Part shown: positions 1-64,000 of the stretch, one piece after another
Layout of the letters: every line of letters starts with the position of its first letter
How positions within the stretch are numbered: the stretch's first letter is position 1
Assembly: GCF_021295095.1 (NCBI RefSeq)
Contig: NZ_JAJLQX010000012.1
Location: forward strand, 1 to 64,000
DNA length: 64,000 bases
Direction: 5' to 3'
Source of the DNA: Phocaeicola oris
GTDB lineage: Bacteria; Bacteroidota; Bacteroidia; Bacteroidales; Bacteroidaceae
Made by a program: the position numbers and the translations under genes
Notes under the pieces: generated by a model
Database searches by the model: none
Told to the model about the DNA's origin: nothing
Seen by the model: only the letters and a program-made list of their open reading frames with translations

Positions 1-156
1 CGCTTTGTGGTAGGTGGAAGAGTATATTTTGCCATCATTGTATCAAAAAACTTGCAGAAATCATCTGCCATACAAAATATTTCTATAACTTTGCTTTCGG
101 TGATCATAGCGATTGTTGTTAGTATTTATTTGTATTTCAGCACTATAAAAATATAA
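1..156 (+). CDS. C-terminal end of an unidentified membrane protein (partial)
   Basis: Frame 1 is open from the window edge to a TAA at 154-156 and gives 51 residues. The last 25 or so form a hydrophobic stretch (ISITLLSVIIAIVVSIYLYF) followed by a short basic tail, as expected for a C-terminal transmembrane helix. The start lies outside the window, so the family cannot be named. No other frame gives a convincing product. I am moderately sure it is coding and have no view on its function. Confidence 0.4.
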   Translation, partial: RFVVGGRVYFAIIVSKNLQKSSAIQNISITLLSVIIAIVVSIYLYFSTIKI

Positions 157-223
157 CAATTTTCGCTAATCACCAATTTTTTAGACAGTTATAATTCATC
201 GAACTCACGTTACTTTATATGTT

Positions 224-442
224 TTGAAAGGAAAATCAAAATATGAAATAGATAATGGTAAAATTATAATAAAAAGTCCTTACGGAAAAAGACTTAAACC
301 AGACGAAACAACAGACTGTTATATTTTAAGTTTTATAAATTCTTTAAAAAACGATAGAATAGATGACGCAACATTTTCTATCATTAGCCCGTATGAAAGA
401 GAACAATTCTTTGGAGATGAAATAAGCTTATTTCTTGAATAA
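224..442 (+). CDS. Small hypothetical protein, 72 residues
   Basis: The frame opens at a TTG and has no in-frame ATG, so the true start is uncertain and it may be the tail of a larger gene. The product is charged and has no signal peptide or membrane segment. I do not recognise it. The last 19 codons and the bases after the stop (389-445) reappear at 29895-29951 with two base differences. Those change one codon from Ser to Thr and keep the frame and the stop, which suggests selection on a real protein. It sits between a GAACTCACGTTA end motif at 200-211 and a degenerate copy of the intergenic repeat family. Confidence 0.35.
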   Translation: MKGKSKYEIDNGKIIIKSPYGKRLKPDETTDCYILSFINSLKNDRIDDATFSIISPYEREQFFGDEISLFLE

Positions 443-461
443 AATATCTGTTAGTATCATC

Positions 462-560
462 AAATAAAGTGACGCGGATAAATCACTCAACTCATACGGA
501 TGAGTTGATCGATTCATGCGGATCACTTTGACAATTTATCTATGTCACTTTTACAATTCA
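462..560. repeat. Intergenic repeat family, degenerate copy A (no GTGAAAC array)
   Basis: The segment contains CAACTCATACGGATGAGTTG, itself a palindrome around TCATACGGATGA, then GATTCATGCGGATCA. The same two motifs occur in the same order in copy C near 16791. The preceding CAAATAAAGTGA text matches copy E near 30013. The GTTTCAC/GTGAAAC array found in other copies is absent. Confidence 0.55.
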
Positions 561-756
561 TCGGTACGACTTTATAATCAATATAGTATCAGAAAAAAAT
601 AGGAATTGGTCTCATGCAAATGAGATCCTCAACATCAGACATAAGGACAAAGATGAAATCCTATGTGAAACATTAGCAAGGGAGCAGATAAGTTATTAAC
701 ACTTCTGATTAACTTACTCTTTTGAAAAATGACTATGGCATTTGTATTAAATTTTG

Positions 757-764
757 TACTTTTG
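757..764 (+). promoter_or_regulatory. Bacteroides-type -7 box (TACTTTTG)
   Basis: It matches TAnnTTTG and lies 27 bp upstream of the ATG at 791. It falls inside the longer open frame that begins at 722, which supports starting the protein at 791. No convincing -33 TTTG is seen at the usual spacing. Confidence 0.5.
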
Positions 765-790
765 TATTGTTAAAACGAACAGAAAGTACA

Positions 791-2470
791 ATGAAACGAT
801 TATTATATCTCTTTGTTTTTGCATTGCTGTTTTCATGTACGTCGCACGACAATAGCAAGAAGCTACAAGCTACCGACAGTCTGCTCTTTTCTCACCCTGA
901 CAGTGCGCTAAAAATACTTAACGAATTGCAAAATGTAGGGCAAATGAGCGAGGCCGGGGTGATGCATTATGCGTGGAATCATGCTATGGCACACCAACAA
1001 ATGGGAATGTCACTCGAAGAAGACAGCCTTATTCCAAATGCGGTCAGTTATTATAGACAAAGAAATGACACGACGAAGCTGCTTGACGGCTATCTGCTCA
1101 AAGCTTCCTATTTGCGATGGACAGGTAAGCCTAAAGAAGCCTTGACCGAGTTGGAAAAAGGAATTAAGGAAGCCAATATCATGCATGATGATTCGAAATG
1201 GATAATGCTAATGGTACAAAAAATAGAAATGCTCTATCGTGAAAATGACTTTCGAACCGCTGCCAACACCATTCGCAGTATGCTTGCAGGGCATCACCCC
1301 ATAGACCATACCATGGGCGGTAAACTGCTCTACGCTTTGGGTCTCAATCTTTCTTTGCTCAATGACCCACAAGCCAATCGCTACTTTGAGGAAAGTATCA
1401 AGTTGGCACAAGCATCTCAACAGATGAATATAGCGGCAGAGCGTATGCGTAACTATTCAGCAGCATTGACAGAAAAAAGCGAGTTTGCCAAGTCCAATGA
1501 ATTGCTTTATCATCTTCGCCGGTTAGCTCCTGAATATTCCGACATCTCGGCAATTATGCTTAGCTTAGCAAACAATTACGTCAATATGCACCGTTTGGAC
1601 TCCACCCAATATTTTTTAGAAAAAGCAGAAGAAAGCGAACGTATATTAGAAGCCCACGGTAAAAGCGATCTCAATCGTCGTGCTAACATAGAACTTTTGC
1701 GTAACATTATCAACTTCAGTAAAGGAAAGATGATATCTTCGCTCGCCTTCAACCGCTATTGCGATTCCGTTACAACAGCAATGATAGACAAAGACAATAC
1801 TTCTATGCGCCGCTTAGAAACGCGCAACAGCTTACAAGCTGCCAACTACGCACTACACCAATCCGCGTTACGTCTTTTCCTAATTATAGTTCTGTTGCTT
1901 TTTCTGCTCCTCGGCGGAGGCGGAACTGTTTACTGGCTATACCGAAGAAAATATCAACGATTGGCAGAGGCGGAAGAAAGTATTGAAACATTGAAGCAAA
2001 TGCTCCGTGAAGCCCAAACAGCCACCTCGGAAAACAACCTGACAGATCAAGTGCCAACAAACACTGAGAGCAATGCTTTCCTCAAGAAAGTTCTTTTGCA
2101 GCAATTGGGTATCATCCGCCTTGTAGCCGGTACTCCAACCAATCAGAATCAAGCCTTGCTCAAACGCATCTCCGCTATCGGTGGAGGCGAAACGCCTGCC
2201 AACGACCTGCTGGTCTGGTCGGATCTTTATCCTATTATCGATCGGCTATACCACAATTTTCATTCCCGTCTGGTAGAAAATTACGGCGATAAACTTATTG
2301 AGAAGGAAATTCAAATCTGTTGTCTGCTCTGTGCCGAATTTTCTACCAAAGAGATTGGCGTTATCACTCAGCAAACAAATGCCACTATCTATGTACGTAA
2401 AAGCTCCATTCGTAAGAAGTTGGGAATGAAGGAAAGCCAAGACATTGTGGAATTTGTAAATACCATTTAA
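791..2470 (+). CDS. TPR lipoprotein with membrane anchor and C-terminal HTH-like regulator domain
   Basis: The protein has about 559 residues from the ATG at 791. This start gives a clean lipoprotein signal (MKRLLYLFVFALLFSC), so the longer frame from 722 is rejected. After the lipobox come some 330 residues of helical, TPR-like repeats. A strong transmembrane helix follows near residue 365 (LFLIIVLLLFLLLGGGG), then a coiled segment, and a C-terminal region with EIQICCLLCAEFSTKEIGVI and IYVRKSSIRKKLG that resembles a LuxR-type helix-turn-helix. This architecture is a known Bacteroides type of membrane-linked regulator. The outer-membrane barrel gene 168 bp downstream is a plausible target or partner, but that is inference. 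The ligand is unknown. Confidence 0.8.
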   Translation: MKRLLYLFVFALLFSCTSHDNSKKLQATDSLLFSHPDSALKILNELQNVGQMSEAGVMHYAWNHAMAHQQMGMSLEEDSLIPNAVSYYRQRNDTTKLLDGYLLKASYLRWTGKPKEALTELEKGIKEANIMHDDSKWIMLMVQKIEMLYRENDFRTAANTIRSMLAGHHPIDHTMGGKLLYALGLNLSLLNDPQANRYFEESIKLAQASQQMNIAAERMRNYSAALTEKSEFAKSNELLYHLRRLAPEYSDISAIMLSLANNYVNMHRLDSTQYFLEKAEESERILEAHGKSDLNRRANIELLRNIINFSKGKMISSLAFNRYCDSVTTAMIDKDNTSMRRLETRNSLQAANYALHQSALRLFLIIVLLLFLLLGGGGTVYWLYRRKYQRLAEAEESIETLKQMLREAQTATSENNLTDQVPTNTESNAFLKKVLLQQLGIIRLVAGTPTNQNQALLKRISAIGGGETPANDLLVWSDLYPIIDRLYHNFHSRLVENYGDKLIEKEIQICCLLCAEFSTKEIGVITQQTNATIYVRKSSIRKKLGMKESQDIVEFVNTI

Positions 2471-2601
2471 TCTCTATTAAGATTTTCGAGGAGACAATTT
2501 AAACTTTCAATAATTGTAATCACTGATTTACTGATTGTTACCTTTATTGTATTAAGACTTTTTATTTGATGATTTAGTCGTTATTAAGAACATTTGCATC
2601 C

Positions 2602-2609
2602 TAATTTTG
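2602..2609 (+). promoter_or_regulatory. Bacteroides-type -7 box (TAATTTTG)
   Basis: It matches TAnnTTTG and lies 29 bp before the chosen ATG at 2639. It sits inside the longer open frame starting at 2594, which argues that the frame's first 15 codons are leader and not protein. Confidence 0.55.
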
Positions 2610-2638
2610 CAGTTGAAGAAACATCAAATAAAAAAGAT

Positions 2639-4720
2639 ATGAGACACTCCGTAAAATTAGTAAAAGTAATGATTCTTTTGCTTGTTGCCACTGCGACAAT
2701 AGCGCAGGCGCAAAACTTGAATGATACAACAATCGCTTTGAAAGAAGTTACGATTAAAGCAAAAACAATCATCCACAAAGTTGACCGCACTCTTTTCTTA
2801 CCTACACGTGAAGCACGGCACAATGCCTACAATCCTTATGATCTGATGTTTAATATGGCCATACCCCATGTACTGGTTGATCCTATGACTAAAAGTCTGA
2901 CAGCTAATGGTGGGGAAGTACAAATGCGCATCAATGGCATAAAAGCCACACAGACAGAAGTAGTGGCAATCTTGCCAAAAAATATCGTACGCATAGAACT
3001 GATAGAGAATCCAGGCAAGCGATATGGTGATGAAAACCTTGGGGCTGTAGTAGACATTATCGTTCGCAATCGTGAAGCAGGCGGATTGGTTAATATTCAG
3101 GCAACTAATTCACCCATCGTTCCTTTTGGCGAGAACACCATTACAGCCAAATATAATTACGGGCACTCCCAATGGGGCATCAACTATGCCGTAAATTACC
3201 GTGATATCCATCATACCCACGTCGACAAGACAGAGGACTTTTTTCTTGAGTCTACACAGATACATCGTCAGCAAACAGGAGTGGATGACCGTTACAACTG
3301 GAATGATCATGCCGTAGACCTGTCATATAATTACATGGTGCCCGACCGTTATACGTTCAATGCCGTTTTACGCAATTATTATAAACAAGCCCCCCATCAA
3401 GACGATACCGGTATTATCAACAATAACTTGACAACTCACACAGCCTTGGAACTAAGTAACTATTCTCCTTCGCTTGACCTTTATTTTCAGCATATCCTCC
3501 CCCATCAGCAAATACTGACAGTTAACCTTACGGGTACGCTTATCAAATCTCGTCGTAATCGTCATTATACAGAACAAAACATAGGTGCTCATCAGTTAGC
3601 CGATATTGTAACCAATGTGGAAGGAAACAAGAAAAGCATCATTGGAGAGGCAATCTACGATAAGCAATTCAAGACTACAACTTTGAGTGCGGGATTACGC
3701 CACTATCAGATGTACGACCGTAATGAATATACAGGGTCAAGCCCTGTTATGTCTTCAATGAACCAATCACGCACATCAGCATTCGCCGAGATAAAGGGAC
3801 ATTGGAAGAAACTGAACTATGGTTTCAGTGCCGGAGCCACCCGGTCATGGTTCAAGGAGAGCGGTGAAGATCATACTTATATCACCTTTACACCGACTGT
3901 ACAACTCTCCATTGCACCCCACAAAAACGGCTACCTCAACTACCGTCTCTCCACAGACCCGCAAATACCGTCACTATCTGCACTTACCAATGTTGAGCAA
4001 GCGATTGATACCATACAGATAAGCCGTGGTAACCCGATGCTAAAAACTTACAACGTATATAATAATACATTGAACTACTCTTATAACGTAGGGAAAGTCA
4101 TAGCTATGTTAACCGCTAACTATACCTATCATCACCAACCTATCATGGAAGAACTATTGGTTGAAGGTAATCATTTGGTCATCATGCAAAAAAATCAACG
4201 CTCTTACCAAGTACTAAACGTTGCTCCAACCATTATCCTTCATGGTCTCGACCTTTTCGGCTTAAAGAACTTTGCAACACTAAGTCTTGAAGGTGGTTTC
4301 AATCGATATTGGAGTAAAGGGCAGACATATAACCATGCTTACAACAACTTCTATTATAACGCGCAATTCATGCTGCAGTATAAATCCTTTGCCTTCATGG
4401 GACAGTTACGTAAGAACCGTGACTATCTGTTGGGAGAAACAGTATTCAAGGGAGAGAACATGACAGTTTTTATGACCACATGGAATTACAAACGGCTTCA
4501 ATTAGGTGCAGGTATAGTCTTCCCATTCGTCAACAACTACCGTACCGGAATGAATCGTCTTTCCTCTGTTGCTCCTTATCAGTCGTGGCGCTATGCCAAA
4601 GAATCAGGAAATCTATTCCTCTTTCGCCTAAACTATCACTTTGAGTTCGGAAAGGCATATCATACCAAAGACAAGCGCACCCATAACAGTGATACCGAAG
4701 ATGGAATGTTGAAAATGTAA
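2639..4720 (+). CDS. Outer-membrane beta-barrel protein, TonB-receptor-like with plug
   Basis: The protein has about 693 residues. The start at 2639 gives a standard Sec signal ending ATIAQAQ. Residues about 25-140 look like a TonB plug domain (VTIKAKTIIHKVDRTLFLP, then GEVQMRINGIKATQTEVVAI and ENPGKRYGDENLGAVVDIIV). The remainder has alternating aromatic beta-strands typical of an outer-membrane barrel. It fits the Bacteroidetes outer-membrane beta-barrel family that lacks a carboxypeptidase-like N-terminal domain. No SusD partner lies next to it. The preceding TPR/HTH gene may control it. The transported substrate cannot be read from the sequence. Confidence 0.8.
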   Translation: MRHSVKLVKVMILLLVATATIAQAQNLNDTTIALKEVTIKAKTIIHKVDRTLFLPTREARHNAYNPYDLMFNMAIPHVLVDPMTKSLTANGGEVQMRINGIKATQTEVVAILPKNIVRIELIENPGKRYGDENLGAVVDIIVRNREAGGLVNIQATNSPIVPFGENTITAKYNYGHSQWGINYAVNYRDIHHTHVDKTEDFFLESTQIHRQQTGVDDRYNWNDHAVDLSYNYMVPDRYTFNAVLRNYYKQAPHQDDTGIINNNLTTHTALELSNYSPSLDLYFQHILPHQQILTVNLTGTLIKSRRNRHYTEQNIGAHQLADIVTNVEGNKKSIIGEAIYDKQFKTTTLSAGLRHYQMYDRNEYTGSSPVMSSMNQSRTSAFAEIKGHWKKLNYGFSAGATRSWFKESGEDHTYITFTPTVQLSIAPHKNGYLNYRLSTDPQIPSLSALTNVEQAIDTIQISRGNPMLKTYNVYNNTLNYSYNVGKVIAMLTANYTYHHQPIMEELLVEGNHLVIMQKNQRSYQVLNVAPTIILHGLDLFGLKNFATLSLEGGFNRYWSKGQTYNHAYNNFYYNAQFMLQYKSFAFMGQLRKNRDYLLGETVFKGENMTVFMTTWNYKRLQLGAGIVFPFVNNYRTGMNRLSSVAPYQSWRYAKESGNLFLFRLNYHFEFGKAYHTKDKRTHNSDTEDGMLKM

Positions 4721-5284
4721 CTTCAAAAGATAAAGGTAGTGATACGTTACAATGGTTATCTTAACGTGAATTCGATGAAATAACAGGAAGCCTATGTAGA
4801 AATCTACAAAGATGGAATACGACCTTATAGTATGTTTAAAACGATGTTTTTCTCTTTTTATCAGGTTCTTTAAAATTGCCATAAAGAGATTAGTAAAAGA
4901 GAACCGTATGAATCACTCAACTCATACGTATAATCTACTTGTTTCACCTATGTGAAACAAGTGACTCACATCAGTGAAACAAGTGTATCACATCTGTGAA
5001 ACGAATGTATCACATCTGTGAAACGAAAAATTCTTTTGATGAATACGGCAACATATATGACCACTTTCTTTGTTCCTACGTATCGGGGTAGTAGCCGCGT
5101 ACCATTGATTTCTTCAAAGATTTGCGTGTCTGTTTAAGAAGCTGCGGAGATATGCGGCTTACATTATTTTGAATTCGTCGAACTCACGTTATCTTATTGC
5201 TTTGCCCAATAAAAGAAGTAACGTATCACTACCATTACTCTGTCGAGATGTTTTCACAATGTTTTAGCAGAACAATAAAAAGAT
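4721..5284. other. Convergent intergenic region filled by repeat copy B
   Basis: Between the barrel stop and the convergent protease stop there are 564 bp. Almost all of it is repeat copy B with its two nested inverted repeats. I see no reading frame of interest and no clear intrinsic terminator. Confidence 0.6.
4735..5233 (+). repeat. Intergenic repeat family, full-length copy B with nested inverted ends
   Basis: The outer edges are a perfect 16-bp inverted repeat: GGTAGTGATACGTTAC at 4735-4750 and GTAACGTATCACTACC at 5218-5233. Inside are the family's own ends, TTAACGTGAATTCGATGAAA at 4761-4780 and the imperfect inverse GAATTCGTCGAACTCACGTT at 5171-5190. The central array is 4941-5024 (84 bp = 18+3x22), starting GTTTCAC and ending GTGAAAC, with spacers ctat, atca, atct and atct inside TCAC-N4-GTGA. 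Flank text is shared with copy F over about 430 bp. It carries no gene. Confidence 0.85.
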
Positions 5285-6883
5285 TCATTGTTTCTTGAAA
5301 AAGAGCTTATCGTAATCCTTTCTGTTCAGAAGTTCCAAAGCCTTTTTTACACTGAGATTAGATTCATTTACAATTTGATAGTATTCACTCATATCCCACA
5401 AATCCCTGGCGATTAATCCTTTTAACTGAAGTTTCATTTGAGGGAGTGATTTTTGATACTCTTCTTCATCCTTTGGGGTGATTTTCTCCTCCTTAGCCAT
5501 CTCAGCCAATTGCTTCATCATTTCATCTGTCACTTCAAATTTTCTATCAAAATCATCGAACTTCTTATACTTTGAAGCCCACTCTTCTCGATAAGTTTCA
5601 ATCAATTGGAAATGATATTTCAAAAGAATGCCATTCAAAGAAATCCGACGATGATACTTCGTATACATCGTTGTATCCATAGGAACAAAATAATCAGGCA
5701 TAATTCCACCTCCCCCATAAACAGTTCGCTTCAATTTTAATGTCTGGAACTTCAAAGAATCAGGGAAGCTAATGCTATCTTCACTCATCATCTCCCCACT
5801 GTTATATCGTTTTATAAGGTCTTCATTATAATCCTCGATACTCTTTCCATACGGTTTTTGGATACAACGGCCTGAAGGCGTATAATAACGAGCCACCGTT
5901 AAACGTATCATGGATCCGTCAGGCAAATCTACCGGACGTTGAACAAGTCCTTTTCCAAAACTTCTTCTTCCAACTACCAATGCACGATCCCAATCTTGCA
6001 ATGCTCCGGTAACAATTTCACTGGCCGAAGCAGAGAATTCATCAATCATCACAATCAGTTTTCCGTCATGAAACAATCCATTCCCTTTTGCACTAAAATC
6101 GCTTCGAGGATTTCTTCGTCCTGAAGTATAAACAATGAGATCTTTTTTACCTAAGAATTCATTCGCCACATTAATGGCAGCTTCCAAATACCCGCCTCCA
6201 TTACCCTGCAAATCGAGAATCAAATCTTTCATTCCTTCTCTTTGCAGTTTCTGCAACGCTTCTTGAAATTCTTTATGCGTAGTCGCAGCAAAACGACTGA
6301 TCTTTACATAACCTGTCCGCTTATTAATAAGATATGCGGCATCAATGCTATGGACCGGAATTTTATCACGACGAATGGTAAAATCAAGTAATCCGTCCAC
6401 TCCTCTGCGAAGTACTTTTATATTCACTTTTGTCCCTTTTGGCCCACGAAGCTTATTCATAATCTTCTCCGTACTTAATTTTACTCCGGCAATAGTAAAA
6501 TCATCAACCGACACAATTCTGTCGCCTGCAAGGACACCTACTTTTTCGGAAGGACCACCGGGAACCGGTTGGATAACCAGCAAGGTATCTTCCAGCATAT
6601 TGAATTGTACTCCGATTCCATCAAAATTTCCTTGCAAAGGCTCCGTAAGTTCCTTTACTTCCTTCGGATCGGAATAAGTAGAGTGAGGATCCAACTGTTG
6701 AAGCATCTTGATAATGGCACTGTCCACCAATTGAGCTTCATCCACTTCATCGACATACAAGTTGGCAATAGCATATTCTGCTATCTGTAATTTATTTGCC
6801 GGACGATTCATAAAAGGACGCTGCTGAGCTGTTAGCCCTGTAACAGTCATTAATAAAACAAATATGCTGATTATTTTCTTCAT
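5285..6883 (-). CDS. S41 family C-terminal processing peptidase (CtpA/Tsp type)
   Basis: The enzyme has 532 residues with a Sec signal (MKKIISIFVLLMTVTGLTAQ), so it should act in the periplasm and cleave proteins from their C-terminal ends. A PDZ domain spans about residues 80-165 (GNFDGIGVQF, GVLAGDRIVSVDD). The catalytic core follows, with GYVKISRF, the strand LILDLQGNGGG, and Ser286 in FSASASEI. Asp297 and Lys311 in RRSFGKGLVQ have the spacing of the known Tsp Ser/Lys site. It is last in the minus-strand run and starts 1 bp after coaD. That neighbourhood does not reveal its substrate. Confidence 0.93.
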   Translation of the reverse strand: MKKIISIFVLLMTVTGLTAQQRPFMNRPANKLQIAEYAIANLYVDEVDEAQLVDSAIIKMLQQLDPHSTYSDPKEVKELTEPLQGNFDGIGVQFNMLEDTLLVIQPVPGGPSEKVGVLAGDRIVSVDDFTIAGVKLSTEKIMNKLRGPKGTKVNIKVLRRGVDGLLDFTIRRDKIPVHSIDAAYLINKRTGYVKISRFAATTHKEFQEALQKLQREGMKDLILDLQGNGGGYLEAAINVANEFLGKKDLIVYTSGRRNPRSDFSAKGNGLFHDGKLIVMIDEFSASASEIVTGALQDWDRALVVGRRSFGKGLVQRPVDLPDGSMIRLTVARYYTPSGRCIQKPYGKSIEDYNEDLIKRYNSGEMMSEDSISFPDSLKFQTLKLKRTVYGGGGIMPDYFVPMDTTMYTKYHRRISLNGILLKYHFQLIETYREEWASKYKKFDDFDRKFEVTDEMMKQLAEMAKEEKITPKDEEEYQKSLPQMKLQLKGLIARDLWDMSEYYQIVNESNLSVKKALELLNRKDYDKLFFKKQ

Positions 6884-6884
6884 T

Positions 6885-7343
6885 TCATTCTAATTTAAGT
6901 CCCTTCGGCAAGAATTCAGACACATCTTTTCCGAAAGCCAGCATCTCACGTACATTTGTTGAAGTTACATAAGCTAATTCAGGCTCTGTGAACAATAATA
7001 TAGTCTCAATGCCTGACAAACGTTTATTTACCTCTGCCATGTTCTGCTCATATTCAAAATCAGTTACGGTACGTACACCTCGAATGATAAACTCAGCCCC
7101 CACTTCTTTCGCAAAATCAACCGTTAAGTTACTATAAGACATCACTTTTATGCTACGTTCATCTTTATAAACCTGCTTAATCATATTTACTCTCTTCTCT
7201 AAGGGGAAAAGTGTATTCTTAGAGATATTACAGTCGACAACACTAATGACAATCTCGTCCATGAAAGTCAATGCTCTGCGAACGATAGAATCATGTCCGA
7301 TAGTATACGGATCAAATGTACCGGGAAACAATGCTCTTCTCAT
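6885..7343 (-). CDS. coaD: Phosphopantetheine adenylyltransferase
   Basis: CoaD transfers AMP from ATP to 4'-phosphopantetheine, the penultimate step of coenzyme A synthesis in the cytoplasm. The 152-residue length is normal. The nucleotidyltransferase motif [13 protein letters not shown] is at residues 9-21, with the conserved region [20 protein letters not shown] in the middle and [10 protein letters not shown] near the end. The last is the usual ISS-x-x-VRE motif with a Thr-Ser-Thr-Asn variant. The start codon overlaps the stop of parE by 4 bp, which implies translational coupling. There is no sign of decay. Confidence 0.95.
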
Positions 7344-9298
7344 GCTTCAACCATATTTTCTGCCAAGTCTTCTTCAATAACTAAATTATCAATAATAAAT
7401 CCTTGACGTTCCATTGTGTTCTTCCCCATATAGAATTCCAACAGTTCTTTCACCTGATCGGTTTTACGCAGAGTAACTTGTTCCAAACGCATATCTTCTC
7501 CGATGAAAAACTTAAACTCATCCGGAGAAATCTCACCCAGACCTTTGAATCGAGTGATTTCCGGATCCGGTCCCAAATCTATAATAGCCTGCTGACGCTC
7601 CTCATCCGTGTAACAATAATACGTAATATAGTCACTCCGCTTTTCTTTCTGCCCCAATCTGGCATCCGATTCAGCTATCACCTTTTTATTCTTTATCTTT
7701 GTTCGTTTATTCCGGACACGGAATAAAGGAGTCTGCAAGATAAACACATGCCCCTTCTTTATCAGTTCAGGGAAGAATTGAAGGAAGAAAGTTATCATCA
7801 GTAAGCGGATATGCATGCCATCAACATCGGCATCAGTTGCTACAATTACTTTATTATAACGCAATCCATCCAAACCATCCTCTATATTCAATGCCGCCTG
7901 AAGCAAATTAAACTCCTCGTTCTCATAAACCACTTTCTTCGTCAACCCAAAAGAATTTAGTGGCTTACCTCTCAAACTAAACACCGCCTGAGTATTTACA
8001 TCTCTACTCTTAGTAATAGAACCGCTGGCAGAATCACCCTCTGTAATAAAGATGCAACTCTCTTCCTGTTTATCACCACGAGTATCCGTTAAATGGATAC
8101 GACAATCGCGTAACTTTCTATTATGTAAATTGGCTTTCTTCGCTCTTTCACGAGCTAATTTTGTCACACCGGCAATTGCTTTACGTTCTTTCTCCGAAGC
8201 CAGAATCTTAGTCAGCATAATATCCGCGATATCAGGATATTTATGAAGAAAGTTATCTACTTCTGTCTTTACAAAATCGGAAATGAACTTATTCACAGAC
8301 AATCCATCCGGTCCCATATTCGTAGACCCCAATTTTATCTTCGTCTGACTTTCAAACATTGGATTTTCCACATTGATAGCAATAGCAGCAACCAACCCGT
8401 TACGAATATCCGAATAATCCAAATTCTTATTATAAAACTCTTTAATCGTCCGAGCTAAATGCTCCTTAAATGCACTCTGGTGCGTTCCTCCCTGCGTAGT
8501 ATGCTGACCATTAACAAACGAATAATATTCCTCGCCATACTGATTTGTATGGGTAAAAGCAACCTCAATATCCTCACCTTTCAAATGAATGATATCATAT
8601 AAACCGGTTTCAGTCATATTATCATTCAACATATCAGCTAATCCGTTGCGGGAAATTATCTTCTTTCCATTAAATATGATTGACAGACCTGAGTTGAGAT
8701 AAGTATAATTACGGAGCATCGTTTCCACAAACTCAGGATTATAACTATAGTTTATAAATAAAGTGTTATCCGGCTCAAAGAATACAAATGTTCCGGTTGC
8801 TTCTGAAGAATCCTCTATTTTATCACTCTTCATATCACCCTTCTCGAACTGCAGTTCTCTTACTTTCCCATCTCGGAAACTTCGAACGATGAATAAAGAG
8901 CTTAATGCATTTACAGCCTTCAGGCCGACACCATTCAAACCTACACTTTTCTTGAATGCCTTGCTATCATATTTCGCTCCGGTATTCAACATAGAAACAG
9001 CTTCCACAAGTTTTCCTTGAGGAATTCCGCGGCCATAATCACGGACACAGACACGAAGATTATCTTCGACCGTAATCTCTATCTTACTTCCTGCATTCAT
9101 CTTGAATTCATCGATACTATTGTCGATAACCTCTTTCAGAAGGACATAGATACCATCTTCTATATGAGATCCATCGCCTAACCTTCCGATATACATACCA
9201 GGACGAGTCCTGACATGTTCCATATCAGTCAAATGCCGGATATTATCATCATTATATATTACGTTCTGATTTTTTAAGTGTTCTTCGTTCTCCACCAT
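7340..9298 (-). CDS. parE: DNA topoisomerase IV subunit B
   Basis: This is a type IIA topoisomerase ATPase subunit, which separates linked daughter chromosomes together with ParC. The 652 residues show [11 protein letters not shown], the GHKL ATPase motifs ([34 protein letters not shown]), the TOPRIM acidic residues in [10 protein letters not shown] and [12 protein letters not shown], and the C-terminal [12 protein letters not shown]. Subunit B of gyrase is very similar. The short length and lack of a long insert favour ParE, and the match to the Bacteroidetes-type ParE lets me call it so. parC is not in the window. It overlaps coaD by 4 bp and lies 25 bp after the upstream gene. Confidence 0.88.
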
Positions 9299-9323
9299 AT
9301 ATAGCTTTTAACCTCCTTTTTAA

Positions 9324-10454
9324 TCAAATATCTTTTTTATATGCACGACGACGTTTATGCAACTCACGCTCAAAATAAGCCCATTGAGCCTGTACTTTAG
9401 AATTTATCTCCAGCTCCGGATTACTTTCCGCGTACTTAAATCCCAACTTGTTATACATAGGAATCAAATCATAAAAAAGCAAAGCATTAACACCTTTACT
9501 TTGATATTCCGGTTTTACTGCAACCAATAACAAATCAAGCGTATCAGGACGCTTCCAGAATAAAGCCTTACCTAAGTAAAACCAACCAAATGGAAATAAC
9601 TTTCCTTTTGCCTTCTGCAATGCCTCTGAAATAGATGCCATGGAAATGCCAACACCTATCACATTATCCTCCCCATCCTCAATGACAGTAACCATACGTA
9701 AATCAAGAATAGTCAGATATTCTTTCACATACAAATCTATTTGCCCTTGAGTCATTTTTGAGTAACCAAAGAGTGGCGCATAAGCCTCATTTATCAAATC
9801 GAATATTTTCTTCCCCAAACCTGCATAAACCTCTTTCCGATTTCTAATCTTTTTAATTTTCAAATGATAGCGCTGCATCAACATTTCAGAAATGCGTTTA
9901 TGTTTCTCAGGCATCTCCTTCGGAATCATAATTCTATATTCTACCCAATCAACATCTTTTACGTAGCCCAACTGTTCCATGTGTGTCGAATAATACGGGT
10001 AATTATATATCGTTGCCATTGTACTCTGTTTATCGAACCCCTCTATCAACATTCCTTCGGCATCCATATCTGTGAATCCCATCGGACCTACCATGGTAGT
10101 CATTCCCCGATCTTTACCCCACAGAGCAACTGTATCAAGTAAAGCCTTTGAAACTTCCAAATCATCAATGAAATCAATCCATCCGAAACGAACCTCCTCC
10201 TTATTCCAAGTCTCGTTAGCTCTTTTATTTAAAATTGCAGCGACACGTCCAACTAACTTCTTACCTTTATAAGCCAAAAAGAAATCGGCCTCACAGAACT
10301 CAAAAGCCGGGTTTTTACTCGAAGAGAAAGTTCCTAATATATCCTCATACAAATCAGGAACAGAATAAGGATTATCTTTATATAGTTCATAGTTGAAACG
10401 TATAAACTTCTTCAGTTCACTCTTGTTTGAGACTTTCTTTATAGTTACAGCCAT
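9324..10454 (-). CDS. GNAT-fold acyltransferase-like protein of unknown substrate
   Basis: The protein has 376 residues and looks soluble, with no signal peptide. The N-terminal half (VRFGWIDFIDD, MGFTDMDAEGMLIEGFDK, YPYYSTHMEQLGY) and C-terminal half (DLLLVAVKPEYQSKGVNALL, GFKYAESNPELEINSKVQ) match a conserved bacterial family with an acyl-CoA N-acyltransferase fold. YQSKGVNA resembles the acetyl-CoA binding loop Q-x-x-G-x-G/A. The substrate is unknown. It lies between an ion antiporter and parE on the same strand, which gives no functional hint. Confidence 0.75.
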   Translation of the reverse strand: MAVTIKKVSNKSELKKFIRFNYELYKDNPYSVPDLYEDILGTFSSSKNPAFEFCEADFFLAYKGKKLVGRVAAILNKRANETWNKEEVRFGWIDFIDDLEVSKALLDTVALWGKDRGMTTMVGPMGFTDMDAEGMLIEGFDKQSTMATIYNYPYYSTHMEQLGYVKDVDWVEYRIMIPKEMPEKHKRISEMLMQRYHLKIKKIRNRKEVYAGLGKKIFDLINEAYAPLFGYSKMTQGQIDLYVKEYLTILDLRMVTVIEDGEDNVIGVGISMASISEALQKAKGKLFPFGWFYLGKALFWKRPDTLDLLLVAVKPEYQSKGVNALLFYDLIPMYNKLGFKYAESNPELEINSKVQAQWAYFERELHKRRRAYKKDI

Positions 10455-10524
10455 ATTTTTTATATATCAATATTGAGGTAAAATTACAAATATTTGTTCA
10501 ATCTAAAGAATCTTTCACTATTTT

Positions 10525-11481
10525 TTACTGTTGAGCGATAAGATAGGCTATATATCCTACATAACACGTTACCAACAAAATACCTTCGTATCGGGTAATA
10601 GTGCGTTTCTTGAAGAACCAACCTACAAACCAGAATAATATAGATGCAAAAAGCAACATTAATAAGTCTACATTCGTTATATTGCCTATAGAAAGCGGAA
10701 TAATCGTAGCACTTGTTCCTAATACAAAGAAGATATTAAACAAATTACTGCCTATCACATTACCTATCGCTATTCCTGAATTATGTTTCATGGCAGCAAC
10801 AATCGATGTTGCCAATTCCGGAAGAGACGTACCACCTGCCACCAGTGTAAGACCAATGATAGATTCACTGACTCCCAATGAGCGTGCTACACCGCTTGCC
10901 CCATCCACAAACAAGTCTCCTCCAAATATTAAACCGAACAGACCCAATAAAATAAAAAGTATCGATTTCCACATGGGTAATTCTTTCACCTTTACATCCT
11001 CTCCATTCTCTTCACTATGAGCAATAGCAAAAGTATAACCCAAAAAGATTGCAAAAAAGCAAAGTAAAAGAATACCATCAGCACGACCTATCATATTATT
11101 AGCACCCCCATCAAGAAAAATATCATTAGCACAAACTATGACAGCAAAAGAAGATAGAATAACCAAAGGAATCTGTTTCGTCAAAGTACTTTTCTCTACC
11201 TTTATAGGATAAGCAATGGCTGTACAACCTACTATCATCAAAATATTAAAAATGTTACTACCAACCACGTTACCTATCGCTAAATCTGCGCTACCATTCA
11301 TTGAGGAGAGTGTACTAACCACAAACTCCGGCATGGATGTACCGAAAGCAACAATGGTCAAGCCAATTACCAAATCTGAAATATGAAAGTGCTTAGCTAC
11401 AGCAGAGGCACCGTCAGTTAACCAATTAGCGCCATAAAGAATAAGTACCAGCCCAACCACAAGAAATATAATATTCAGCAT
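10525..11481 (-). CDS. Calcium/sodium antiporter, YrbG family
   Basis: This is an inner-membrane cation exchanger of the CaCA superfamily, 318 residues with about ten membrane helices. The two internally repeated alpha motifs are clear: TIVAFGTSMPEFVVS with AIGNVVGSNIFN in the first half, and TLVAGGTSLPELATS with AIGNVIGSNLFN in the second. The intact acidic residue in each repeat suggests a working transporter. It is the first gene of the minus-strand run and is divergent from 11564. A reverse-strand TAnnTTTG box (complement of 11509-11516) lies 28 bp upstream of its start. Confidence 0.93.
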   Translation of the reverse strand: MLNIIFLVVGLVLILYGANWLTDGASAVAKHFHISDLVIGLTIVAFGTSMPEFVVSTLSSMNGSADLAIGNVVGSNIFNILMIVGCTAIAYPIKVEKSTLTKQIPLVILSSFAVIVCANDIFLDGGANNMIGRADGILLLCFFAIFLGYTFAIAHSEENGEDVKVKELPMWKSILFILLGLFGLIFGGDLFVDGASGVARSLGVSESIIGLTLVAGGTSLPELATSIVAAMKHNSGIAIGNVIGSNLFNIFFVLGTSATIIPLSIGNITNVDLLMLLFASILFWFVGWFFKKRTITRYEGILLVTCYVGYIAYLIAQQ

Positions 11482-11504
11482 ATTCTAATTGTTTACGGAA
11501 ACAT

Positions 11505-11536
11505 TTTGCAAAAATAAGAGATTTATTCTATTTTTG
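11505..11536 (+). promoter_or_regulatory. Bacteroides promoter for the SpmAB-like gene
   Basis: TTTG at 11505-11508, 20 bp, then TATTTTTG at 11529-11536. This is a good -33/-7 pair for the Bacteroidota primary sigma factor, and the ATG is 28 bp downstream. Confidence 0.65.
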
Positions 11537-11563
11537 TCTCATCCTTTTTGAAAAAGTATTAAC

Positions 11564-12796
11564 ATGGCGCTCAACTATATTTGGATAGCATTCTTTGTCA
11601 TCGCATTCTTTGTTGCACTTATCCGACTGATATTCTTTGGCGACATGAATGTGTTTACTGATATTATTAACTCCACTTTCAGCTCATCAAAGACTGCATT
11701 TGAAATATCCTTAGGTTTGACAGGTGTGCTTTCCCTTTGGCTGGGTATTATGAAAATTGGCGAACATGGTGGACTGATCGCTTGGTTTGCTAAAATCTTG
11801 AATCCTCTTTTCTCCAAACTTTTCCCTGATATTCCCAAAGGACATCTGGTAATGGGAAGTATATTCATGAATATTGCAGCAAATATGCTGGGACTTGATA
11901 ATGCTGCCACCCCGTTAGGATTAAAAGCAATGGAGCAGTTACAAGAATTAAATTCCAAGAAAGATACAGCAAGTAATCCTATGATCATGTTCCTTGTTCT
12001 GAACACATCAGGATTATGCATTATCCCCATCAGTATTATGGTTTATCGTGCTCAACAGAGAGCTACACAGCCTACCGATGTATTCATTCCTATCCTATTG
12101 GCTACTTTCGTTGCTACGTTAATCGGCATTATCGCAGTAAGTATCTATCAAAAAATCAATCTGATAAACAGAACAATCTTACTAAGCCTCGGAGGTATCA
12201 GTCTATTCTTCGCAGTCATTATATATGGATGTACCCAACTTTCACAATCGCAATTAAATACCTACTCCACTTTAGTTGCTAATATGCTTCTGTTTATTAT
12301 TATTATCGGATTTATCATGACCGGAGTCCGCAAGAAAATCAATGTATATAATACCTTTGTAGAAGGAGCTAAAGATGGCTTCACCACCGCTGTCCGAATC
12401 ATCCCATACTTAGTAGCCATGTTGGTAAGCATTGCTGTATTTCGTGCTTCCGGAGCAATGGACTATATTATTACCGGAATAGAGCAATGCATGATACTCT
12501 GTGGACTTCCTACCGATTTCGTTCCGGCTCTTCCTACAGCCTTAATGAAGCCTCTTAGCGGTAGTGGAGCTCGCGGCATGATGCTCGACGCAATGACTAC
12601 TTACGGTGCCGATTCTTTCGTAGGCCGTCTGTCGTGCATTTTGCAAGGTTCTACCGACACCACATTCTACATTCTGGCAGTTTACTTCGGAAGTGTAAAT
12701 ATTATGAAAACCCGCCATGCTGTACCTGCCGGACTGATAGCCGACTTATCCGGTTCAATTGCTGCCATTCTTATCGCTTATATGTTCTTTGGGTAA
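11564..12796 (+). CDS. Nucleoside-recognition (Gate) membrane protein, SpmA-SpmB fusion type
   Basis: The protein has 410 residues with about ten membrane helices and two Gate-type domains. The N-terminal half resembles SpmA (SLWLGIMKIGEHGGLI, MGSIFMNIAANMLGLDNAAT). The C-terminal half resembles SpmB (EGAKDGFTTAVRIIPYLVAM, LMKPLSGSGARGMM, SFVGRLSCILQGSTDTTFYI). In spore formers these are two genes needed for spore core dehydration. In Bacteroidetes the fused form must do something else, perhaps small-molecule transport, but that is not shown. Its last 42 bp overlap the end of the convergent PepSY gene. Confidence 0.87.
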   Translation: MALNYIWIAFFVIAFFVALIRLIFFGDMNVFTDIINSTFSSSKTAFEISLGLTGVLSLWLGIMKIGEHGGLIAWFAKILNPLFSKLFPDIPKGHLVMGSIFMNIAANMLGLDNAATPLGLKAMEQLQELNSKKDTASNPMIMFLVLNTSGLCIIPISIMVYRAQQRATQPTDVFIPILLATFVATLIGIIAVSIYQKINLINRTILLSLGGISLFFAVIIYGCTQLSQSQLNTYSTLVANMLLFIIIIGFIMTGVRKKINVYNTFVEGAKDGFTTAVRIIPYLVAMLVSIAVFRASGAMDYIITGIEQCMILCGLPTDFVPALPTALMKPLSGSGARGMMLDAMTTYGADSFVGRLSCILQGSTDTTFYILAVYFGSVNIMKTRHAVPAGLIADLSGSIAAILIAYMFFG

Positions 12797-14269
12797 TCTT
12801 CTTCTTGAACGAAGATAAATAAATAAACCTGAAAGCAAAGTAAAAATCAATAATAACCCCGATATTTGTACATACCACGAACTAAATCCTTTTATTCCTA
12901 AAGAAAAGTATCTCCCTGTATGAAGCTCCAGAGCAAAATTCCATAAAGATAAAGGCTGCCGGATCATTTTCTTCGGCATTGCAGGCAGTAGTTTATCAGC
13001 CCCTTTCTGCTTAGTAAACACAACAGGGATTGGACCCAAATATTGGCTGAATCCGGAAACAGATATTGTTCTTCTCTTTTTGCTATTTGAATGATCGTCC
13101 TTTCCCTCTGTTCTTTTAGCATAGTCTTTCACTTGCTCTTTTTGAACATCAAATTTATAAAGCCCACTGACAGATCCTATCACCCAGTCTTTTCCAACCT
13201 TTTCAAAGACATTCACTCCCATAGCACTAATCTTCGGCTTTACCTTAAAAGGAATGGGAATTGCATCGAACGATTCCAGATGATACATCTTTCCAGATGT
13301 TATCAACAACCATTCACCCAACTGAGCATCCCATCTAATTGCTCTTAAACTGTCGTTAAAAGGATTATCTGAGACTAAAGTAGTACATGGCAACGGACTT
13401 ACTTCTATCTTTTTCAAAATAGAAGAAAGCGGATCACGCAGACAAATTCCTGTTACTGCTATTAATAATGTAAACACTATCAGCCAATAGCCAAAACGAT
13501 TATGCCATTTTATATTGGCTTTCATCAAAGTTGTTCCTCTTTTCCTTTTATCAACATTTTTTATATGCTTCATCCTGCTTTTCTTATAAGTAAAAGCTAT
13601 ACCTGTCACACATAATATAATTAGAACTATTGCGATGAAATCGACAAAAATCTTACCCGGAGTACCCAACAATTCACCACTATGAACCATCCAAATAGTT
13701 CTAAATAATGTAGTCTTTTTTGAATAATATCTTGCTGGACGAAGTATATGTTCTTCAAAATGAGTATAAGGGGGAAAGGACAAAAAAATTTTAGAACGTC
13801 CCAGCAAAACTAATGTATCCCCGCGTAAGGTCATATCCTCCAGTTCTTCTTTATCATCAAATATTTTCTTCCATGAACCATACTCCGACATTCTATATGC
13901 GGCAAAGTTGTTGATACACCAAAAGGATTTATCTGCAGTCTCAACCAAACTCAAAATTTTATGGTAATCGGCTCCTGAAGGAATACCTTTATTCATTTCA
14001 CGAAAAAAAGAAAAGCAAGAGTCCGTTTCCCAGACTCCTGCAATTCCATATGCCAAAAGTTTACCTTCTTTAGTTAGCAAAGTCCCCCGAATTGTTCCAT
14101 TGTTGTAATTATCTAACCGATAACTCTCAGGCATAATCTTTCTACTGACATCAAGACCGGCAAAAATCGCACGATGATTAATAATAATTCCTGATACTGA
14201 AAAGAATAGAATAATAATAGAAAATATTAATCCTACCCACTTATGACATACCCGAAGTATCTTTTTCAT
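12755..14269 (-). CDS. PepSY-domain membrane protein, probable iron-uptake partner
   Basis: The protein has 504 residues. It begins with a PepSY-associated membrane helix (KILRVCHKWVGLIFSIIILF) and has further helices near residues 190-225 (IFVDFIAIVLIILCVTGIAF), 255-280 and at the C-terminus. This is the layout of PepSY-TM proteins, several of which reduce or handle iron released from siderophores. The TonB-dependent receptor ends 3 bp upstream of its start, so the pair is almost certainly one operon for uptake of an iron chelate. The 3' end overlaps the convergent 11564 gene by 42 bp, so the two transcripts are complementary there. Confidence 0.82.
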   Translation of the reverse strand: MKKILRVCHKWVGLIFSIIILFFSVSGIIINHRAIFAGLDVSRKIMPESYRLDNYNNGTIRGTLLTKEGKLLAYGIAGVWETDSCFSFFREMNKGIPSGADYHKILSLVETADKSFWCINNFAAYRMSEYGSWKKIFDDKEELEDMTLRGDTLVLLGRSKIFLSFPPYTHFEEHILRPARYYSKKTTLFRTIWMVHSGELLGTPGKIFVDFIAIVLIILCVTGIAFTYKKSRMKHIKNVDKRKRGTTLMKANIKWHNRFGYWLIVFTLLIAVTGICLRDPLSSILKKIEVSPLPCTTLVSDNPFNDSLRAIRWDAQLGEWLLITSGKMYHLESFDAIPIPFKVKPKISAMGVNVFEKVGKDWVIGSVSGLYKFDVQKEQVKDYAKRTEGKDDHSNSKKRRTISVSGFSQYLGPIPVVFTKQKGADKLLPAMPKKMIRQPLSLWNFALELHTGRYFSLGIKGFSSWYVQISGLLLIFTLLSGLFIYLRSRRRLPKEHISDKNGSN

Positions 14270-14272
14270 ATA

Positions 14273-16342
14273 TTAATTAAACTTCAATTTTACCCCTGCT
14301 ACCAGCATTCTTCCCGAAGAAAGATATGCATAACGCCGTTTCGACCAATCTATACGATTATCTACCTTATCAAAGATGTTATCTACTCCTAAACTTGGCT
14401 CAACAAGGAATTTGCTAAAATGAAAGGAATGAGTCGTGTTCAATGAAACAGTTCCAAAACCGGGAGCATTCTCATAATCGATAAAATAGGTCTTACTCTG
14501 GAAACGGCCATTGAGATTGGCATTTAACGTATATTTTCCCCAAGAATGACTATAATTTGCGGCTACAGTAGCAGAGTTTTTCACACTACGCTCAAGTGTT
14601 TCCCATACACCGGCAGTTTTTGTCCTTGCATAAGTATAAGCATAGTTTGCTGTTATGCTCAAATCATTTGTAATAATGTAACTCGAATGAACATTAATGC
14701 CTTTAATTATTCCTTTATCACTGTTTACATATTGGCCATAGGTAGTCATCTTCTTAAAAGTAGCTTCTGTAATATCATTGGGAAACTCTTTCATCAGCAT
14801 GCTCTTTGCGGCATCATCAATAGAAAGATTATCTTTCACAATCATATCATCAATAAAGTTCATAAATCCGGTAATAGTAATACTGAAGCGATTATTTGTA
14901 TAACTTCCACTTAAAGAAATATAATCACTCGTCTCCGGATTCAAATCCTTATTTCCGAAAGTAACTACAAGCTTTCCACCCATCTTTGATTTGAAATAAT
15001 GATAATAAAGCTCATCCAATCCCGGAGCACGGAAGCCACGGGCATAGTTAATACGGAAATTGAAATCGCCCGGCGCAAAACTCAAAGCAACCTTTGGAGT
15101 AAACCGACTACCAAAAGTTTCATGTTTATCATATCGGACACCCAATGTCACACGAAAATCCTTTATCGCCTGCATATCATGCTGGCCGTAAGCCGACAAG
15201 GTATAAGCATGGTTATCTGTATTTCCTGCTGTTGCCAATAAAAAATCGTTTCTATAATCCAAACCGAAAATTGTAGTCGATTTTGAAGTAAAACGATTGA
15301 TATTCTTCAACTCTACATCATAGAACAGCTGTCTCTTCTTTAGATCATAGTCTCCTTTGGAAAAGTTTCCTGAGGCAGCAGAATTATATTCATAACCGTA
15401 ACGATAATTATCACTGGTAAAATCTATCTGCACACTATGTTTTTGGCTGAATTTATAGTTGGCTCCTGCATTGAAACGCAGTGTCTTAAAACGCAAATCA
15501 TAGGTATATCCGCCTTCTTTCCCTTCAATAGGCAAAGGACGATCTGTCATCTTATATGAGTGATTTATTTCTCCATAAACAGAAACTTTTTCAATAGGCT
15601 GATAACTTAAACGCTCACCAATACTGTTTGTGTGATAGCCGAGAAACAACGGATCAATGCATTCCTGCGTATCACCGGAATTGCCTTTGGCATATTCCAA
15701 CGGATTATTACGATAACTGTCAGCCTCATCATGCTTGAAGTTAGTAGAACTCGTCAGTCCTTTATAACTGATATTCACATTCGCGCTCTGAGTAAACTGC
15801 CCCTTTCCTGATATTCGAGTATTAGCCGTTACACTGACAAGCTGATCCTTAGGTTGAGAAGTGATAATATTGATTACACCGCCAATGGCATCACTGCCAT
15901 AAAGTGAAGAAGCAGCACCGTTCAGCACCTCAATACGCTTCACTTGTCCCATATTGATACGATCCAATTCAACATTTCCAGCAATATCTCCTGTTATCTT
16001 CCGCCCATTGATCAATATCAAAATATACTTGTTGCCTAAACCATTCAAACGAAGATAAGACCCCATCGCATTAGGCATAAATTCTACATTCGGCATCAAT
16101 TTTGTCAAAGCATCATTAAATGTTGATACGCCGGTCTTTTCTATCTCTCTATTAGTCATCACATGAACCGGAGTGGTTGACGATTTTAAATACTCATGAT
16201 GAGCATTTCCTGTCACCACAACCGGATTCATTTGAAAAATAGAATCTGCAAAGTTGATATATTCCCGCTTTTTATGATTTTGGGCAAAAGCACCCAAAAC
16301 AAATCCTCCTAAAACGACTGTAAAAATTAATTTCTTTACCAT
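14273..16342 (-). CDS. TonB-dependent outer-membrane receptor, likely siderophore or heme type
   Basis: The receptor has about 689 residues. I start at 16342, because MVKKLIFTVVLGGFVLGAFA is a standard signal peptide, rather than at the ATG 13 codons earlier. The plug domain covers about residues 40-160 (MNPVVVTGNAHHEYLKSSTT, VHVMTNREIEKTGVSTFNDA, VKRIEVLNGAASSLYGSDAI, GGVINIIT). A 22-strand type barrel follows and ends in aromatic and basic strands. It lacks the carboxypeptidase-like domain of SusC proteins and has no SusD, so it belongs to the iron/vitamin receptor class. The PepSY gene follows immediately, pointing to iron. No recognisable riboswitch lies upstream. Confidence 0.9.
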   Translation of the reverse strand: MVKKLIFTVVLGGFVLGAFAQNHKKREYINFADSIFQMNPVVVTGNAHHEYLKSSTTPVHVMTNREIEKTGVSTFNDALTKLMPNVEFMPNAMGSYLRLNGLGNKYILILINGRKITGDIAGNVELDRINMGQVKRIEVLNGAASSLYGSDAIGGVINIITSQPKDQLVSVTANTRISGKGQFTQSANVNISYKGLTSSTNFKHDEADSYRNNPLEYAKGNSGDTQECIDPLFLGYHTNSIGERLSYQPIEKVSVYGEINHSYKMTDRPLPIEGKEGGYTYDLRFKTLRFNAGANYKFSQKHSVQIDFTSDNYRYGYEYNSAASGNFSKGDYDLKKRQLFYDVELKNINRFTSKSTTIFGLDYRNDFLLATAGNTDNHAYTLSAYGQHDMQAIKDFRVTLGVRYDKHETFGSRFTPKVALSFAPGDFNFRINYARGFRAPGLDELYYHYFKSKMGGKLVVTFGNKDLNPETSDYISLSGSYTNNRFSITITGFMNFIDDMIVKDNLSIDDAAKSMLMKEFPNDITEATFKKMTTYGQYVNSDKGIIKGINVHSSYIITNDLSITANYAYTYARTKTAGVWETLERSVKNSATVAANYSHSWGKYTLNANLNGRFQSKTYFIDYENAPGFGTVSLNTTHSFHFSKFLVEPSLGVDNIFDKVDNRIDWSKRRYAYLSSGRMLVAGVKLKFN

Positions 16343-16741
16343 ATTATTATTTTTTTGATCCTTTATCCTGACGATGACCAACGTCCGCCAGTATTACTGC
16401 TATATTAGAGTTATTACTCTTAACTTTCTTTTGTTTTTCGCTCTAAAAATAGAGGTTAAAAAAAAGAAAGACAATACCTATTAGTAATGATTCAAATAAA
16501 ATAAAATACCCTTTTATAGGTAGATTTTCATGGACAATTCATTTTTTCTGAATCAAAATACTGTATCATAAAAAAGATTAATCTCACAAAAACGCCACAA
16601 AGTAATTGAGTTTATATAAAGGTATGAGATTGTATAAAATAATTTCTATCAAAAGACAAAAGAGATAGGTATTTCAAAAATAATCATACGAACAAGCAAG
16701 CCCAGCCATACGAATTGTCGATTTTATTAGAAGTTTTGAGC

Positions 16742-16875
16742 AAGCCAGTCATACGTATCAGCTCATACGGATCAATCCGTCAACTCATACGCATGAACTG
16801 ATCAATTCATGCGGATCATTTCAACAACTCATACGCATCAATTTACCAACTCATACGCATGAACTTTTGAAGAGA
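16742..16875. repeat. Intergenic repeat family, short copy C (TCATACG repeats only)
   Basis: Five variants of TCATACGNAT occur in about 120 bp, separated by TCAATC/TCAATT steps. The central CAACTCATACGCATGAAC, TGATCAATTCATGCGGATCA text matches copy A near 500. There is no GTTTCAC/GTGAAAC array. It lies between two divergent genes. Confidence 0.6.
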
Positions 16876-17069
16876 TATTTATGAGTTTCCCGGATGTTAC
16901 TCAACAGCAACTTCTCCCTTGCTAACAAACAGGAGAAGAGAAGAAGAAAGCTATTCTTTTTTATCACTTATAAATTCATTTTATTCCACATCCAAAAACA
17001 ATATTCTATTCATCTTTTAAATCCCCCCATTTTGTTGATTTCAAGTTAGAATATAAAATAAAATTCCAC

Positions 17070-17077
17070 TATCTTTG
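17070..17077 (+). promoter_or_regulatory. Bacteroides-type -7 box (TATCTTTG)
   Basis: It is an exact TAnnTTTG match 35 bp upstream of the ATG at 17113. Confidence 0.6.
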
Positions 17078-17112
17078 CAACACCATTTGAAATTTTGTAA
17101 TCCGTATTAAAG

Positions 17113-18696
17113 ATGAACGAAGAATTCGAGCTTGTAGCCAAGACGTTCCAAGGGCTGGAAGATGTGCTTGCAAAAGAACTCACGGAATTAGGGGCAAACG
17201 ACATTCAGATAGGTCGACGTATGGTCTCTTTCACCGGCAACAAGGCAATGATGTACAAGGCAAACTTCTGTCTGCGCACTGCCATTCGTATTTTAAAACC
17301 AATCAAACATTTTAAGGCAAAGAGTGCCGATGAAGTCTACGAGGCTGTTAAAGCTATCGCGTGGGATAATTATCTGGATCCGGATAAAACATTTGCAGTA
17401 GATGCTACTGTTTTTTCTGAAGAGTTCCGCCACTCCATGTTTGTCACTTATAAGGTAAAAGACGCCATAGCCGATTATTTTCGCGAGAAGACAGACAAAC
17501 GCCCATCGGTAAGCGTCACCAATCCGGGTCTCCTATTAAACATTCACATTTCGGATGATAATTGTACGCTTTCTCTCGATAGTTCCGGCGAATCATTGCA
17601 TCGCCGTGGTTATCGCCAAGAAGCTGTTGAAGCCCCTCTAAACGAAGTTTTGGCTGCAGGACTGATTTTAATGACCGGTTGGCACGGGGAATGCGACCTT
17701 ATTGACCCAATGTGCGGTTCAGGAACTATTCCTATTGAAGCTGCTCTCATCGCCCGAAATATTGCTCCGGGAATCTTCCGTAAGAATTTCGCATTCGAGA
17801 AGTGGCCTGATTTCGATCAGGAACTATTTGATGACATCTATAACGATGATTCAAAAGAATGCGAGTTCGAACATCATATCTACGGATACGATAATAATCT
17901 TCAAGCCATTGCCATAGCAACCAATAATGCCAAAGCTGCCGGAGTAAACAAATACATTGCCCTGAAACTACAGGACTTTGCCGAATTTGTACAACCTGAC
18001 AAGAAAAGCATCATAATAACCAACCCTCCGTATGGAGAACGCATATCGACTGATGACTTGTTGGGCTTGTATCAAATGATTGGTGAACGTCTGAAACATC
18101 AGTTTGTAGGAAATGACGCATGGATTATCAGCTATAAAGAGGAATGTTTTGACGCAATAGGATTAAAACCTTCAGATAGAATCTCGTTATATAACGGTGC
18201 TTTAGCATGCGAGTTTCGCAAATATCAGATTTTCGATGGAAAATATAATGATTTCCGATCTGAACATCACGAGAGAAAGTTTAAAACAAGTAGTGGCAAG
18301 TTCCGCCCACATCATTTGGGAGAGAAACTTGGAGATATTCAAAAACAAGAAAGAGAAGATTCTGACGAAAAACGAAAAAGAGGAGACAAACGTGAACGCC
18401 GCTTTGGTGCTCGCGGAGAACGCCGTCCTTTTAAAGAAAAACGGGAAGAACATTCGTTCGGAGATAAAAAAGAAAGGCGTCCGTACAAAGATAGAAAAGA
18501 AGAACACCCTTTCCGAGGAGAACGAAAAGAAACACCCGAACGCCGTCGTTTTGCCGACTTTGGAGACAAGTATGAAAAACGAACGGAGGATAAAAAGCAA
18601 AATAAAGATTTCAGAGTATTGATGAGCTATCCACAAAGAAAAAAGATGGAACGTGAACAGAAACTCTCTGAGGATTCGGATAAAAAGAAAGACTAA
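17113..18696 (+). CDS. THUMP-domain class I rRNA methyltransferase (RlmL-type, N-terminal half only)
   Basis: The enzyme has 527 residues. A THUMP RNA-binding domain lies at about 45-155, then a Rossmann methyltransferase with DPMCGSGTIPIEAA (about 198-211) and the N6/N2-methylation motif NPPYGERI near 305. It should methylate a guanine N2 in 23S rRNA, as RlmL does. The second methyltransferase of enterobacterial RlmKL is absent. After about residue 385 comes a 140-residue tail dominated by Lys, Arg and Glu with repeated ERR-x-F/Y and KEERP-like blocks. This is probably a disordered RNA-binding extension. The S9 peptidase gene starts 5 bp after the stop. Confidence 0.88.
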   Translation: MNEEFELVAKTFQGLEDVLAKELTELGANDIQIGRRMVSFTGNKAMMYKANFCLRTAIRILKPIKHFKAKSADEVYEAVKAIAWDNYLDPDKTFAVDATVFSEEFRHSMFVTYKVKDAIADYFREKTDKRPSVSVTNPGLLLNIHISDDNCTLSLDSSGESLHRRGYRQEAVEAPLNEVLAAGLILMTGWHGECDLIDPMCGSGTIPIEAALIARNIAPGIFRKNFAFEKWPDFDQELFDDIYNDDSKECEFEHHIYGYDNNLQAIAIATNNAKAAGVNKYIALKLQDFAEFVQPDKKSIIITNPPYGERISTDDLLGLYQMIGERLKHQFVGNDAWIISYKEECFDAIGLKPSDRISLYNGALACEFRKYQIFDGKYNDFRSEHHERKFKTSSGKFRPHHLGEKLGDIQKQEREDSDEKRKRGDKRERRFGARGERRPFKEKREEHSFGDKKERRPYKDRKEEHPFRGERKETPERRRFADFGDKYEKRTEDKKQNKDFRVLMSYPQRKKMEREQKLSEDSDKKKD

Positions 18697-18701
18697 TAGA
18701 T

Positions 18702-20849
18702 ATGAAAAAAGCATTTTATTTATTCGCTCTGATGATAATGGTAACAACCGCAATGGCACAGAAGAAGAGTTTTACATTAGAAGATTTGATGCCGGGCGGG
18801 TATAACTACTTTAATACGCGACCGCAGAACAAATATGGTTTGACATGGTGGAACAATCAGGTAATGGATTGTGATGTAGATGGCATAAAAACCGTAAACA
18901 TGAAAGATGGAACAGAATCGACTGTTATCACACTGGAAGAGATCAATACCATTCTGAAAACTAAAGGTTTAAAAGAGACTCATCAACTGTATAACGCGTC
19001 ATTCCCATATAAAAAAAAGTTGATGCTGTTGAGAGACAAAACAATTCAAGTTCTGATTGACATAGAGAAGAAAGAAGTGGTCTGGACTCAACAAATTCCT
19101 GAAGGAGCAGAAAACTTAGATTGGGAAAAGAATACCAGAGCTTTAGCTTTTACCATAGGAAACAACTTGATAGTGACTACCGCTGACGGGTATCAACAAC
19201 AAGTTACCACTGAACCGGACGGAGTTGTATGCGGACAAAGCGTCCACCGTAATGAGTTTGGAATTAACAAAGGCACGTTCTGGAGTCCAAAAGGTAGATT
19301 CTTAGCATTTTATCGCATGGATCAATCGATGGTAACCGATTATCCACAAGTAAATACAACAACGCGAATCGCTACACCGGAACCGGATAAGTATCCTATG
19401 GCAGGTATGACAAGTCATAAAGTAACTATAGGAGTCTACTGCCCGTCAACAAAACAGACAATTTATCTACAAGCCGGAGATCCTACAGATCGTTATTTTA
19501 CGAATATTTCGTGGAGTCCTGATGATATGCATATTTATATTCAGGAATTAAACCGCGATCAGAACCACATGAAAATGGTTTGTTATAATGCTATCAGCGG
19601 TGAAAAGGAAAAAGTGCTGTTTGAAGAAACTCATCCGAAATATGTAGAGCCGTTACATCCTATTACATTCCTTCCTTGGAATCCAACAGAATTCATTTAT
19701 CAGAGCCAATGCGACGGATTCAATCATTTATATATCTATAATACCGAAGGAAAGTTGATTAAGCAGTTGACAAAAGGCGAATGGCTCGTTCAAAATCTGT
19801 TAGGCTTCAACGTCAAGACTCAAGAGGTCATTTATATGTCAACGGAAATTTCTCCGTTGCAGACCAATACTTATGCCATTAACGTAAACAATGGGAAAAA
19901 GCGATTGATTGGCACTGAAGAGGGCTTTCACAGAGTACAGCTCTCTCCGGATGCAAGTTATATAATAGACAACTGGGAATCGCATGCTGTTGCCCGTAAG
20001 ATTGATATTATCCCAACGTCCGGAAAGGGCAAGACTGTGAACATTCTAACAGCAACTAATCCGCAAGAGGAATATAACATGCCTGAAATTACAGTCGGTA
20101 CAATTAAAGCTGCCGATGGGAAAACAGACTTGTATTACCGACTGATAAAACCGGTCAACTTTGACTCTTCAAAGAAATATCCTGCAGTAATTTATGTATA
20201 CGGAGGACCACACGCGCAAATGATTAACGATGTGCGGAACTATGCAGCAGGCGGTTGGGACATATATATGGCTCAATTAGGTTACGTTATGTTAACCGTT
20301 GACAATCGTGGCAGCGAGAATAGAGGCCTGGAATTCGAAAATGTTACCTTCGGCCAATTAGGAACAGAAGAAATGAAAGACCAAATAAAAGGTGTAGAGC
20401 TTTTAAAATCTCTCTCCTATGTAGATCCTAACCGAATTGGTGTTCACGGATGGAGTTTCGGAGGATTCATGACAACCAACCTGATGTTGACTTACAATGA
20501 TATCTTTAAAGTAGGTGTAGCCGGAGGTCCGGTCATCGACTGGGCATATTACGAAGTAATGTACGGAGAACGTTATATGGATACTCCACAAACAAATCCG
20601 GAAAGGTACAAAAGCTCCAATCTTAAACTTCGTGCAAAGAATCTGAAAGGACGTTTGGAGATTATTATCGGAGCAAACGACAAGACGGTCGTTCCACAGC
20701 ATGCCATCACCTTTATACGTGCATGCATTGACTCGGAAACACAACCCGATTTCTTTATTTATCCGGGTGATGAACATAATATGTTCGGACGTGACAGAGT
20801 CCATCTGTACACCCGAATAACCCGTTATTTTGAAGAACATTTAAAATAA
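18702..20849 (+). CDS. S9 family dipeptidyl peptidase (DPP-IV type)
   Basis: The enzyme has 715 residues with a signal peptide ending TTAMAQ, so it is secreted to the periplasm or beyond. The N-terminal two thirds is the DPP-IV beta-propeller (SPKGRFLAFYRMDQS, ISWSPDDMHIYI). The C-terminal part is the alpha/beta hydrolase, with Ser585 in GWSFGG, Asp660 in GANDKTVVP and His692 in GDEHNMFG as the catalytic triad. It should remove X-Pro or X-Ala dipeptides from peptide N-termini. It lies between an rRNA methylase and purD with gaps of 5 and 7 bp, so it is cotranscribed with unrelated functions. Confidence 0.93.
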   Translation: MKKAFYLFALMIMVTTAMAQKKSFTLEDLMPGGYNYFNTRPQNKYGLTWWNNQVMDCDVDGIKTVNMKDGTESTVITLEEINTILKTKGLKETHQLYNASFPYKKKLMLLRDKTIQVLIDIEKKEVVWTQQIPEGAENLDWEKNTRALAFTIGNNLIVTTADGYQQQVTTEPDGVVCGQSVHRNEFGINKGTFWSPKGRFLAFYRMDQSMVTDYPQVNTTTRIATPEPDKYPMAGMTSHKVTIGVYCPSTKQTIYLQAGDPTDRYFTNISWSPDDMHIYIQELNRDQNHMKMVCYNAISGEKEKVLFEETHPKYVEPLHPITFLPWNPTEFIYQSQCDGFNHLYIYNTEGKLIKQLTKGEWLVQNLLGFNVKTQEVIYMSTEISPLQTNTYAINVNNGKKRLIGTEEGFHRVQLSPDASYIIDNWESHAVARKIDIIPTSGKGKTVNILTATNPQEEYNMPEITVGTIKAADGKTDLYYRLIKPVNFDSSKKYPAVIYVYGGPHAQMINDVRNYAAGGWDIYMAQLGYVMLTVDNRGSENRGLEFENVTFGQLGTEEMKDQIKGVELLKSLSYVDPNRIGVHGWSFGGFMTTNLMLTYNDIFKVGVAGGPVIDWAYYEVMYGERYMDTPQTNPERYKSSNLKLRAKNLKGRLEIIIGANDKTVVPQHAITFIRACIDSETQPDFFIYPGDEHNMFGRDRVHLYTRITRYFEEHLK

Positions 20850-20856
20850 ATGATAT

Positions 20857-22125
20857 ATGAAACTGTTACTGTTAGGTTCAGGCGGACGCGAACACGCATT
20901 GGCATGGAAAATAGCACAAAGTCCGAAGATTGAAACATTATATATCGCTCCGGGAAATGCAGGAACATCTTCAACCGGCATAAATGTTCCTATCCAAGCA
21001 GATGACTTCAATGGAATCAAAGCTTTTGTACTAAAAAACGAAATTGATATGGTAGTTGTCGGACCGGAAGTTCCCTTGGTAGAAGGTATCACTGACTACT
21101 TAAAAAACGATCCGCAACTGAAAGACGTTTCCGTAATTGGTCCTTCCAAACAAGGAGCTCAAATGGAAGGCAGTAAGGAATTCGCCAAACACTTCACGAA
21201 TCGCCATCATATCCCTACAGCTAAGTATCAGGCATTTAATAATCAGACATTAAAGGAAGGGCTGGCTTTCTTAGAAACACTCCAACCTCCTTATGTTTTA
21301 AAAGCTGATGGCTTGGCTGCCGGTAAAGGTGTATTGATTCTCCCTACCTTGGAAGAAGCAAAAAAAGAACTAAAAGAAATGCTGGGCGGTATGTTCGGTA
21401 ATGCGTCTTCAACAGTTGTTATAGAAGAATTCTTAAGCGGCATTGAGTGTTCTGTTTTTGTTCTTACCGATGGCAAACACTATAAAATCCTCCCTGAAGC
21501 GAAAGATTATAAACGTATTGGAGAACATGATACCGGACTGAATACCGGTGGTATGGGAAGTGTTTCCCCTGTTCCCTTCGCCGATAAAGACTGGATGAAA
21601 AAGGTTGAAGATCGTATTATCCGTCCAACTGTTGAAGGATTGACAGAGGAAGGTATCGATTATAAAGGATTTATCTTTTTCGGACTGATAAATGTAAAGG
21701 GAGAACCCATGGTGATAGAATATAATGTCCGTATGGGAGACCCCGAAACCGAAACTGTTATGCTACGCATTAAAAGCGATTTGGTTGATCTGCTTGAAGG
21801 CGTGGCAAAAGGGAATCTGGACACCAAAGAAATGGAGATTGATGATCGTTCGGCAGTATGTGTCATGTTGGTCTCCGGAGGCTATCCTCAACACTACGAT
21901 AAAGGATACGAAATAACAGGACTCGACAACATAAAAGAAAGTATCGTCTTCCATGCCGGAACAGCACTGAAAAACGGGAAAGTTGTTACAAGTGGAGGAC
22001 GAGTACTCGCAGTCAGCTCTTACGGAAAAAATAAAGAAGAGGCTTTAGCGCAATCTTTTGCCAGCGCAAAGAAAATAAACTTCGAAAAAAAATACTTCCG
22101 TTCTGACATTGGCGCTGACCTTTAA
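20857..22125 (+). CDS. purD: Phosphoribosylamine-glycine ligase
   Basis: PurD joins glycine to phosphoribosylamine using ATP, the second step of purine synthesis in the cytoplasm. The 422-residue length is normal. Visible are the N-terminal dinucleotide-like loop [26 protein letters not shown], the ATP-grasp motif [15 protein letters not shown], the TGGMGSVSP turn and [15 protein letters not shown], which carries metal-binding residues. All the key elements are intact. It starts 7 bp after the peptidase and precedes a membrane protein gene by 9 bp. Confidence 0.97.
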
Positions 22126-22134
22126 ACAGAATAG

Positions 22135-23070
22135 ATGGCAACAGAAAGAAGATATCAACGAGAGATAACAACGGGAAGAGGGACCCTTCCCGTCACCATT
22201 CTCCTATGTCTCATTCTATGGAGTATCCATTTCAAATCTTTTTCTTATTTTGCCAGTTTTGCTATCTATGCATTGGTGGGTTATCTGTTAATAGAGTTGA
22301 ACACCACTTTCAGCATCATCCGCACACGGACCACTATGCCTGTTGCACTCTATTGGCTCATCATGGCCATTTGTTTATTCTTCCATCCTTTTAATTGGGT
22401 AAACATCACACCTCTGGCTTTTATTATAGCTATTTTCCAATTGTTCATTACCTATGAGCGAAAGAACAGTACCAAATTCATCTTTAATACATTCTTTATC
22501 ATCAGTGCTGGAAGCATTGCTTTTCCACCATTACTTTATCTTATCATCCCATTTTTTATAGGGATGAAGATGTTCCGTTCGCTCACGCGAAAAACATTCT
22601 TTGTCGCTATTCTCGGACTTCTTTTTCCATACTGGTTTCTCTTTTGTTATGCTTTCTTGACAGATCAATTGAATGTATTCAAAGCATCTATACATTCACT
22701 GTACAACTTCTCTCCTATTATATATAGCGGAATACATATCGAGATATTGGCAGCTGTTGGAATCATTACTTTCTTTTCATTAATCGGTACCATTCATTAT
22801 CTGATGGTATCTTATCAAGATAAGACACAGACCAGAATTTATTATTCATTCTTTATTCTGCTTGAAGTATGCATATACATTTTAGGAACCTTACAGCCTC
22901 AGCATTTATATCCGCTTTTGTTGATGCAAACTATCATTATGTCTATTCTGGTGAGCCACTTGATTGTTTTGTCTCGCACTCGCTTCTCATCCATTATGCT
23001 GATAGCTACCTTTATTATCTTAACCGTTTGGGCTTTATTTGAAATATGGATGCTGTCATTCAATTCTTAG
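22135..23070 (+). CDS. Conserved multi-pass membrane protein of unknown function
   Basis: The protein has 311 residues, with a basic N-terminus and about eight hydrophobic helices (LPVTILLCLILWSIHF, FASFAIYALVGYLLI, LIIPFFIGMKMF and others). I do not recognise a functional motif. It lies between purD and a YqaA/DedA-like gene, whose first 25 bp it overlaps, so the two membrane proteins are probably made together. Its function cannot be stated. Confidence 0.8.
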   Translation: MATERRYQREITTGRGTLPVTILLCLILWSIHFKSFSYFASFAIYALVGYLLIELNTTFSIIRTRTTMPVALYWLIMAICLFFHPFNWVNITPLAFIIAIFQLFITYERKNSTKFIFNTFFIISAGSIAFPPLLYLIIPFFIGMKMFRSLTRKTFFVAILGLLFPYWFLFCYAFLTDQLNVFKASIHSLYNFSPIIYSGIHIEILAAVGIITFFSLIGTIHYLMVSYQDKTQTRIYYSFFILLEVCIYILGTLQPQHLYPLLLMQTIIMSILVSHLIVLSRTRFSSIMLIATFIILTVWALFEIWMLSFNS

Positions 23071-23510
23071 AAAACTGGGGTATTCTGGGACTTTTCTTCA
23101 GTGCATTTATTGCCGGAAGCGTCATTCCATTCAGTTCCGAAGCTATACTTGTCGCTTGCATCGGACCACTGAAGCTTTCTCCTATGCTATGCCTGATAGC
23201 AGCTACCCTTGGAAATGTGGCAGGTGGCATGACATGCTATTGGATTGGTCATTTGGGAAAGATGGAATGGATAGAGAAATATCTCCATGTAAGCAAAGAA
23301 AAGTTAAATAAAGCAGAAAAATTCGTGCAAGGACGGGGAGCATGGATGGCATTCTTCGCTTTTATTCCTATCTTGGGAAGCGCCATAAGCATAGCGTTAG
23401 GATTAATGCGTGCGAATCCTTGGATTACTGTCTTAGCTATGGCTATCGGAAAAGTCATCCGGTATGCAATTATTATTATAGGTACCTTAGGTGCCATAAC
23501 TTTATTTTAG
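23046..23510 (+). CDS. YqaA-like small DedA/SNARE-associated membrane protein
   Basis: The protein has 154 residues and four to five helices. The VTT/DedA signature is visible in AGSVIPFSSEAILVACIG, TLGNVAGGMTCYWIGHLGK and FFAFIPILGSAISIALGLM. DedA relatives are thought to move lipid carriers or help membrane homeostasis, and the precise substrate of this subfamily is not known. The start overlaps the preceding membrane protein gene by 25 bp, and the zinc-binding lipoprotein gene starts 1 bp after its stop. Confidence 0.85.
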   Translation: MDAVIQFLENWGILGLFFSAFIAGSVIPFSSEAILVACIGPLKLSPMLCLIAATLGNVAGGMTCYWIGHLGKMEWIEKYLHVSKEKLNKAEKFVQGRGAWMAFFAFIPILGSAISIALGLMRANPWITVLAMAIGKVIRYAIIIIGTLGAITLF

Positions 23511-23511
23511 A

Positions 23512-24354
23512 ATGAGAAAAATTTTATGCTATATTTGTCTGATAATAGGCTTCTCTGCTTGCGGAAACAATCCAACAAACAAGGAACGAATTATTACAGT
23601 GACCATAGAACCGCTTCGCTACTTTACAGAAGCTATAGCAGGCGGCCAATATAAAATTGTCAGTATGGTTCCCGAAGGTACCAGCCCGGAAACCTACGAT
23701 CCTACTCCACAGCAACTCATTGATTTATCAAAAAGTGCTGCTTATTTTAAAATCGGATACATCGGCTTTGAGCAGCATTGGATGGATAGGTTAAAGGAAA
23801 ACAATCCACAACTAAACATTTTCGATACTTCTGAAGGAGTCCAGATAATGAAAAGCAATGATGAACATAGCATAGCAGGAGTAGAGCCACATATATGGAA
23901 CTCCACACAAAACGCAACGGTTATTGCTCAAAACATCTGCAAGGCTTTATGCAAACTCGATGCCAAACATACCGATGATTATACACACAGGCTCGACAGC
24001 TTGCAACATATCATCCATAAAACCGACAGCATAATAAAGACAGATTTACAACAAGCCGATACTGCTTTCATCATTTTTCATCCTGCACTCAGCTATTTTG
24101 CACGCGATTATGGATTAAAACAAATTTGTATGGAAGAAAACGGAAAGGAACCTTCTCCGGCTTCGCTTCAACAGATCATAAAAGAAGGTAAAGCAAATCG
24201 GGTACACACCATCTTCATCCAAAAAGAGTTTGATTCTCGAAATACCCAACTGATTGCCGATGAAATGGGATTAAAAGTGATTACGATTAATCCACTGAGC
24301 TATCATTGGCAAGAGGAAATGGTTCGAGTTGCGGATGCCTTAAAACAAAAATAA
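23512..24354 (+). CDS. znuA: Zinc/manganese ABC transporter substrate-binding lipoprotein
   Basis: The protein has 280 residues with a lipobox at IIGFSACG, so it is a membrane-tethered periplasmic metal-binding protein. Features of the ZnuA/cluster A-I family include ITVTIEPLRYFTEAIAGGQY, GTSPETYDPTPQQLIDL (His replaced by Thr-Tyr at the usual PHxYEP site), the ligand His in VEPHIWNST, a second His in FHPALSYFARDYGL, and a C-terminal acidic ligand region. The His-rich loop of enterobacterial ZnuA is missing. Zinc is more likely than manganese but unproven. The ATPase gene follows after 1 bp, and no permease gene is adjacent. Confidence 0.85.
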   Translation: MRKILCYICLIIGFSACGNNPTNKERIITVTIEPLRYFTEAIAGGQYKIVSMVPEGTSPETYDPTPQQLIDLSKSAAYFKIGYIGFEQHWMDRLKENNPQLNIFDTSEGVQIMKSNDEHSIAGVEPHIWNSTQNATVIAQNICKALCKLDAKHTDDYTHRLDSLQHIIHKTDSIIKTDLQQADTAFIIFHPALSYFARDYGLKQICMEENGKEPSPASLQQIIKEGKANRVHTIFIQKEFDSRNTQLIADEMGLKVITINPLSYHWQEEMVRVADALKQK

Positions 24355-24355
24355 C

Positions 24356-25015
24356 ATGGAGCCGATCATTGAAATAAAAGAGTTAACAGCCATTTACGGA
24401 GATAACGTCATCTTTACCAATGCAAACCTGACGGTCTATAATCGCGACTTCCTCGTCATTATAGGTCCTAATGGAGGTGGAAAAACTACCCTTATTCGTT
24501 ATATGTTAGGACTGAAAAAGCCTGCTGTCGGAACCATTACCTATTTTAAAGATGGTAAACAAATCAATAACTTGCCAATGGGATATCTTCCACAATATAA
24601 TACCATCGACAAAAAGTTCCCTATTTCTGTTGAAGAGGTGGTGCTCTCCGGACTGAACACACAGAAAAAACTATGGAAACGATTTACTACAAAACAATAT
24701 GAGCAAGTGAAAAGGGTAATCGAACGCATGGGACTGAATGGTTTGGAGAACAGAGCAATAGGAGAATTAAGCGGTGGGCAAATACAACGTGCTCTTTTAG
24801 GAAGAGCCATTGTTTCGAATCCGGATGTGGTGATTTTAGACGAGCCGAGTACCTATATGGATAGGGAGTTCCAATCGCAGCTCTATCAATTGCTGCAAAA
24901 GATTAATAAAGACTGTACCGTTATCCTCGTCAGCCATGATGTGAATAAGGCAATGCAACATGCCAATCGGGTGATTTACGTTAACCATACGGTGGAAGAA
25001 ACTACCGTTCTATAA
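24356..25015 (+). CDS. znuC: Zinc/metal ABC transporter ATP-binding protein
   Basis: The protein has 219 residues, a complete ABC ATPase: Walker A GPNGGGKTTL near residue 38, Q-loop LPQYNTIDKKFPISVEEVV, signature LSGGQIQRALLGRA, Walker B DVVILDEP and H-loop LVSHDVN. The Q-loop region is of the ZnuC/MntB metal type. It is the last gene of the run from 17113 or earlier. After the stop comes repeat copy D and then a fucosidase gene, so the permease (ZnuB) needed to complete the transporter must be elsewhere in the genome. Confidence 0.92.
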   Translation: MEPIIEIKELTAIYGDNVIFTNANLTVYNRDFLVIIGPNGGGKTTLIRYMLGLKKPAVGTITYFKDGKQINNLPMGYLPQYNTIDKKFPISVEEVVLSGLNTQKKLWKRFTTKQYEQVKRVIERMGLNGLENRAIGELSGGQIQRALLGRAIVSNPDVVILDEPSTYMDREFQSQLYQLLQKINKDCTVILVSHDVNKAMQHANRVIYVNHTVEETTVL

Positions 25016-25029
25016 CCTTATGTAAAGTC

Positions 25030-25215
25030 ATACGAACGTATACCCGAAATAATGCGTATGAGTTGCCGTATTCATCAGTATGAATTCTTCGTTTCACTTA
25101 GGTGATTCACTTGTTTCACTTAAGTGAAACGAACGAATGATACGCATGAGTTTTGCAGATGATACGTATGAACAAACAAATACTTCTGATAAATACGGGA
25201 ACTCATACATATCGC
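25030..25215 (-). repeat. Intergenic repeat family, copy D (hybrid ends)
   Basis: The array is 25091-25130 (40 bp = 18+1x22), with spacers ttag and ttaa. To its left is the reverse complement of the family's right flank (GCGTATGAGTTGCCGTATTC, then ATCAGTATGAATTCTTC). Well to its right, past GATACGCATGAG, is another right-flank text in forward orientation (AATACTTCTGATAAATACGG). Both sides therefore carry the same flank type. No full terminal inverted repeat is found. Confidence 0.7.
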
Positions 25216-25361
25216 TCTCCACGCCCCTATATACAAGAACAGTAACTTATTATGATTAGCTTTCAAAAAGCCATATAACAATCTAAAGAAATGTAATAAA
25301 AAACATTAATTTTATCTTACTTATAAATGTTATTATGCAATAACTTTTCATGCAATTTTCT

Positions 25362-25369
25362 TATCTTTG
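25362..25369 (+). promoter_or_regulatory. Bacteroides-type -7 box (TATCTTTG)
   Basis: It is an exact TAnnTTTG match 33 bp upstream of the fucosidase ATG. It probably drives the whole four-gene fucose unit to 29810, whose internal gaps are 1 to 11 bp. Confidence 0.6.
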
Positions 25370-25402
25370 TTAAATATAAAATAATCTTTTAAATCAATTT
25401 AT

Positions 25403-26923
25403 ATGAAAAGAAACATAATCTATATAGCTGCCACTATATCAATGCTCTTTTTCTTCTCCTTCACTTCTTTGCAAGCTCAAAATGAAGCATTGAAATACCA
25501 TAGAGGTAAATACAATTCGTCAGAGGAATCGCTCAAGCAATACAAAATTCCTGAATGGTTCCGTGATGCCAAATTTGGAATCTGGTCACACTGGGGGCCG
25601 CAAGCCGTCCCACGTGAAGGCGATTGGTACGCCAAAAATATGTATGTTGAAGGTTCAAGACAGAATAAGTATCATGTAGAGCATTACGGACATCCTTCAA
25701 AGTTTGGTTATAAGGATATCATTGACTTGTGGAAAGCAGAAAAATGGAATCCTGAAGAGTTGATAAAACTCTATAAGAGAGTGGGAGCCAAATATTTTGT
25801 TTCCATGGGTTCACACCATGATAATTTTTTCCTTTGGGATTCCAAACTAAACAAGTGGAACTCAGTAAATAAAGGTCCTCATAAAGACGTCGTAGGATTA
25901 TGGCAGCAAGCAGCCAAAAAAGAAAGGTTATATTTCGGCGTTTCAGAGCATATAGCAGCAAGTTATACGTGGTATCAGTCTGCCCATAGCGCAGATAAGG
26001 AAGGCACTATGGCCGGCGTTCCTTATGATGGAAATGATCCGGTTTATGCCGATTTATATCATGAGAAAGCCGATAAGAATGATACAGAATGGTATACCAC
26101 TAATCCGGCATGGCAACTCGACTGGTATAATAAGGTAAAGGAACTGGTTGACCAATATCACCCAGACTTGTTGTACTCCGATGGGAAAATACCATTCGAT
26201 TATGTAGGTCGCTGCCAATTAGCTAATTTATACAACAGCAATACTTCTGCTGATGGCGAAACTCAAACTGTTTATACTTGTAAGCACGATGCCCAAAGCA
26301 TGGGTGTACTCGATGTTGAAAGAGGCGCTGTTCAAGACATCAATCCGGATCCTTGGCAGACAGATACTTCTATTGGCGACTGGTACTATCAAAGAGGTCA
26401 ACGATACATGACATCTGATCAGGTTATTCAGATGCTTGTCGATGTAGTAAGCAAAAACGGAAACTTACTTCTGAACGTTGTTCAGACTCCTGAAGGAGAT
26501 TTAGAACAAGACGTATTGGATATTCTTGAAGGAATAGAAAAATGGATGAATGTAAATGGTGATGCTATTTACGGAAGCCGTCCTTGGAAGATTTACGGTG
26601 AAGGGCCGTCCATGGAGAATCAGGAAAAAGGCATATTCGGAGGTGTTAAAGACGTACGCCCATATAAGCCGGGCGACATACGCTTTACTACCAAAAACGG
26701 AAAGCTTTATATCTTCTTTATGGAGCATCCTACCGAAAGTATAAAGATTAAATCTCTCAGCAAGTCTTCTACCGATAAAACTACTTCTATTACTTCTATC
26801 AGCATGCTTGGCAGTAAGGAAAGAATCAAATGGACACAGAATGATGATTCATTGGTTATTAATGTACCATCTAAGTTGCCAACCTATGCAACAACAGTTT
26901 ACGAAGTTCAATTCAAGAAATAA
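25403..26923 (+). CDS. Alpha-L-fucosidase, glycoside hydrolase family 29
   Basis: The enzyme has 506 residues with a signal peptide (SFTSLQAQ), so it works outside the inner membrane. The GH29 fold is recognised by WFRDAKFGIWSHWGPQAVP, GAKYFVSMGSHHDNFFLWDS and VGLWQQAAKKERLYFGVSEH. The probable nucleophile is Asp260 in LLYSDG. The late segment VVSKNGNLLLNVVQTPEGDL is typical of the family. It releases terminal L-fucose from host-type glycans such as mucin or Lewis structures, though plant xyloglucan fucose is possible. The following three genes look able to oxidise that fucose. There is no SusCD pair next to it. Confidence 0.93.
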   Translation: MKRNIIYIAATISMLFFFSFTSLQAQNEALKYHRGKYNSSEESLKQYKIPEWFRDAKFGIWSHWGPQAVPREGDWYAKNMYVEGSRQNKYHVEHYGHPSKFGYKDIIDLWKAEKWNPEELIKLYKRVGAKYFVSMGSHHDNFFLWDSKLNKWNSVNKGPHKDVVGLWQQAAKKERLYFGVSEHIAASYTWYQSAHSADKEGTMAGVPYDGNDPVYADLYHEKADKNDTEWYTTNPAWQLDWYNKVKELVDQYHPDLLYSDGKIPFDYVGRCQLANLYNSNTSADGETQTVYTCKHDAQSMGVLDVERGAVQDINPDPWQTDTSIGDWYYQRGQRYMTSDQVIQMLVDVVSKNGNLLLNVVQTPEGDLEQDVLDILEGIEKWMNVNGDAIYGSRPWKIYGEGPSMENQEKGIFGGVKDVRPYKPGDIRFTTKNGKLYIFFMEHPTESIKIKSLSKSSTDKTTSITSISMLGSKERIKWTQNDDSLVINVPSKLPTYATTVYEVQFKK

Positions 26924-26924
26924 A

Positions 26925-27857
26925 ATGGAATACAGAACAATAGGAAAGACAGGAATGAACATCTCCTGTTTGAGCTTTGGAGCTTCCTCTTTAGGCGGTG
27001 TATTTCACGAGGTCGACGAGAAAAAAGGAATTAAAGCTGTCTTTACAGCTATTGAACATGGCATTAACTTCATTGATGTGTCCCCTTATTACGGATACTA
27101 TAAAGCTGAGACTGTTTTGGGGAAAGCATTAAAAGATATCCCGCGCAATGCATACTTCCTCTCTACTAAAGTAGGAAGATACGGTCAAAATGGGGTCAAC
27201 ACTTGGAATTATTCAGGAAAACGGGCTAAAGAAAGTGTTTACGAGAGTATGCAACGTCTGCATGTTGATTTCTTTGACATCATCAATGTCCATGACATAG
27301 AATTTGCTGATTTAAATCAAGTTGTTAATGAAACCCTTCCGGCTTTGGTTGAACTCAAAAAGGAAGGGGTCGTCAAACACGTTGGAATTACCGACCTTCA
27401 ATTGGAAAACTTAAAATGGGTAGTCGATCATGTCCCAACAGGTACTGTCGAAAGCATATTAAATTTTTGTCATTTCTGTCTCAATGATGATAAGCTAACT
27501 GACTTTCTTGATTATTTTGAATCAAAAGGAGTTGGAGTTATCAATGCATCTCCATTTGCCATGGGGCTGTTATCCATGCGTGGTGTTCCCGATTGGCATC
27601 CGGCACCAAAGGAATTGGTTGAAGCCTGTAAAAGAGTTGCTGATTTCTGCAATAAAAAAAGATATCCGATTGAAAAATTGGCTATTCAATATGCAGTGTC
27701 AAACCCTCGCGTCACTACTACACTCTTTAGCTCGGCCAATCCAGACAATGTCCTTCGTAATATTCAATATGTGGAAGAGCCCATCAATACCGACTTGGTG
27801 AATGAAGTACAAAAGATTATTGGCAACCAGATGAGAGTAAGTTGGAAAAATACATGA
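26925..27857 (+). CDS. Aldo/keto reductase, L-galactose/L-fucose dehydrogenase type
   Basis: The protein has about 310 residues. The ATG at 26925 lies 1 bp after the fucosidase stop and replaces an over-long frame. The AKR catalytic set is visible: Asp and Tyr in FIDVSPYYGYY, Lys in FLSTKVGRYG and His in INVHDIEF. The text INASPFAMGLLS followed by PDWHPAPKE closely resembles plant L-galactose dehydrogenase, as I recall that family. L-fucose is 6-deoxy-L-galactose, so oxidation of L-fucose at C1 to the fuconolactone fits both family and context. Cofactor preference is not evident. Confidence 0.85.
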   Translation: MEYRTIGKTGMNISCLSFGASSLGGVFHEVDEKKGIKAVFTAIEHGINFIDVSPYYGYYKAETVLGKALKDIPRNAYFLSTKVGRYGQNGVNTWNYSGKRAKESVYESMQRLHVDFFDIINVHDIEFADLNQVVNETLPALVELKKEGVVKHVGITDLQLENLKWVVDHVPTGTVESILNFCHFCLNDDKLTDFLDYFESKGVGVINASPFAMGLLSMRGVPDWHPAPKELVEACKRVADFCNKKRYPIEKLAIQYAVSNPRVTTTLFSSANPDNVLRNIQYVEEPINTDLVNEVQKIIGNQMRVSWKNT

Positions 27858-27861
27858 TAAT

Positions 27862-28779
27862 ATGAAGATAATTGACGCTCATGCCCATCTCTGGCTAAAG
27901 CAGGATACTACAGTTAACGGTTTCCCCATTAAAACGTTAAAAAACGGACGATCACTTTTCTTCGGAGAAGAACGACAGATGCTCCCACCGTTTATGGTAG
28001 ACGGGCGGAACAGCGCAGAAGTCTTCCTTTCGAATATGGATTATGCACAAGTATCTGCCGCTGTTATTACACAGGAAATCATTGATGGACAACAAAATAA
28101 CTATCTGGAAGAAGTAAAAGCTACTTATCCTGACCGATTCTTTGTATATGGAATGCCCGACTTTCAAAACGGCAACTTTATGGAAGAATCTACAAGCCTG
28201 ATAAAAAAAGGATTTAAAGGCTTTGCCATTCCTGCTCACCGAGTGTTTGCTCAGAAACACGGAATGAATCTAAACAGTCCAGAGATGATGGAACTCTTTC
28301 ATCTGATGGAACAAAACAATATGATTCTTTCTATCTGTCTGGCTGAGGGAGACCAACACATTCCACCTATGAAAGAGATTATTCAAGAATGTCCACATCT
28401 GAAGATCGCCATAGGACACATGGGGATGGTAACTTTTCCCCAATGGGAAGAACAAATAAAACTTGCTCGCCACCGGAATATCATGATTGAAATGGGCGGT
28501 ATTACCTGGCTCTTTAATAAGGAATTCTATCCTTTTCCTAACGCTATTAAGGCTGTTCGAAAAATAATTGAACTGGTTGGTGTAAACAAATTGATGTGGG
28601 GATCTGATTACCCGCGCACCATCACAGCCATCACTTATAAAATGTCGTACGACTTCATTACTAAATCAAAAGAATTGTCGGATAATGAAAAAGAACAGAT
28701 ACTTGGACAAAATGCCCGACAATTCTTTAACTTTAAACACCTCGTCGACTTACCATATATTAAAAATATGTCAGAATAA
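27862..28779 (+). CDS. Amidohydrolase-2 family hydrolase, candidate L-fuconolactonase
   Basis: The protein has 305 residues, cytoplasmic, with a metal-dependent TIM-barrel fold. The N-terminal IIDAHAHLWL supplies the H-x-H pair, IGHMGMV a further His, and MWGSDYP the catalytic Asp. Relatives include lactonases of uronate and fuconate pathways and decarboxylases. Following directly an L-fucose dehydrogenase-like gene (4 bp gap), a role in opening L-fuconolactone to L-fuconate is the simplest reading, but it is inference from context. A dehydratase for the next step is not in the window. Confidence 0.8.
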   Translation: MKIIDAHAHLWLKQDTTVNGFPIKTLKNGRSLFFGEERQMLPPFMVDGRNSAEVFLSNMDYAQVSAAVITQEIIDGQQNNYLEEVKATYPDRFFVYGMPDFQNGNFMEESTSLIKKGFKGFAIPAHRVFAQKHGMNLNSPEMMELFHLMEQNNMILSICLAEGDQHIPPMKEIIQECPHLKIAIGHMGMVTFPQWEEQIKLARHRNIMIEMGGITWLFNKEFYPFPNAIKAVRKIIELVGVNKLMWGSDYPRTITAITYKMSYDFITKSKELSDNEKEQILGQNARQFFNFKHLVDLPYIKNMSE

Positions 28780-28790
28780 ACAATGATTAT

Positions 28791-29810
28791 ATGAAAGCTA
28801 TTCAAATAACAGCGCCTTCCGATATGAAGGTCATTGATATTAGCACTCCCCAACTGAAAAGAGGAGAAGTTTTATTAAAAATCCATTTCGTCGGATTCTG
28901 TGGATCGGATCTGAACACTTTCTTAGGAAGAAACCTGATGGCGCTGAATCCTGTCATTCCCGGACACGAGATTGGCGCGACTATTGAGAAAATAGGAGAA
29001 GACGTTCCTGATTTTCTAAAAGTTGGAATGGCGGTCACCGTGAATCCATATACCAACTGCGGAAAGTGTGCCGCATGTCGGAACGGAAAAGTAAATGCTT
29101 GTGAACATAATGAAACTTTAGGAGTCCAACGTAACGGGGCTATGAAAGAATTCTTAACAGTATCATGGGAGAAGGTTATTCCGGCAAAAGAAATCACTCC
29201 TCGCGATTGTGCACTTATTGAACCGATGAGTGTCGGCTTTCATGCTGTTTCAAGAGCTCAGGTTACAGATATCGATACGGTTATGGTCATCGGTTGCGGA
29301 ATGATTGGCATAGGGGCCATTACACGTGCAGCATTGAGAGGAGCTACCGTCATTGCTGTCGATTTAGATGACTATAAATTGGAATTAGCTAAAAGAATTG
29401 GAGCAAAATACACAATTAACTCGAAAACAGAGAATATACACGAAAAGCTTCAGCAATTGACAGACGGCTTTGGACCTGATATAGTAATTGAAGCAGTAGG
29501 AAGTCCGGCTACTTATGTTATGGCCGTTGAAGAAGTCGGCTTTACCGGCAGAATTATTTGTATTGGATACTCGAAAAGCGACGTTACGTTCCAAACAAAA
29601 CTCTTTGTACAGAAAGAACTCGACATCCGTGGTTCACGGAATGCTTTGCATGCTGATTTCAGAGCGGTGATTCATTATTTAGAACAGAAGACATATCCGA
29701 TAAACGAACTGATTACTGAAGTGGTTAAACCGGAACAGGCATTAGGTGCCATGCAAAGATGGACAGCTAATCCGGCCAAAGTTTTCCGTATCTTAGTCTC
29801 GTTTGAATAA
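28791..29810 (+). CDS. Zinc-dependent medium-chain alcohol dehydrogenase
   Basis: The enzyme has 339 residues. The catalytic zinc site is Cys in GFCGSDLN and His-Glu in PGHEIGA. The structural zinc site has four cysteines within CGKCAACRNGKVNAC. The Rossmann loop GCGMIGIGA is followed by an acidic VDLDD, which favours NAD. Members near sorbitol, galactitol-phosphate and threonine dehydrogenases share this layout. As the last gene of the fucosidase unit it could oxidise a later hydroxy-acid intermediate of fucose breakdown, or act as an alternative fucose dehydrogenase. The substrate is not determined. Confidence 0.87.
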   Translation: MKAIQITAPSDMKVIDISTPQLKRGEVLLKIHFVGFCGSDLNTFLGRNLMALNPVIPGHEIGATIEKIGEDVPDFLKVGMAVTVNPYTNCGKCAACRNGKVNACEHNETLGVQRNGAMKEFLTVSWEKVIPAKEITPRDCALIEPMSVGFHAVSRAQVTDIDTVMVIGCGMIGIGAITRAALRGATVIAVDLDDYKLELAKRIGAKYTINSKTENIHEKLQQLTDGFGPDIVIEAVGSPATYVMAVEEVGFTGRIICIGYSKSDVTFQTKLFVQKELDIRGSRNALHADFRAVIHYLEQKTYPINELITEVVKPEQALGAMQRWTANPAKVFRILVSFE

Positions 29811-29825
29811 GAAAAAGCGGTTCAG

Positions 29826-30235
29826 TAATTTATCAACTCACGTCGACTATAAAATTAACAACATAAAGTATTATTCAATAAAAGATGATACCATCCGTAT
29901 GAAAGAGAACAATTCTTTGGAGATGAAATAACTTTATTTCTTGAATAAAATAGAATGTATTCTTCTGTTTGTTCCGAAGACTATACTTGATTTACTTATT
30001 TGTCAGCGCAGTCAAATAAAGTAATGTGAATGAATTGTCTAACTCACGCGGATGATTTATTCGTTTCACAGAGGTGAGTCACTTGTTTCACAGAGGTGAG
30101 TCACTTGTTTCACAGAGGTGAGTCACTTGTTTCACAGAAGTGAGTCATTTGTTTCACAGAAGTGAAACGAAAAAATCTTCTGATGAATACGAAAACTTAT
30201 ATGTATCATTTTCTTTGTTTATATGCGTTGAAACA
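29826..30235 (+). repeat. Intergenic repeat family, copy E (array inverted relative to flanks)
   Basis: The array is 30063-30168 (106 bp = 18+4x22), spacers agag three times then agaa twice. The right flank GAAAAAATCTTCTGATGAAT is in forward orientation, as in copies B, F and H. The repeated unit, however, reads GTGAGTCACTT then GTTTCAC, which is the reverse complement of the unit in those copies. The left part, from AACTCACGTCGAC at about 29834, is shared with copy A and includes the gene fragment. Confidence 0.8.
29889..29948 (+). pseudogene. Fragment of the 72-residue unknown gene
   Basis: From the codon after a stop, the frame reads YHPYEREQFFGDEITLFLE and then stops. It matches the last 17 residues of the protein at 224-442 with one Ser to Thr change, and the DNA match over 57 bp has two differences. 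The rest of the gene is missing, so this is a leftover tail carried next to repeat copy E. Confidence 0.6.
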
Positions 30236-30261
30236 GTAACCGATTATAGTTAATTTAAAAA

Positions 30262-30301
30262 TGAGCCGTATATCCTCTAAAAAAGATGAATATACGGCTC
30301 A
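30262..30301 (-). terminator. Intrinsic terminator of kbl
   Basis: A perfect 12-bp stem (TGAGCCGTATAT at 30262-30273 with its inverse at 30290-30301) encloses a 16-base loop. On the minus strand it follows the kbl stop by about 20 bases and is followed by TTTTTAAATT. Confidence 0.8.
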
Positions 30302-30322
30302 ATTTATAAAATGTGCTTTACC

Positions 30323-31513
30323 TTATTTCAAAACATTCAATTCCTTTCCAACTTTAATAAATGCAGTGATAGCTTTATCCAAATGCTCTTTCTCATGACC
30401 GGCAGATAGCTGAACACGAATACGAGCCTCACCTTTCGGAACAACAGGATAATAGAATCCGGTGACATAAATCCCTTCTTCTTGCATTTTGTTAGCAAAA
30501 TCTTGTGATAACTTAGCATCATACAACATGACTGCACAGATAGCACTTTGAGTTGGTTTAATATCAAATCCTGCAACGAGCATCTTGTCACGGAAATAAT
30601 TAACATTATTCACTAATTTGGTATGCAAATCATTGCTTTCTTTTAACATCTTAAACATCTCAATACTTGCGCCAACAATACCCGGAGCAATAGAATTAGA
30701 AAACAAATACGGACGAGAACGCTGACGCAACATATCAATAATTTCTTTTCGACCAGTTGTAAATCCGCCCATAGCACCGCCGAATGCTTTACCTAATGTA
30801 CCGGTAAATATATCAATCTTGCCATACAAGTTGAACTGCTCTGCAACACCATGTCCGGTTGGTCCAACAACACCTGCGGAATGAGACTCATCAACCATTA
30901 CCATAGCATCGTACTTCTCTGCTAAAGCACAAATCTTATCCATTGGAGCAACATTTCCATCCATAGAGAACACACCATCCGTCGCAATGATACGGAAACG
31001 TTGAGCTTGAGCCTCTTTCAAACAATTTTCAAGCTCTTCCATATTTGCATTCGCATAACGATAACGTTTTGCTTTACAAAGACGAACCCCATCAATAATA
31101 GAAGCATGATTCAATGCATCAGAGATAATGGCATCTTCTTTAGAGAGAATTCCACCAAACAAACCACCGTTAGCATCAAAGCACGAACCATAAAGAATAG
31201 CATCTTCAGTATGAAAGTAATCAGAGATAGCTGCTTCTAACTGTTTATGAATATCCTGCGTTCCACAAATAAAACGAACAGAAGACATACCATAACCATG
31301 TGTTTTCATAGTTTCAACAGCAGCATTCATTAATCGTGTATTATCTGAAAGACCCAAATAATTATTTGCACAGAAATTAAGAACTTCCTTATTCGGCTGC
31401 ACCTTAATATCAGCACGTTGAGCAGTAGTAATTATTCGTTCTTCTTTATATAATCCGGCAGCTTTAATGTCAGACAGTTCCTTTGTAAGAAACTCTTTTA
31501 CCTTTCCATACAT
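30323..31513 (-). CDS. kbl: Glycine C-acetyltransferase (2-amino-3-ketobutyrate CoA ligase)
   Basis: Kbl cleaves 2-amino-3-oxobutyrate with CoA to glycine and acetyl-CoA, the second step of threonine degradation. The 396-residue length is normal for this PLP-dependent alpha-oxoamine synthase. Visible are NFCANNYLGLS, SVRFICGTQDIHKQLE, the PLP-ring contact DESHSAGVVGPTG and the Schiff-base Lys242 in TGTLGKAFGG. Divergent from it, 165 bp away, is the threonine dehydrogenase that makes its substrate. A reverse-strand box close to TAnnTTTG (GAACTTTG, complement of 31567-31574) lies upstream. Confidence 0.96.
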   Translation of the reverse strand: MYGKVKEFLTKELSDIKAAGLYKEERIITTAQRADIKVQPNKEVLNFCANNYLGLSDNTRLMNAAVETMKTHGYGMSSVRFICGTQDIHKQLEAAISDYFHTEDAILYGSCFDANGGLFGGILSKEDAIISDALNHASIIDGVRLCKAKRYRYANANMEELENCLKEAQAQRFRIIATDGVFSMDGNVAPMDKICALAEKYDAMVMVDESHSAGVVGPTGHGVAEQFNLYGKIDIFTGTLGKAFGGAMGGFTTGRKEIIDMLRQRSRPYLFSNSIAPGIVGASIEMFKMLKESNDLHTKLVNNVNYFRDKMLVAGFDIKPTQSAICAVMLYDAKLSQDFANKMQEEGIYVTGFYYPVVPKGEARIRVQLSAGHEKEHLDKAITAFIKVGKELNVLK

Positions 31514-31633
31514 AATATTAAATTTTTATATTGAGTTAAACATACTTTCTTTATTACTTTCATTTACAAAGTTCTAAAAATTTTCTGATAATAAAGAAAT
31601 ATCTATAGGAAAATTTCATTAATGAGGTATAAA

Positions 31634-31650
31634 GTCACTATATTTGTGAC
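31634..31650. promoter_or_regulatory. Inverted repeat over the tdh -7 box
   Basis: GTCAC, seven bases, GTGAC. The spacer and second arm overlap the exact -7 box TATATTTG at 31639-31646, 32 bp before the tdh ATG. A repressor site is plausible and could serve both divergent genes. The regulator is unknown. Confidence 0.45.
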
Positions 31651-31678
31651 AAATTGATATTTGATAATCTTATTATAA

Positions 31679-32635
31679 ATGAAAAACGTATTGATTATTG
31701 GTTCAACCGGACAAATAGGTTCGGAATTAACCATGAAACTTAGAGAGATTTATAAAAATGGGAATATTGTAGCCGGCTACATCCACGGTGCCGAACCTAA
31801 AGGAGAATTAGCAGAATCGGGGCCATCGGAGATAGTTGATATTACAAATGCTCAACAAATCGCGGATGCTGTTAAGAAGTATCATGTAGACACTATTTAT
31901 AATTTAGCAGCATTACTTTCAGCTGTTGCAGAAGCAAAACCTCAACTTGCGTGGAAGATTGGCATTGGTGGCTTAATGAATGTTCTTGAAGTATCAAGAG
32001 AATTAAAATGTGCTGTATTTACTCCAAGTTCCATTGGTTCATTCGGTCCTAATGCCCCAAAAAATGAGACTCCTCAGGATACTATTCAACAGCCAAAAAC
32101 AATGTATGGCGTAACAAAGGTAACAGGTGAATTACTTGGCAACTATTATTTTCATAAGTTTGGTGTAGATACTCGTTCTGTTCGCTTCCCGGGATTAATT
32201 TCTTATGTTACTCCTCCGGGGGGTGGTACCACCGATTACGCTGTCGATATATACTACTATGCGGCTCAAGGCAAAAAGTTTACTTGTCCTATTAAAGCAG
32301 GAACTTTTATGGATATGATGTACATGCCCGATGCACTCCGTGCTGCCATTGAAATTATGGAAGCAGACCCTACTCGTTTCATTCATCGTAATTCATTTAA
32401 TATCGCTTCTATGAGTTTTGATCCGGAAATCATTTATCATAAAATTAAAGAATATGTTCCAGATTTTGAAATGATGTATGATGTCGATCCACTTCGGCAA
32501 GAAATTGCCGAATCTTGGCCAAATAAGATGGATGACAATTGTGCTCGTTCTGAATGGGATTGGAAACCGGAATACGACTTAGATGCCATGACTAAGGATA
32601 TGCTAACAAAGCTAAAAATCAAATTTACAAAGTAA
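31679..32635 (+). CDS. tdh: L-threonine 3-dehydrogenase, short-chain (epimerase-like) type
   Basis: The enzyme has 318 residues. NAD-binding GSTGQIG is at residues 8-14, the SDR catalytic Tyr143 and Lys147 are in MYGVTKVTG, and an active-site Ser is in TPSSIGSFGP. The SDR form of threonine dehydrogenase, unlike the zinc MDR form of E. coli, is common in Bacteroidetes, and RFPGLISYVTPPGGGTTDYA with PFDMMYMPDA-like text near the C-terminal half fits it. It oxidises L-threonine to 2-amino-3-oxobutyrate, which Kbl, encoded divergently, then cleaves. It is followed by a good intrinsic terminator. Confidence 0.95.
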   Translation: MKNVLIIGSTGQIGSELTMKLREIYKNGNIVAGYIHGAEPKGELAESGPSEIVDITNAQQIADAVKKYHVDTIYNLAALLSAVAEAKPQLAWKIGIGGLMNVLEVSRELKCAVFTPSSIGSFGPNAPKNETPQDTIQQPKTMYGVTKVTGELLGNYYFHKFGVDTRSVRFPGLISYVTPPGGGTTDYAVDIYYYAAQGKKFTCPIKAGTFMDMMYMPDALRAAIEIMEADPTRFIHRNSFNIASMSFDPEIIYHKIKEYVPDFEMMYDVDPLRQEIAESWPNKMDDNCARSEWDWKPEYDLDAMTKDMLTKLKIKFTK

Positions 32636-32655
32636 TCAAACATACTTTCATATAC

Positions 32656-32683
32656 AGGCGGGCTATATCAGTCCGCCTTTTTT
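32656..32683 (+). terminator. Intrinsic terminator of tdh
   Basis: Stem AGGCGG at 32656-32661 pairs with CCGCCT at 32673-32678 and is followed by a T run. The stem starts 20 bases after the tdh stop. Confidence 0.85.
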
Positions 32684-33102
32684 ATGAACTATATAATATT
32701 ATTATTTTTTATATTTTAATTTATATAAGACTATATGATAATTATAATAAGATGTTCATAAAGTTCATAAATAATGCTATATTTTGTTGGATTCAAAGTT
32801 ATTATTTTTTTAATGAACTTATTTAAATACCTTATTAACTTAATAATTATTTGATTATATATGATTTACGTTTATTATTAACGATTTGTTTAAAACGTGT
32901 AAAGTTTATATTTCTTTATTAGGTTTATAGTGAAAAGTAATTTCTTTGATGTTGAAAGTAGACTATTAAAAAATATCTTTTTCTTTTGTTTTACTTGTTT
33001 AGATGAGCATATATAAATAAGAATGAAAAATACAAATGAAAGTTTTAAAAGTGTTTCAACATGTTTTCCATTGTTTATTAACAGGTAATGTAAATAAGTT
33101 GT

Positions 33103-33110
33103 TATCTTTG
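33103..33110 (+). promoter_or_regulatory. Bacteroides-type -7 box (TATCTTTG)
   Basis: It is an exact TAnnTTTG match 20 bp before the ATG at 33131. The mRNA leader would be very short. Confidence 0.6.
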
Positions 33111-33130
33111 TAGATACAAATTTAATCCTT

Positions 33131-33673
33131 ATGAGAAAACTAAAGATAACTGAACTAAATCGAATGACAGTAGATGAATTTAAAAAGGCCAATAAATTAC
33201 CGTTAGTTGTAATTTTAGACGGAGTACGCAGTTTATATAATGTGGGTTCTGTATTTCGTTCTTCAGATGCTTTTCGAGTTAATTGTATTTATTTGTGTGG
33301 TATAACAGCTACTCCTCCTAATGCTGAAATTCATAAAACAGCTTTAGGCGCTGAAGATTCTGTCGATTGGATTTATAAAAAGGATACTATAGAAGCGGTA
33401 AAAGAGCTTCGTGATGAAGGTTATGTTATTTTATCTATTGAACAAGTTGAAGGAAGTACTATGCTTAATAATTTTTGTTTAGATAAGAATAAGAAATATG
33501 CTGTTATTTTCGGGAATGAAGTGAAAGGAGTTCAACAAGAAGTGGTTAATGTTTCGGATGATTGTATAGAAATTCCGCAATATGGAACTAAACATTCTTT
33601 GAATATATCAGTTACCGCAGGAATAGTATTATGGGAATTCGCACAGCAACAAATAACTTTAAATGAGTTATAA
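33131..33673 (+). CDS. TrmH/SpoU family RNA 2'-O-methyltransferase
   Basis: The protein has 180 residues, a stand-alone SPOUT catalytic domain. The three family motifs are clear: NVGSVFRSSDAF near residue 38, VIFGNEVKGV near 124, and IPQYGTKHSLNISVTAGI near 148, which together form the knotted SAM site. It should methylate a ribose 2'-OH in tRNA or rRNA. It lacks the N-terminal RNA-binding domain of larger relatives, so the target base cannot be read. Its last 6 bp overlap the convergent DUF4294 gene. Confidence 0.92.
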   Translation: MRKLKITELNRMTVDEFKKANKLPLVVILDGVRSLYNVGSVFRSSDAFRVNCIYLCGITATPPNAEIHKTALGAEDSVDWIYKKDTIEAVKELRDEGYVILSIEQVEGSTMLNNFCLDKNKKYAVIFGNEVKGVQQEVVNVSDDCIEIPQYGTKHSLNISVTAGIVLWEFAQQQITLNEL

Positions 33674-34261
33674 TTGTCCGTTTTCCACTTGAAGAACAAT
33701 TCTTTCAATAAGTTTATCTTCCCCATTGGGATCATATTCTTTTTTAAGACTGGCTCCCATCATAGAAGCAAATAATTGATATGACCAAGCACGCATAGGG
33801 CCTAAAAAGACTTTGACTAAATCGTATGATGATGAATTAGTTTCGCGATACACCAATTTAATCAATAATTTACCTTGTGATAAAGTTAACTTCTTCATTC
33901 TTGGTGTATATTGTTGTTTAATACTTTTTTCTACTCTTTTTAAGTGTTTGGAACGTTGTTCAGGTGGTAAAGTCTGGAGATACTCGTACGTTTCCAAAAT
34001 GATACCATTGACTTCTTTTGCTAATGGTAATGTCTTTTTAACATTACGAATTAATTTATAATAATTTGCTTCTTGTCTTTTATTCTTAAAAATCAGAGGC
34101 TTAAAAATATAAATCATTGGTAATTTTAATGATGCTATAGTATCTCCTTTATATATCGTTGCCGGAACACGATATCCCATTATTTTAGTAGACAGATCTT
34201 GTGCTGATGCTGCTAAAGTAATAATTGACAAACAAAATAATATAAAGAGTTTTCTTTTCAT
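33668..34261 (-). CDS. DUF4294 family exported protein
   Basis: The protein has 197 residues with a signal peptide (MKRKLFILFCLSIITLAASA). The body has LPMIYIFKPLIFKNKRQEAN, YKLIRNVKKTLPLAKEVNGI and SQGKLLIKLVYRETNSSSYD, as in the Bacteroidetes-specific family DUF4294. It is probably periplasmic. No catalytic motif is evident and no function is known to me. It is convergent with the TrmH gene (6 bp overlap) and divergent from the HhH/barrel gene 84 bp away. Confidence 0.85.
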   Translation of the reverse strand: MKRKLFILFCLSIITLAASAQDLSTKIMGYRVPATIYKGDTIASLKLPMIYIFKPLIFKNKRQEANYYKLIRNVKKTLPLAKEVNGIILETYEYLQTLPPEQRSKHLKRVEKSIKQQYTPRMKKLTLSQGKLLIKLVYRETNSSSYDLVKVFLGPMRAWSYQLFASMMGASLKKEYDPNGEDKLIERIVLQVENGQL

Positions 34262-34345
34262 ACCATTACAAAAGTACTAAGAAAACTGATTACTTAACTA
34301 AGCTATAATTATTTTTAGTATAAAACACATAATATTAAATACCCA

Positions 34346-36394
34346 ATGGCTCAACTATTAAAAAAGTTATTAATTGCTTATCTTTTAATAAGTTTTCCTG
34401 TTCATAATCGGGCACAAGATATATTAGAAGAGTTAACAGAACAGGCTATAGAGAATGGCAGTGTTCAAGGTGAAGTATTGTTTGAAGATTTGGCGGATTA
34501 TTTGGTTACTCCTTTAAATATAAATATGGCTACAAAAGAGCAATTGGAATGTTTTCCTTTTCTTTCCGATGAGTTAATAGAGAATATTCTTTATTACTTA
34601 TATAAATATGGGTCGATGTTAACATATAAGGAATTGATGATGGTGGAAGGTATGGACAAAGAGACAATGAATAAATTGAAACCTTTTGTAACTTTTCAGC
34701 CATTGGATAAAACATCTAAACCTCTTAATATCAAGAATATTATAAAATATGGTAAGCATGAATTGACAGCTCGAATGGATATTCCTTTTTACTTTCGAGA
34801 AGGATATAAAACGCATAGTCAGAAAGTGTTGGCTAAGAATCCAAATAAGCAGTATATCGGATATCCTTATCATCACAGCTTACGATATGGTTTTCATTAT
34901 AGTAATAGAATTTATTTTGGATTGACTGCCGAGAATGATGCCGGTGAACCATTCTTTTCGGGAAAAAACAAAAAGGGATACGATTACTATTCTCCTTATT
35001 TTATCATACATGATATTAATCATTTAAAAACTTTGGTATTAGGAAATTATCGGGCAAGTTATGGATATGGATTGGTGATGAATACAGATTTCCTGTTGGG
35101 AAAGACTGTCACATTAAACACTTTATTCAATAGGCGTGTGGGGTTAAAGAAACATTCATCGACAGATGAGTATAATTATCTTCAGGGAATAGGATCAAGT
35201 ATACGATTAACCAAGCGTTGGACTATTGATGCTTTTTACTCTTTTCGCAATATGGACGGAAAAGTGGATAACTTGTTCATAACTTCGTTGAAAAAAGATG
35301 GATTACATCGGTTAAAAAAGGATTATGAAAAGAAGAATACTTTTCATAATCAAGTAATGGGCAGTCATTTAAACTATAATGGGAAATATTCTGAATTAGG
35401 ATTAACAGCTGTTTATAATGTTTTTAATAAAGTGTTGAAACCTATGGAGAGATCGTATAATAAGTATTATCCTAAAGGTCGCGATTTTTTTAATATAGGA
35501 GCAAATTATAAGTTCTTCTTAAACCGATTTACATTGTTGGGTGAGACAGCAATGGATAAAAAGGGGCGTATTGCTACGTTAAATATGTTACGTTATTCAC
35601 CGAATTTGAAAACTCAGTTTATAGTTATGAACAGGTATTATGATGCAAAGTATCAAAGTTTGTATGCTCGTTCAGTTTCTGAGGGAGGATTGATTCAAAA
35701 CGAGAATGCAATGTATATTGGATTGGAAACAAAGATTTTACCCAATACCTCTTTAGTAGCTTATGGCGATTTCTTCTACTTTCCCTATGAAAAGTATTTG
35801 GTTAGTAAAAATGGAACAAACGGATTCGACGGACTTTTTCAACTAAGTTATTCACCGAGTTATCAACTAAATATGTCTTTACGATATCGGTTTAAAAAGA
35901 AAGATAAAGATTATAAGGTGAGTAAATCGGAAAAGCAAACTATTCCGTATTATCAGCAACGTATCCGTTATCAGCTTAATTACCAACCGAATGAACAGTT
36001 GCGTTTGAAAACGACAGTAGCGTATAATTGGAACAATTATCAATATAGGAAAATAAAAATGGGATATTTAATCTCTCAGAGCGCAGACTATCATTTTCTG
36101 CGGTTACCACTTCAAACAAATTTAGCTATAACATGGTTTGATACGGATGATTATAACAGTCGTATTTATTTATATGAGAAAGGATTGTTGTATTCATTCT
36201 CCATTCCATCGTTCTTTTATCAGGGTCTCCGTTTCGCGTTGAACGCTCGTTATGCTATTACAGAAAAATTAATTGTTCAGTTGAAATACGGATGGACGCA
36301 TTATACAAACAAGGAATCCATTGGAACGGGTTTAGATTTGATTAATGGAAAGAACAAACGAGATCTTTATTTACAAGTTCGATGGAAGTTTTAA
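34346..36394 (+). CDS. Helix-hairpin-helix domain fused to an outer-membrane beta-barrel
   Basis: The protein has 682 residues with a signal peptide ending VHNRAQ. Residues about 45-115 carry a ComEA-like helix-hairpin-helix pair (TPLNINMATKEQLECFPFLS, YKELMMVEGMDKETMNKLKP). The remaining 550 residues are aromatic-rich beta strands (YFGLTAENDAGEPFF, RASYGYGLVMNTDFLLGK) ending DLYLQVRWKF, a typical C-terminal barrel signature with a final Phe. A periplasmic HhH domain joined to a barrel is a known Bacteroidetes arrangement with no assigned role. DNA binding for uptake is a tempting but untested idea. Confidence 0.83.
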   Translation: MAQLLKKLLIAYLLISFPVHNRAQDILEELTEQAIENGSVQGEVLFEDLADYLVTPLNINMATKEQLECFPFLSDELIENILYYLYKYGSMLTYKELMMVEGMDKETMNKLKPFVTFQPLDKTSKPLNIKNIIKYGKHELTARMDIPFYFREGYKTHSQKVLAKNPNKQYIGYPYHHSLRYGFHYSNRIYFGLTAENDAGEPFFSGKNKKGYDYYSPYFIIHDINHLKTLVLGNYRASYGYGLVMNTDFLLGKTVTLNTLFNRRVGLKKHSSTDEYNYLQGIGSSIRLTKRWTIDAFYSFRNMDGKVDNLFITSLKKDGLHRLKKDYEKKNTFHNQVMGSHLNYNGKYSELGLTAVYNVFNKVLKPMERSYNKYYPKGRDFFNIGANYKFFLNRFTLLGETAMDKKGRIATLNMLRYSPNLKTQFIVMNRYYDAKYQSLYARSVSEGGLIQNENAMYIGLETKILPNTSLVAYGDFFYFPYEKYLVSKNGTNGFDGLFQLSYSPSYQLNMSLRYRFKKKDKDYKVSKSEKQTIPYYQQRIRYQLNYQPNEQLRLKTTVAYNWNNYQYRKIKMGYLISQSADYHFLRLPLQTNLAITWFDTDDYNSRIYLYEKGLLYSFSIPSFFYQGLRFALNARYAITEKLIVQLKYGWTHYTNKESIGTGLDLINGKNKRDLYLQVRWKF

Positions 36395-36663
36395 AAACGG
36401 AGATGTTATTATGTGATATTTTAAAAGTACAACTTTCTTTTAATGTTTGTGGGATCGGATGGAATGTTTTCTCTTATTATGAAAACTGAATCTATAAATA
36501 ATAAAGTTAACAGAATAGTGAGTAAATAGAAATCTCAAAATTAGCTTCGTGTTACCCTTCCTTTTAATTTAATAATCGTTATGATTAACGAAAGCAAATT
36601 TATTGAATTATTTTGTCTATCAGATGACTTTTACAAGTTTTTTTGACTCCATGAAAATATGCT

Positions 36664-37094
36664 TTAACGTATGTTCGATGAAATAACAGAAGAGTCATGT
36701 AGAAGCCTACAAAGGTAGAATAAGCCGTTATAGTATGTTTAAACTGTGTTTTTACCTTTTTATCAGGTTCGTTAAAATACTCACAAAGAGATTAGTCAAA
36801 GTAATCCGTATGAATTACTCAACTCATACGTATAATTCATTTGTTTCACACTAGTGAAACGAGCGAATCACATCTGTGAAACAAGTGAATCACATTTGTG
36901 AAACAAGTGAATCACATCTGTGAAACGAAAAATACTTCTGATGAATATGGCAACTTATATGGTTTACTTTCTTTGTTTCTACGTATCGGAGTAGTAGTTG
37001 CATGTTATTGATTTCTCTAAAGATTTGTTTGTCTGTTTAAGTAGAAATAATGATACACAGCTTGTTTTATTTAGATTTGTCGAACTCATGTTAA
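36664..37094 (+). repeat. Intergenic repeat family, full-length copy F
   Basis: Its 431 bp lie between TTAACGTATGTTCGATGAAA (36664-36683) and the imperfect inverse GATTTGTCGAACTCATGTTA (37074-37093). The array is 36843-36926 (84 bp = 18+3x22), spacers acta, atct, attt and atct, with units GTGAAAC plus AAGTGAATCAC. Shared flank blocks with copy B include TTCGATGAAATAACAG, TTTTTATCAGGTTC, AAAGAGATTAGT, CAACTCATACGTATAAT on the left, and ACTTTCTTTGTT and GTCTGTTTAAG on the right. Confidence 0.85.
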
Positions 37095-37193
37095 TAAATT
37101 ATGTAATAATGATTTATAGTGAAGGGAGTGAAACGTGTTAATGAGAGCATCAGATTCTTAATTTTTCATTATTCATTATTCGTTATTTCCTTA

Positions 37194-37201
37194 TATCTTT
37201 G
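37194..37201 (+). promoter_or_regulatory. Bacteroides-type -7 box (TATCTTTG)
   Basis: It is an exact TAnnTTTG match 25 bp before the ATG at 37227. Confidence 0.6.
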
Positions 37202-37226
37202 TATTTTGTAAATAAAAAATAGAAAG

Positions 37227-38006
37227 ATGCCAACTGTTATTTATCCTTCTCCTATATTCGGACCTATTATGAGTCGGCGTTTGGGGGTGTCTTTGGGGAT
37301 CAATCTGTTGCCTGAAGATGGTAAGTTTTGTACGTTTAACTGCATTTATTGCGAGTGTGGATTTAATGAAGATCGTCGTCCGCGTCATCCGTTACCTACC
37401 CGTGAGGAAGTACGTGTGGCATTAGAAGCAAAGTTGAAAGAAATGCAAAGTAACGGGCCGACTCCGAACGTACTTACTTTTGCCGGAAATGGAGAACCGA
37501 CAGCCCATCCCGATTTTGCCGGTATCGTTGATGATGTTATTGCTTTACGGAATATTTATTTCCCCAATGCAAAAGTCAGCGTATTGAGTAATTCTACCAT
37601 GATTCATAAGCCCGATGTGTTTATTGCATTAAAAAAAGTTGATAACAATATATTGAAACTGGATACTATCGATTCCTCTTATATCTCATTAGTTGACCGT
37701 CCGTTGCAGTCGAATTATAATGTGAAGCAAGTTATTAATGATATGATTAACTTTAAAGGCCATGTTATTATTCAAACCATGTTCATGAAAGGTAAGTTTG
37801 GCGATAAGGACGTGGATAATACATCGGATAATTATGTTCTTCCTTGGTTGAATGCTGTACGGGCTATTGAGCCTCAGCAAGTTATGGTGTATACCATTGA
37901 TAGAGAAACCCCCGATGATGATTTGAAAAAAGCAACGCACGAGGAGCTCGACAGTATAGCGGAAAAAGTGCGGGCATTAGGTATTCCGTGCTCTGCATCG
38001 TATTAA
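37227..38006 (+). CDS. Radical SAM protein
   Basis: The protein has 259 residues. The [4Fe-4S] cluster cysteines are Cys35, Cys39 and Cys42 in CTFNCIYC, near the N-terminus. FAGNGEPTAHPDF supplies the SAM-binding GGE-like segment, and a later LPWLNAVRAIEPQQVMVYTI belongs to the same barrel. The family is often labelled MoaA/NifB-related or Fe-S oxidoreductase. No SPASM or second cluster is seen. The lipoprotein gene that starts 12 bp downstream offers no clear functional link. Confidence 0.9.
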   Translation: MPTVIYPSPIFGPIMSRRLGVSLGINLLPEDGKFCTFNCIYCECGFNEDRRPRHPLPTREEVRVALEAKLKEMQSNGPTPNVLTFAGNGEPTAHPDFAGIVDDVIALRNIYFPNAKVSVLSNSTMIHKPDVFIALKKVDNNILKLDTIDSSYISLVDRPLQSNYNVKQVINDMINFKGHVIIQTMFMKGKFGDKDVDNTSDNYVLPWLNAVRAIEPQQVMVYTIDRETPDDDLKKATHEELDSIAEKVRALGIPCSASY

Positions 38007-38018
38007 TAAGATAGAGCT

Positions 38019-39092
38019 ATGAAAAATTTTATTCATTTTTGTTTATTACTAATATGCTTGGTATTAGTATGTTGTACTCCATCAATCGAAAAGCGAAACG
38101 TTATAAACATCGGTCAGGAAGTTATTACTTCAGCTAAGGTACTGAAAGAGGAGCCATTAACTTTTATTGACAGCTTGAAAGATGCGAAGTTATGTTATGT
38201 TTATAAAGACAGCATTCTTATTGTGTTGAATAAAGGATTGGATAGTGAACATTTGGTTGACTTTTATAACCTGAATTCCGGACAATCTATTGCCAAACTC
38301 TATCATTTGGGTAATGGTGCCGACGGATTACTTTCAACAGAGGCAATAGTGAACCGAAATCTATTGATTCTCAATGACTCTATCATGTCACAGGTTGCGG
38401 CTTTGAATATAGATTCGGTGTTAAATAACTCGAAATATATTGTTCATCCGATTCAATATAGTAAGATTGGTGTTCGGAAAGCTGCTCCGTTCTATGATAA
38501 TATGTTGGTTGAGAATCCCGATTATTTTCATAATAAGGATATGCGAATTAATCAGGGTAAGTCACGCTTTCTCATTATGAAGCCCGGCGATAACTATACC
38601 ATGGACCGTTCGTATAAATATTATGTGAAAAATTTGTCAATAAACGGGCAGATATTGGTTAACGAAGATAAGGCGCGTATTATCTATGGTCAACTTTACG
38701 ACTCTCAGTTGGAAATATATAACTCAGAGCTTCAACTCATTCGTTCGGTAGTTGGTCCGGTGAATATTGCTCCGAAATATAATTTCAAAGGCGATGAGGG
38801 TTTTTATCGCATCATATTCAAGTTTCCCATTCCATACGCTTATCTGAATTGCACAGCCGATAACGAATACATTTATATGGTATATGCCGGAGCGAAGGTA
38901 AAGGAAGGTATGACCGTAAATGACTTACCCAATTGGATTTTGAAGTTTGATTGGGATGGAAACTATATAAGCAGTTATAAAATAAATAGATCCATTCAGT
39001 CGCTTACGAAGAGTGTTCAGGATGAATCTGCTTTTTATGCCACAATTTTAACCAATGGTCGGCCTGAGTTGGTCAAACTTAGCTTAAAATAA
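38019..39092 (+). CDS. Lipoprotein with predicted beta-propeller (BF3164-like)
   Basis: The protein has 357 residues. The N-terminus is a lipoprotein signal with lipobox LVCC (Cys at 19 or 20). The body repeats beta-strand motifs such as VDFYNLNSGQSIAKLYHLGN and LEIYNSELQLIRSVVGPVNI, as in the Bacteroides six-bladed propeller lipoproteins called BF3164/TolB-like. It is probably anchored in the outer membrane. The role is unknown. It starts 12 bp after the radical SAM gene and is likely cotranscribed. Confidence 0.75.
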   Translation: MKNFIHFCLLLICLVLVCCTPSIEKRNVINIGQEVITSAKVLKEEPLTFIDSLKDAKLCYVYKDSILIVLNKGLDSEHLVDFYNLNSGQSIAKLYHLGNGADGLLSTEAIVNRNLLILNDSIMSQVAALNIDSVLNNSKYIVHPIQYSKIGVRKAAPFYDNMLVENPDYFHNKDMRINQGKSRFLIMKPGDNYTMDRSYKYYVKNLSINGQILVNEDKARIIYGQLYDSQLEIYNSELQLIRSVVGPVNIAPKYNFKGDEGFYRIIFKFPIPYAYLNCTADNEYIYMVYAGAKVKEGMTVNDLPNWILKFDWDGNYISSYKINRSIQSLTKSVQDESAFYATILTNGRPELVKLSLK

Positions 39093-39303
39093 TTACTATC
39101 TTTTAGGGAAATAATTCCATAATAAATAATGTTTTGATTGAGAGTTTCTTCTTTAATTGGTAACTATACTTTTGTCTCTTTTTATTTGCGTTCATTAAGG
39201 AAAACAGTTACTTTATTTATAGAATCAATGTGTAGTTAAACTAACAACATGTAGTAGGTATTTATCATTGTTATTTCTTCTATTTTTTACTTATTTTTAG
39301 TTA

Positions 39304-39334
39304 TTGGTATATTTTTCTTTTCGAAATATTTTTG
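39304..39334 (+). promoter_or_regulatory. Bacteroides promoter for the porin-imelysin cluster
   Basis: TTGG at 39304-39307, then 19 bp, then TATTTTTG at 39327-39334. The ATG is at 39356. The upstream frame starting at 39332 overlaps the box and is rejected. Confidence 0.6.
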
Positions 39335-39355
39335 CAAGGAAAAAATACTGTAAAA

Positions 39356-40696
39356 ATGAGAAAAAGAATTGTATTAATATTAAGTTTGATATGGTGTATT
39401 TCTTCTTTTAGTTTTGCTCAAAAAACGGAAAGTCTTTATGGGGATGATGAAGTTAATGAGAGCAAAGAGATTAAACAACAAATATCAAAATATAATTTAA
39501 AATCACGCTTAACCGTTGGTGGCTATGGTGAAGTTGCTTTTACTCGAGAGTTTTTTAGTGATAATGTGTACAGGTATAGTAAACCAGGTCAATATAAGCA
39601 TGATCCGAGCCATGGAAAGTTTGACATTCCTCATGCTGTTATCTATTTGAATTATGATTTTGGACGTGGTTGGACAATGGGTACTGAAATTGAATTTGAA
39701 CATGGAGGTACCGGTACAGCATACGAAAAAGAATTTGAAGAGAGTGGTGAGTGGGAACAGGAAGTAGAGAAAGGCGGTGAAGTAGAATTGGAACAGTTTT
39801 GGTTGCAAAAGTCTTTTTCCCGTTTATTAAATATAAAGGTAGGACATATTGTTGTTCCAGTCGGCGGACTGAATAATTCTCATGAACCTTTGAATTTCTT
39901 TACTGTTTATCGTCCTGAAGGTGAATATACTATTCTTCCAAGTACATGGCACCAAACGGGTATAAGTTTATGGGGAAGATCAAAGAAATGGAGATATGAA
40001 GTTCAGTTTCTTCCAGGGCTAAATGCCATGTATTTTACACGTGACAAATGGATTCATAAAGGAGCAGGTACAGCCCTTGAATTTGAAGTTGCAAATAAAT
40101 ATGCCGGAATGATTCGCATAGATAATTATTCTATTCCGGGTTTGAGAATGGGTATTTCTGGATATTATGGACATAGCATTGATAATGCATTAACTCGTGA
40201 CGCAAATGGTACAGCAAGTAAACTAAAAGGCGCTGTGGCTATAGGTACATTCGACTTTACCTATAAAGGATATAACTGGATTATTCGCGGTAATGCAGAT
40301 TATGGACATTTAGGTGATGCTGTTTCTGTTTATAATTTACCGGGCCGCCAAACAAAAACAAGTCCGTATTCGTCTGATCATGTTGGAAAGAATGCGTTAG
40401 CTTATGGCATTGAAGCAGGTTATGATATCTTTTCTCAAATACATTCTTTAAGAGAAAAAGAGCAAAAGATGTACATATTTGGAAGATATGAATATTATGA
40501 TTCTTATGTTCCAAACAGAAATTCACAACCGGAATATCCTTATACCGATAAAAACAGGATAGCTGTTGGATTGAACTATTTCCCTTTACCCCAGATAGTT
40601 GTAAAGGGAGAATATTCTTATCGATTTTTAAAGAGTCGGTATAATAACGAACCTTCTGTTTCATTAGGAATAGCATATCAAGGTTTCTTTTTTTAA
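39356..40696 (+). CDS. Outer-membrane porin-like protein of the imelysin cluster
   Basis: The protein has about 446 residues, signal peptide ending SFSFAQ. The body is an amphipathic beta-barrel (RLTVGGYGEVAFTREF, IPHAVIYLNYDFGRGWTMGT, NIKVGHIVVPVGGLNNSHEP), resembling phosphate-selective porin O/P or DUF3570-like barrels. An acidic stretch at about 125-155 (EKEFEESGEWEQEVEKGGEV) could be an external, metal-attracting loop. The C-terminus ends in Phe. It is the first gene of a five-gene co-directional cluster, 36 bp before the first imelysin, so a role as the outer-membrane channel for that system is likely. Confidence 0.8.
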   Translation: MRKRIVLILSLIWCISSFSFAQKTESLYGDDEVNESKEIKQQISKYNLKSRLTVGGYGEVAFTREFFSDNVYRYSKPGQYKHDPSHGKFDIPHAVIYLNYDFGRGWTMGTEIEFEHGGTGTAYEKEFEESGEWEQEVEKGGEVELEQFWLQKSFSRLLNIKVGHIVVPVGGLNNSHEPLNFFTVYRPEGEYTILPSTWHQTGISLWGRSKKWRYEVQFLPGLNAMYFTRDKWIHKGAGTALEFEVANKYAGMIRIDNYSIPGLRMGISGYYGHSIDNALTRDANGTASKLKGAVAIGTFDFTYKGYNWIIRGNADYGHLGDAVSVYNLPGRQTKTSPYSSDHVGKNALAYGIEAGYDIFSQIHSLREKEQKMYIFGRYEYYDSYVPNRNSQPEYPYTDKNRIAVGLNYFPLPQIVVKGEYSYRFLKSRYNNEPSVSLGIAYQGFFF

Positions 40697-40732
40697 TTAA
40701 TGTTGAAAATTTTATTTTAATAATTAATAAGT

Positions 40733-41986
40733 ATGAAAACATATTTCAATTTACTTGGACTTGTAGTTATTGTATTGACTACATTGTTTAGCATGTCATC
40801 TTGTGATAAAAATAATGATGATCCTATTAACGAGAATGAGTTATCGGCTGGTGATAAATTGCTGCAACAAGTTTTAGTTCAGAATGTTGATGGAACTATT
40901 AACCCTATTTACCAAGCTTTAGCTGCTGATTGTTCAAATTTATACGATGAAATGAAAGTTATTCGTTCTGCAGCTGCTACTAAATCCGTTACTCAAGACA
41001 TGGTTAATTCAGCTTGTACAAGTTGGAAAAAAGCTCGTGCTAATTATGAGTTAAGTGAGGCTTTTCTGATGGGTGCTGCCGCTGATTTTAGTATTGATCC
41101 ACATATTGATTCTTGGCCACTTGATCTTGATCAGCTTTGGACATTGCTAAGTAGTACAAATATGGTAAATAAATTAGATGGTGATGATGGTCCTGAATAT
41201 GCTAATACAAACTTAGGTCAAAATTTATTAGGATTTCATGGAGTAGAATTTATTCTTTTCCGTGACGGTTCGCCAAGACCTGCATCAGAATTTAACGGAT
41301 ATGATTCTTATAATAAGGATGGTTTGGATTTCACTTCATTTTCTGGAGAATATGAAATGGTTTATGCTTTAGCAGTTTGCGGTGATTTACGTAATAGTTG
41401 TTATCGTTTGGAAACTTCTTGGAATGAAAAAGCTCCGGCAGCTCATTTTTCGGTAATGAGTGATTTGGAGTGGTCAACTACTTTAACAAGTGGTAATTCT
41501 TATGGAAAAAACATGAAAATTTCTGGTGAAGCCGGTAGTACTTATTCAAGTGTTAGAAATGCGGCAAGTGCTGTACTTGTAGGTGATGGTGGCGCAGCAG
41601 GTATTGCCGATGAGGTTGGAAATGTAAAGATTGGCAATCCTTATACAGGTAAGGATATCAATTATATTGAATCACCTTATAGTTATAATTCTTTAACAGA
41701 CTTCTATGATAATATTGAAAGTATAAGGAATATATGGATGGGAGGTTCTTTAGGAAACAGAGTTTCCGGTATTTCTTTTTCTGTTTACTTTGCCAAATAT
41801 AATACAGCAATTGGTCAACGTGTAGAAAAAGCTATGGACAATGCTCAGTCGGCTATTAATGCTATTCCGAAACCATTTGTTAAGAACTATACAAGTTCAC
41901 AATGCGCGACAGCAATGTCTGCGTGTACAGAATTGGTTAATGCATTAAATGCAGCTAATGATTATATACAAAGTTCGAAGGATTGA
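40733..41986 (+). CDS. Imelysin-family (peptidase M75-like) lipoprotein 1
   Basis: The protein has 417 residues, lipoprotein signal with lipobox SMSSC. The imelysin GxHxxE motif is Gly167-Phe-His169-Gly-Val-Glu172, and the helical bundle repeats are visible (SWKKARANYELSEAFLMGAA, IDSWPLDLDQLW). Imelysin-type proteins such as IrpA, ICMP and EfeO are linked to iron uptake, and peptidase activity is not generally supported. Here a porin precedes it and a di-heme protein follows it at 103 bp, fitting a periplasmic or surface iron-handling complex. A second, diverged imelysin lies two genes on. Confidence 0.9.
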   Translation: MKTYFNLLGLVVIVLTTLFSMSSCDKNNDDPINENELSAGDKLLQQVLVQNVDGTINPIYQALAADCSNLYDEMKVIRSAAATKSVTQDMVNSACTSWKKARANYELSEAFLMGAAADFSIDPHIDSWPLDLDQLWTLLSSTNMVNKLDGDDGPEYANTNLGQNLLGFHGVEFILFRDGSPRPASEFNGYDSYNKDGLDFTSFSGEYEMVYALAVCGDLRNSCYRLETSWNEKAPAAHFSVMSDLEWSTTLTSGNSYGKNMKISGEAGSTYSSVRNAASAVLVGDGGAAGIADEVGNVKIGNPYTGKDINYIESPYSYNSLTDFYDNIESIRNIWMGGSLGNRVSGISFSVYFAKYNTAIGQRVEKAMDNAQSAINAIPKPFVKNYTSSQCATAMSACTELVNALNAANDYIQSSKD

Positions 41987-42089
41987 TAATAGAGGATTAT
42001 AATCATTTGTAGATTAAGATTAAATACTAAATAACAACGATAGGGAGTAATAAAGAACTGCTTCTTTTAGGTGCAAAAATATCTAAATT

Positions 42090-43799
42090 ATGAAAATGAA
42101 GTTTGTAAACAAAATGCTTCTATTAGGAATGTTATCTGTCGGATTGTTTGCTTGTAGTGATGATAAAGAGGATAATACTAAAAGCAATACGATAAATGGA
42201 GAAACAGGGGAAGCTAATGATGTATTTACTAAGGCAGAATGGTATCCGGGAGGAGAATTAGGAACAACAAGCAATGAACAGGGTTGCTACTCGAATCCTT
42301 CCCCTTATGTAGAGAACAATGGAATGTATATGAACTTTAAAAAAGGAGAGACTTTCTTCGAGAATGATTATACATTGAATACTTTTCCTCGAAGAGGATT
42401 AGGGCCGGCTTGGATTCGTCCGGGCTGTTTATATTGTCATCCTTCGTATGGACATGGTAAACGTCAGACAACTTATAATGCTGATATGCAGGGTAATGGT
42501 TATCTGTTGGTAGTATACCATCCAACTGCTGGTACAACTTCTCAAGGTGTATCTTATGCTGCTAACAGTTATATAACGGAAGTAACAGGTATGCCTCAAA
42601 CGCGGGCAATGTCTCCTTTTCTTCCTCCTATTGATGAGAGTGGAATTCATATTCAATGGTTAAATGCTACAGATGAACATAATAACACTTTTCCTGACGG
42701 TGAGACATATTCGTTAATCTATCCGGAAGTAACAATAGATGAGTCGGCTTTTAATACAAACCCAAAGCCGGAGAATTATGAAGTTCGTCTGGAATCAACT
42801 ATTGGAGTATATGGTTCAGCTTTACTTGATGCCATTTCAGATGATTCTTTAAAAGATCAATATGCGAAGGAAGCTCCTTATGTTTCTTTAAATCCTGCTA
42901 TGTGGGATAAAACTTCAAATGATTGGGCACCTTCTGCTTGGTATACTTTAGCTGATGGTGCCAAGAGAATAAAGAAATTTACTTATGCTTTGACTCGTGG
43001 ATCGTTACAAGATGGTCCTGGTGCAAATGCTATTTGGAATATTACGAATGTAACTCGTTCCGATCGTCATTATCTTTATAGTACTAAGGCTTGGGCAAAA
43101 GCTATGTCTGAAGAAGAAAGTGTTATTTCTACTATTCAGAATAGTGGTTCTGCCAAAACTTCTTTACTTCATCCATATTATGCTGATGGTAGTAAAGACA
43201 GTATCAGTTATATGGTTAATAAACTTCTTGGTTTGAATACAAAAGCTGATGCTGATGAATATGCTAAGCATTTTGTTTCTAATGGTCAGGAAGAAATGAG
43301 TGATGCTGATTATTATGATTTTATGGTTTGGCATAGAGGTCTGGCTGTTCCTATGGCTCGCGATTTGAATAAAAAGCAAGTTCAAAAGGGCAAGCAATTA
43401 TTTGCTGAAATGGGTTGTGCTACTTGTCATCGTCCTTCATGGGAGACAGGTAACGATGATTATTGGAAAGATGCTGTTGTTAAAGGTCAAGGTGAACTTC
43501 CAACTTATGCGCATCAAACCATTTGGCCTTATACTGATATGATTCAGCATAAATTACACATGATCAATGATATTCGCACCGGATGGTGCCGTACAACTCC
43601 GCTTTGGGGGCGTGGACTTTCAGAGCAAGAAACCGGTGCTTCCGATCGTTTGCACGATTGCCGTGCTCGTAATGTTATTGAGGCTATTATGTGGCACGGT
43701 TACAGTTCAGAGAGTGATGCATATACAGCTTCACAGAAATTCTATAATCTTTCTAAAGAAGATCGTGATGCAGTAGTTGCGTTTATCGATGCTATTTAA
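42090..43799 (+). CDS. Di-heme c-type oxidoreductase lipoprotein (DUF1111 family)
   Basis: The protein has 569 residues. The lipobox Cys22 is in GLFACSDD. Two c-type heme sites are present: Cys113-x-x-Cys116-His117 (GCLYCHPS) and Cys443-x-x-Cys446-His447 (GCATCHRP). Between and after them are family segments such as RKQTTYN-like text and TDMIQHKLHMINDI, TPLWGRGLS and HDCRARNVIEAIMWHGY. The family resembles di-heme peroxidases of the MauG/CcpA group. Placed between two imelysins it may oxidise or reduce iron during uptake, as EfeB acts with EfeO, although EfeB uses a different heme type. It needs the cytochrome c assembly protein encoded at 44962. Confidence 0.9.
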   Translation: MKMKFVNKMLLLGMLSVGLFACSDDKEDNTKSNTINGETGEANDVFTKAEWYPGGELGTTSNEQGCYSNPSPYVENNGMYMNFKKGETFFENDYTLNTFPRRGLGPAWIRPGCLYCHPSYGHGKRQTTYNADMQGNGYLLVVYHPTAGTTSQGVSYAANSYITEVTGMPQTRAMSPFLPPIDESGIHIQWLNATDEHNNTFPDGETYSLIYPEVTIDESAFNTNPKPENYEVRLESTIGVYGSALLDAISDDSLKDQYAKEAPYVSLNPAMWDKTSNDWAPSAWYTLADGAKRIKKFTYALTRGSLQDGPGANAIWNITNVTRSDRHYLYSTKAWAKAMSEEESVISTIQNSGSAKTSLLHPYYADGSKDSISYMVNKLLGLNTKADADEYAKHFVSNGQEEMSDADYYDFMVWHRGLAVPMARDLNKKQVQKGKQLFAEMGCATCHRPSWETGNDDYWKDAVVKGQGELPTYAHQTIWPYTDMIQHKLHMINDIRTGWCRTTPLWGRGLSEQETGASDRLHDCRARNVIEAIMWHGYSSESDAYTASQKFYNLSKEDRDAVVAFIDAI

Positions 43800-43814
43800 C
43801 TGTTAATTAATATA

Positions 43815-43857
43815 TGTCCACAAAAAGTTGTCTTATAAAAGCTACTTTTTGTGGACA
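43815..43857 (+). terminator. Perfect 13-bp hairpin between the di-heme and second imelysin genes
   Basis: TGTCCACAAAAAG at 43815-43827 pairs fully with CTTTTTGTGGACA at 43845-43857 across a 17-base loop. It starts 16 bp after the stop of the di-heme gene and ends 14 bp before the ATG at 43872. The 3' side is not followed by a long T run, so it may be an attenuator, an RNA-stabilising hairpin or a weak terminator. Confidence 0.6.
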
Positions 43858-43871
43858 TTCTTATCATTAAT

Positions 43872-44945
43872 ATGAAATTAAAATTATTTTTTCTGTGTTT
43901 CTTTATTTTCTCTTTATGTGTATTATCGTGTAATAATAACGAAGAAAAGATACCTATAACTAACGAAATCAATCTTAATGATGTTTTGATTCAAGTAGTA
44001 GATGCTACTATAAATCCTATTCATGATAAGCTTATGACAAAAGTTGATGAACTTTTTGTTCAGCTTACTTTAATGAAAAAGGATAAAACTCAAGATAATG
44101 TTAATAAAGCGTGTAGTATATTTCTTGAAGCCAGGGCTCTATATGAATTAACAGAGGCATTCCAATTGGGACCTAATTCTTTTAATAGCGTTGATGCTAA
44201 TATCAATTCTTGGCCTATGGACTATGATGAATATAATAATCACGTTGCTAATGGCGGACAAACTATTGATAAAGACGGGGCCATGAATATAGACGCTTTA
44301 TCTTCAAGTGTGAAAGGTTTTCATGCTATTGAATATGTTCTTTTTCGGGAAGGAAAAAATCGTAATATTAATGATATAACTGATATAGAAATGAGTTATG
44401 CGCTTGGAGTAAGCCATTATATATGTGATGAATTTAGTGTTGTTGTTAAAGGTTGGAATAGTGGTGATAAACCTTTTAAACAGAATTTCTATTCTATAGG
44501 CCAAAGTAATAGTATTTATAAAACGGTTAAAGCAGCGTCGGAGGCAATATTAATTGGAGATTCCGGATGTGCTGGAATATCTGATGAAATAGCATATATC
44601 AAGCTTGGTGAACCTTATAATAAAAATAGTTATCATTATATTGAATCACCTCATAGTTATACTTCTATAGAAGATTTGGAATATAATCTTCAAGGAATAG
44701 AATGTATATGGTATGGTGGTTATGATAACTTACGTAATGAAAATAAAAGTTTTCATGCGTGGTTTATAAAGAAGAATATTGAAATTTGTAAGTTGGTTGA
44801 AGACGCAATAGAGAATGCTAAAGTTGAGATAAAGAAAATACCTGCGCCGTTTGTATATAATTATAATAATTCGCAAGTAGGAAATGCTATAAATGCTTGT
44901 AATAATCTTACTGAAGCACTTGAAAAAGCGATAGAATATATGTAA
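43872..44945 (+). CDS. Imelysin-family lipoprotein 2
   Basis: The protein has about 357 residues. The ATG at 43872 gives a lipoprotein signal (KLFFLCFFIFSLCVLSC). The earlier in-frame ATG at 43851 falls inside the hairpin and is rejected. The GxHxxE motif is Gly149-Phe-His151-Ala-Ile-Glu154. It aligns with the first imelysin through INSWPMDYDEYNNHV, the YIESPHSYTS segment (YIESPYSYNS in the first) and the closing IPAPFVYNYNNSQVGNAINA. It is some 60 residues shorter. Two imelysins flanking one di-heme protein suggest a divided labour, such as two binding stages. Confidence 0.88.
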   Translation: MKLKLFFLCFFIFSLCVLSCNNNEEKIPITNEINLNDVLIQVVDATINPIHDKLMTKVDELFVQLTLMKKDKTQDNVNKACSIFLEARALYELTEAFQLGPNSFNSVDANINSWPMDYDEYNNHVANGGQTIDKDGAMNIDALSSSVKGFHAIEYVLFREGKNRNINDITDIEMSYALGVSHYICDEFSVVVKGWNSGDKPFKQNFYSIGQSNSIYKTVKAASEAILIGDSGCAGISDEIAYIKLGEPYNKNSYHYIESPHSYTSIEDLEYNLQGIECIWYGGYDNLRNENKSFHAWFIKKNIEICKLVEDAIENAKVEIKKIPAPFVYNYNNSQVGNAINACNNLTEALEKAIEYM

Positions 44946-44961
44946 AGGAAAAGCATATCGT

Positions 44962-47160
44962 ATGTTAAAGAGAGTTCTTTTTATTGTTTATTTTATATTA
45001 GTTGTAGTATTAGGAATAGCTACATTTATCGATCGCTATGTAAGTAATCAATTTGTCAAGGAAACGATTTATGGCTCTTGGTGGTTTTGTTTGTTATGGG
45101 GCATATTAGTTTGTACGGCAATTATTTATTTTTTTCAGCGCAGAATACGACGATTATCCATTATCCTTTTACATTGTTCTTTTATTGTTATATTATTTGG
45201 AGCTTTACAGACTCATCTTTTTGGTGAGCAAGGAGTTCTTCATCTTCGAATAAATGAACCGGTAGATACTTATATTGTGAATGAAAGTTCTTTTCATTCC
45301 GTAGAGAAAAAACTGCCTTTTATAATTCTTTTGAAATCTTTTCGTATTACTTATCATCAAGGAACAGAAGCTCCACAAGATTATATCAGTGAAATTCAGG
45401 TAACTGATAAGAATGGGCAGCAGAATGTAGTCATTTCCATGAATAAAATTTACTCTTTTCACTCTGTTCGTCTTTACCAATCATCGTATGATGAAGATGG
45501 GCAAGGTAGTTACTTAGCTGTAAATGTTGACCCGTTGGGGATTACTGTTACCTATTTTGGCTATGCGCTACTTTTTCTTTCATTGATTTGGATTTTATGT
45601 GATCCCAAAGGAACTTACAGACGATTATTAAAAAGCCCACTTCTGAAAAGGGGGATGCTTGCTGTTTTATTTTTTTGTTTTGCATTAAATATGCAAGCAG
45701 CAAATGTATTGCCAAGGGAAGTTGCAAAACAATTCTCAGAATTAAATATATTATATAATAATAGGATTTGTCCGTTGCAGACTTATGCCATAGATTTTAC
45801 TAAAAAGCTTTATCATGAAGCATTGTATAAAGGTTATACGGCAGAACAAGTACTGACCGGTTTTTTATTTTATCAGAGCTATTGGGATAATCAGCCAATT
45901 ATTCGGGTTAAAGATATGTCGATGAGGAAGAAACTGTCTCTTCCGGAATATACTTCTTTTCGTTCGTTCTTTAAAGATGGTAATTATATTTTAGGTGAAT
46001 TCCTTCAAGATTATTATCGGGGAAATAAAGATAGCTTTCATAAAGCGGTAGCAGAAACGGATGAGAAATTAGAACTAATTTTTTCTCTTAGAAGAGGTTC
46101 AGCACTTCAGATCTATCCATATACGTTGGACGGGCAAACCACTTGGTATGCTTCGGACAGTAAGAAACCTACGGGAATAAATCAGGCTGATCAATTCCTG
46201 ATGGAAAATATATTAAAGGTCTTTAAAGAGGATGTATCTAATGAAAATATAGATCATTTTCTTCTCTTGTTAAGTAAGGTAAAGGAATTCCAAATTAAAC
46301 ATGGTGGTTCTTCTTTACCTAATGCCATGAAGATAAAGGCAGAATATCTTTATAATGCTTTTCCTTTTGCTAAGGCATTATTTATGGTGAATCTTACAAT
46401 GGGATTCCTTACCTTATTTTATTTTATTTTTCGTTTATCTAAAAAAGGGGCTATATTACCTCACCGAAGCAAAAATGCTCTGACCATTTCGTTGCTTATT
46501 TTAATTATTTCTTTTTTAGTGCTGACTTACTGTGGGATACTTCGCTGGATAATAAGTGGAGAAATTCCCATGAAGAATGGATATGAAACGATGCTTCTTT
46601 TGGCTTGGTTTATTATGCTCATTACTTTTATAGTATACAAGAAGTTCCCTATTGTTTTAACGTTTGGCTTTTTACTTTCCGGATTCTTTTTGTTAGTGGC
46701 TTATATTGGGCAAATGGATCCGCAAATTACCCCCATGATGCCGGTGTTAGCATCACCATTGTTAAGCATTCATGTCTCAATGATTATGATGTCGTTTGCT
46801 TTGCTTTCTTTAACATTCTTATGTGCTGTAATGGGCTTATTGTTTCGTCTGCAGGGAGAGGCGCTGCAACTTCTTTCTCGTTTGTTTCTTTATCCAGCTG
46901 TTTCTCTTTTAGGAATAGGGATATTTATTGGAGCTATTTGGGCAAATGTCTCTTGGGGAAATTATTGGGGATGGGATCCAAAAGAAGTCTGGGCACTCAT
47001 TACCTTTATGGTTTATGCTATTGCGATGCATACTACTACTTTACCAAAACTAAATAAGCCATCAGCTTACCATGTATTCATGCTCTTAGCTTTTCTTACA
47101 GTGCTGATGACTTATTTCGGAGTAAATTATTTATTAGGTGGTATGCATAGCTATGCGTGA
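44962..47160 (+). CDS. Cytochrome c biogenesis protein, ResB-CcsA fusion (system II)
   Basis: The protein has 732 residues. The N-terminal part has membrane helices and a ResB-like periplasmic domain (ILLHCSFIVILFGALQTHLF, FHSVRLYQSSYDEDGQGSYL). The C-terminal part is CcsA, with six to eight helices and the heme-handling tryptophan-rich motif WGNYWGWDPKEVW near residue 665, plus His residues in ILPHRSK and LLSIHVSMIM. The system ligates heme to CxxCH proteins outside the inner membrane. It starts 16 bp after the second imelysin, so a dedicated role in maturing the di-heme protein at 42090 is likely, while service to other cytochromes is possible. Confidence 0.92.
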   Translation: MLKRVLFIVYFILVVVLGIATFIDRYVSNQFVKETIYGSWWFCLLWGILVCTAIIYFFQRRIRRLSIILLHCSFIVILFGALQTHLFGEQGVLHLRINEPVDTYIVNESSFHSVEKKLPFIILLKSFRITYHQGTEAPQDYISEIQVTDKNGQQNVVISMNKIYSFHSVRLYQSSYDEDGQGSYLAVNVDPLGITVTYFGYALLFLSLIWILCDPKGTYRRLLKSPLLKRGMLAVLFFCFALNMQAANVLPREVAKQFSELNILYNNRICPLQTYAIDFTKKLYHEALYKGYTAEQVLTGFLFYQSYWDNQPIIRVKDMSMRKKLSLPEYTSFRSFFKDGNYILGEFLQDYYRGNKDSFHKAVAETDEKLELIFSLRRGSALQIYPYTLDGQTTWYASDSKKPTGINQADQFLMENILKVFKEDVSNENIDHFLLLLSKVKEFQIKHGGSSLPNAMKIKAEYLYNAFPFAKALFMVNLTMGFLTLFYFIFRLSKKGAILPHRSKNALTISLLILIISFLVLTYCGILRWIISGEIPMKNGYETMLLLAWFIMLITFIVYKKFPIVLTFGFLLSGFFLLVAYIGQMDPQITPMMPVLASPLLSIHVSMIMMSFALLSLTFLCAVMGLLFRLQGEALQLLSRLFLYPAVSLLGIGIFIGAIWANVSWGNYWGWDPKEVWALITFMVYAIAMHTTTLPKLNKPSAYHVFMLLAFLTVLMTYFGVNYLLGGMHSYA

Positions 47161-47181
47161 GCTACTTATAGTTTTCACCAA

Positions 47182-48993
47182 TTAGAATTGATTTAATATC
47201 TTCTTTATTCTGTTGACATCGTTGGCAGCCGGAATGGTGTTTAATTTTAATTCGTCCATCGGCTTTAACGCATTTTCAATTTTCCACAAAGCAGATTTAT
47301 TTCCTTTCTTTGTGAACTCATCACGTAGAATGAAGATCTTCTCGTAATCTTGAATACCCTGAGTCAGACGCTCGAAGCGAATGCTTGTTCTTCCCGGGTA
47401 GATTAAATATGTATCTCCGGCAGCCCAATTGGTGAAACGACTGTCAAGTAATGGTTCTGGAACCCAACTGTTTAGTGCCCAACGAAGATAACCGTCTAAA
47501 TTTGCTTTTGCTGCATAAAGCGGAATCCATTCTGCTTCAGCCGGAGGACTGAATGTAAAGGTATTGGGATAGGGTTCGGCACAACAAGTGTAGTATGTAG
47601 TAACCTTACCTTCTGCACGACGGCTTTCTATAGCTTCTTTCGAGAATTTTAAACGAATAGGAATACAGTAATCGTTTAATTCATCTAATAACTCTTTATG
47701 CAAACCGCCGGCCATGGAAATCTTAAACTTTGGATCGGCATTATGAATAATCTTTAACGTTTTCAGCATGACATCCAAACTGCGCTCGTCCATTGAGATA
47801 TGCGTGATATCGAACCAGCCTTTCTCTTTCAAGTGCTGAGCAAATGATTTAAGCAACTGAGTCCAAATAGCATCGTATTCAGTGTCGCCCGGTTGCGTCT
47901 TAATAGAACGCATGGAATTGCTTGCCTGATCAAAATATTGGAATTGCAGAGCCCAAGGAACCATTGAGTAACACCCTATTTCTTTCTTTATTCCAAGATC
48001 CATCATAAATTGAACCCACTTATCGAAGATAGAAAAATCGAAAGTCCAAGTGCCGTCTAATTTCTTCACCCAAGTAATCATGGATTCAAAATAATCGTAA
48101 GTCTGGCCGTTCCAAGGTTTATGCATGATAGATGCCGTGATGACTTTTCCACCGGCTTGTTGGTACATCTTCATGATAGGACGCATGACATCGAAATGTT
48201 CTTTGCTCCAAGGCTCAACCTTATAATAGCGGGCAATGGCATACGGATTCTGCCATAAATCAAGATGGAACTTCCAATCTTGAACAGCCGGGAGGGTACG
48301 ATTCTTTACTTTTACTTTTAAAGTTAAAGTATTCAATAGTTTATCGCCGCTTTTTACGGTTATTTTTCCTACATAAGTACCGGCAATTGCTTCTTGAGGA
48401 ACCCAAACACGAACCCATCCGGCTTGAGTATTCATGGCCGGTAAGGACAACTGTTTAGTAATAGTTATTGGGTCAAGTACATCGGCAACCAAAGTAGAAT
48501 CCCATTGGGTTGGGTCCGGACGGTTGCCACATGCGCCGTTTTTATCTTTGTTCAACTCATCAGTCATCACATAACGGACAAATGAACCGAGTATATTATC
48601 TTTTGAGATAACATTTTTTCCGGATGTCAAATCGGATACTTCGAAGTTAAGATTGGGCAGTGCTTCTTTATTCCAAACAACAAATTGAGCAGCAACACGT
48701 TCACCCCGCCAGGCAATCAATTGTTCGGAATCACTTCCTAAAATGGTGGGTGGAACTTCTTTTTTGTATCGAACATCTGTTGACCCCCAACGGACATTGG
48801 TTCCATTTACTTTATTCCAATCCACAGGATTGACTGCAATCGGATTGGATAGTTCAATATATTCTTTTTGAGGAAAGATGGGTTGATTGGTATTTCTTCC
48901 TGTAAGAGTCTTCCCATTGGGCTCTTGAGCTGCAGTATGCAGTGCAAACAGGCAGAAACATGATAAGGTTAATACTTTGAATTTTGTTTTCAT
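47182..48993 (-). CDS. Glycoside hydrolase family 123-like (beta-N-acetylgalactosaminidase)
   Basis: The protein has about 603 residues. The ATG at 48993 gives the signal KTKFKVLTLSCFCLFALHTA. The ATG six codons earlier lies too close to the -7 box. An N-terminal beta domain (about 60-230) precedes a TIM barrel with KFHLDLWQNPYAIARYYKVE and the adjacent acid pair Asp-Glu in DITHISMDERSLDV. That pair is the GH123 site, where the substrate N-acetyl group assists catalysis. The late YLRWALNSWVPEPLLDSRF and YPGRTSIRFERLTQGIQDYE match the DUF4091 part. It would release N-acetylgalactosamine from glycolipid or mucin glycans. It is convergent with the cytochrome gene. Confidence 0.85.
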   Translation of the reverse strand: MKTKFKVLTLSCFCLFALHTAAQEPNGKTLTGRNTNQPIFPQKEYIELSNPIAVNPVDWNKVNGTNVRWGSTDVRYKKEVPPTILGSDSEQLIAWRGERVAAQFVVWNKEALPNLNFEVSDLTSGKNVISKDNILGSFVRYVMTDELNKDKNGACGNRPDPTQWDSTLVADVLDPITITKQLSLPAMNTQAGWVRVWVPQEAIAGTYVGKITVKSGDKLLNTLTLKVKVKNRTLPAVQDWKFHLDLWQNPYAIARYYKVEPWSKEHFDVMRPIMKMYQQAGGKVITASIMHKPWNGQTYDYFESMITWVKKLDGTWTFDFSIFDKWVQFMMDLGIKKEIGCYSMVPWALQFQYFDQASNSMRSIKTQPGDTEYDAIWTQLLKSFAQHLKEKGWFDITHISMDERSLDVMLKTLKIIHNADPKFKISMAGGLHKELLDELNDYCIPIRLKFSKEAIESRRAEGKVTTYYTCCAEPYPNTFTFSPPAEAEWIPLYAAKANLDGYLRWALNSWVPEPLLDSRFTNWAAGDTYLIYPGRTSIRFERLTQGIQDYEKIFILRDEFTKKGNKSALWKIENALKPMDELKLNTIPAANDVNRIKKILNQF

Positions 48994-49018
48994 GGTGTGA
49001 TCGTTTTTCAATTTCAGC

Positions 49019-49026
49019 CAAAGATA
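49019..49026 (-). promoter_or_regulatory. -7 box of the GH123 gene (TATCTTTG on the minus strand)
   Basis: It is the complement of CAAAGATA, 25 bp upstream of the ATG at 48993 and only 7 bp from the alternative ATG at 49011. This supports the shorter protein. Confidence 0.6.
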
Positions 49027-49038
49027 ATAAGTTTTTCT

Positions 49039-49046
49039 TATATTTG
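49039..49046 (+). promoter_or_regulatory. Bacteroides-type -7 box (TATATTTG)
   Basis: It is an exact TAnnTTTG match 31 bp before the ATG at 49078, divergent from the GH123 box only 12 bp away. Confidence 0.55.
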
Positions 49047-49077
49047 GGTATTAAACCTATCTATTTAGAATGCGATT

Positions 49078-49482
49078 ATGAAGAAAGAAAATAGAATCAC
49101 CCCTGAATTCATTACCTCTTTGAAGGATAATGAGATTTTTGTTTTTGGTAGTAATTTAAACGGAAGTCATGGTGGCGGGGCTGCCCTCCTGGCTTATCGT
49201 CGTTTTGGCGCTATATGGGGACAAGGCGTTGGTTTACAAGGACAAAGTTATGGCATTCCTACCATGCATGGTGGGATTGATGTTATAAAACCTTATGTAA
49301 ATCAGTTTATAACATTTGCCGTACAGCACAAAGAATTATTCTTTCTTGTTACCAGAATCGGTTGTGGTATTGCCGGTTTTACTGTTGAGGAGATTGCTCC
49401 TTTATTTAAAGATGCAATAAATGTGGAAAATATTGCCTTACCTCAGGATTTCTGGAATGTATTGGAAAAGAATAAGGTTTAG
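49078..49482 (+). CDS. Small macro-domain-like protein (A1S_2505 family type)
   Basis: The protein has 134 residues, soluble. The N-terminal EIFVFGSNLNGSHGGGAALL, then GQGVGLQGQSYGIPTMHGGI and FLVTRIGCGIAGFTVEEIAP, look like the nucleotide-binding loops of macro domains (N-x-x-G-x-H-G-G-G-A). This compact family is common in phages and in gut bacteria, and I recall it under the name A1S_2505 phage non-structural protein. It may bind ADP-ribose or a related ligand. It has its own -7 box. No other phage genes are nearby, so it is probably a resident copy. Confidence 0.75.
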   Translation: MKKENRITPEFITSLKDNEIFVFGSNLNGSHGGGAALLAYRRFGAIWGQGVGLQGQSYGIPTMHGGIDVIKPYVNQFITFAVQHKELFFLVTRIGCGIAGFTVEEIAPLFKDAINVENIALPQDFWNVLEKNKV

Positions 49483-49827
49483 AGAAGTCAATCGACTTAT
49501 GATTTTTCTCCGATAAATACATGATATTTGGGATTAACAATATCACGTACTAATCTGATACGTATGAACATGAAAAGAAATGCATATAAGTTGCCGTATC
49601 TATCAGAAGATTTCTTCGTTTCACAAGAGTGAAACAAGTGAATCACATAGGTGAAACAAATGTCTCACAAGAGTGAAACAAATGAATATACGTATGAGTT
49701 GGACAATTCATACATATCACTTTTCATAATCTCTTTATGATAAAGTTACCGTATACTAATTAAAGAATAATTGGTATAGTGATTCCTGCCCACGATGCCT
49801 TAGTGTGTTTTTGCGAAAAAGGGTCAG
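49483..49827. other. Convergent intergenic region with repeat copy G
   Basis: The 345-bp gap between two stops holds repeat copy G. A weak 5-bp hairpin (AAGTC/GACTT at 49485-49498) lies just after the macro-like gene and may be its terminator. Confidence 0.5.
49555..49735 (-). repeat. Intergenic repeat family, copy G (reverse, array inverted relative to flanks)
   Basis: The array is 49618-49679 (62 bp = 18+2x22), spacers aaga, atag and aaga. The left flank ATAAGTTGCCGTATC, CAGAAGATTTCTTC and the right flank ATACGTATGAGTTGG, ATATCACTTTTCATAATCTC are reverse complements of the family's right and left flanks, so the copy is reversed. The units, however, read GTGAAAC plus AAGTGAATCAC, the forward order. 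Confidence 0.78.
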
Positions 49828-50409
49828 TTACTTAGACAAGTATTCACAAAGTTTGGCAACGGCACGGGCACGATGGCTGATTTTATTCTTTATCTCCTCT
49901 CCTAACTCAGCAAATGTTTTGTCATATCCGTCAGGAATGAAGATGGGGTCGTATCCGAAACCGGATGTTCCACGCTCTTCTTGAATGATTTGTCCTTTAA
50001 CTTCTCCTTCGAAGAAATGCTTCTCTCCGTCTTCAATTAAACAAATGACCGTGCGGAAACGAGCTTTTCTATCTGACTTATTAGTCATATTTTCAAGAAG
50101 CTTTTTACGGTTGGCTGCCGAATCATGCCCCTCTCCCCCGCCGTAACGGGCAGAATAGACGCCGGGAGCTCCGTTTAAAGCCTCCACTTCCAGACCTGTG
50201 TCATCGGCGAAGCAATTCGTATGATAATGTTCAAAGATATATGAGGCCTTTAAGTAAGCATTCCCTTCGAGCGTGTCAGCTGTTTCCGGAATATCTGTGT
50301 GGCAATTGATGTCTTGCAAATTTAAAATGTCATAATCATTGCCAAGTATCTCTTTGATTTCATATAACTTATGTGCATTATTTGACGCAAAAACTAATTT
50401 CTTTTTCAT
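49828..50409 (-). CDS. rdgB: Non-canonical purine NTP pyrophosphatase (RdgB/HAM1)
   Basis: The enzyme has 193 residues. It hydrolyses dITP, ITP and XTP to monophosphates and so keeps deaminated purines out of DNA and RNA. Conserved segments are [16 protein letters not shown] at the N-terminus, [20 protein letters not shown] with the metal-binding Asp pair, [11 protein letters not shown], and ISHRARA at the C-terminus, which supplies the substrate His-Arg. The start overlaps the YitT gene by 4 bp, so the two are translationally coupled. Nothing appears damaged. Confidence 0.96.
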
Positions 50410-51302
50410 TTGACTTTTAGTTTATCAAATCCTTCTCCGTAAACACCAACAACATTACTTTGTGATATAAAGGCGTTTGGATCTATTTCTTTGACTAATC
50501 GGAAGATGTCGAGTGCCTGATTCTTTCGAGCCAGTACCACTACTACTTTCAAATCTTGTTTGCTGTACCACCCAGTTCCGTCGAGTAATGTTACTCCTCT
50601 CCTCACCTGAGTGTTAATCGCTTCCGCAATATCATTGTATTTCTTTGAAAAGATGAGAAACTGAACCGATTGACGGGCAGAGTTGATAACGTAATCGAGA
50701 ACAAAGTTAGTAATGAAGAGGATACAATATCCGAAGAGTACTCGTTTCCAATCGTTGAAAACGAAATAACACGATGTAACAATAATAATATCGCAGTACA
50801 TCATCAATCGGCCGAGCGAAACGTCTTTATACTTATTAATAACCCAAGCAATGATATCCGTACCACCCGTGCTACCGTTCTTACTGAAAACCATTCCGAC
50901 ACCTAAGCCAATCATACATCCTCCAACAACGGCAGCCATAAACTCTTGATTCTCTCCAAGAAGCTGTGGAAAATCGGGATTTCCGTTCTTTACAATGGCC
51001 TGAGCCAAGCCAAGAAAAAAGGAAAGAGCAATGGTAGCAAAGATAGTTTTTATGAGAAACCTCATTCCAAGAACCTTTAATGCAATACCTAACAAAATAA
51101 TATTGATAAGCATATAGGTATATTGGATTTCTATTCCGGTCGCATAGTATATAATAGTACACAGACCGGTTACTCCACCTGTTGTTAATTTATAAGGCAG
51201 CAGGAAAACAGCAAATCCCATGGAGATTATGATAGTTCCTATAGCGATGACGACATAATCTTTCCATTCTTTCTTAATATTTTCTATTAAAGGTGCATTC
51301 AT
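50406..51302 (-). CDS. YitT family membrane protein (DUF161/DUF2179)
   Basis: The protein has 298 residues. About five or six helices occur in the first 200 residues ([54 protein letters not shown]). A cytoplasmic C-terminal DUF2179 domain follows ([40 protein letters not shown]). The family is widespread, and its transported molecule or function is not settled. It lies in a minus-strand group leuS - yitT - rdgB with gaps of 32 and -4 bp. Confidence 0.92.
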
Positions 51303-51334
51303 GGCATTAGATTTAGGGTTGATAATTTATCTTA

Positions 51335-54169
51335 TTATAAAACAATGTTGACAATCTTTTTCGGAACGACAATGATTTTCTTTGGAGTCTTATTATCTAT
51401 CCATTTCTTTGATTGCTCTTCAGAGAGAACAGCTTTCTCAATCGTTTCACGGTCGGCTTCGACAGGGAAATCCATTGTAAAGCGAGCTTTCCCGTTGAAT
51501 GAGATGGTGTATTTAACGGTATCTTCTTTCAGATAGGCCTCATTATACTTTGGCCACTGAGCATCACAAACAGAAGTGGTATGACCTAAAGATTCCCACA
51601 GCTCTTCGCTAATATGCGGAGCAAATGGGGCAAGTAAAACAACCAAATCAGAAAGTACAGTTTTGCTATAACACTTTAACTGACTTAATTCATTCACACA
51701 AATCATAAATGCGCTGATAGAGGTATTGTAAGAGAAGGCTTCAATATCGTTTGTTACTTTCTTTATTAACTTATGGACGCTCTTAAGTTCTTCCTTTGTA
51801 GGCTTACTGTCAACAGGCAAAAACTGGTCTTCTCTACTCCAGAACAAGTTCCACAATTTTTTTAAGAAACGATATACACCATCAATGCCGTTGGTATCCC
51901 AAGGTTTACTTTGCTCAACCGGTCCGAGAAACATCTCGTACATTCGTAAGGTATCGGCTCCGTATTTTTCGATAATCATGTCAGGATTGACGACGTTGAA
52001 CATTGATTTGCTCATTTTTTCGACAGCCCATCCGCATACATATTTGCCGTTCTCTAATATGAACTCTGCGTCATGATATTCCGGCCGCCAGTTTTTGAAG
52101 GCTTCTATGTCCAATATGTCATTTGAAACAATATTTACATCCACATGAATAGGAGTAACATCGTATTTGTTTTTCAATCCGAAAGATACAAATGTATTGC
52201 TATCTTTAATACGATAAACAAAATTACTTCTGCCCTGAATCATTCCCTGATTAACCAGTTTCTGGAAAGGCTCTTCTTTTACACTAATATTATAATCGTG
52301 CAAGAATTTATTCCAATAGCGAGAATAGATTAAGTGTCCGGTTGCATGCTCTGTGCCACCAACATATAAATCTACGTTTTGCCAATAGTAATCAGCTTTT
52401 TCTGATACTAATTCTTTATTGTTATGCGGGTCCATATAACGAAGATAATACGCAGAAGAACCGGCAAATCCCGGCATTGTATAAAGCTCCAGAGGGAATA
52501 CATTTATATTATCAATCAATGTATTCTCTACAACTTCGCCTTTCTTAATATCCCATGCCCATTTTGATGCTTGTCCTAATGGTGGCTCGCCGGTTTCTGT
52601 TGGCTCATACTTGTCAACTTCCGGAAGTTCCAAAGGTAACTTGGATTCGTCAATCATGTAAGGCATATCGTTTTTATAATATACAGGGAACGGTTCGCCC
52701 CAGTAACGTTGACGACTGAAGATTGCATCGCGTAAGCGGTAGTTTACTTTTATTCTTCCCAACTGATGACTTTCTACATATTCTTTTGTAGCGGCAATAG
52801 CTTCTTTAATTGTCAGACCATTTAAAACCAAATCACAATATGGTTTGATTCCCGGTTTGGGAGAATTACAAACAATTCCTTCTTTTGCGTCGAAGCTCTC
52901 TTCGCTCACATCACAGCCTTCTACCAATGGAATAATCGGCAAATTGAAATGTTTAGCAAATGCATAGTCTCGACTATCGTGAGCAGGAACGGCCATGATG
53001 GCTCCGGTTCCGTAACCGGCTAAGACATAATCACTGATCCAAATAGGAACAGCATCACCGGTGAAAGGATTAATAGCGTATGAGCCACTGAATACTCCGG
53101 TTACTTTTCTGTCGGAAATACGTTCGCGTTCTGTACGTTTTTTCGTACGATCAAGGTAACCGGCCACTTCACTCTTTTGAATCGGAATAGTTACTTCCGG
53201 AACGAGCTCGCTTTCAGGCGCGAGAACCATAAAAGTAACGCCGAACATGGTATCGGCACGAGTGGTGAAGATGGTGAACTCTTTATCGGAATCTTTAATC
53301 TTGAAGCGGACCTCCGTACCTTCGGAACGACCTATCCAATTGCGTTGGGTTTCTTTCAAAGAATCTGTCCAATCGATGGTGTCCAACCCATCAAGCAAGC
53401 GCTGAGCATAAGCAGATACTCTTAAACACCACTGACGCATTTTCTTTTGGACAACCGGATAACCTCCACGCTCAGAAACACCGTCAATAACTTCATCATT
53501 AGCAAGAACGGTTCCAAGCTCAGGACACCAGTTGACCATCGTATCTCCTAAATAAGCAATGCGGTAGTTCATCAGAATCTGTTGTTTCTCTTTCTCGGTT
53601 TTAGCGTTCCATTCGTCGGCTGTAAAGCAGATTTCTTCAGTGCATGCTATATTAACATCGTTGGTTCCCTCTTTCTCGAAATGCCGAATGAGTAAATCAA
53701 TAGGTTGAGCTTTATTTACCTTATTGTCGTAATAGCTGTTGAACATTTTCTGAAATGCCCATTGAGTCCAATGATAATACTCCGGATCACAGGTACGGAC
53801 TTCACGATCCCAATCAAAAGAGAAACCAATCTTGTCCAATTGTTCACGGTAACGATTAATGTTGTTAACTGTAGTGATGGCAGGATGTTGACCGGTTTGA
53901 ATAGCGTACTGTTCTGCCGGCAAACCATAAGCGTCATACCCCATGGGGTTTAGAACATTAAATCCTTGCAGACGTTTGTAACGAGCATAAATATCACTGG
54001 CGATGTATCCTAATGGGTGTCCGACATGTAGTCCGGCTCCCGAAGGATAAGGGAACATATTTAATACGTAAAATTTCTTTTTTGTTTCATCTTCAACAAC
54101 ATGATAGGTTTTGTTTTCAACCCACTGCTGTTGCCATTTCTTTTCAATCTCTTTGAAATTATATTCCAT
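51335..54169 (-). CDS. leuS: Leucine-tRNA ligase
   Basis: The enzyme has 944 residues, a complete class I synthetase that charges tRNA-Leu. The HIGH motif is HVGH at 48-51 in [12 protein letters not shown]. The KMSKS motif is exact in [15 protein letters not shown]. The CP1 editing domain is present ([35 protein letters not shown] with its editing Asp). The length exceeds the E. coli enzyme (860) because of inserts, including [20 protein letters not shown], that are usual in Bacteroidetes. A minus-strand TATCTTTG box (complement of 54210-54217) lies 41 bp upstream. Confidence 0.98.
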
Positions 54170-54209
54170 GATTATATGATGATTTATTTTAAATAATCAG
54201 TATTGTCGG

Positions 54210-54217
54210 CAAAGATA
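54210..54217 (-). promoter_or_regulatory. -7 box of leuS (TATCTTTG on the minus strand)
   Basis: It is the complement of CAAAGATA, 40 bp upstream of the leuS ATG, and probably drives leuS, yitT and rdgB. Confidence 0.6.
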
Positions 54218-54340
54218 AAGAAAATCAAAGAAATAAAATTGTTTTGTGGAATAAATCAACAGCAAAAGCAGGATGAAGAGAAATACAAATGAAATTGATG
54301 GGGTATTCCCGTTGTATTAGTTCTTCTTTAGTGTTAATTC

Positions 54341-54358
54341 AGTGAATCACATTTGTGA
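54341..54358. repeat. Solitary unit of the 22-bp repeat
   Basis: AGTGAATCACATTTGTGA is identical to 18 bases of a unit in copy F (36880s). There is no array around it. It lies in the 231-bp gap between leuS and the small membrane protein gene. Confidence 0.5.
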
Positions 54359-54400
54359 CATTCTTATTTTTTTAAGTTAAAGCAACTCGTTTATCAGATG

Positions 54401-54841
54401 TTATTCATATTTTCTTTTGAATATTTCGGAATAGATAAAAGCCTTCCGGGCATCTTCCGGAGTTTGAAACCGGATATCACCAAGAAAGGAATCTGTCTGC
54501 TCCTCCGGAATGGTGACAGTTTTAATATCTGTGGTAGAACGTGGTGCTTCGGTAAATGCTTTTTGCCAATTCTCACGGTCTTTTTTCATTCTGAAAACGT
54601 GTTTCGCTTCATTTCTTTTTATCGGTTGTCCATAGGTTGTTGATTGGCCGACAGATTGGGTGCGAATTTTTGTTGGTTGAGGCTGCTGGTTGGGTCTGCT
54701 CCATTCTTTTATTTCCGGGAATACTTCACCGAAAGATTTGGTAGGAGAAGATTTTTTATTCTTTTTTTCTTTCTTAACGGAAAGAAGATTTCCGATGGCA
54801 ATAATAGCTATGAGAATTATGATGTATAAGATATTATCCAT
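54401..54841 (-). CDS. Small single-pass membrane protein, unknown function
   Basis: The protein has 146 residues. A hydrophobic N-terminal helix (NILYIIILIAIIAIGNLL) is followed by a strongly charged, low-complexity linker (VKKEKKNKKSSPTKSFGEVF) and a Pro/Gln-rich middle. The last 30 residues (FLGDIRFQTPEDARKAFIYS, EIFKRKYE) look like a short conserved helix. I do not recognise a named family, but the layout is common for a Bacteroidetes conserved hypothetical next to leuS. It has its own minus-strand -7 box (complement of 54867-54874). Confidence 0.75.
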   Translation of the reverse strand: MDNILYIIILIAIIAIGNLLSVKKEKKNKKSSPTKSFGEVFPEIKEWSRPNQQPQPTKIRTQSVGQSTTYGQPIKRNEAKHVFRMKKDRENWQKAFTEAPRSTTDIKTVTIPEEQTDSFLGDIRFQTPEDARKAFIYSEIFKRKYE

Positions 54842-54866
54842 GGTAATTATTCAATGATGCTTTTTG

Positions 54867-54874
54867 CAAAAATA
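54867..54874 (-). promoter_or_regulatory. -7 box of the small membrane protein gene (TATTTTTG, minus strand)
   Basis: It is the complement of CAAAAATA, 25 bp upstream of the ATG at 54841 and downstream of the small RNA terminator, so the gene need not be read from the small RNA promoter. Confidence 0.55.
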
Positions 54875-54906
54875 ATAAAAGAATTCGATAAATGTTTCGA
54901 ATAGAA

Positions 54907-54992
54907 ATAAAAAAAGGAAGTGAGTTTCACAACTGACTTCCTTCTTATTTTTAACCTAAACCTTAACTATGAAAAAATCTAATGTTTTTTAA
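54907..54992 (-). ncRNA. Candidate small RNA with own promoter and terminator
   Basis: On the minus strand a TATATTTG box (complement of 54998-55005) is followed by about 85 bases. These contain an AATGTT/AACATT hairpin at the 5' end, an unpaired middle, and a strong terminal hairpin. The hairpin's 8-bp outer stem (54914-54921 with 54936-54943) and 4-bp inner stem enclose a TCAC/GTGA tetraloop, and a run of seven U residues follows on this strand. The middle is complementary to text reading AACCTTAACTATGAAAAAAT on the plus strand, which looks like a Bacteroides start region. The alternative is a plus-strand leader encoding MKKSNVF, but no plus-strand -7 box is seen. Confidence 0.55.
54909..54943 (-). 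terminator. Intrinsic terminator of the candidate small RNA
   Basis: AAGGAAGT at 54914-54921 pairs with ACTTCCTT at 54936-54943, with an inner AGTT/AACT pairing. On the minus strand seven Ts follow; on the plus strand the T run is broken. Confidence 0.75.
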
Positions 54993-55131
54993 CATTGCAA
55001 ATATATAATATATTTTTCTTTTAAAAACATGAAAGTATTCATCATTGTTCGTTAATTATGCTTTATTAACAATTCGTATAATAAAAAGAAAGAATATACT
55101 TCTTCTTTTCGACGGAATAAAATCGAGCTAA

Positions 55132-55646
55132 TTAACGCGAATTCAATAAGATATAAGTATCTATAAGCTTGATGGCTGGTTCAGGTTATTTTACCATATA
55201 TTTTTATAATGCAGTTTTTGCTGAAAGGATATGTTGAACCTAAACTTTAGGAATAAAGGTCTTACAGCGTATTTGAACGATGTTTTAGCCTTTTCGTCAG
55301 ATTCATTAAATTGGTTATCAAGAGATTTTGAAAAGTGATTCGCATGAATCGTCCAACTCATACGGATGATTCTTTTGTTTCACATTAGTGAAACGCATGA
55401 CTCACATAGGTGAAACGCATGACTCACATTAGTGAAACGCATGACTCACATTAGTGAAACACATGACTCACATTAGTGAAACGAGAAAATCTTCTGAAGA
55501 ATACGGCAACTTATACGATTCACTTTTCACGTTCATACGCATTCGAATAATAATTGTTATGGGTGGTTGACAAGAGAGTCGTGTATTACTTCAAAAAAGT
55601 AGTGATGACCGGCTTGTATTATTTAAATTCGTCGAACTCACATTAA
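55132..55646 (+). repeat. Intergenic repeat family, longest full-length copy H
   Basis: Its 515 bp run from TTAACGCGAATTCAATAAGA (55132-55151) to the imperfect inverse AATTCGTCGAACTCACATTA (55626-55645). The array is 55377-55482 (106 bp = 18+4x22), spacers atta, atag, atta, atta and atta. Inner arms are inverted too: GAAAAGTGATTCGCAT at 55330-55345 faces ATACGATTCACTTTTC at 55513-55528. The left flank is about 80 bp longer than in copies B and F. Confidence 0.85.
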
Positions 55647-55661
55647 TTTGTAAGAAGTACG

Positions 55662-55669
55662 TATCTTTG
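55662..55669 (+). promoter_or_regulatory. Bacteroides-type -7 box (TATCTTTG)
   Basis: It is an exact TAnnTTTG match 22 bp before the miaB ATG and only 16 bp after the end of repeat copy H, so the -33 region lies within the repeat end. Confidence 0.6.
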
Positions 55670-55691
55670 CCAAGAAATTAAAATTATTTAT

Positions 55692-57065
55692 ATGACCAAT
55701 GAAATTACAGGAGCAGACTTAAAATCTGCAACTGAGAAAGAGAAGAAACTCTTTATTGAGACGTATGGATGTCAGATGAATGTGGCTGATAGCGAAGTTG
55801 TCGCTTCTATTATGAAGATGGCCGGATATACTGTTTGCAATCAATTGGAAGATGCTGATGCCATATTTATGAATACCTGTTCTGTCCGTGAGAATGCTGA
55901 GAACAAAATCTATAATCGTTTGGAGTATTTCCATTCTTTAAAGAAGTCCAAAAGACCTCATCTGATAGTTGGTGTACTCGGATGTATGGCTGAGCGGGTT
56001 AAAGATGATCTGATACGAAATCATCATACCGATTTAGTGGTTGGACCTGATTCTTATCTGAGTTTACCCGATTTGGTTGCTGCGGTTGAAGCAGGAGAAA
56101 AGGCGATAGATGTACAACTTTCTACAACAGAAACTTATCGAGATGTGATTCCTTCGCGTATCTGTGGGAATCATATTTCCGGTTTTGTGAGCATTATGCG
56201 CGGTTGCAATAACTTTTGTCATTATTGCATCGTTCCATACACAAGGGGCAGGGAGCGTAGTCGTGATATGGAAAGTATATTGAATGAAGTTCGCGATTTA
56301 CAGGCTAAAGGTTATAAGGAGGTAACGTTGCTCGGTCAGAACGTGAATTCGTATTTGTTTAAAAAAGGAAACGAAGTGGTTACTTTCCCACTCCTTTTGC
56401 GGACTGTTGCCGAGGCTGTGCCGAATATGCGTATTCGTTTCACCACTTCTCATCCGAAAGATATGAGTGATGAGACGCTTCATGTCATTGCCGAGGTTCC
56501 TAATGTATGTAAACATATTCATTTGCCGGTTCAAAGCGGAAGTAACCATATTCTTAAGTTGATGAACAGGAAATATACCCGCGAATGGTATTTGGATAGG
56601 GTGGCAGCTATTAGGAAAATTGTTCCGGATTGTGGGTTGACTACGGATATTTTCTGTGGTTATCATGATGAAACGGAAGAAGATCAGCAACAGACACTCT
56701 CTTTGATGAAGGAGTGTGCATACGATGCCGCGTTCATGTTCAAGTATTCCGAGCGCCCGGGAACCTATGCTTCGAAACATTTGCCGGATAACATTCCCGA
56801 AGAATTGAAAATAGAAAGGTTAGAGGAGATTATAGATTTACAAAATCATCTTTCTGCTGAGAGCAATGCAAAGGATATCGGCAAGACTTTTGAGGTTTTA
56901 GTTGAAGGATTTTCAAAACGTTCGCATTCCCAGCTTTTTGGACGAACGGAACAGAACAAAGTAGTGGTTTTCGATAGGGGCAATCATCGCATAGGCGATT
57001 TTGTTAAAGTGAAGATAAACGAGTCCAGTTCCGCAACGTTGATAGGCGAGGAAGTGAAAGAATAA
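55692..57065 (+). CDS. miaB: tRNA-2-methylthio-N6-dimethylallyladenosine synthase
   Basis: MiaB adds a methylthio group to i6A37 of tRNAs that read UNN codons. The 457-residue length is normal. The UPF0004 domain has IETYGCQMNVADSEV, MNTCSVRENAENK and GVLGCMAERV, whose cysteines hold the auxiliary cluster. The radical SAM site is RGCNNFCHYCIVPYTRGRE (C-x3-C-x2-C). A TRAM domain closes the protein (QLFGRTEQNKVVVFDRGN, RIGDFVKVKINESSSATLIG). The -33 region of its promoter overlaps the end of repeat copy H. A terminator hairpin follows 6 bp after the stop. Confidence 0.97.
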   Translation: MTNEITGADLKSATEKEKKLFIETYGCQMNVADSEVVASIMKMAGYTVCNQLEDADAIFMNTCSVRENAENKIYNRLEYFHSLKKSKRPHLIVGVLGCMAERVKDDLIRNHHTDLVVGPDSYLSLPDLVAAVEAGEKAIDVQLSTTETYRDVIPSRICGNHISGFVSIMRGCNNFCHYCIVPYTRGRERSRDMESILNEVRDLQAKGYKEVTLLGQNVNSYLFKKGNEVVTFPLLLRTVAEAVPNMRIRFTTSHPKDMSDETLHVIAEVPNVCKHIHLPVQSGSNHILKLMNRKYTREWYLDRVAAIRKIVPDCGLTTDIFCGYHDETEEDQQQTLSLMKECAYDAAFMFKYSERPGTYASKHLPDNIPEELKIERLEEIIDLQNHLSAESNAKDIGKTFEVLVEGFSKRSHSQLFGRTEQNKVVVFDRGNHRIGDFVKVKINESSSATLIGEEVKE

Positions 57066-57070
57066 AAAGA

Positions 57071-57100
57071 TAAGGTGCATTGATGGTGCACCTTAAATTT
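57071..57100 (+). terminator. Terminator of miaB
   Basis: AAGGTGCA at 57072-57079 pairs with TGCACCTT at 57087-57094 around a 7-base loop, followed by AAATTTTAT. It lies between miaB and the convergent PspC gene and could act on both strands. Confidence 0.75.
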
Positions 57101-57117
57101 TATATATCAGCGGGAGA

Positions 57118-57315
57118 TTACAACCGATCTTTTGGCATGATAAGTAACAGAACAAGGTAAACAATTCCTCCGGCAAATGCGGTGAATATGGTTGCTAATG
57201 CCCAAACGATACGGATTAGAGTCGAGTCCCATCCGAAGTATTCAGCTATGCCTCCACATACTCCGCCAATCATTTTATCTTTTACAGAACGAACCAACTT
57301 TTTTTGATTTTCCAT
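57118..57315 (-). CDS. PspC domain membrane protein
   Basis: The protein has 65 residues, a single PspC domain. KLVRSVKDKMIGGVCGGIAE and YFGWDSTLIRIVWALATIFT are the family signature, followed by a hydrophobic stretch (GGIVYLVLLLIMP). In enterobacteria PspC senses envelope stress with PspB. In Bacteroidetes small stand-alone PspC proteins are common and of uncertain role. It is convergent with miaB and divergent from the methyltransferase gene. Confidence 0.92.
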   Translation of the reverse strand: MENQKKLVRSVKDKMIGGVCGGIAEYFGWDSTLIRIVWALATIFTAFAGGIVYLVLLLIMPKDRL

Positions 57316-57454
57316 ATCCTTTTTTTATTATTGTTTCTTCTTGCAAATGTATGAAATTGACAGACTTTCCTCATACTTAATTCTATTAAAAGTTTAAAAA
57401 ATATAGGAGTATGTGATAATTTATTTGTTTCTTTGCAGGAAATTAGGTAGAGAG

Positions 57455-58351
57455 GTGAATAAACTCCATATTGTTACTTGTCCGCTGTGTGGCGGAAATC
57501 ATCTTAAGCCGGTGATGTTGTGTACAGACCATTTTGCTTCGGGGGAACAGTTCGAAGTATGGGAGTGTGCGGATTGCGGTTTCACCTTTACTCAGGATGT
57601 ACCTGTTGAAGCAGAAATAGGAAGGTATTATGAAACACCGGAGTATATCTCGCATTCCGATACCGAAAAGGGATTGATGAATAAAGTTTATCACATTGTT
57701 CGTCAGTTTATGCTTCGTAAAAAAGTTCGTTTGATAGAACGGGCTTCCCATGTAAAGAATGGACAATTGCTGGATATCGGGACAGGTACCGGCTATTTCC
57801 CTTTTACTGCTCAAAAGTTCGGCTGGAAAGTTCAAGCTATTGAGAAAAATGCGAAAGCAAGAGTTTTTGCCAAGGAGCATTTTCACTTGGATGTGCAAGG
57901 CGATGAAGCTTTTGATGTTTTGCCGGATAAGACGTTTGATGTGATTACAATGTGGCATGTGATGGAGCATATAGAGCATTTGAATGAACTTTGGGAACAG
58001 TTTCATCGATTGTTAAAAGAACAGGGCGTTTTAGTTATTGCTGTTCCGAATCATCATTCTTATGATGCTAAAAAGTATGGTTCTTGGTGGGCAGCTTATG
58101 ATGTGCCTCGTCATCTTTGGCATTTTACTCCATCGGTAATTAAAAAGATGGGAGAGAAGCATAAGTTTGAATTGGTTGAACAACATCCGATGCCGTTTGA
58201 CGCGTTCTATGTTTCTATGCTCACCGAAAAGTATAAAGGGGCAAAACTTCCTTTTTTGAAAGGACTATGGACAGGATGTAATGGTTGGTTGCATGCTTTG
58301 CGTGATAAAGGTCAGAGCAGTTCCATGATATATGTTTTTAGAATGAAGTGA
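57455..58351 (+). CDS. Class I SAM-dependent methyltransferase with N-terminal zinc ribbon
   Basis: The protein has about 298 residues. I prefer the GTG at 57455. The ATG at 57413 would add 14 odd residues, and a near -7 box (TTTCTTTG at 57428-57435) lies within that stretch. A zinc ribbon (CPLCGG and CADCGF, four Cys) comes first. The methyltransferase motif I is LLDIGTGTGYFPFTA near residue 105, motif post-I is VQAIEKN, and MWHVMEHIEHLNE is typical of the type-12 fold used on small molecules and cell-envelope precursors. The target is unknown. The ftsX ATG follows 2 bp after the stop. Confidence 0.85.
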   Translation: MNKLHIVTCPLCGGNHLKPVMLCTDHFASGEQFEVWECADCGFTFTQDVPVEAEIGRYYETPEYISHSDTEKGLMNKVYHIVRQFMLRKKVRLIERASHVKNGQLLDIGTGTGYFPFTAQKFGWKVQAIEKNAKARVFAKEHFHLDVQGDEAFDVLPDKTFDVITMWHVMEHIEHLNELWEQFHRLLKEQGVLVIAVPNHHSYDAKKYGSWWAAYDVPRHLWHFTPSVIKKMGEKHKFELVEQHPMPFDAFYVSMLTEKYKGAKLPFLKGLWTGCNGWLHALRDKGQSSSMIYVFRMK

Positions 58352-58353
58352 TT

Positions 58354-59223
58354 ATGGGAAAGAATAAAACTTCTTTTTTTGATATGCAATTTATAACTTC
58401 CGGCATTAGTATCATGTTGGTATTGTTGCTGTTGGGTATGGTTGTGTTCTTTGTATTGTCGGCAAATAACTTATCAAAATATGTTCGTGAAAACATTAGT
58501 TTCGCAGTGATGTTAAGCGATGACATGAAGGAACCAGAAGCTTTGACTTTCCAGAAATATTTGAGTGAGAAACCATACGTTAAGGATTGTATGTTTATCT
58601 CTAAGGAGCAAGCCTTGAAAGAACAGACAGAAACAATGGGTACGAATCCTGCTGAGTTCGTGGGTCATAATCCTTTTCCATCGAGTCTTGAAGTAAAACT
58701 CAAAGCTAATTATGCATTATCTGATAGTATTCGTTGGATAGAGAAGGAGATTCTGTCGAATAAGAAAGTTTTAGAGATAGATTATCCGGAAGATTTGCTA
58801 AATGATGTAAACGGAAACATTCGGAAGATAAGCATTGGATTATTATGTTTGGCAGCTTTGCTGACGCTTATTTCTTTTGCTTTGATAAATAGTACTATTC
58901 GTTTGGCTATTCATTCTAAACGTTTTCTTATACATACGATGACTCTTGTAGGAGCCAGTTGGGGATTTATCCGCCGACCATTCCTTTGGAAAAACGTATG
59001 GATTGGCGTGTTTGCTGCAGTGTTAGCCGATGTAACGTTGATAGGAATGGCTTATGCTCTGGTTCGTTATTGGCCGGAACTGATAGAAATCATCACCCCA
59101 TCAGTTGTTTTGATTGTCATGTCTTCTGTCTTTGTTTTCGGTGTTCTTATAACATTGATATGTTCGTATATTTCTATTAATAAATACTTGCGGATGAAAG
59201 CAAGTGCTTTATATTACATTTAA
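58354..59223 (+). CDS. ftsX: Cell division permease FtsX
   Basis: The protein has about 289 residues from the ATG at 58354. The GTG two codons earlier overlaps the previous stop. Four helices are seen: one near residue 20 (SGISIMLVLLLLGMVVFFVL) and three in the C-terminal half (ISIGLLCLAALLTLISFALI and two more). The extracytoplasmic ECD lies between them. DPEALTFQKYL-like text and NPFPSSLEVKLKANY are FtsX-specific. With FtsE it activates peptidoglycan hydrolases at the division site. ftsE is not in the window. DUF3098, uppP and truB follow, a gene order I recall as conserved in Bacteroidetes. Confidence 0.92.
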   Translation: MGKNKTSFFDMQFITSGISIMLVLLLLGMVVFFVLSANNLSKYVRENISFAVMLSDDMKEPEALTFQKYLSEKPYVKDCMFISKEQALKEQTETMGTNPAEFVGHNPFPSSLEVKLKANYALSDSIRWIEKEILSNKKVLEIDYPEDLLNDVNGNIRKISIGLLCLAALLTLISFALINSTIRLAIHSKRFLIHTMTLVGASWGFIRRPFLWKNVWIGVFAAVLADVTLIGMAYALVRYWPELIEIITPSVVLIVMSSVFVFGVLITLICSYISINKYLRMKASALYYI

Positions 59224-59227
59224 TAAT

Positions 59228-59458
59228 ATGGATAAAAAGAATTTTGCATTTGATAAGGTTAACTTCATTCTTTTGGCTGTTGGAATGGTGATTGTTATCT
59301 TGGGATTTGTATTGATGGCAGGTCCCGCAACAAATGAAACAGCTTTTCAGCCGGATATCTTTAGTGTTCGCCGCGTCCGAGTTGCTCCGGTTGTTTGTTT
59401 TCTTGGTTTCGTGTTTATGATTTATGGCGTTTTGCGAAAGCCGAAAGATAACGAATAA
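59228..59458 (+). CDS. DUF3098 family membrane protein
   Basis: The protein has 76 residues from the ATG at 59228. It has two hydrophobic helices (FILLAVGMVIVILGFVLMAG and VAPVVCFLGFVFMIYGVL) joined by a loop with NETAFQPDIFSVRRVR. This small family is typical of Bacteroidetes and nearly always, as I recall, found between ftsX and uppP. It may help cell envelope synthesis or division, but no function is established. The ATG is 4 bp after ftsX and the stop 9 bp before uppP. Confidence 0.9.
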   Translation: MDKKNFAFDKVNFILLAVGMVIVILGFVLMAGPATNETAFQPDIFSVRRVRVAPVVCFLGFVFMIYGVLRKPKDNE

Positions 59459-59467
59459 ACAAATAGT

Positions 59468-60268
59468 ATGGATTGGTTACAGGCATTAGTCCTTGGCATT
59501 ATTCAAGGACTGACAGAATATCTACCGGTCAGCAGTAGTGGTCATTTGGCTATTGGCGCAGCTTTGTTTGGCGTTGATGGAGAAGATAATCTTACCTTTA
59601 CTATTGCGGTGCATATTGCTACAGTCTTAAGTACATTGGTTATACTTTGGAAAGAAATTGTTTGGATTTTCAACGGCCTTTTTAAGTTCCGGTGGAATGA
59701 TGAGACAAAATATGTGGTGAATATTATTATTTCTATGATTCCTATTGGAATTGTAGGTTTGTTCTTTAAAGATAAAGTAGAAGAGATTTTTGGTTCCGGT
59801 TTATTTATTGTCGGATTGATGTTGATTCTCACAGCTATTCTTCTTGCCTTTTCTTATTATGCTAAGCCCCGAGTAAAGGAACATATTACTAAAAAAGATG
59901 CATTCATTATAGGTTTAGCTCAGGCATGTGCTGTGATGCCGGGATTATCTCGTTCGGGTTCAACCATCGCAACGGGACTAATGCTGGGCGATAAGAAGGA
60001 GAAGTTAGCCCAATTCTCTTTTCTTATGGTTATTCCTCCTATTCTTGGCGAAGCTTTGCTTGATGGAATGAAGATAGTGAAAGGCTCGGCCGAAGGTTCC
60101 ACCGATATTTCTTTAACTGCTCTGATTGTCGGATTTTTAGCAGCTTTCATCTTCGGATGTATGGCTTGCAAGTGGATGATAAACATTGTTAAGAAAGGAA
60201 AGCTTATTTACTTTGCTATTTATTGTGCTATCATAGGACTTATAACAGTTATCGGTACATTAGTTTGA
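59468..60268 (+). CDS. uppP: Undecaprenyl-diphosphatase (BacA type)
   Basis: The enzyme has 266 residues and about seven helices in the inner membrane. It removes phosphate from undecaprenyl diphosphate to recycle the lipid carrier of peptidoglycan and other glycans. The two active-site motifs are intact: [17 protein letters not shown] near residue 15 with the conserved Glu and Ser, and [16 protein letters not shown] near residue 155 with the catalytic Ser/Arg. Overexpression of such enzymes gives bacitracin resistance. truB starts 5 bp downstream. Confidence 0.97.
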
Positions 60269-60273
60269 TTTAA

Positions 60274-60984
60274 ATGAATTTTATAGAGGGAGAAATTTTA
60301 TATTTTGATAAACCGTTAAAGTGGACATCTTTTTCGGTAGTGAATAAGGTTCGCTATCATTTGAGTCACAAACTTGGTGTGAAGAAGATTAAGGTGGGAC
60401 ATGCCGGTACGCTCGATCCGTTAGCTACAGGCGTAATGATTATCTGTACAGGGAAAGCCACAAAACGTATCGAAGAATTTCAGGGACATACTAAAGAATA
60501 TATCGCCACTTTACGTTTGGGTGCCACTACTCCGTCTTTTGACATGGAGCATCCTATCGATGAAACATATCCTACAGAGCATATAACAAAAGAATTGGTA
60601 GAAAAGACGTTGAAGACTTTTATTGGGAGTATAAAACAGGTTCCTCCTGTTTATTCTGCTTGTAAAGTGGAAGGAGAACGTGCTTATAAGTTCGCTCGTC
60701 GTGGAGAGGAAGTTCAATTGAAACCAAAGACTTTAACCATTGACGAGATAGAATTGTTAGCGTATAATATGCCCGTTATTAAGATTCGTATTGTTTGTAG
60801 TAAGGGTACTTATATCAGAGCATTAGCTCGTGACATAGGTTTTGCGCTTCGCAGCGGAGCGTATCTTATTGAACTTCGGCGGACAAGGGTGGGCAATATA
60901 AAAGTAGAAGACTGTATGAAGGTAGACGACTTCACTGAGTGGTTGGATAAACAGGAAATAGAAAAGCTTGAAAGGAATGATTAG
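60274..60984 (+). CDS. truB: tRNA pseudouridine(55) synthase
   Basis: The enzyme has 236 residues. It makes pseudouridine 55 in the T-loop of tRNAs. DKPLKWTSFSVVNKV is the N-terminal signature. The catalytic Asp is in HAGTLDPLATGVMII, near residue 48. RIVCSKGTYIRALARDIG is the third conserved block. It has no C-terminal PUA domain, the usual short form in Bacteroidetes. It ends the run that starts at the methyltransferase gene. A separate promoter for queA lies in the 129-bp gap that follows. Confidence 0.96.
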   Translation: MNFIEGEILYFDKPLKWTSFSVVNKVRYHLSHKLGVKKIKVGHAGTLDPLATGVMIICTGKATKRIEEFQGHTKEYIATLRLGATTPSFDMEHPIDETYPTEHITKELVEKTLKTFIGSIKQVPPVYSACKVEGERAYKFARRGEEVQLKPKTLTIDEIELLAYNMPVIKIRIVCSKGTYIRALARDIGFALRSGAYLIELRRTRVGNIKVEDCMKVDDFTEWLDKQEIEKLERND

Positions 60985-61027
60985 TATCCCTTTTTGTTTG
61001 ATTTATGTTTTCTTAACGCATAATCTC

Positions 61028-61059
61028 TTGACAACCCCTATCTCTGAGTAGTAATTTTG
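61028..61059 (+). promoter_or_regulatory. Bacteroides promoter for queA
   Basis: TTG at 61028-61030, 21 bp, then TAATTTTG at 61052-61059. The ATG is 54 bp downstream of the box. Confidence 0.55.
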
Positions 61060-61113
61060 CAATAGAATCGTATTTAGACTATTAGGAGATAATAGTTTGT
61101 AAATCATTAGGAC

Positions 61114-62166
61114 ATGAAACTTTCACAATTCAAATTCAAATTACCGGAAGAAAAAATTGCTTTATATCCATCACATTTCCGTGATGAATGTAAGTTAATG
61201 GTCGTCCATAAATCGACAGGTGAGATAGAGCACAAGGAGTTTAAGGAGATTCTTGATTATTTTAATGATCAAGATGTGTTTGTTTTTAACGATACTAAAG
61301 TGTTTCCTGCCAGACTCTATGGAAATAAGGAGAAAACAGGTGCACGTATCGAAGTATTCTTGCTCCGTGAACTGAATGAGGAGTATAGATTATGGGATGT
61401 ATTGGTCGATCCTGCTCGGAAAATTCGCATAGGAAACAAACTTTACTTTGGTGAGGATGATTCTATGGTGGCAGAGGTAATTGATAATACCACTTCTCGT
61501 GGGCGTACCCTTCGTTTCTTATATGACGGCCCGCACGATGATTTTAAGAAAGCGCTTTATGCATTGGGCGAAGCTCCGCTACCTACATTTATTAATCGCA
61601 AGGTGGAATCGGAGGATTTAGAACGTTTCCAGTGTATCTTTGCTAAGAGTGAAGGTGCAGTAACGGCTCCTACTGCGGGTTTGCATTTCAGTCGTGAGTT
61701 GATGAAACGTTTGGAAATTAAAGGAATTGATTTTGCTTATATTACATTGCATGCAGGTTTAGGAAATTTCCGTGATATTGACGTGGAGGATTTGACGAAG
61801 CATAAGATGGATTCTGAACAAATGTTTGTTACTAAAGAAGCTTGCAATGTGGTTAACAAGGCGAAAGATAACGGAAAAAATGTTTGTGCTATAGGAACTA
61901 CCGTTATGCGTGCCATTGAAACAGCTGTTGGTACCGACCAACGATTGAAGGAGTTTGATGGTTGGACGAATAAATTCATTTTCCCACCTTATGAGTTCTC
62001 TTTGGCAAACAGTATGATTAGTAACTTCCAGCTACCTTATTCTACTTTGCTGATGCTAACTTGTGCGTTTGGCGGTTATGATTTGATAATGCACGCTTAT
62101 GAGGTAGCTTTACAGAACGATTATAAGTTTGGAACTTATGGCGATGCCATGCTGATCCTTGAATAA
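61114..62166 (+). CDS. queA: S-adenosylmethionine:tRNA ribosyltransferase-isomerase
   Basis: The enzyme has 350 residues. It moves the ribosyl part of SAM to preQ1 in tRNA, giving epoxyqueuosine. Conserved text includes [29 protein letters not shown]-like [28 protein letters not shown] and [17 protein letters not shown]. Length and motifs are normal. folK follows after 5 bp. No preQ1 riboswitch is seen upstream, so regulation is probably not by precursor level. Confidence 0.97.
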
Positions 62167-62171
62167 ATGTA

Positions 62172-62669
62172 ATGGCAACCGTTTATTTAGGCTTAGGTAC
62201 TAATTTAGGAAATAGAGAGCAAAATTTGCATTTTGCTGTGGAACAGATACAGAAGCGGATAGGGGATGTTATCACCTTGTCCGCTTTTTATATGACAGAG
62301 CCTTGGGGATTTCAGTCGACTAATTCTTTTTTGAATGCTGCTTGTGCCGTTCAAACAAACTATACACCTGAAGAACTTCTTCTTGTAACGCAAAGCATTG
62401 AGAAACAAATTGGAAGGAAAGAAAAGAGTATCAATCGAATCTATTCCGATAGGCTTATCGATATTGATATCCTTTTATATGATGAGGTAATTGTGAATTC
62501 AAAGGAACTGGTTATTCCACATCCGCTGATGGAACAGCGACGTTTTGTTTTGGAACCTTTAGTGGAGATAGCTCCGGATGTTATACACCCTATATTAAAA
62601 GAACCGATAAGAACTTTATTTTCTGAAAAAGAAATTTTACTCGAGTCTTATCATCATGCTTTAAGTTAA
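62172..62669 (+). CDS. folK: 2-amino-4-hydroxy-6-hydroxymethyldihydropteridine diphosphokinase
   Basis: The enzyme has 165 residues. It transfers pyrophosphate from ATP to hydroxymethyldihydropterin in folate synthesis. The N-terminal LGLGTNLGNREQNL is the start of the family fold. FYMTEPWGFQSTNSFLNAAC and SDRLIDIDILLYDEVIVNS carry the substrate and Mg-binding residues (the Asp-x-Asp in DIDIL). It ends the plus-strand run before repeat copy I and metK. No fusion to folP or folB is present. Confidence 0.96.
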   Translation: MATVYLGLGTNLGNREQNLHFAVEQIQKRIGDVITLSAFYMTEPWGFQSTNSFLNAACAVQTNYTPEELLLVTQSIEKQIGRKEKSINRIYSDRLIDIDILLYDEVIVNSKELVIPHPLMEQRRFVLEPLVEIAPDVIHPILKEPIRTLFSEKEILLESYHHALS

Positions 62670-62679
62670 TATTCAATTA

Positions 62680-62900
62680 TTCTGTTGATGCGTATGAGTT
62701 GTCGTATTCATCTGCATGAATTTCTCGTTTCACAAGAGTGAAACAATTGTTTCACTTAAGTGAAACGAACGAATCATCTGTATGAGTTGAGTTATTTATA
62801 CGATTCGCTTTTCAAAGTCTCTTGATGAACAATTTAATGAGTTTGATAAAGAAACTAAACCTTTGTTTAAACATATCGTACGGCCTTTTTTATTTAAAGT
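62680..62900 (-). repeat. Intergenic repeat family, reversed copy I
   Basis: The array is 62727-62766 (40 bp = 18+1x22): two full palindromes GTTTCAC-aaga-GTGAAAC and GTTTCAC-ttaa-GTGAAAC joined by AATT, so it has no direction. Left flank GCGTATGAGTTGTCGTATTC and right flank ATACGATTCGCTTTTCAAAG, TAAACATATCGTACGGCC are reverse complements of the family flanks (compare CTTATAGTATGTTTA in copy B). Terminal repeats are missing, so it is truncated. Confidence 0.75.
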
Positions 62901-63085
62901 TTAGATTCATCTCTCCTTTTTGCTGATAACGTATAAAATGTAATCTGCCACCATAACTTTAGAAAGTGACATGAGTTTAAATTATCGGATAGTTTAAGGT
63001 TAGCTGCCGTTATGAAACGGTTTGTATATATCCGTTAAAAATGATAATTTCCTTAAATAACAGATGAATCTTGTTTTTTATTGCT

Positions 63086-63093
63086 TATCTTTG
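63086..63093 (+). promoter_or_regulatory. -7 box of metK (TATCTTTG)
   Basis: It is an exact TAnnTTTG match that places the transcript start near 63100, just before the riboswitch, and gives a leader of about 155 bases. Confidence 0.65.
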
Positions 63094-63106
63094 CAGTCGT
63101 TAAAGA

Positions 63107-63160
63107 ACAGTGGAGAGATTTGAGTAGCTTGCAACCACGAAAAAAAATGCTAAAAACACC
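63107..63160 (+). promoter_or_regulatory. SAM-II riboswitch in the metK leader
   Basis: The RNA fits the SAM-II consensus. Stem P1 is GUGG (63110-63113) with CCAC (63135-63138). GAUUUGA occupies the first loop, UUGCAACCAC closes the stem, and a run of A residues leads to UGCUAAAAA, which forms the pseudoknot. It starts about 10 bases after the predicted transcript start. SAM-II aptamers are known from Bacteroidetes and alphaproteobacteria. When SAM, the product of MetK, is abundant, expression should fall. The 95 bases after the aptamer leave open whether control is at translation or transcription. Confidence 0.85.
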
Positions 63161-63254
63161 TATTGTTTCTTCGTTTTTTATCTACTCTTATTTTGTCCCC
63201 GTTTGATAACCGAATTAATTTATTATTAACAAACTATTTAATTCTTTATTCAAA

Positions 63255-64000
63255 ATGGGATATTTATTTACATCCGAATCAGTGTCTGAGGGACATCCGG
63301 ATAAAGTGGCCGACCAAATATCAGACGCTATCGTGGACAAATTGTTAGCTTTTGATCCTAATTCTAAAGTTGCGTGTGAAACGTTGGTTACTACCGGACA
63401 AGTAGTGTTGGCCGGAGAAGTAAAGTCTGATGCTTATATCGATTTGCAAAGAGTGGCTCGCGACGTTATCAATCGTATAGGTTATACGAAAAGTGAGTAC
63501 ATGTTCGACGGCGATTCATGCGGCGTGTTTTCTGCCATACATGAACAGAGTCCAGATATTAATCGTGGGGTAGATCGCAAAGACCCGATGGATCAGGGAG
63601 CCGGAGACCAGGGAATGATGTTTGGATATGCTACAAACGAGACAGAGAATTATATGCCTCTGCCCCTTGACTTGGCACATCGCTTGATGATAGAGCTTAC
63701 TGAAATTCGTAAAGAAGGGAAGCAAATGACTTATCTTCGTCCAGATGCAAAAAGTCAGGTAACTGTGGAATATGATGACAATAATAAGCCGGTTCGTATT
63801 GATACTATTGTAGTTTCTACACAGCATGATGAGTTTATTCAGCCGAAAGACCATACGAAGCGTGCACAAGAGATAGCCGATAGGGCTATGTTGGCTCAAA
63901 TAGAGAAAGACGTGAAGGAGATTCTTATTCCTCGTGTAAAAAGCAATATTTGCACACCTGAAATCGTTGCGCTTTTTAATGATAAGATAAAGTATTTCGT
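63255..64000 (+). CDS. metK: S-adenosylmethionine synthetase (partial, 3' end beyond window)
   Basis: The first 248 codons are present and the frame is open to the window edge. The N-terminal [20 protein letters not shown] with its ATP-binding His and Mg-binding Asp, the [12 protein letters not shown] region, and [14 protein letters not shown] are diagnostic of MetK. The enzyme makes SAM from methionine and ATP. It is preceded by its own -7 box and a SAM-II riboswitch, consistent with feedback control by its product. About 180 residues of the usual 430 or so in this group should lie beyond the edge. Confidence 0.97.

Follow-up and report, generated by a model that had tools for sequence, protein, structure and literature searches.

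Described repeats of similar architecture

REP/BIME palindromes and CRISPR arrays resemble the arrays considered here, being dispersed intergenic palindromes or short tandem units; the present arrays differ from both by a strict 11-bp pitch of half-sites and by having no unique spacers. A described system of similar layout is BrickBuilt, a MITE of Porphyromonas gingivalis that is present in 19 dispersed intergenic copies with a 23-nt tandem unit and up to 6% indels, and whose unit number changes between strains (PMC4596501). According to its description, it shares with the element reported below a tandem repeat carried by a non-coding MITE, two different flanks (leader and tail), IS-like terminal repeats, a dispersed intergenic distribution and copies that lack one or both ends (PMC4596501). 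Nevertheless, the BrickBuilt terminal repeat is given as GAGACC..., IS5-like, with inconsistent target duplications, whereas the repeat here is ACGTGARTTCGA and the duplications are of 7 bp (PMC4596501). The unit also differs, as it measures 22 bp here, with no off-phase dyad, a distinction drawn from the published description of BrickBuilt and not from its unit sequence.

Two other MITEs of P. gingivalis, MITE239 (ACGTGAGTTCGATATAAAGGAA) and MITE700 (right end TCGAACTCACGT), have printed terminal repeats that match those found here (PMC4596501, Table 2). From that account, they seem not to have acquired mini- or microsatellites, whereas the MITE described here contains a minisatellite, and their repeat is tied to ISPg3, listed as IS5, whereas the evidence here points to IS982 (PMC4596501). 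MITECca01 of Cardinium offers a further likeness, as it is a Bacteroidota MITE derived from the IS982 family, without transposase and in many copies; it is about 240 bp long, and a search of the text describing it gives no mention of tandem repeats (PMC9769881). Finally, the cap heptamer of the arrays, GTTTCAC/GTGAAAC, equals the half-site of parS, and for some ParBs binding to half-parS GTTTCAC has been described at hundreds of sites (PMC7022226). In contrast to parS, where the half-sites abut (TGTTNCACGTGNAACA), the half-sites of every dyad in these arrays are 4 bp apart, the variable positions are other ones and the sites come in array form (PMC7022226). In the openly licensed literature that was searched, no paper describing these arrays was found.

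Arrays in the window and in the genome

The window is a stretch of 64,000 nucleotides of Phocaeicola oris (positions 1 to 64,000 of contig NZ_JAJLQX010000012.1, assembly GCF_021295095.1). A search for the dyad TCAC-N4-GTGA (TCACNNNNGTGA) gives 26 occurrences against 0.49 expected, a number that none of 100 shuffles gets to. Twenty-five of them lie inside seven arrays, all outside ORFs of at least 80 aa, and the remaining one is a lone dyad at 54347. These arrays had been described in a sequence-only reading, and their coordinates, lengths (40, 40, 62, 84, 84, 106 and 106 bp), GTTTCAC start, GTGAAAC end and TCAC-N4-GTGA motif in each unit agree exactly with it. The same reading had seen no unique spacers and excluded a CRISPR on that ground, which holds, as the spacers are 10-bp variants on one theme with a fixed C and G (117/117).

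Expressed as 18+22n bp, the seven arrays, which are of C-type, are found at 4941..5024 (+, n=3, thus four dyads), 25091..25130 (-, n=1), 30063..30168 (+, n=4), 36843..36926 (+, n=3), 49618..49679 (-, n=2), 55377..55482 (+, n=4) and 62727..62766 (-, n=1). One 22-bp step further left, at 30044, the 30063 array is preceded by an extra dyad, TCACGCGGATGA; this dyad (30041-30058, in phase, with one arm mismatch) was trimmed by hand and stands outside all counts of 43 arrays given below, as do two single dyads without GT..AC caps. A second type of 22-bp unit, the T-type TCAT-NCGN-ATGA, occurs on the same MITE backbone. For instance, T-type dyads are in phase with the 62727 array at 62708 and 62774, and T-type arrays are located at 16757..16860 (+, about 4.7 copies of AACTCATACGCATGA units) and at 466..561 (+, partly decayed). 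The two types differ in the centre of N4, which is CG in 0/156 C-type dyads and in 62/70 T-type dyads. A scan of the window with Rfam at the gathering score gave a SAM-II riboswitch at 63104 and nothing else.

The strict lengths that had been proposed from the window extend to the whole genome, since 18+22n fits all 43 arrays fetched from it, with n from 0 to 7, no off-phase dyads and no arbitrary lengths. Of the 125 dyad pairs counted in this genome, 116 fall within these 43 arrays, so that the genome has a few more arrays than these. An array of 18+22n bp amounts to 2(n+1) heptamers GTGANNC in alternating orientation with gaps of exactly 4 bp. The heptamer is GTGAAAC in 81/86 caps and in 119/234 internal positions. 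When no phase was imposed, the 191 gaps of up to 100 bp between consecutive TCAY-N4-RTGA dyads were of 22 bp in 172 cases, 44 in 15, 66 in one and other values in three, in 70 stretches (245,761 bases) mostly fetched for holding such repeats. The length rule covers only the part from cap to cap; beyond the caps, weaker dyads carry on in the flanks at the same 22-bp spacing.

The element that carries the arrays

The carrier of the arrays is an asymmetric non-coding MITE dispersed in this genome, of which they make up the minisatellite core, and the system is a BrickBuilt-like minisatellite MITE. The element consists of a B flank, the array and an A flank between IS982-like terminal inverted repeats, ACGTGARTTCGA. 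The complete copy around the 4941 array spans 4757..5196 (+), including the target TATCTTA duplicated at 4757-4763 and 5190-5196, and the element itself, ACGTGAATTCGA...TCGAACTCACGT, occupies 4764-5189 (426 bp). The copy enclosing the 36843 array (36667..37091, +) has ends reading ACGTATGTTCGA and TCGAACTCATGT, with three mismatches in the left terminal repeat and one in the right. Around the 55377 array, the right terminal repeat (approximately 55632-55643) has one mismatch, the left one is doubtful (two mismatches) and the target duplication matches at 3/7 positions. The arrays at 25091 and 49618 have degenerate MITE flanks, and neither terminal repeat was found at the former.

With up to two mismatches allowed, both terminal repeats were found in six of the 43 copies, the left only in five, the right only in six and neither in 26. 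A 7-bp target duplication, with 6-7 of 7 positions matching, accompanies five of the six copies with both ends, the sixth being that at 55377. The duplications are exact for TATCTTA, TAAGATA and TAATTTA and contain one change in TATTATA/G and TAAAATT/A, and the element measures 382-448 bp in these five copies. In general, then, it has the attributes of a MITE, namely, terminal inverted repeats, a duplication of fixed length, small size, no transposase gene and a dispersed, mostly intergenic location. Forty of the 43 arrays are outside ORFs of at least 80 aa, and one exception (L068) is a MITE-IS chimaera. Four copies have n=0 and carry a single 18-bp palindrome, GTTTCAC-N4-GTGAAAC. A search with the flanks only placed, among the matches listed, 29 of the 42 A rows and 21 of the 41 B rows beside one of the 43 arrays; of 29 other stretches found through their flanks and read, 28 carry T-type 22-bp chains (the stretches L220 and L221, which belong to two flank rows, are outside these 29). 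No match to a MITE stretch was obtained in a plasmid collection.

The same terminal repeat is present in an insertion sequence whose left end occupies 1..211 (-) of the window, with AACGTGAGTTCGA at 199-211 and a transposase starting with MITESKVIEIFCMADDFCKFF... In this assembly, 14 contig ends bear IS ends beginning with AACGTGAGTTCGA, seven per end type, and two of them run into a transposase start; this pattern would follow from contigs breaking off at identical IS copies. In L068, a transposase fragment similar to that of the IS is fused to a MITE half, and it scores 26.7 bits (E 3.7e-6) with the IS982 profile NF033520, under the cut-off of 130. An intact IS982 transposase at C13:15734 reaches 220.8 bits, above the cut-off, and is flanked by inverted repeats TACGCGAGTTCGG with three mismatches to the MITE repeat. 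The parent IS with the MITE ends is thus seen as contig-end pieces, and its probable link to IS982 consists of the fragment and the likeness of the terminal repeats.

Unit turnover and conservation of the arms

The expansion and contraction that had been suspected from the window can be seen between sister copies, which differ by whole 22-bp units (n = 2, 3, 3 and 4) with flanks that are 97-100% identical. For instance, one pair with flanks 98.9 and 100% identical has n of 3 and 2, and another with flanks 99.4 and 99.4% identical has n of 3 and 4. The arrays thus gain and lose whole 22-bp units. By contrast, the selection to keep phase that had been proposed along with it is not required by the observed lengths, because the gain or loss of a whole 22-bp unit always preserves 18+22n. 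The invariance of the arm bases, rather than the phase, is the feature that does call for explanation. Flipping of N4 was also considered and is at most rare, since the N4 of polar dyads holds its direction (ATCT in 23 cases and AGAT in one, for example); the first N4 of the 4941 array is CTAT, and it is ATAG in three sisters.

Arm positions are invariant at 1279/1280 positions in 160 dyads, as are the spacer C and G, while the inner N4 and the NN are free to vary. In 23 elements whose A flank shares 90% identity or less with one query, 0/696 arm positions were changed against approximately 53 expected, a rough figure equal to half the divergence that BLAST gives for short aligned pieces; the input consisted of 27 of the 28 A-anchored arrays. 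Among the matches listed, even copies with 79-82% A-flank identity keep intact arms. Since arrays were located through their dyads, decayed arrays are under-counted in these figures; a mosaic, L192, contains one decayed dyad. This conservation, far better than that of the flanks, suggests sequence-specific binding or homogenization. In P. vulgatus and a near relative (L134 and L142), with flanks 91-93% identical, the core appears by eye hardly better conserved than the flanks.

The same grid in other genera

The grid is found again, in unrelated flanks and usually with four dyads (32/42 loci), in other Bacteroidaceae and Tannerellaceae, and it is present in 11 other named assemblies. A stricter pattern matches 12 of 399 genomes of the family, and its control pattern matches one. 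The heptamers of these genomes are mostly GTGATAC, GTGAGAC and GTGAGGC, and their cores often lie between locus-specific inverted repeats (13/32 loci with at least 8/12 matches, against 2.9% between loci). Arrays across the whole order are not claimed, as a looser four-dyad pattern (TCA/TGA only, two mismatches) matches 12 of 393 genomes and its reversed control seven. A phage origin was likewise set aside, since a viral collection gave a single stretch, on a GC-rich contig and in a different context.

The recurrence of one spacing rule at unrelated places in related bacteria hints that some protein may read it. A tentative joint reading, to which we give limited credence, would see a Bacteroidaceae/Tannerellaceae family of intergenic palindromes built on an 84-bp core of four TCAC-N4-GTGA dyads (eight GTGANNC heptamers, one every 11 bp), with 22-bp units particular to each genome around it and, in many cases, inverted repeats particular to each locus. 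This core might be a docking site of a conserved putative DNA-binding protein that organizes the chromosome or assists transposition, with recognition of the centre differing per genome; in this Phocaeicola, an IS982-type MITE would have taken up one such element and carried it to over 40 loci.

Explanations for the arrays

The explanation that we favour, and hold to be somewhat probable as a whole, is that of a MITE minisatellite core, moved by IS982, changing by whole units and with its arms fixed by predicted binding. Its parts deserve different degrees of confidence. It is very probable that the vehicle is the asymmetric element with ACGTGARTTCGA ends, of which five copies have the 7-bp duplication. 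An IS982-family transposase likely moves it, judging from the ends that its IS shares with the MITE. There is little doubt that the founder is the 18-bp palindrome preserved in the four n=0 copies, with changes by whole 22-bp units, perhaps through slippage or unequal recombination; such growth and shrinkage from an 18-bp founder gives 18+22n by itself. Finally, with about even chances, the alternating GTGANNC heptamers at an 11-bp pitch would be contacts of a twofold-symmetric DNA-binding protein covering the array on one helix face, so that the arm bases stay fixed and the inner N4 drifts. The grid of other genera lies outside this MITE, which would make a host protein a more likely partner than the IS982 transposase; no protein binding the arrays was found. 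Homogenization between copies would equally keep the arms alike without any binding, which counts against this last step, and the 26 of 43 copies with neither terminal repeat count against the explanation as a whole.

If no binding is involved, the arrays could be a functionless minisatellite, a passenger of the MITE kept uniform by its recent spread and by recombination between copies. This is possible though rather unlikely. The unit gain and loss between sisters is consistent with it, and so are the confinement of the MITE, among the matches listed, to this genome out of 61 of the genus, which fits a recent amplification, and the lack of bias in gene context (21 arrays tandem, 13 convergent, 8 divergent and 1 unknown). 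Nevertheless, a passenger fits less well with N4 and NN being free to vary when the arms are not, with arms that are intact even at 79-82% A-flank identity, and with the same grid within unrelated flanks in other genera. Selection for folding, whether into several hairpins or a single long one, as RNA or as single-stranded DNA (terminator, RNase site or cruciform), is improbable. Five strands of window arrays do beat shuffles in RNA folding (z -3.0 to -4.2), the caps are complementary, the n=0 forms are perfect hairpins and the cores elsewhere often sit within the inverted repeats mentioned above. However, palindromic arms fold well regardless of cause, and here they show no compensatory change. 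Moreover, the stems extend less often than expected by chance, with complementary bases in the inner NN pair of 1/78 internal dyads (shuffle mean 29) and in the outer NN pair of 3/117 spacer-centred dyads (shuffle mean 44). The N4 words are complementary in only 2/70 nested pairs. Shared ancestry of polar direct repeats could account for part of these low counts.

A ParB or a paralogue might instead bind the heptamers, with the MITE spreading secondary ParB sites over the chromosome, which we regard as very improbable. A half-parS cluster bound by ParB would be built of the heptamer GTTTCAC or GTTCCAC, and the caps are mostly half of parS. One of the only two canonical-like parS of the genome (C3:85910 and C6:36000, one mismatch each) is on the contig of the window, C3, where nine of the 43 arrays lie and 1.4 would be expected (p 9e-6; 2e-4 by simulation over contigs), a density biased by the window having been singled out for its arrays. 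The cumulative GC skew of C3 has its minimum at approximately 16 kb, and no gene evidence settles an origin there. The sites themselves also argue against parS, whose halves abut instead of being 4 bp apart and which varies at position 4 (GTGNAAC), whereas in the array heptamers the variable positions are 5 and 6 (GTGANNC); GTGAAAC makes up just about half of the internal heptamers here, and other heptamers prevail in other genomes. As for assembly artefact or chance, the genome is a 50-contig draft, but the arrays are at most 172 bp long, have unique flanks and lie inside contigs; these features, the dyad counts in the window and the other named assemblies with the grid already refute this reading, the chances of which are negligible.

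Implications

The length rule becomes a testable half-site code, in which GTGANNC heptamers alternate and are always 4 bp apart. Because its natural arrays have 2 to 16 half-sites within near-identical flanks, this genome is a ready dose series for effects on binding or expression. If the arrays are a functionless passenger, they would still give Bacteroidales a second clear example of a minisatellite borne by a MITE, BrickBuilt being the first. If, on the other hand, one protein family reads the grid in other genera, these arrays would belong to an unrecognised family of sites in abundant gut bacteria.

Arrays and their length rule

Seven intergenic arrays that begin with GTTTCAC and end with GTGAAAC are found in the window, measuring 40 bp (starting at 25091 and 62727), 62 bp (49618), 84 bp (4941 and 36843) and 106 bp (30063 and 55377), exactly as a sequence-only reading had placed and measured them. 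Their dyads, TCACNNNNGTGA, occur 26 times in the window, against 0.49 expected from shuffles. That reading had also noticed that the lengths equal 18+22n bp, where n is the number of 22-bp units, and this rule extends to the whole draft genome (2,975,682 bases in 50 contigs, the window being bases 1-64000 of contig C3), since none of 43 arrays, the seven of the window and 36 more fetched around search matches, departs from it. Of the 125 dyad pairs that a count over this genome gives, 116 lie in these arrays; two single dyads without caps (the outermost heptamers) were left out, and a dyad preceding the 30063 array was trimmed off. The value of n is 0 in four arrays, 1 in four, 2 in nine, 3 in 15, 4 in seven, 5 in three and 7 in one. 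With no phase imposed, 188 of the 191 distances between neighbouring dyads (up to 100 bp) are multiples of 22. Elsewhere in the window, a SAM-II riboswitch (63104-63163) is the sole Rfam match at gathering score, and a minus-strand tRNA-Ile prediction (13251-13336) within a PepSY-domain gene is possibly a false positive.

In effect, an array is a series of GTGANNC heptamers that alternate in orientation, neighbours being exactly 4 bp apart. It starts with GNNTCAC and ends with GTGANNC, and the even number of heptamers gives a length of 11 x 2(n+1) - 4 = 18 + 22n. The conserved dyad arms are fixed at 1279 of 1280 positions (160 dyads), and all 117 spacers between dyads have the form NNCNNNNGNN. 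GTGAAAC is found in 81 of 86 caps, while the internal heptamers are GTGAAAC (119), GTGATTC (51), GTGAGAC (24), GTGATAC (18), GTGAGTC (16), GTGAGGC (5) and ATGAAAC (1). Relative to the carrying element, 23 arrays point one way, 13 the opposite way and 3 are mixed; in polar dyads the four inner bases (N4) are directional, for instance ATCT 23 times versus AGAT once.

The carrier element and its turnover

The carrier of the arrays is a MITE, a non-coding element in which the flanks are of two types, B and A, most of the 43 copies having one per side. Its ends, as read from near-identical copies, are ACGTGAATTCGA on the B side and TCGAACTCACGT on the A side; with up to two mismatches, 6 of 43 copies have both terminal repeats, 11 have one and 26 have neither. 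A 7-bp target duplication of the form TANNNTA (6 or 7 of 7 bases matching) marks all but one of the six copies with both ends, and these five copies are 382-448 bp long. Among the matches listed from 61 genomes of the genus, the whole MITE occurs in this genome only, and the matches in seven others are confined to the terminal 49 bases on the A side, or to a portion of these. It is a MITE with a minisatellite, like BrickBuilt of Porphyromonas gingivalis (PMC4596501), although the transposon type differs and the repeat unit is much stricter here.

Expansion and contraction of the arrays, as proposed earlier, is borne out by sister copies. The array at window 4941 and three others (L076, L084 and L093), whose n is 3, 3, 2 and 4, respectively, share 96.6-100% identity in their B and A flanks. 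In the closest pairs, L076 and L084 (flanks 98.9 and 100% identical) have n of 3 and 2, and window 4941 and L093 (99.4 and 99.4%) have 3 and 4, so that whole 22-bp units are gained or lost. Because such changes alone preserve 18+22n, the selection to keep phase that had been suggested need not be invoked for array lengths.

The MITE is likely to be moved by the IS982 family, as judged from three sets of sequences. Fourteen contig ends of the draft, seven per end type, bear insertion-sequence ends starting AACGTGAGTTCGA; one of them is window 1-211, at the start of the window, which falls within an insertion sequence whose end matches those of the MITE, and two of the 14 continue into a transposase start. 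On contig C1, a chimaera (L068, at 1371-1410 and 1374-1739) joins a MITE B side and array to a transposase fragment, whose match to the IS982 profile is weak and does not reach the cut-off (26.7 bits, E 3.7e-6). Finally, an intact IS982 transposase at C13:15734 (220.8 bits) is surrounded by inverted repeats resembling those of the MITE, with 3 mismatches of 13. In L068, the last part of the reading frame of the fragment comes from the array.

Constraint on the arms and its possible causes

Searching this genome with the flanks only picks elements independently of their dyads. Among the matches listed, 29 of 42 A-flank matches adjoin 28 of the 43 arrays, and 21 of 41 B-flank matches adjoin 21. 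Of 29 other stretches found in this way and read, 28 hold chains of T-type units (TCAT-N4-ATGA; at least three units by a loose count), and L190 is the sole one where such a chain is absent. A mosaic, L192, has a terminal C-type dyad (TCAC-N4-GTGA) with one altered arm base. In 23 A-anchored elements with flank identity of at most 90%, drawn from 27 of the 28 A-anchored arrays, none of 696 arm positions has changed, against a rough expectation of about 53 at half the flank divergence. Such invariance could also be attained through homogenisation between copies.

The window arrays fold as RNA better than shuffles (z of -3.0 to -4.2), as palindromes must. Bases beside the arms, however, are complementary more rarely than expected by chance (1 of 78 versus 29 in shuffles, and 3 of 117 versus 44 in a second set), and in 70 nested pairs the two N4 words complement each other twice. 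This low complementarity favours recognition of the sequence over folding, although common descent may contribute to it. A minor alternative is that the arrays are half-sites for ParB: the caps are half of parS, the ParB site, half-parS sites are bound widely by some ParBs according to PMC7022226, a near-perfect parS is found on the same contig (C3 85910), and C3 has 9 of the 43 arrays where 1.4 are expected. Nevertheless, that density is biased because the window was chosen for its arrays, the spacing and variable positions of the heptamers are unlike parS, and GTGAAAC is not the favoured heptamer in other genomes. The parS at C3 85910 (L225, L222) lies between apt-like and mnmG-like genes, named by eye.

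T-type and C-type dyads can occupy one grid within one element, and a central CG in N4 is seen in 62 of 70 T-type versus none of 156 C-type dyads. The window has a T-type array at 16757-16860 and a decayed one near 466-561. The former sits in a gap near window ~16000-17100, where the cumulative GC skew of C3 is at its minimum and gene direction changes from minus to plus.

The grid in other bacteria

A strict two-dyad pattern is found in 30 stretches from 11 named assemblies, whose titles are all Bacteroidaceae, Tannerellaceae, Bacteroides, Parabacteroides or Phocaeicola; G011, from the same genus, is among the genomes with an array match. Without the demand for GTTTCAC, 12 of 399 family genomes match, this one included, and one does with the reversed control. 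A looser array pattern proved unspecific (12 of 393 genomes versus 7 for the control). No paper on the grid was found among openly licensed ones.

In six of eight groups compared in the outside genomes, no flank sequence is common to different loci. The flanks of the 42 outside loci (one orthologous pair included) are 22-bp periodic: matches reach 0.381 at a lag of 22 and 0.346 at one of 44, versus 0.249-0.288 at the other lags tested. Leaving out the Kf353 genome, flanks are mirrored (at least 8 of 12 bases) at 13 of 32 loci, versus 2.9% between loci; this locus-specific mirroring is absent from this genome's own arrays (mean 6.40 versus 6.21). Kf353_bin89 (L009-L035) has many arrays with mirrored, 22-bp-periodic flanks and units like ACTAATGATTAGGTCGGGAACA. 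When 2 of 8 mismatches are allowed per added dyad, the core at the 42 outside loci comprises three dyads in 2, four in 32, five in 6 and six in 2. The heptamer grid, usually of four dyads, occurs in other genera outside this MITE.
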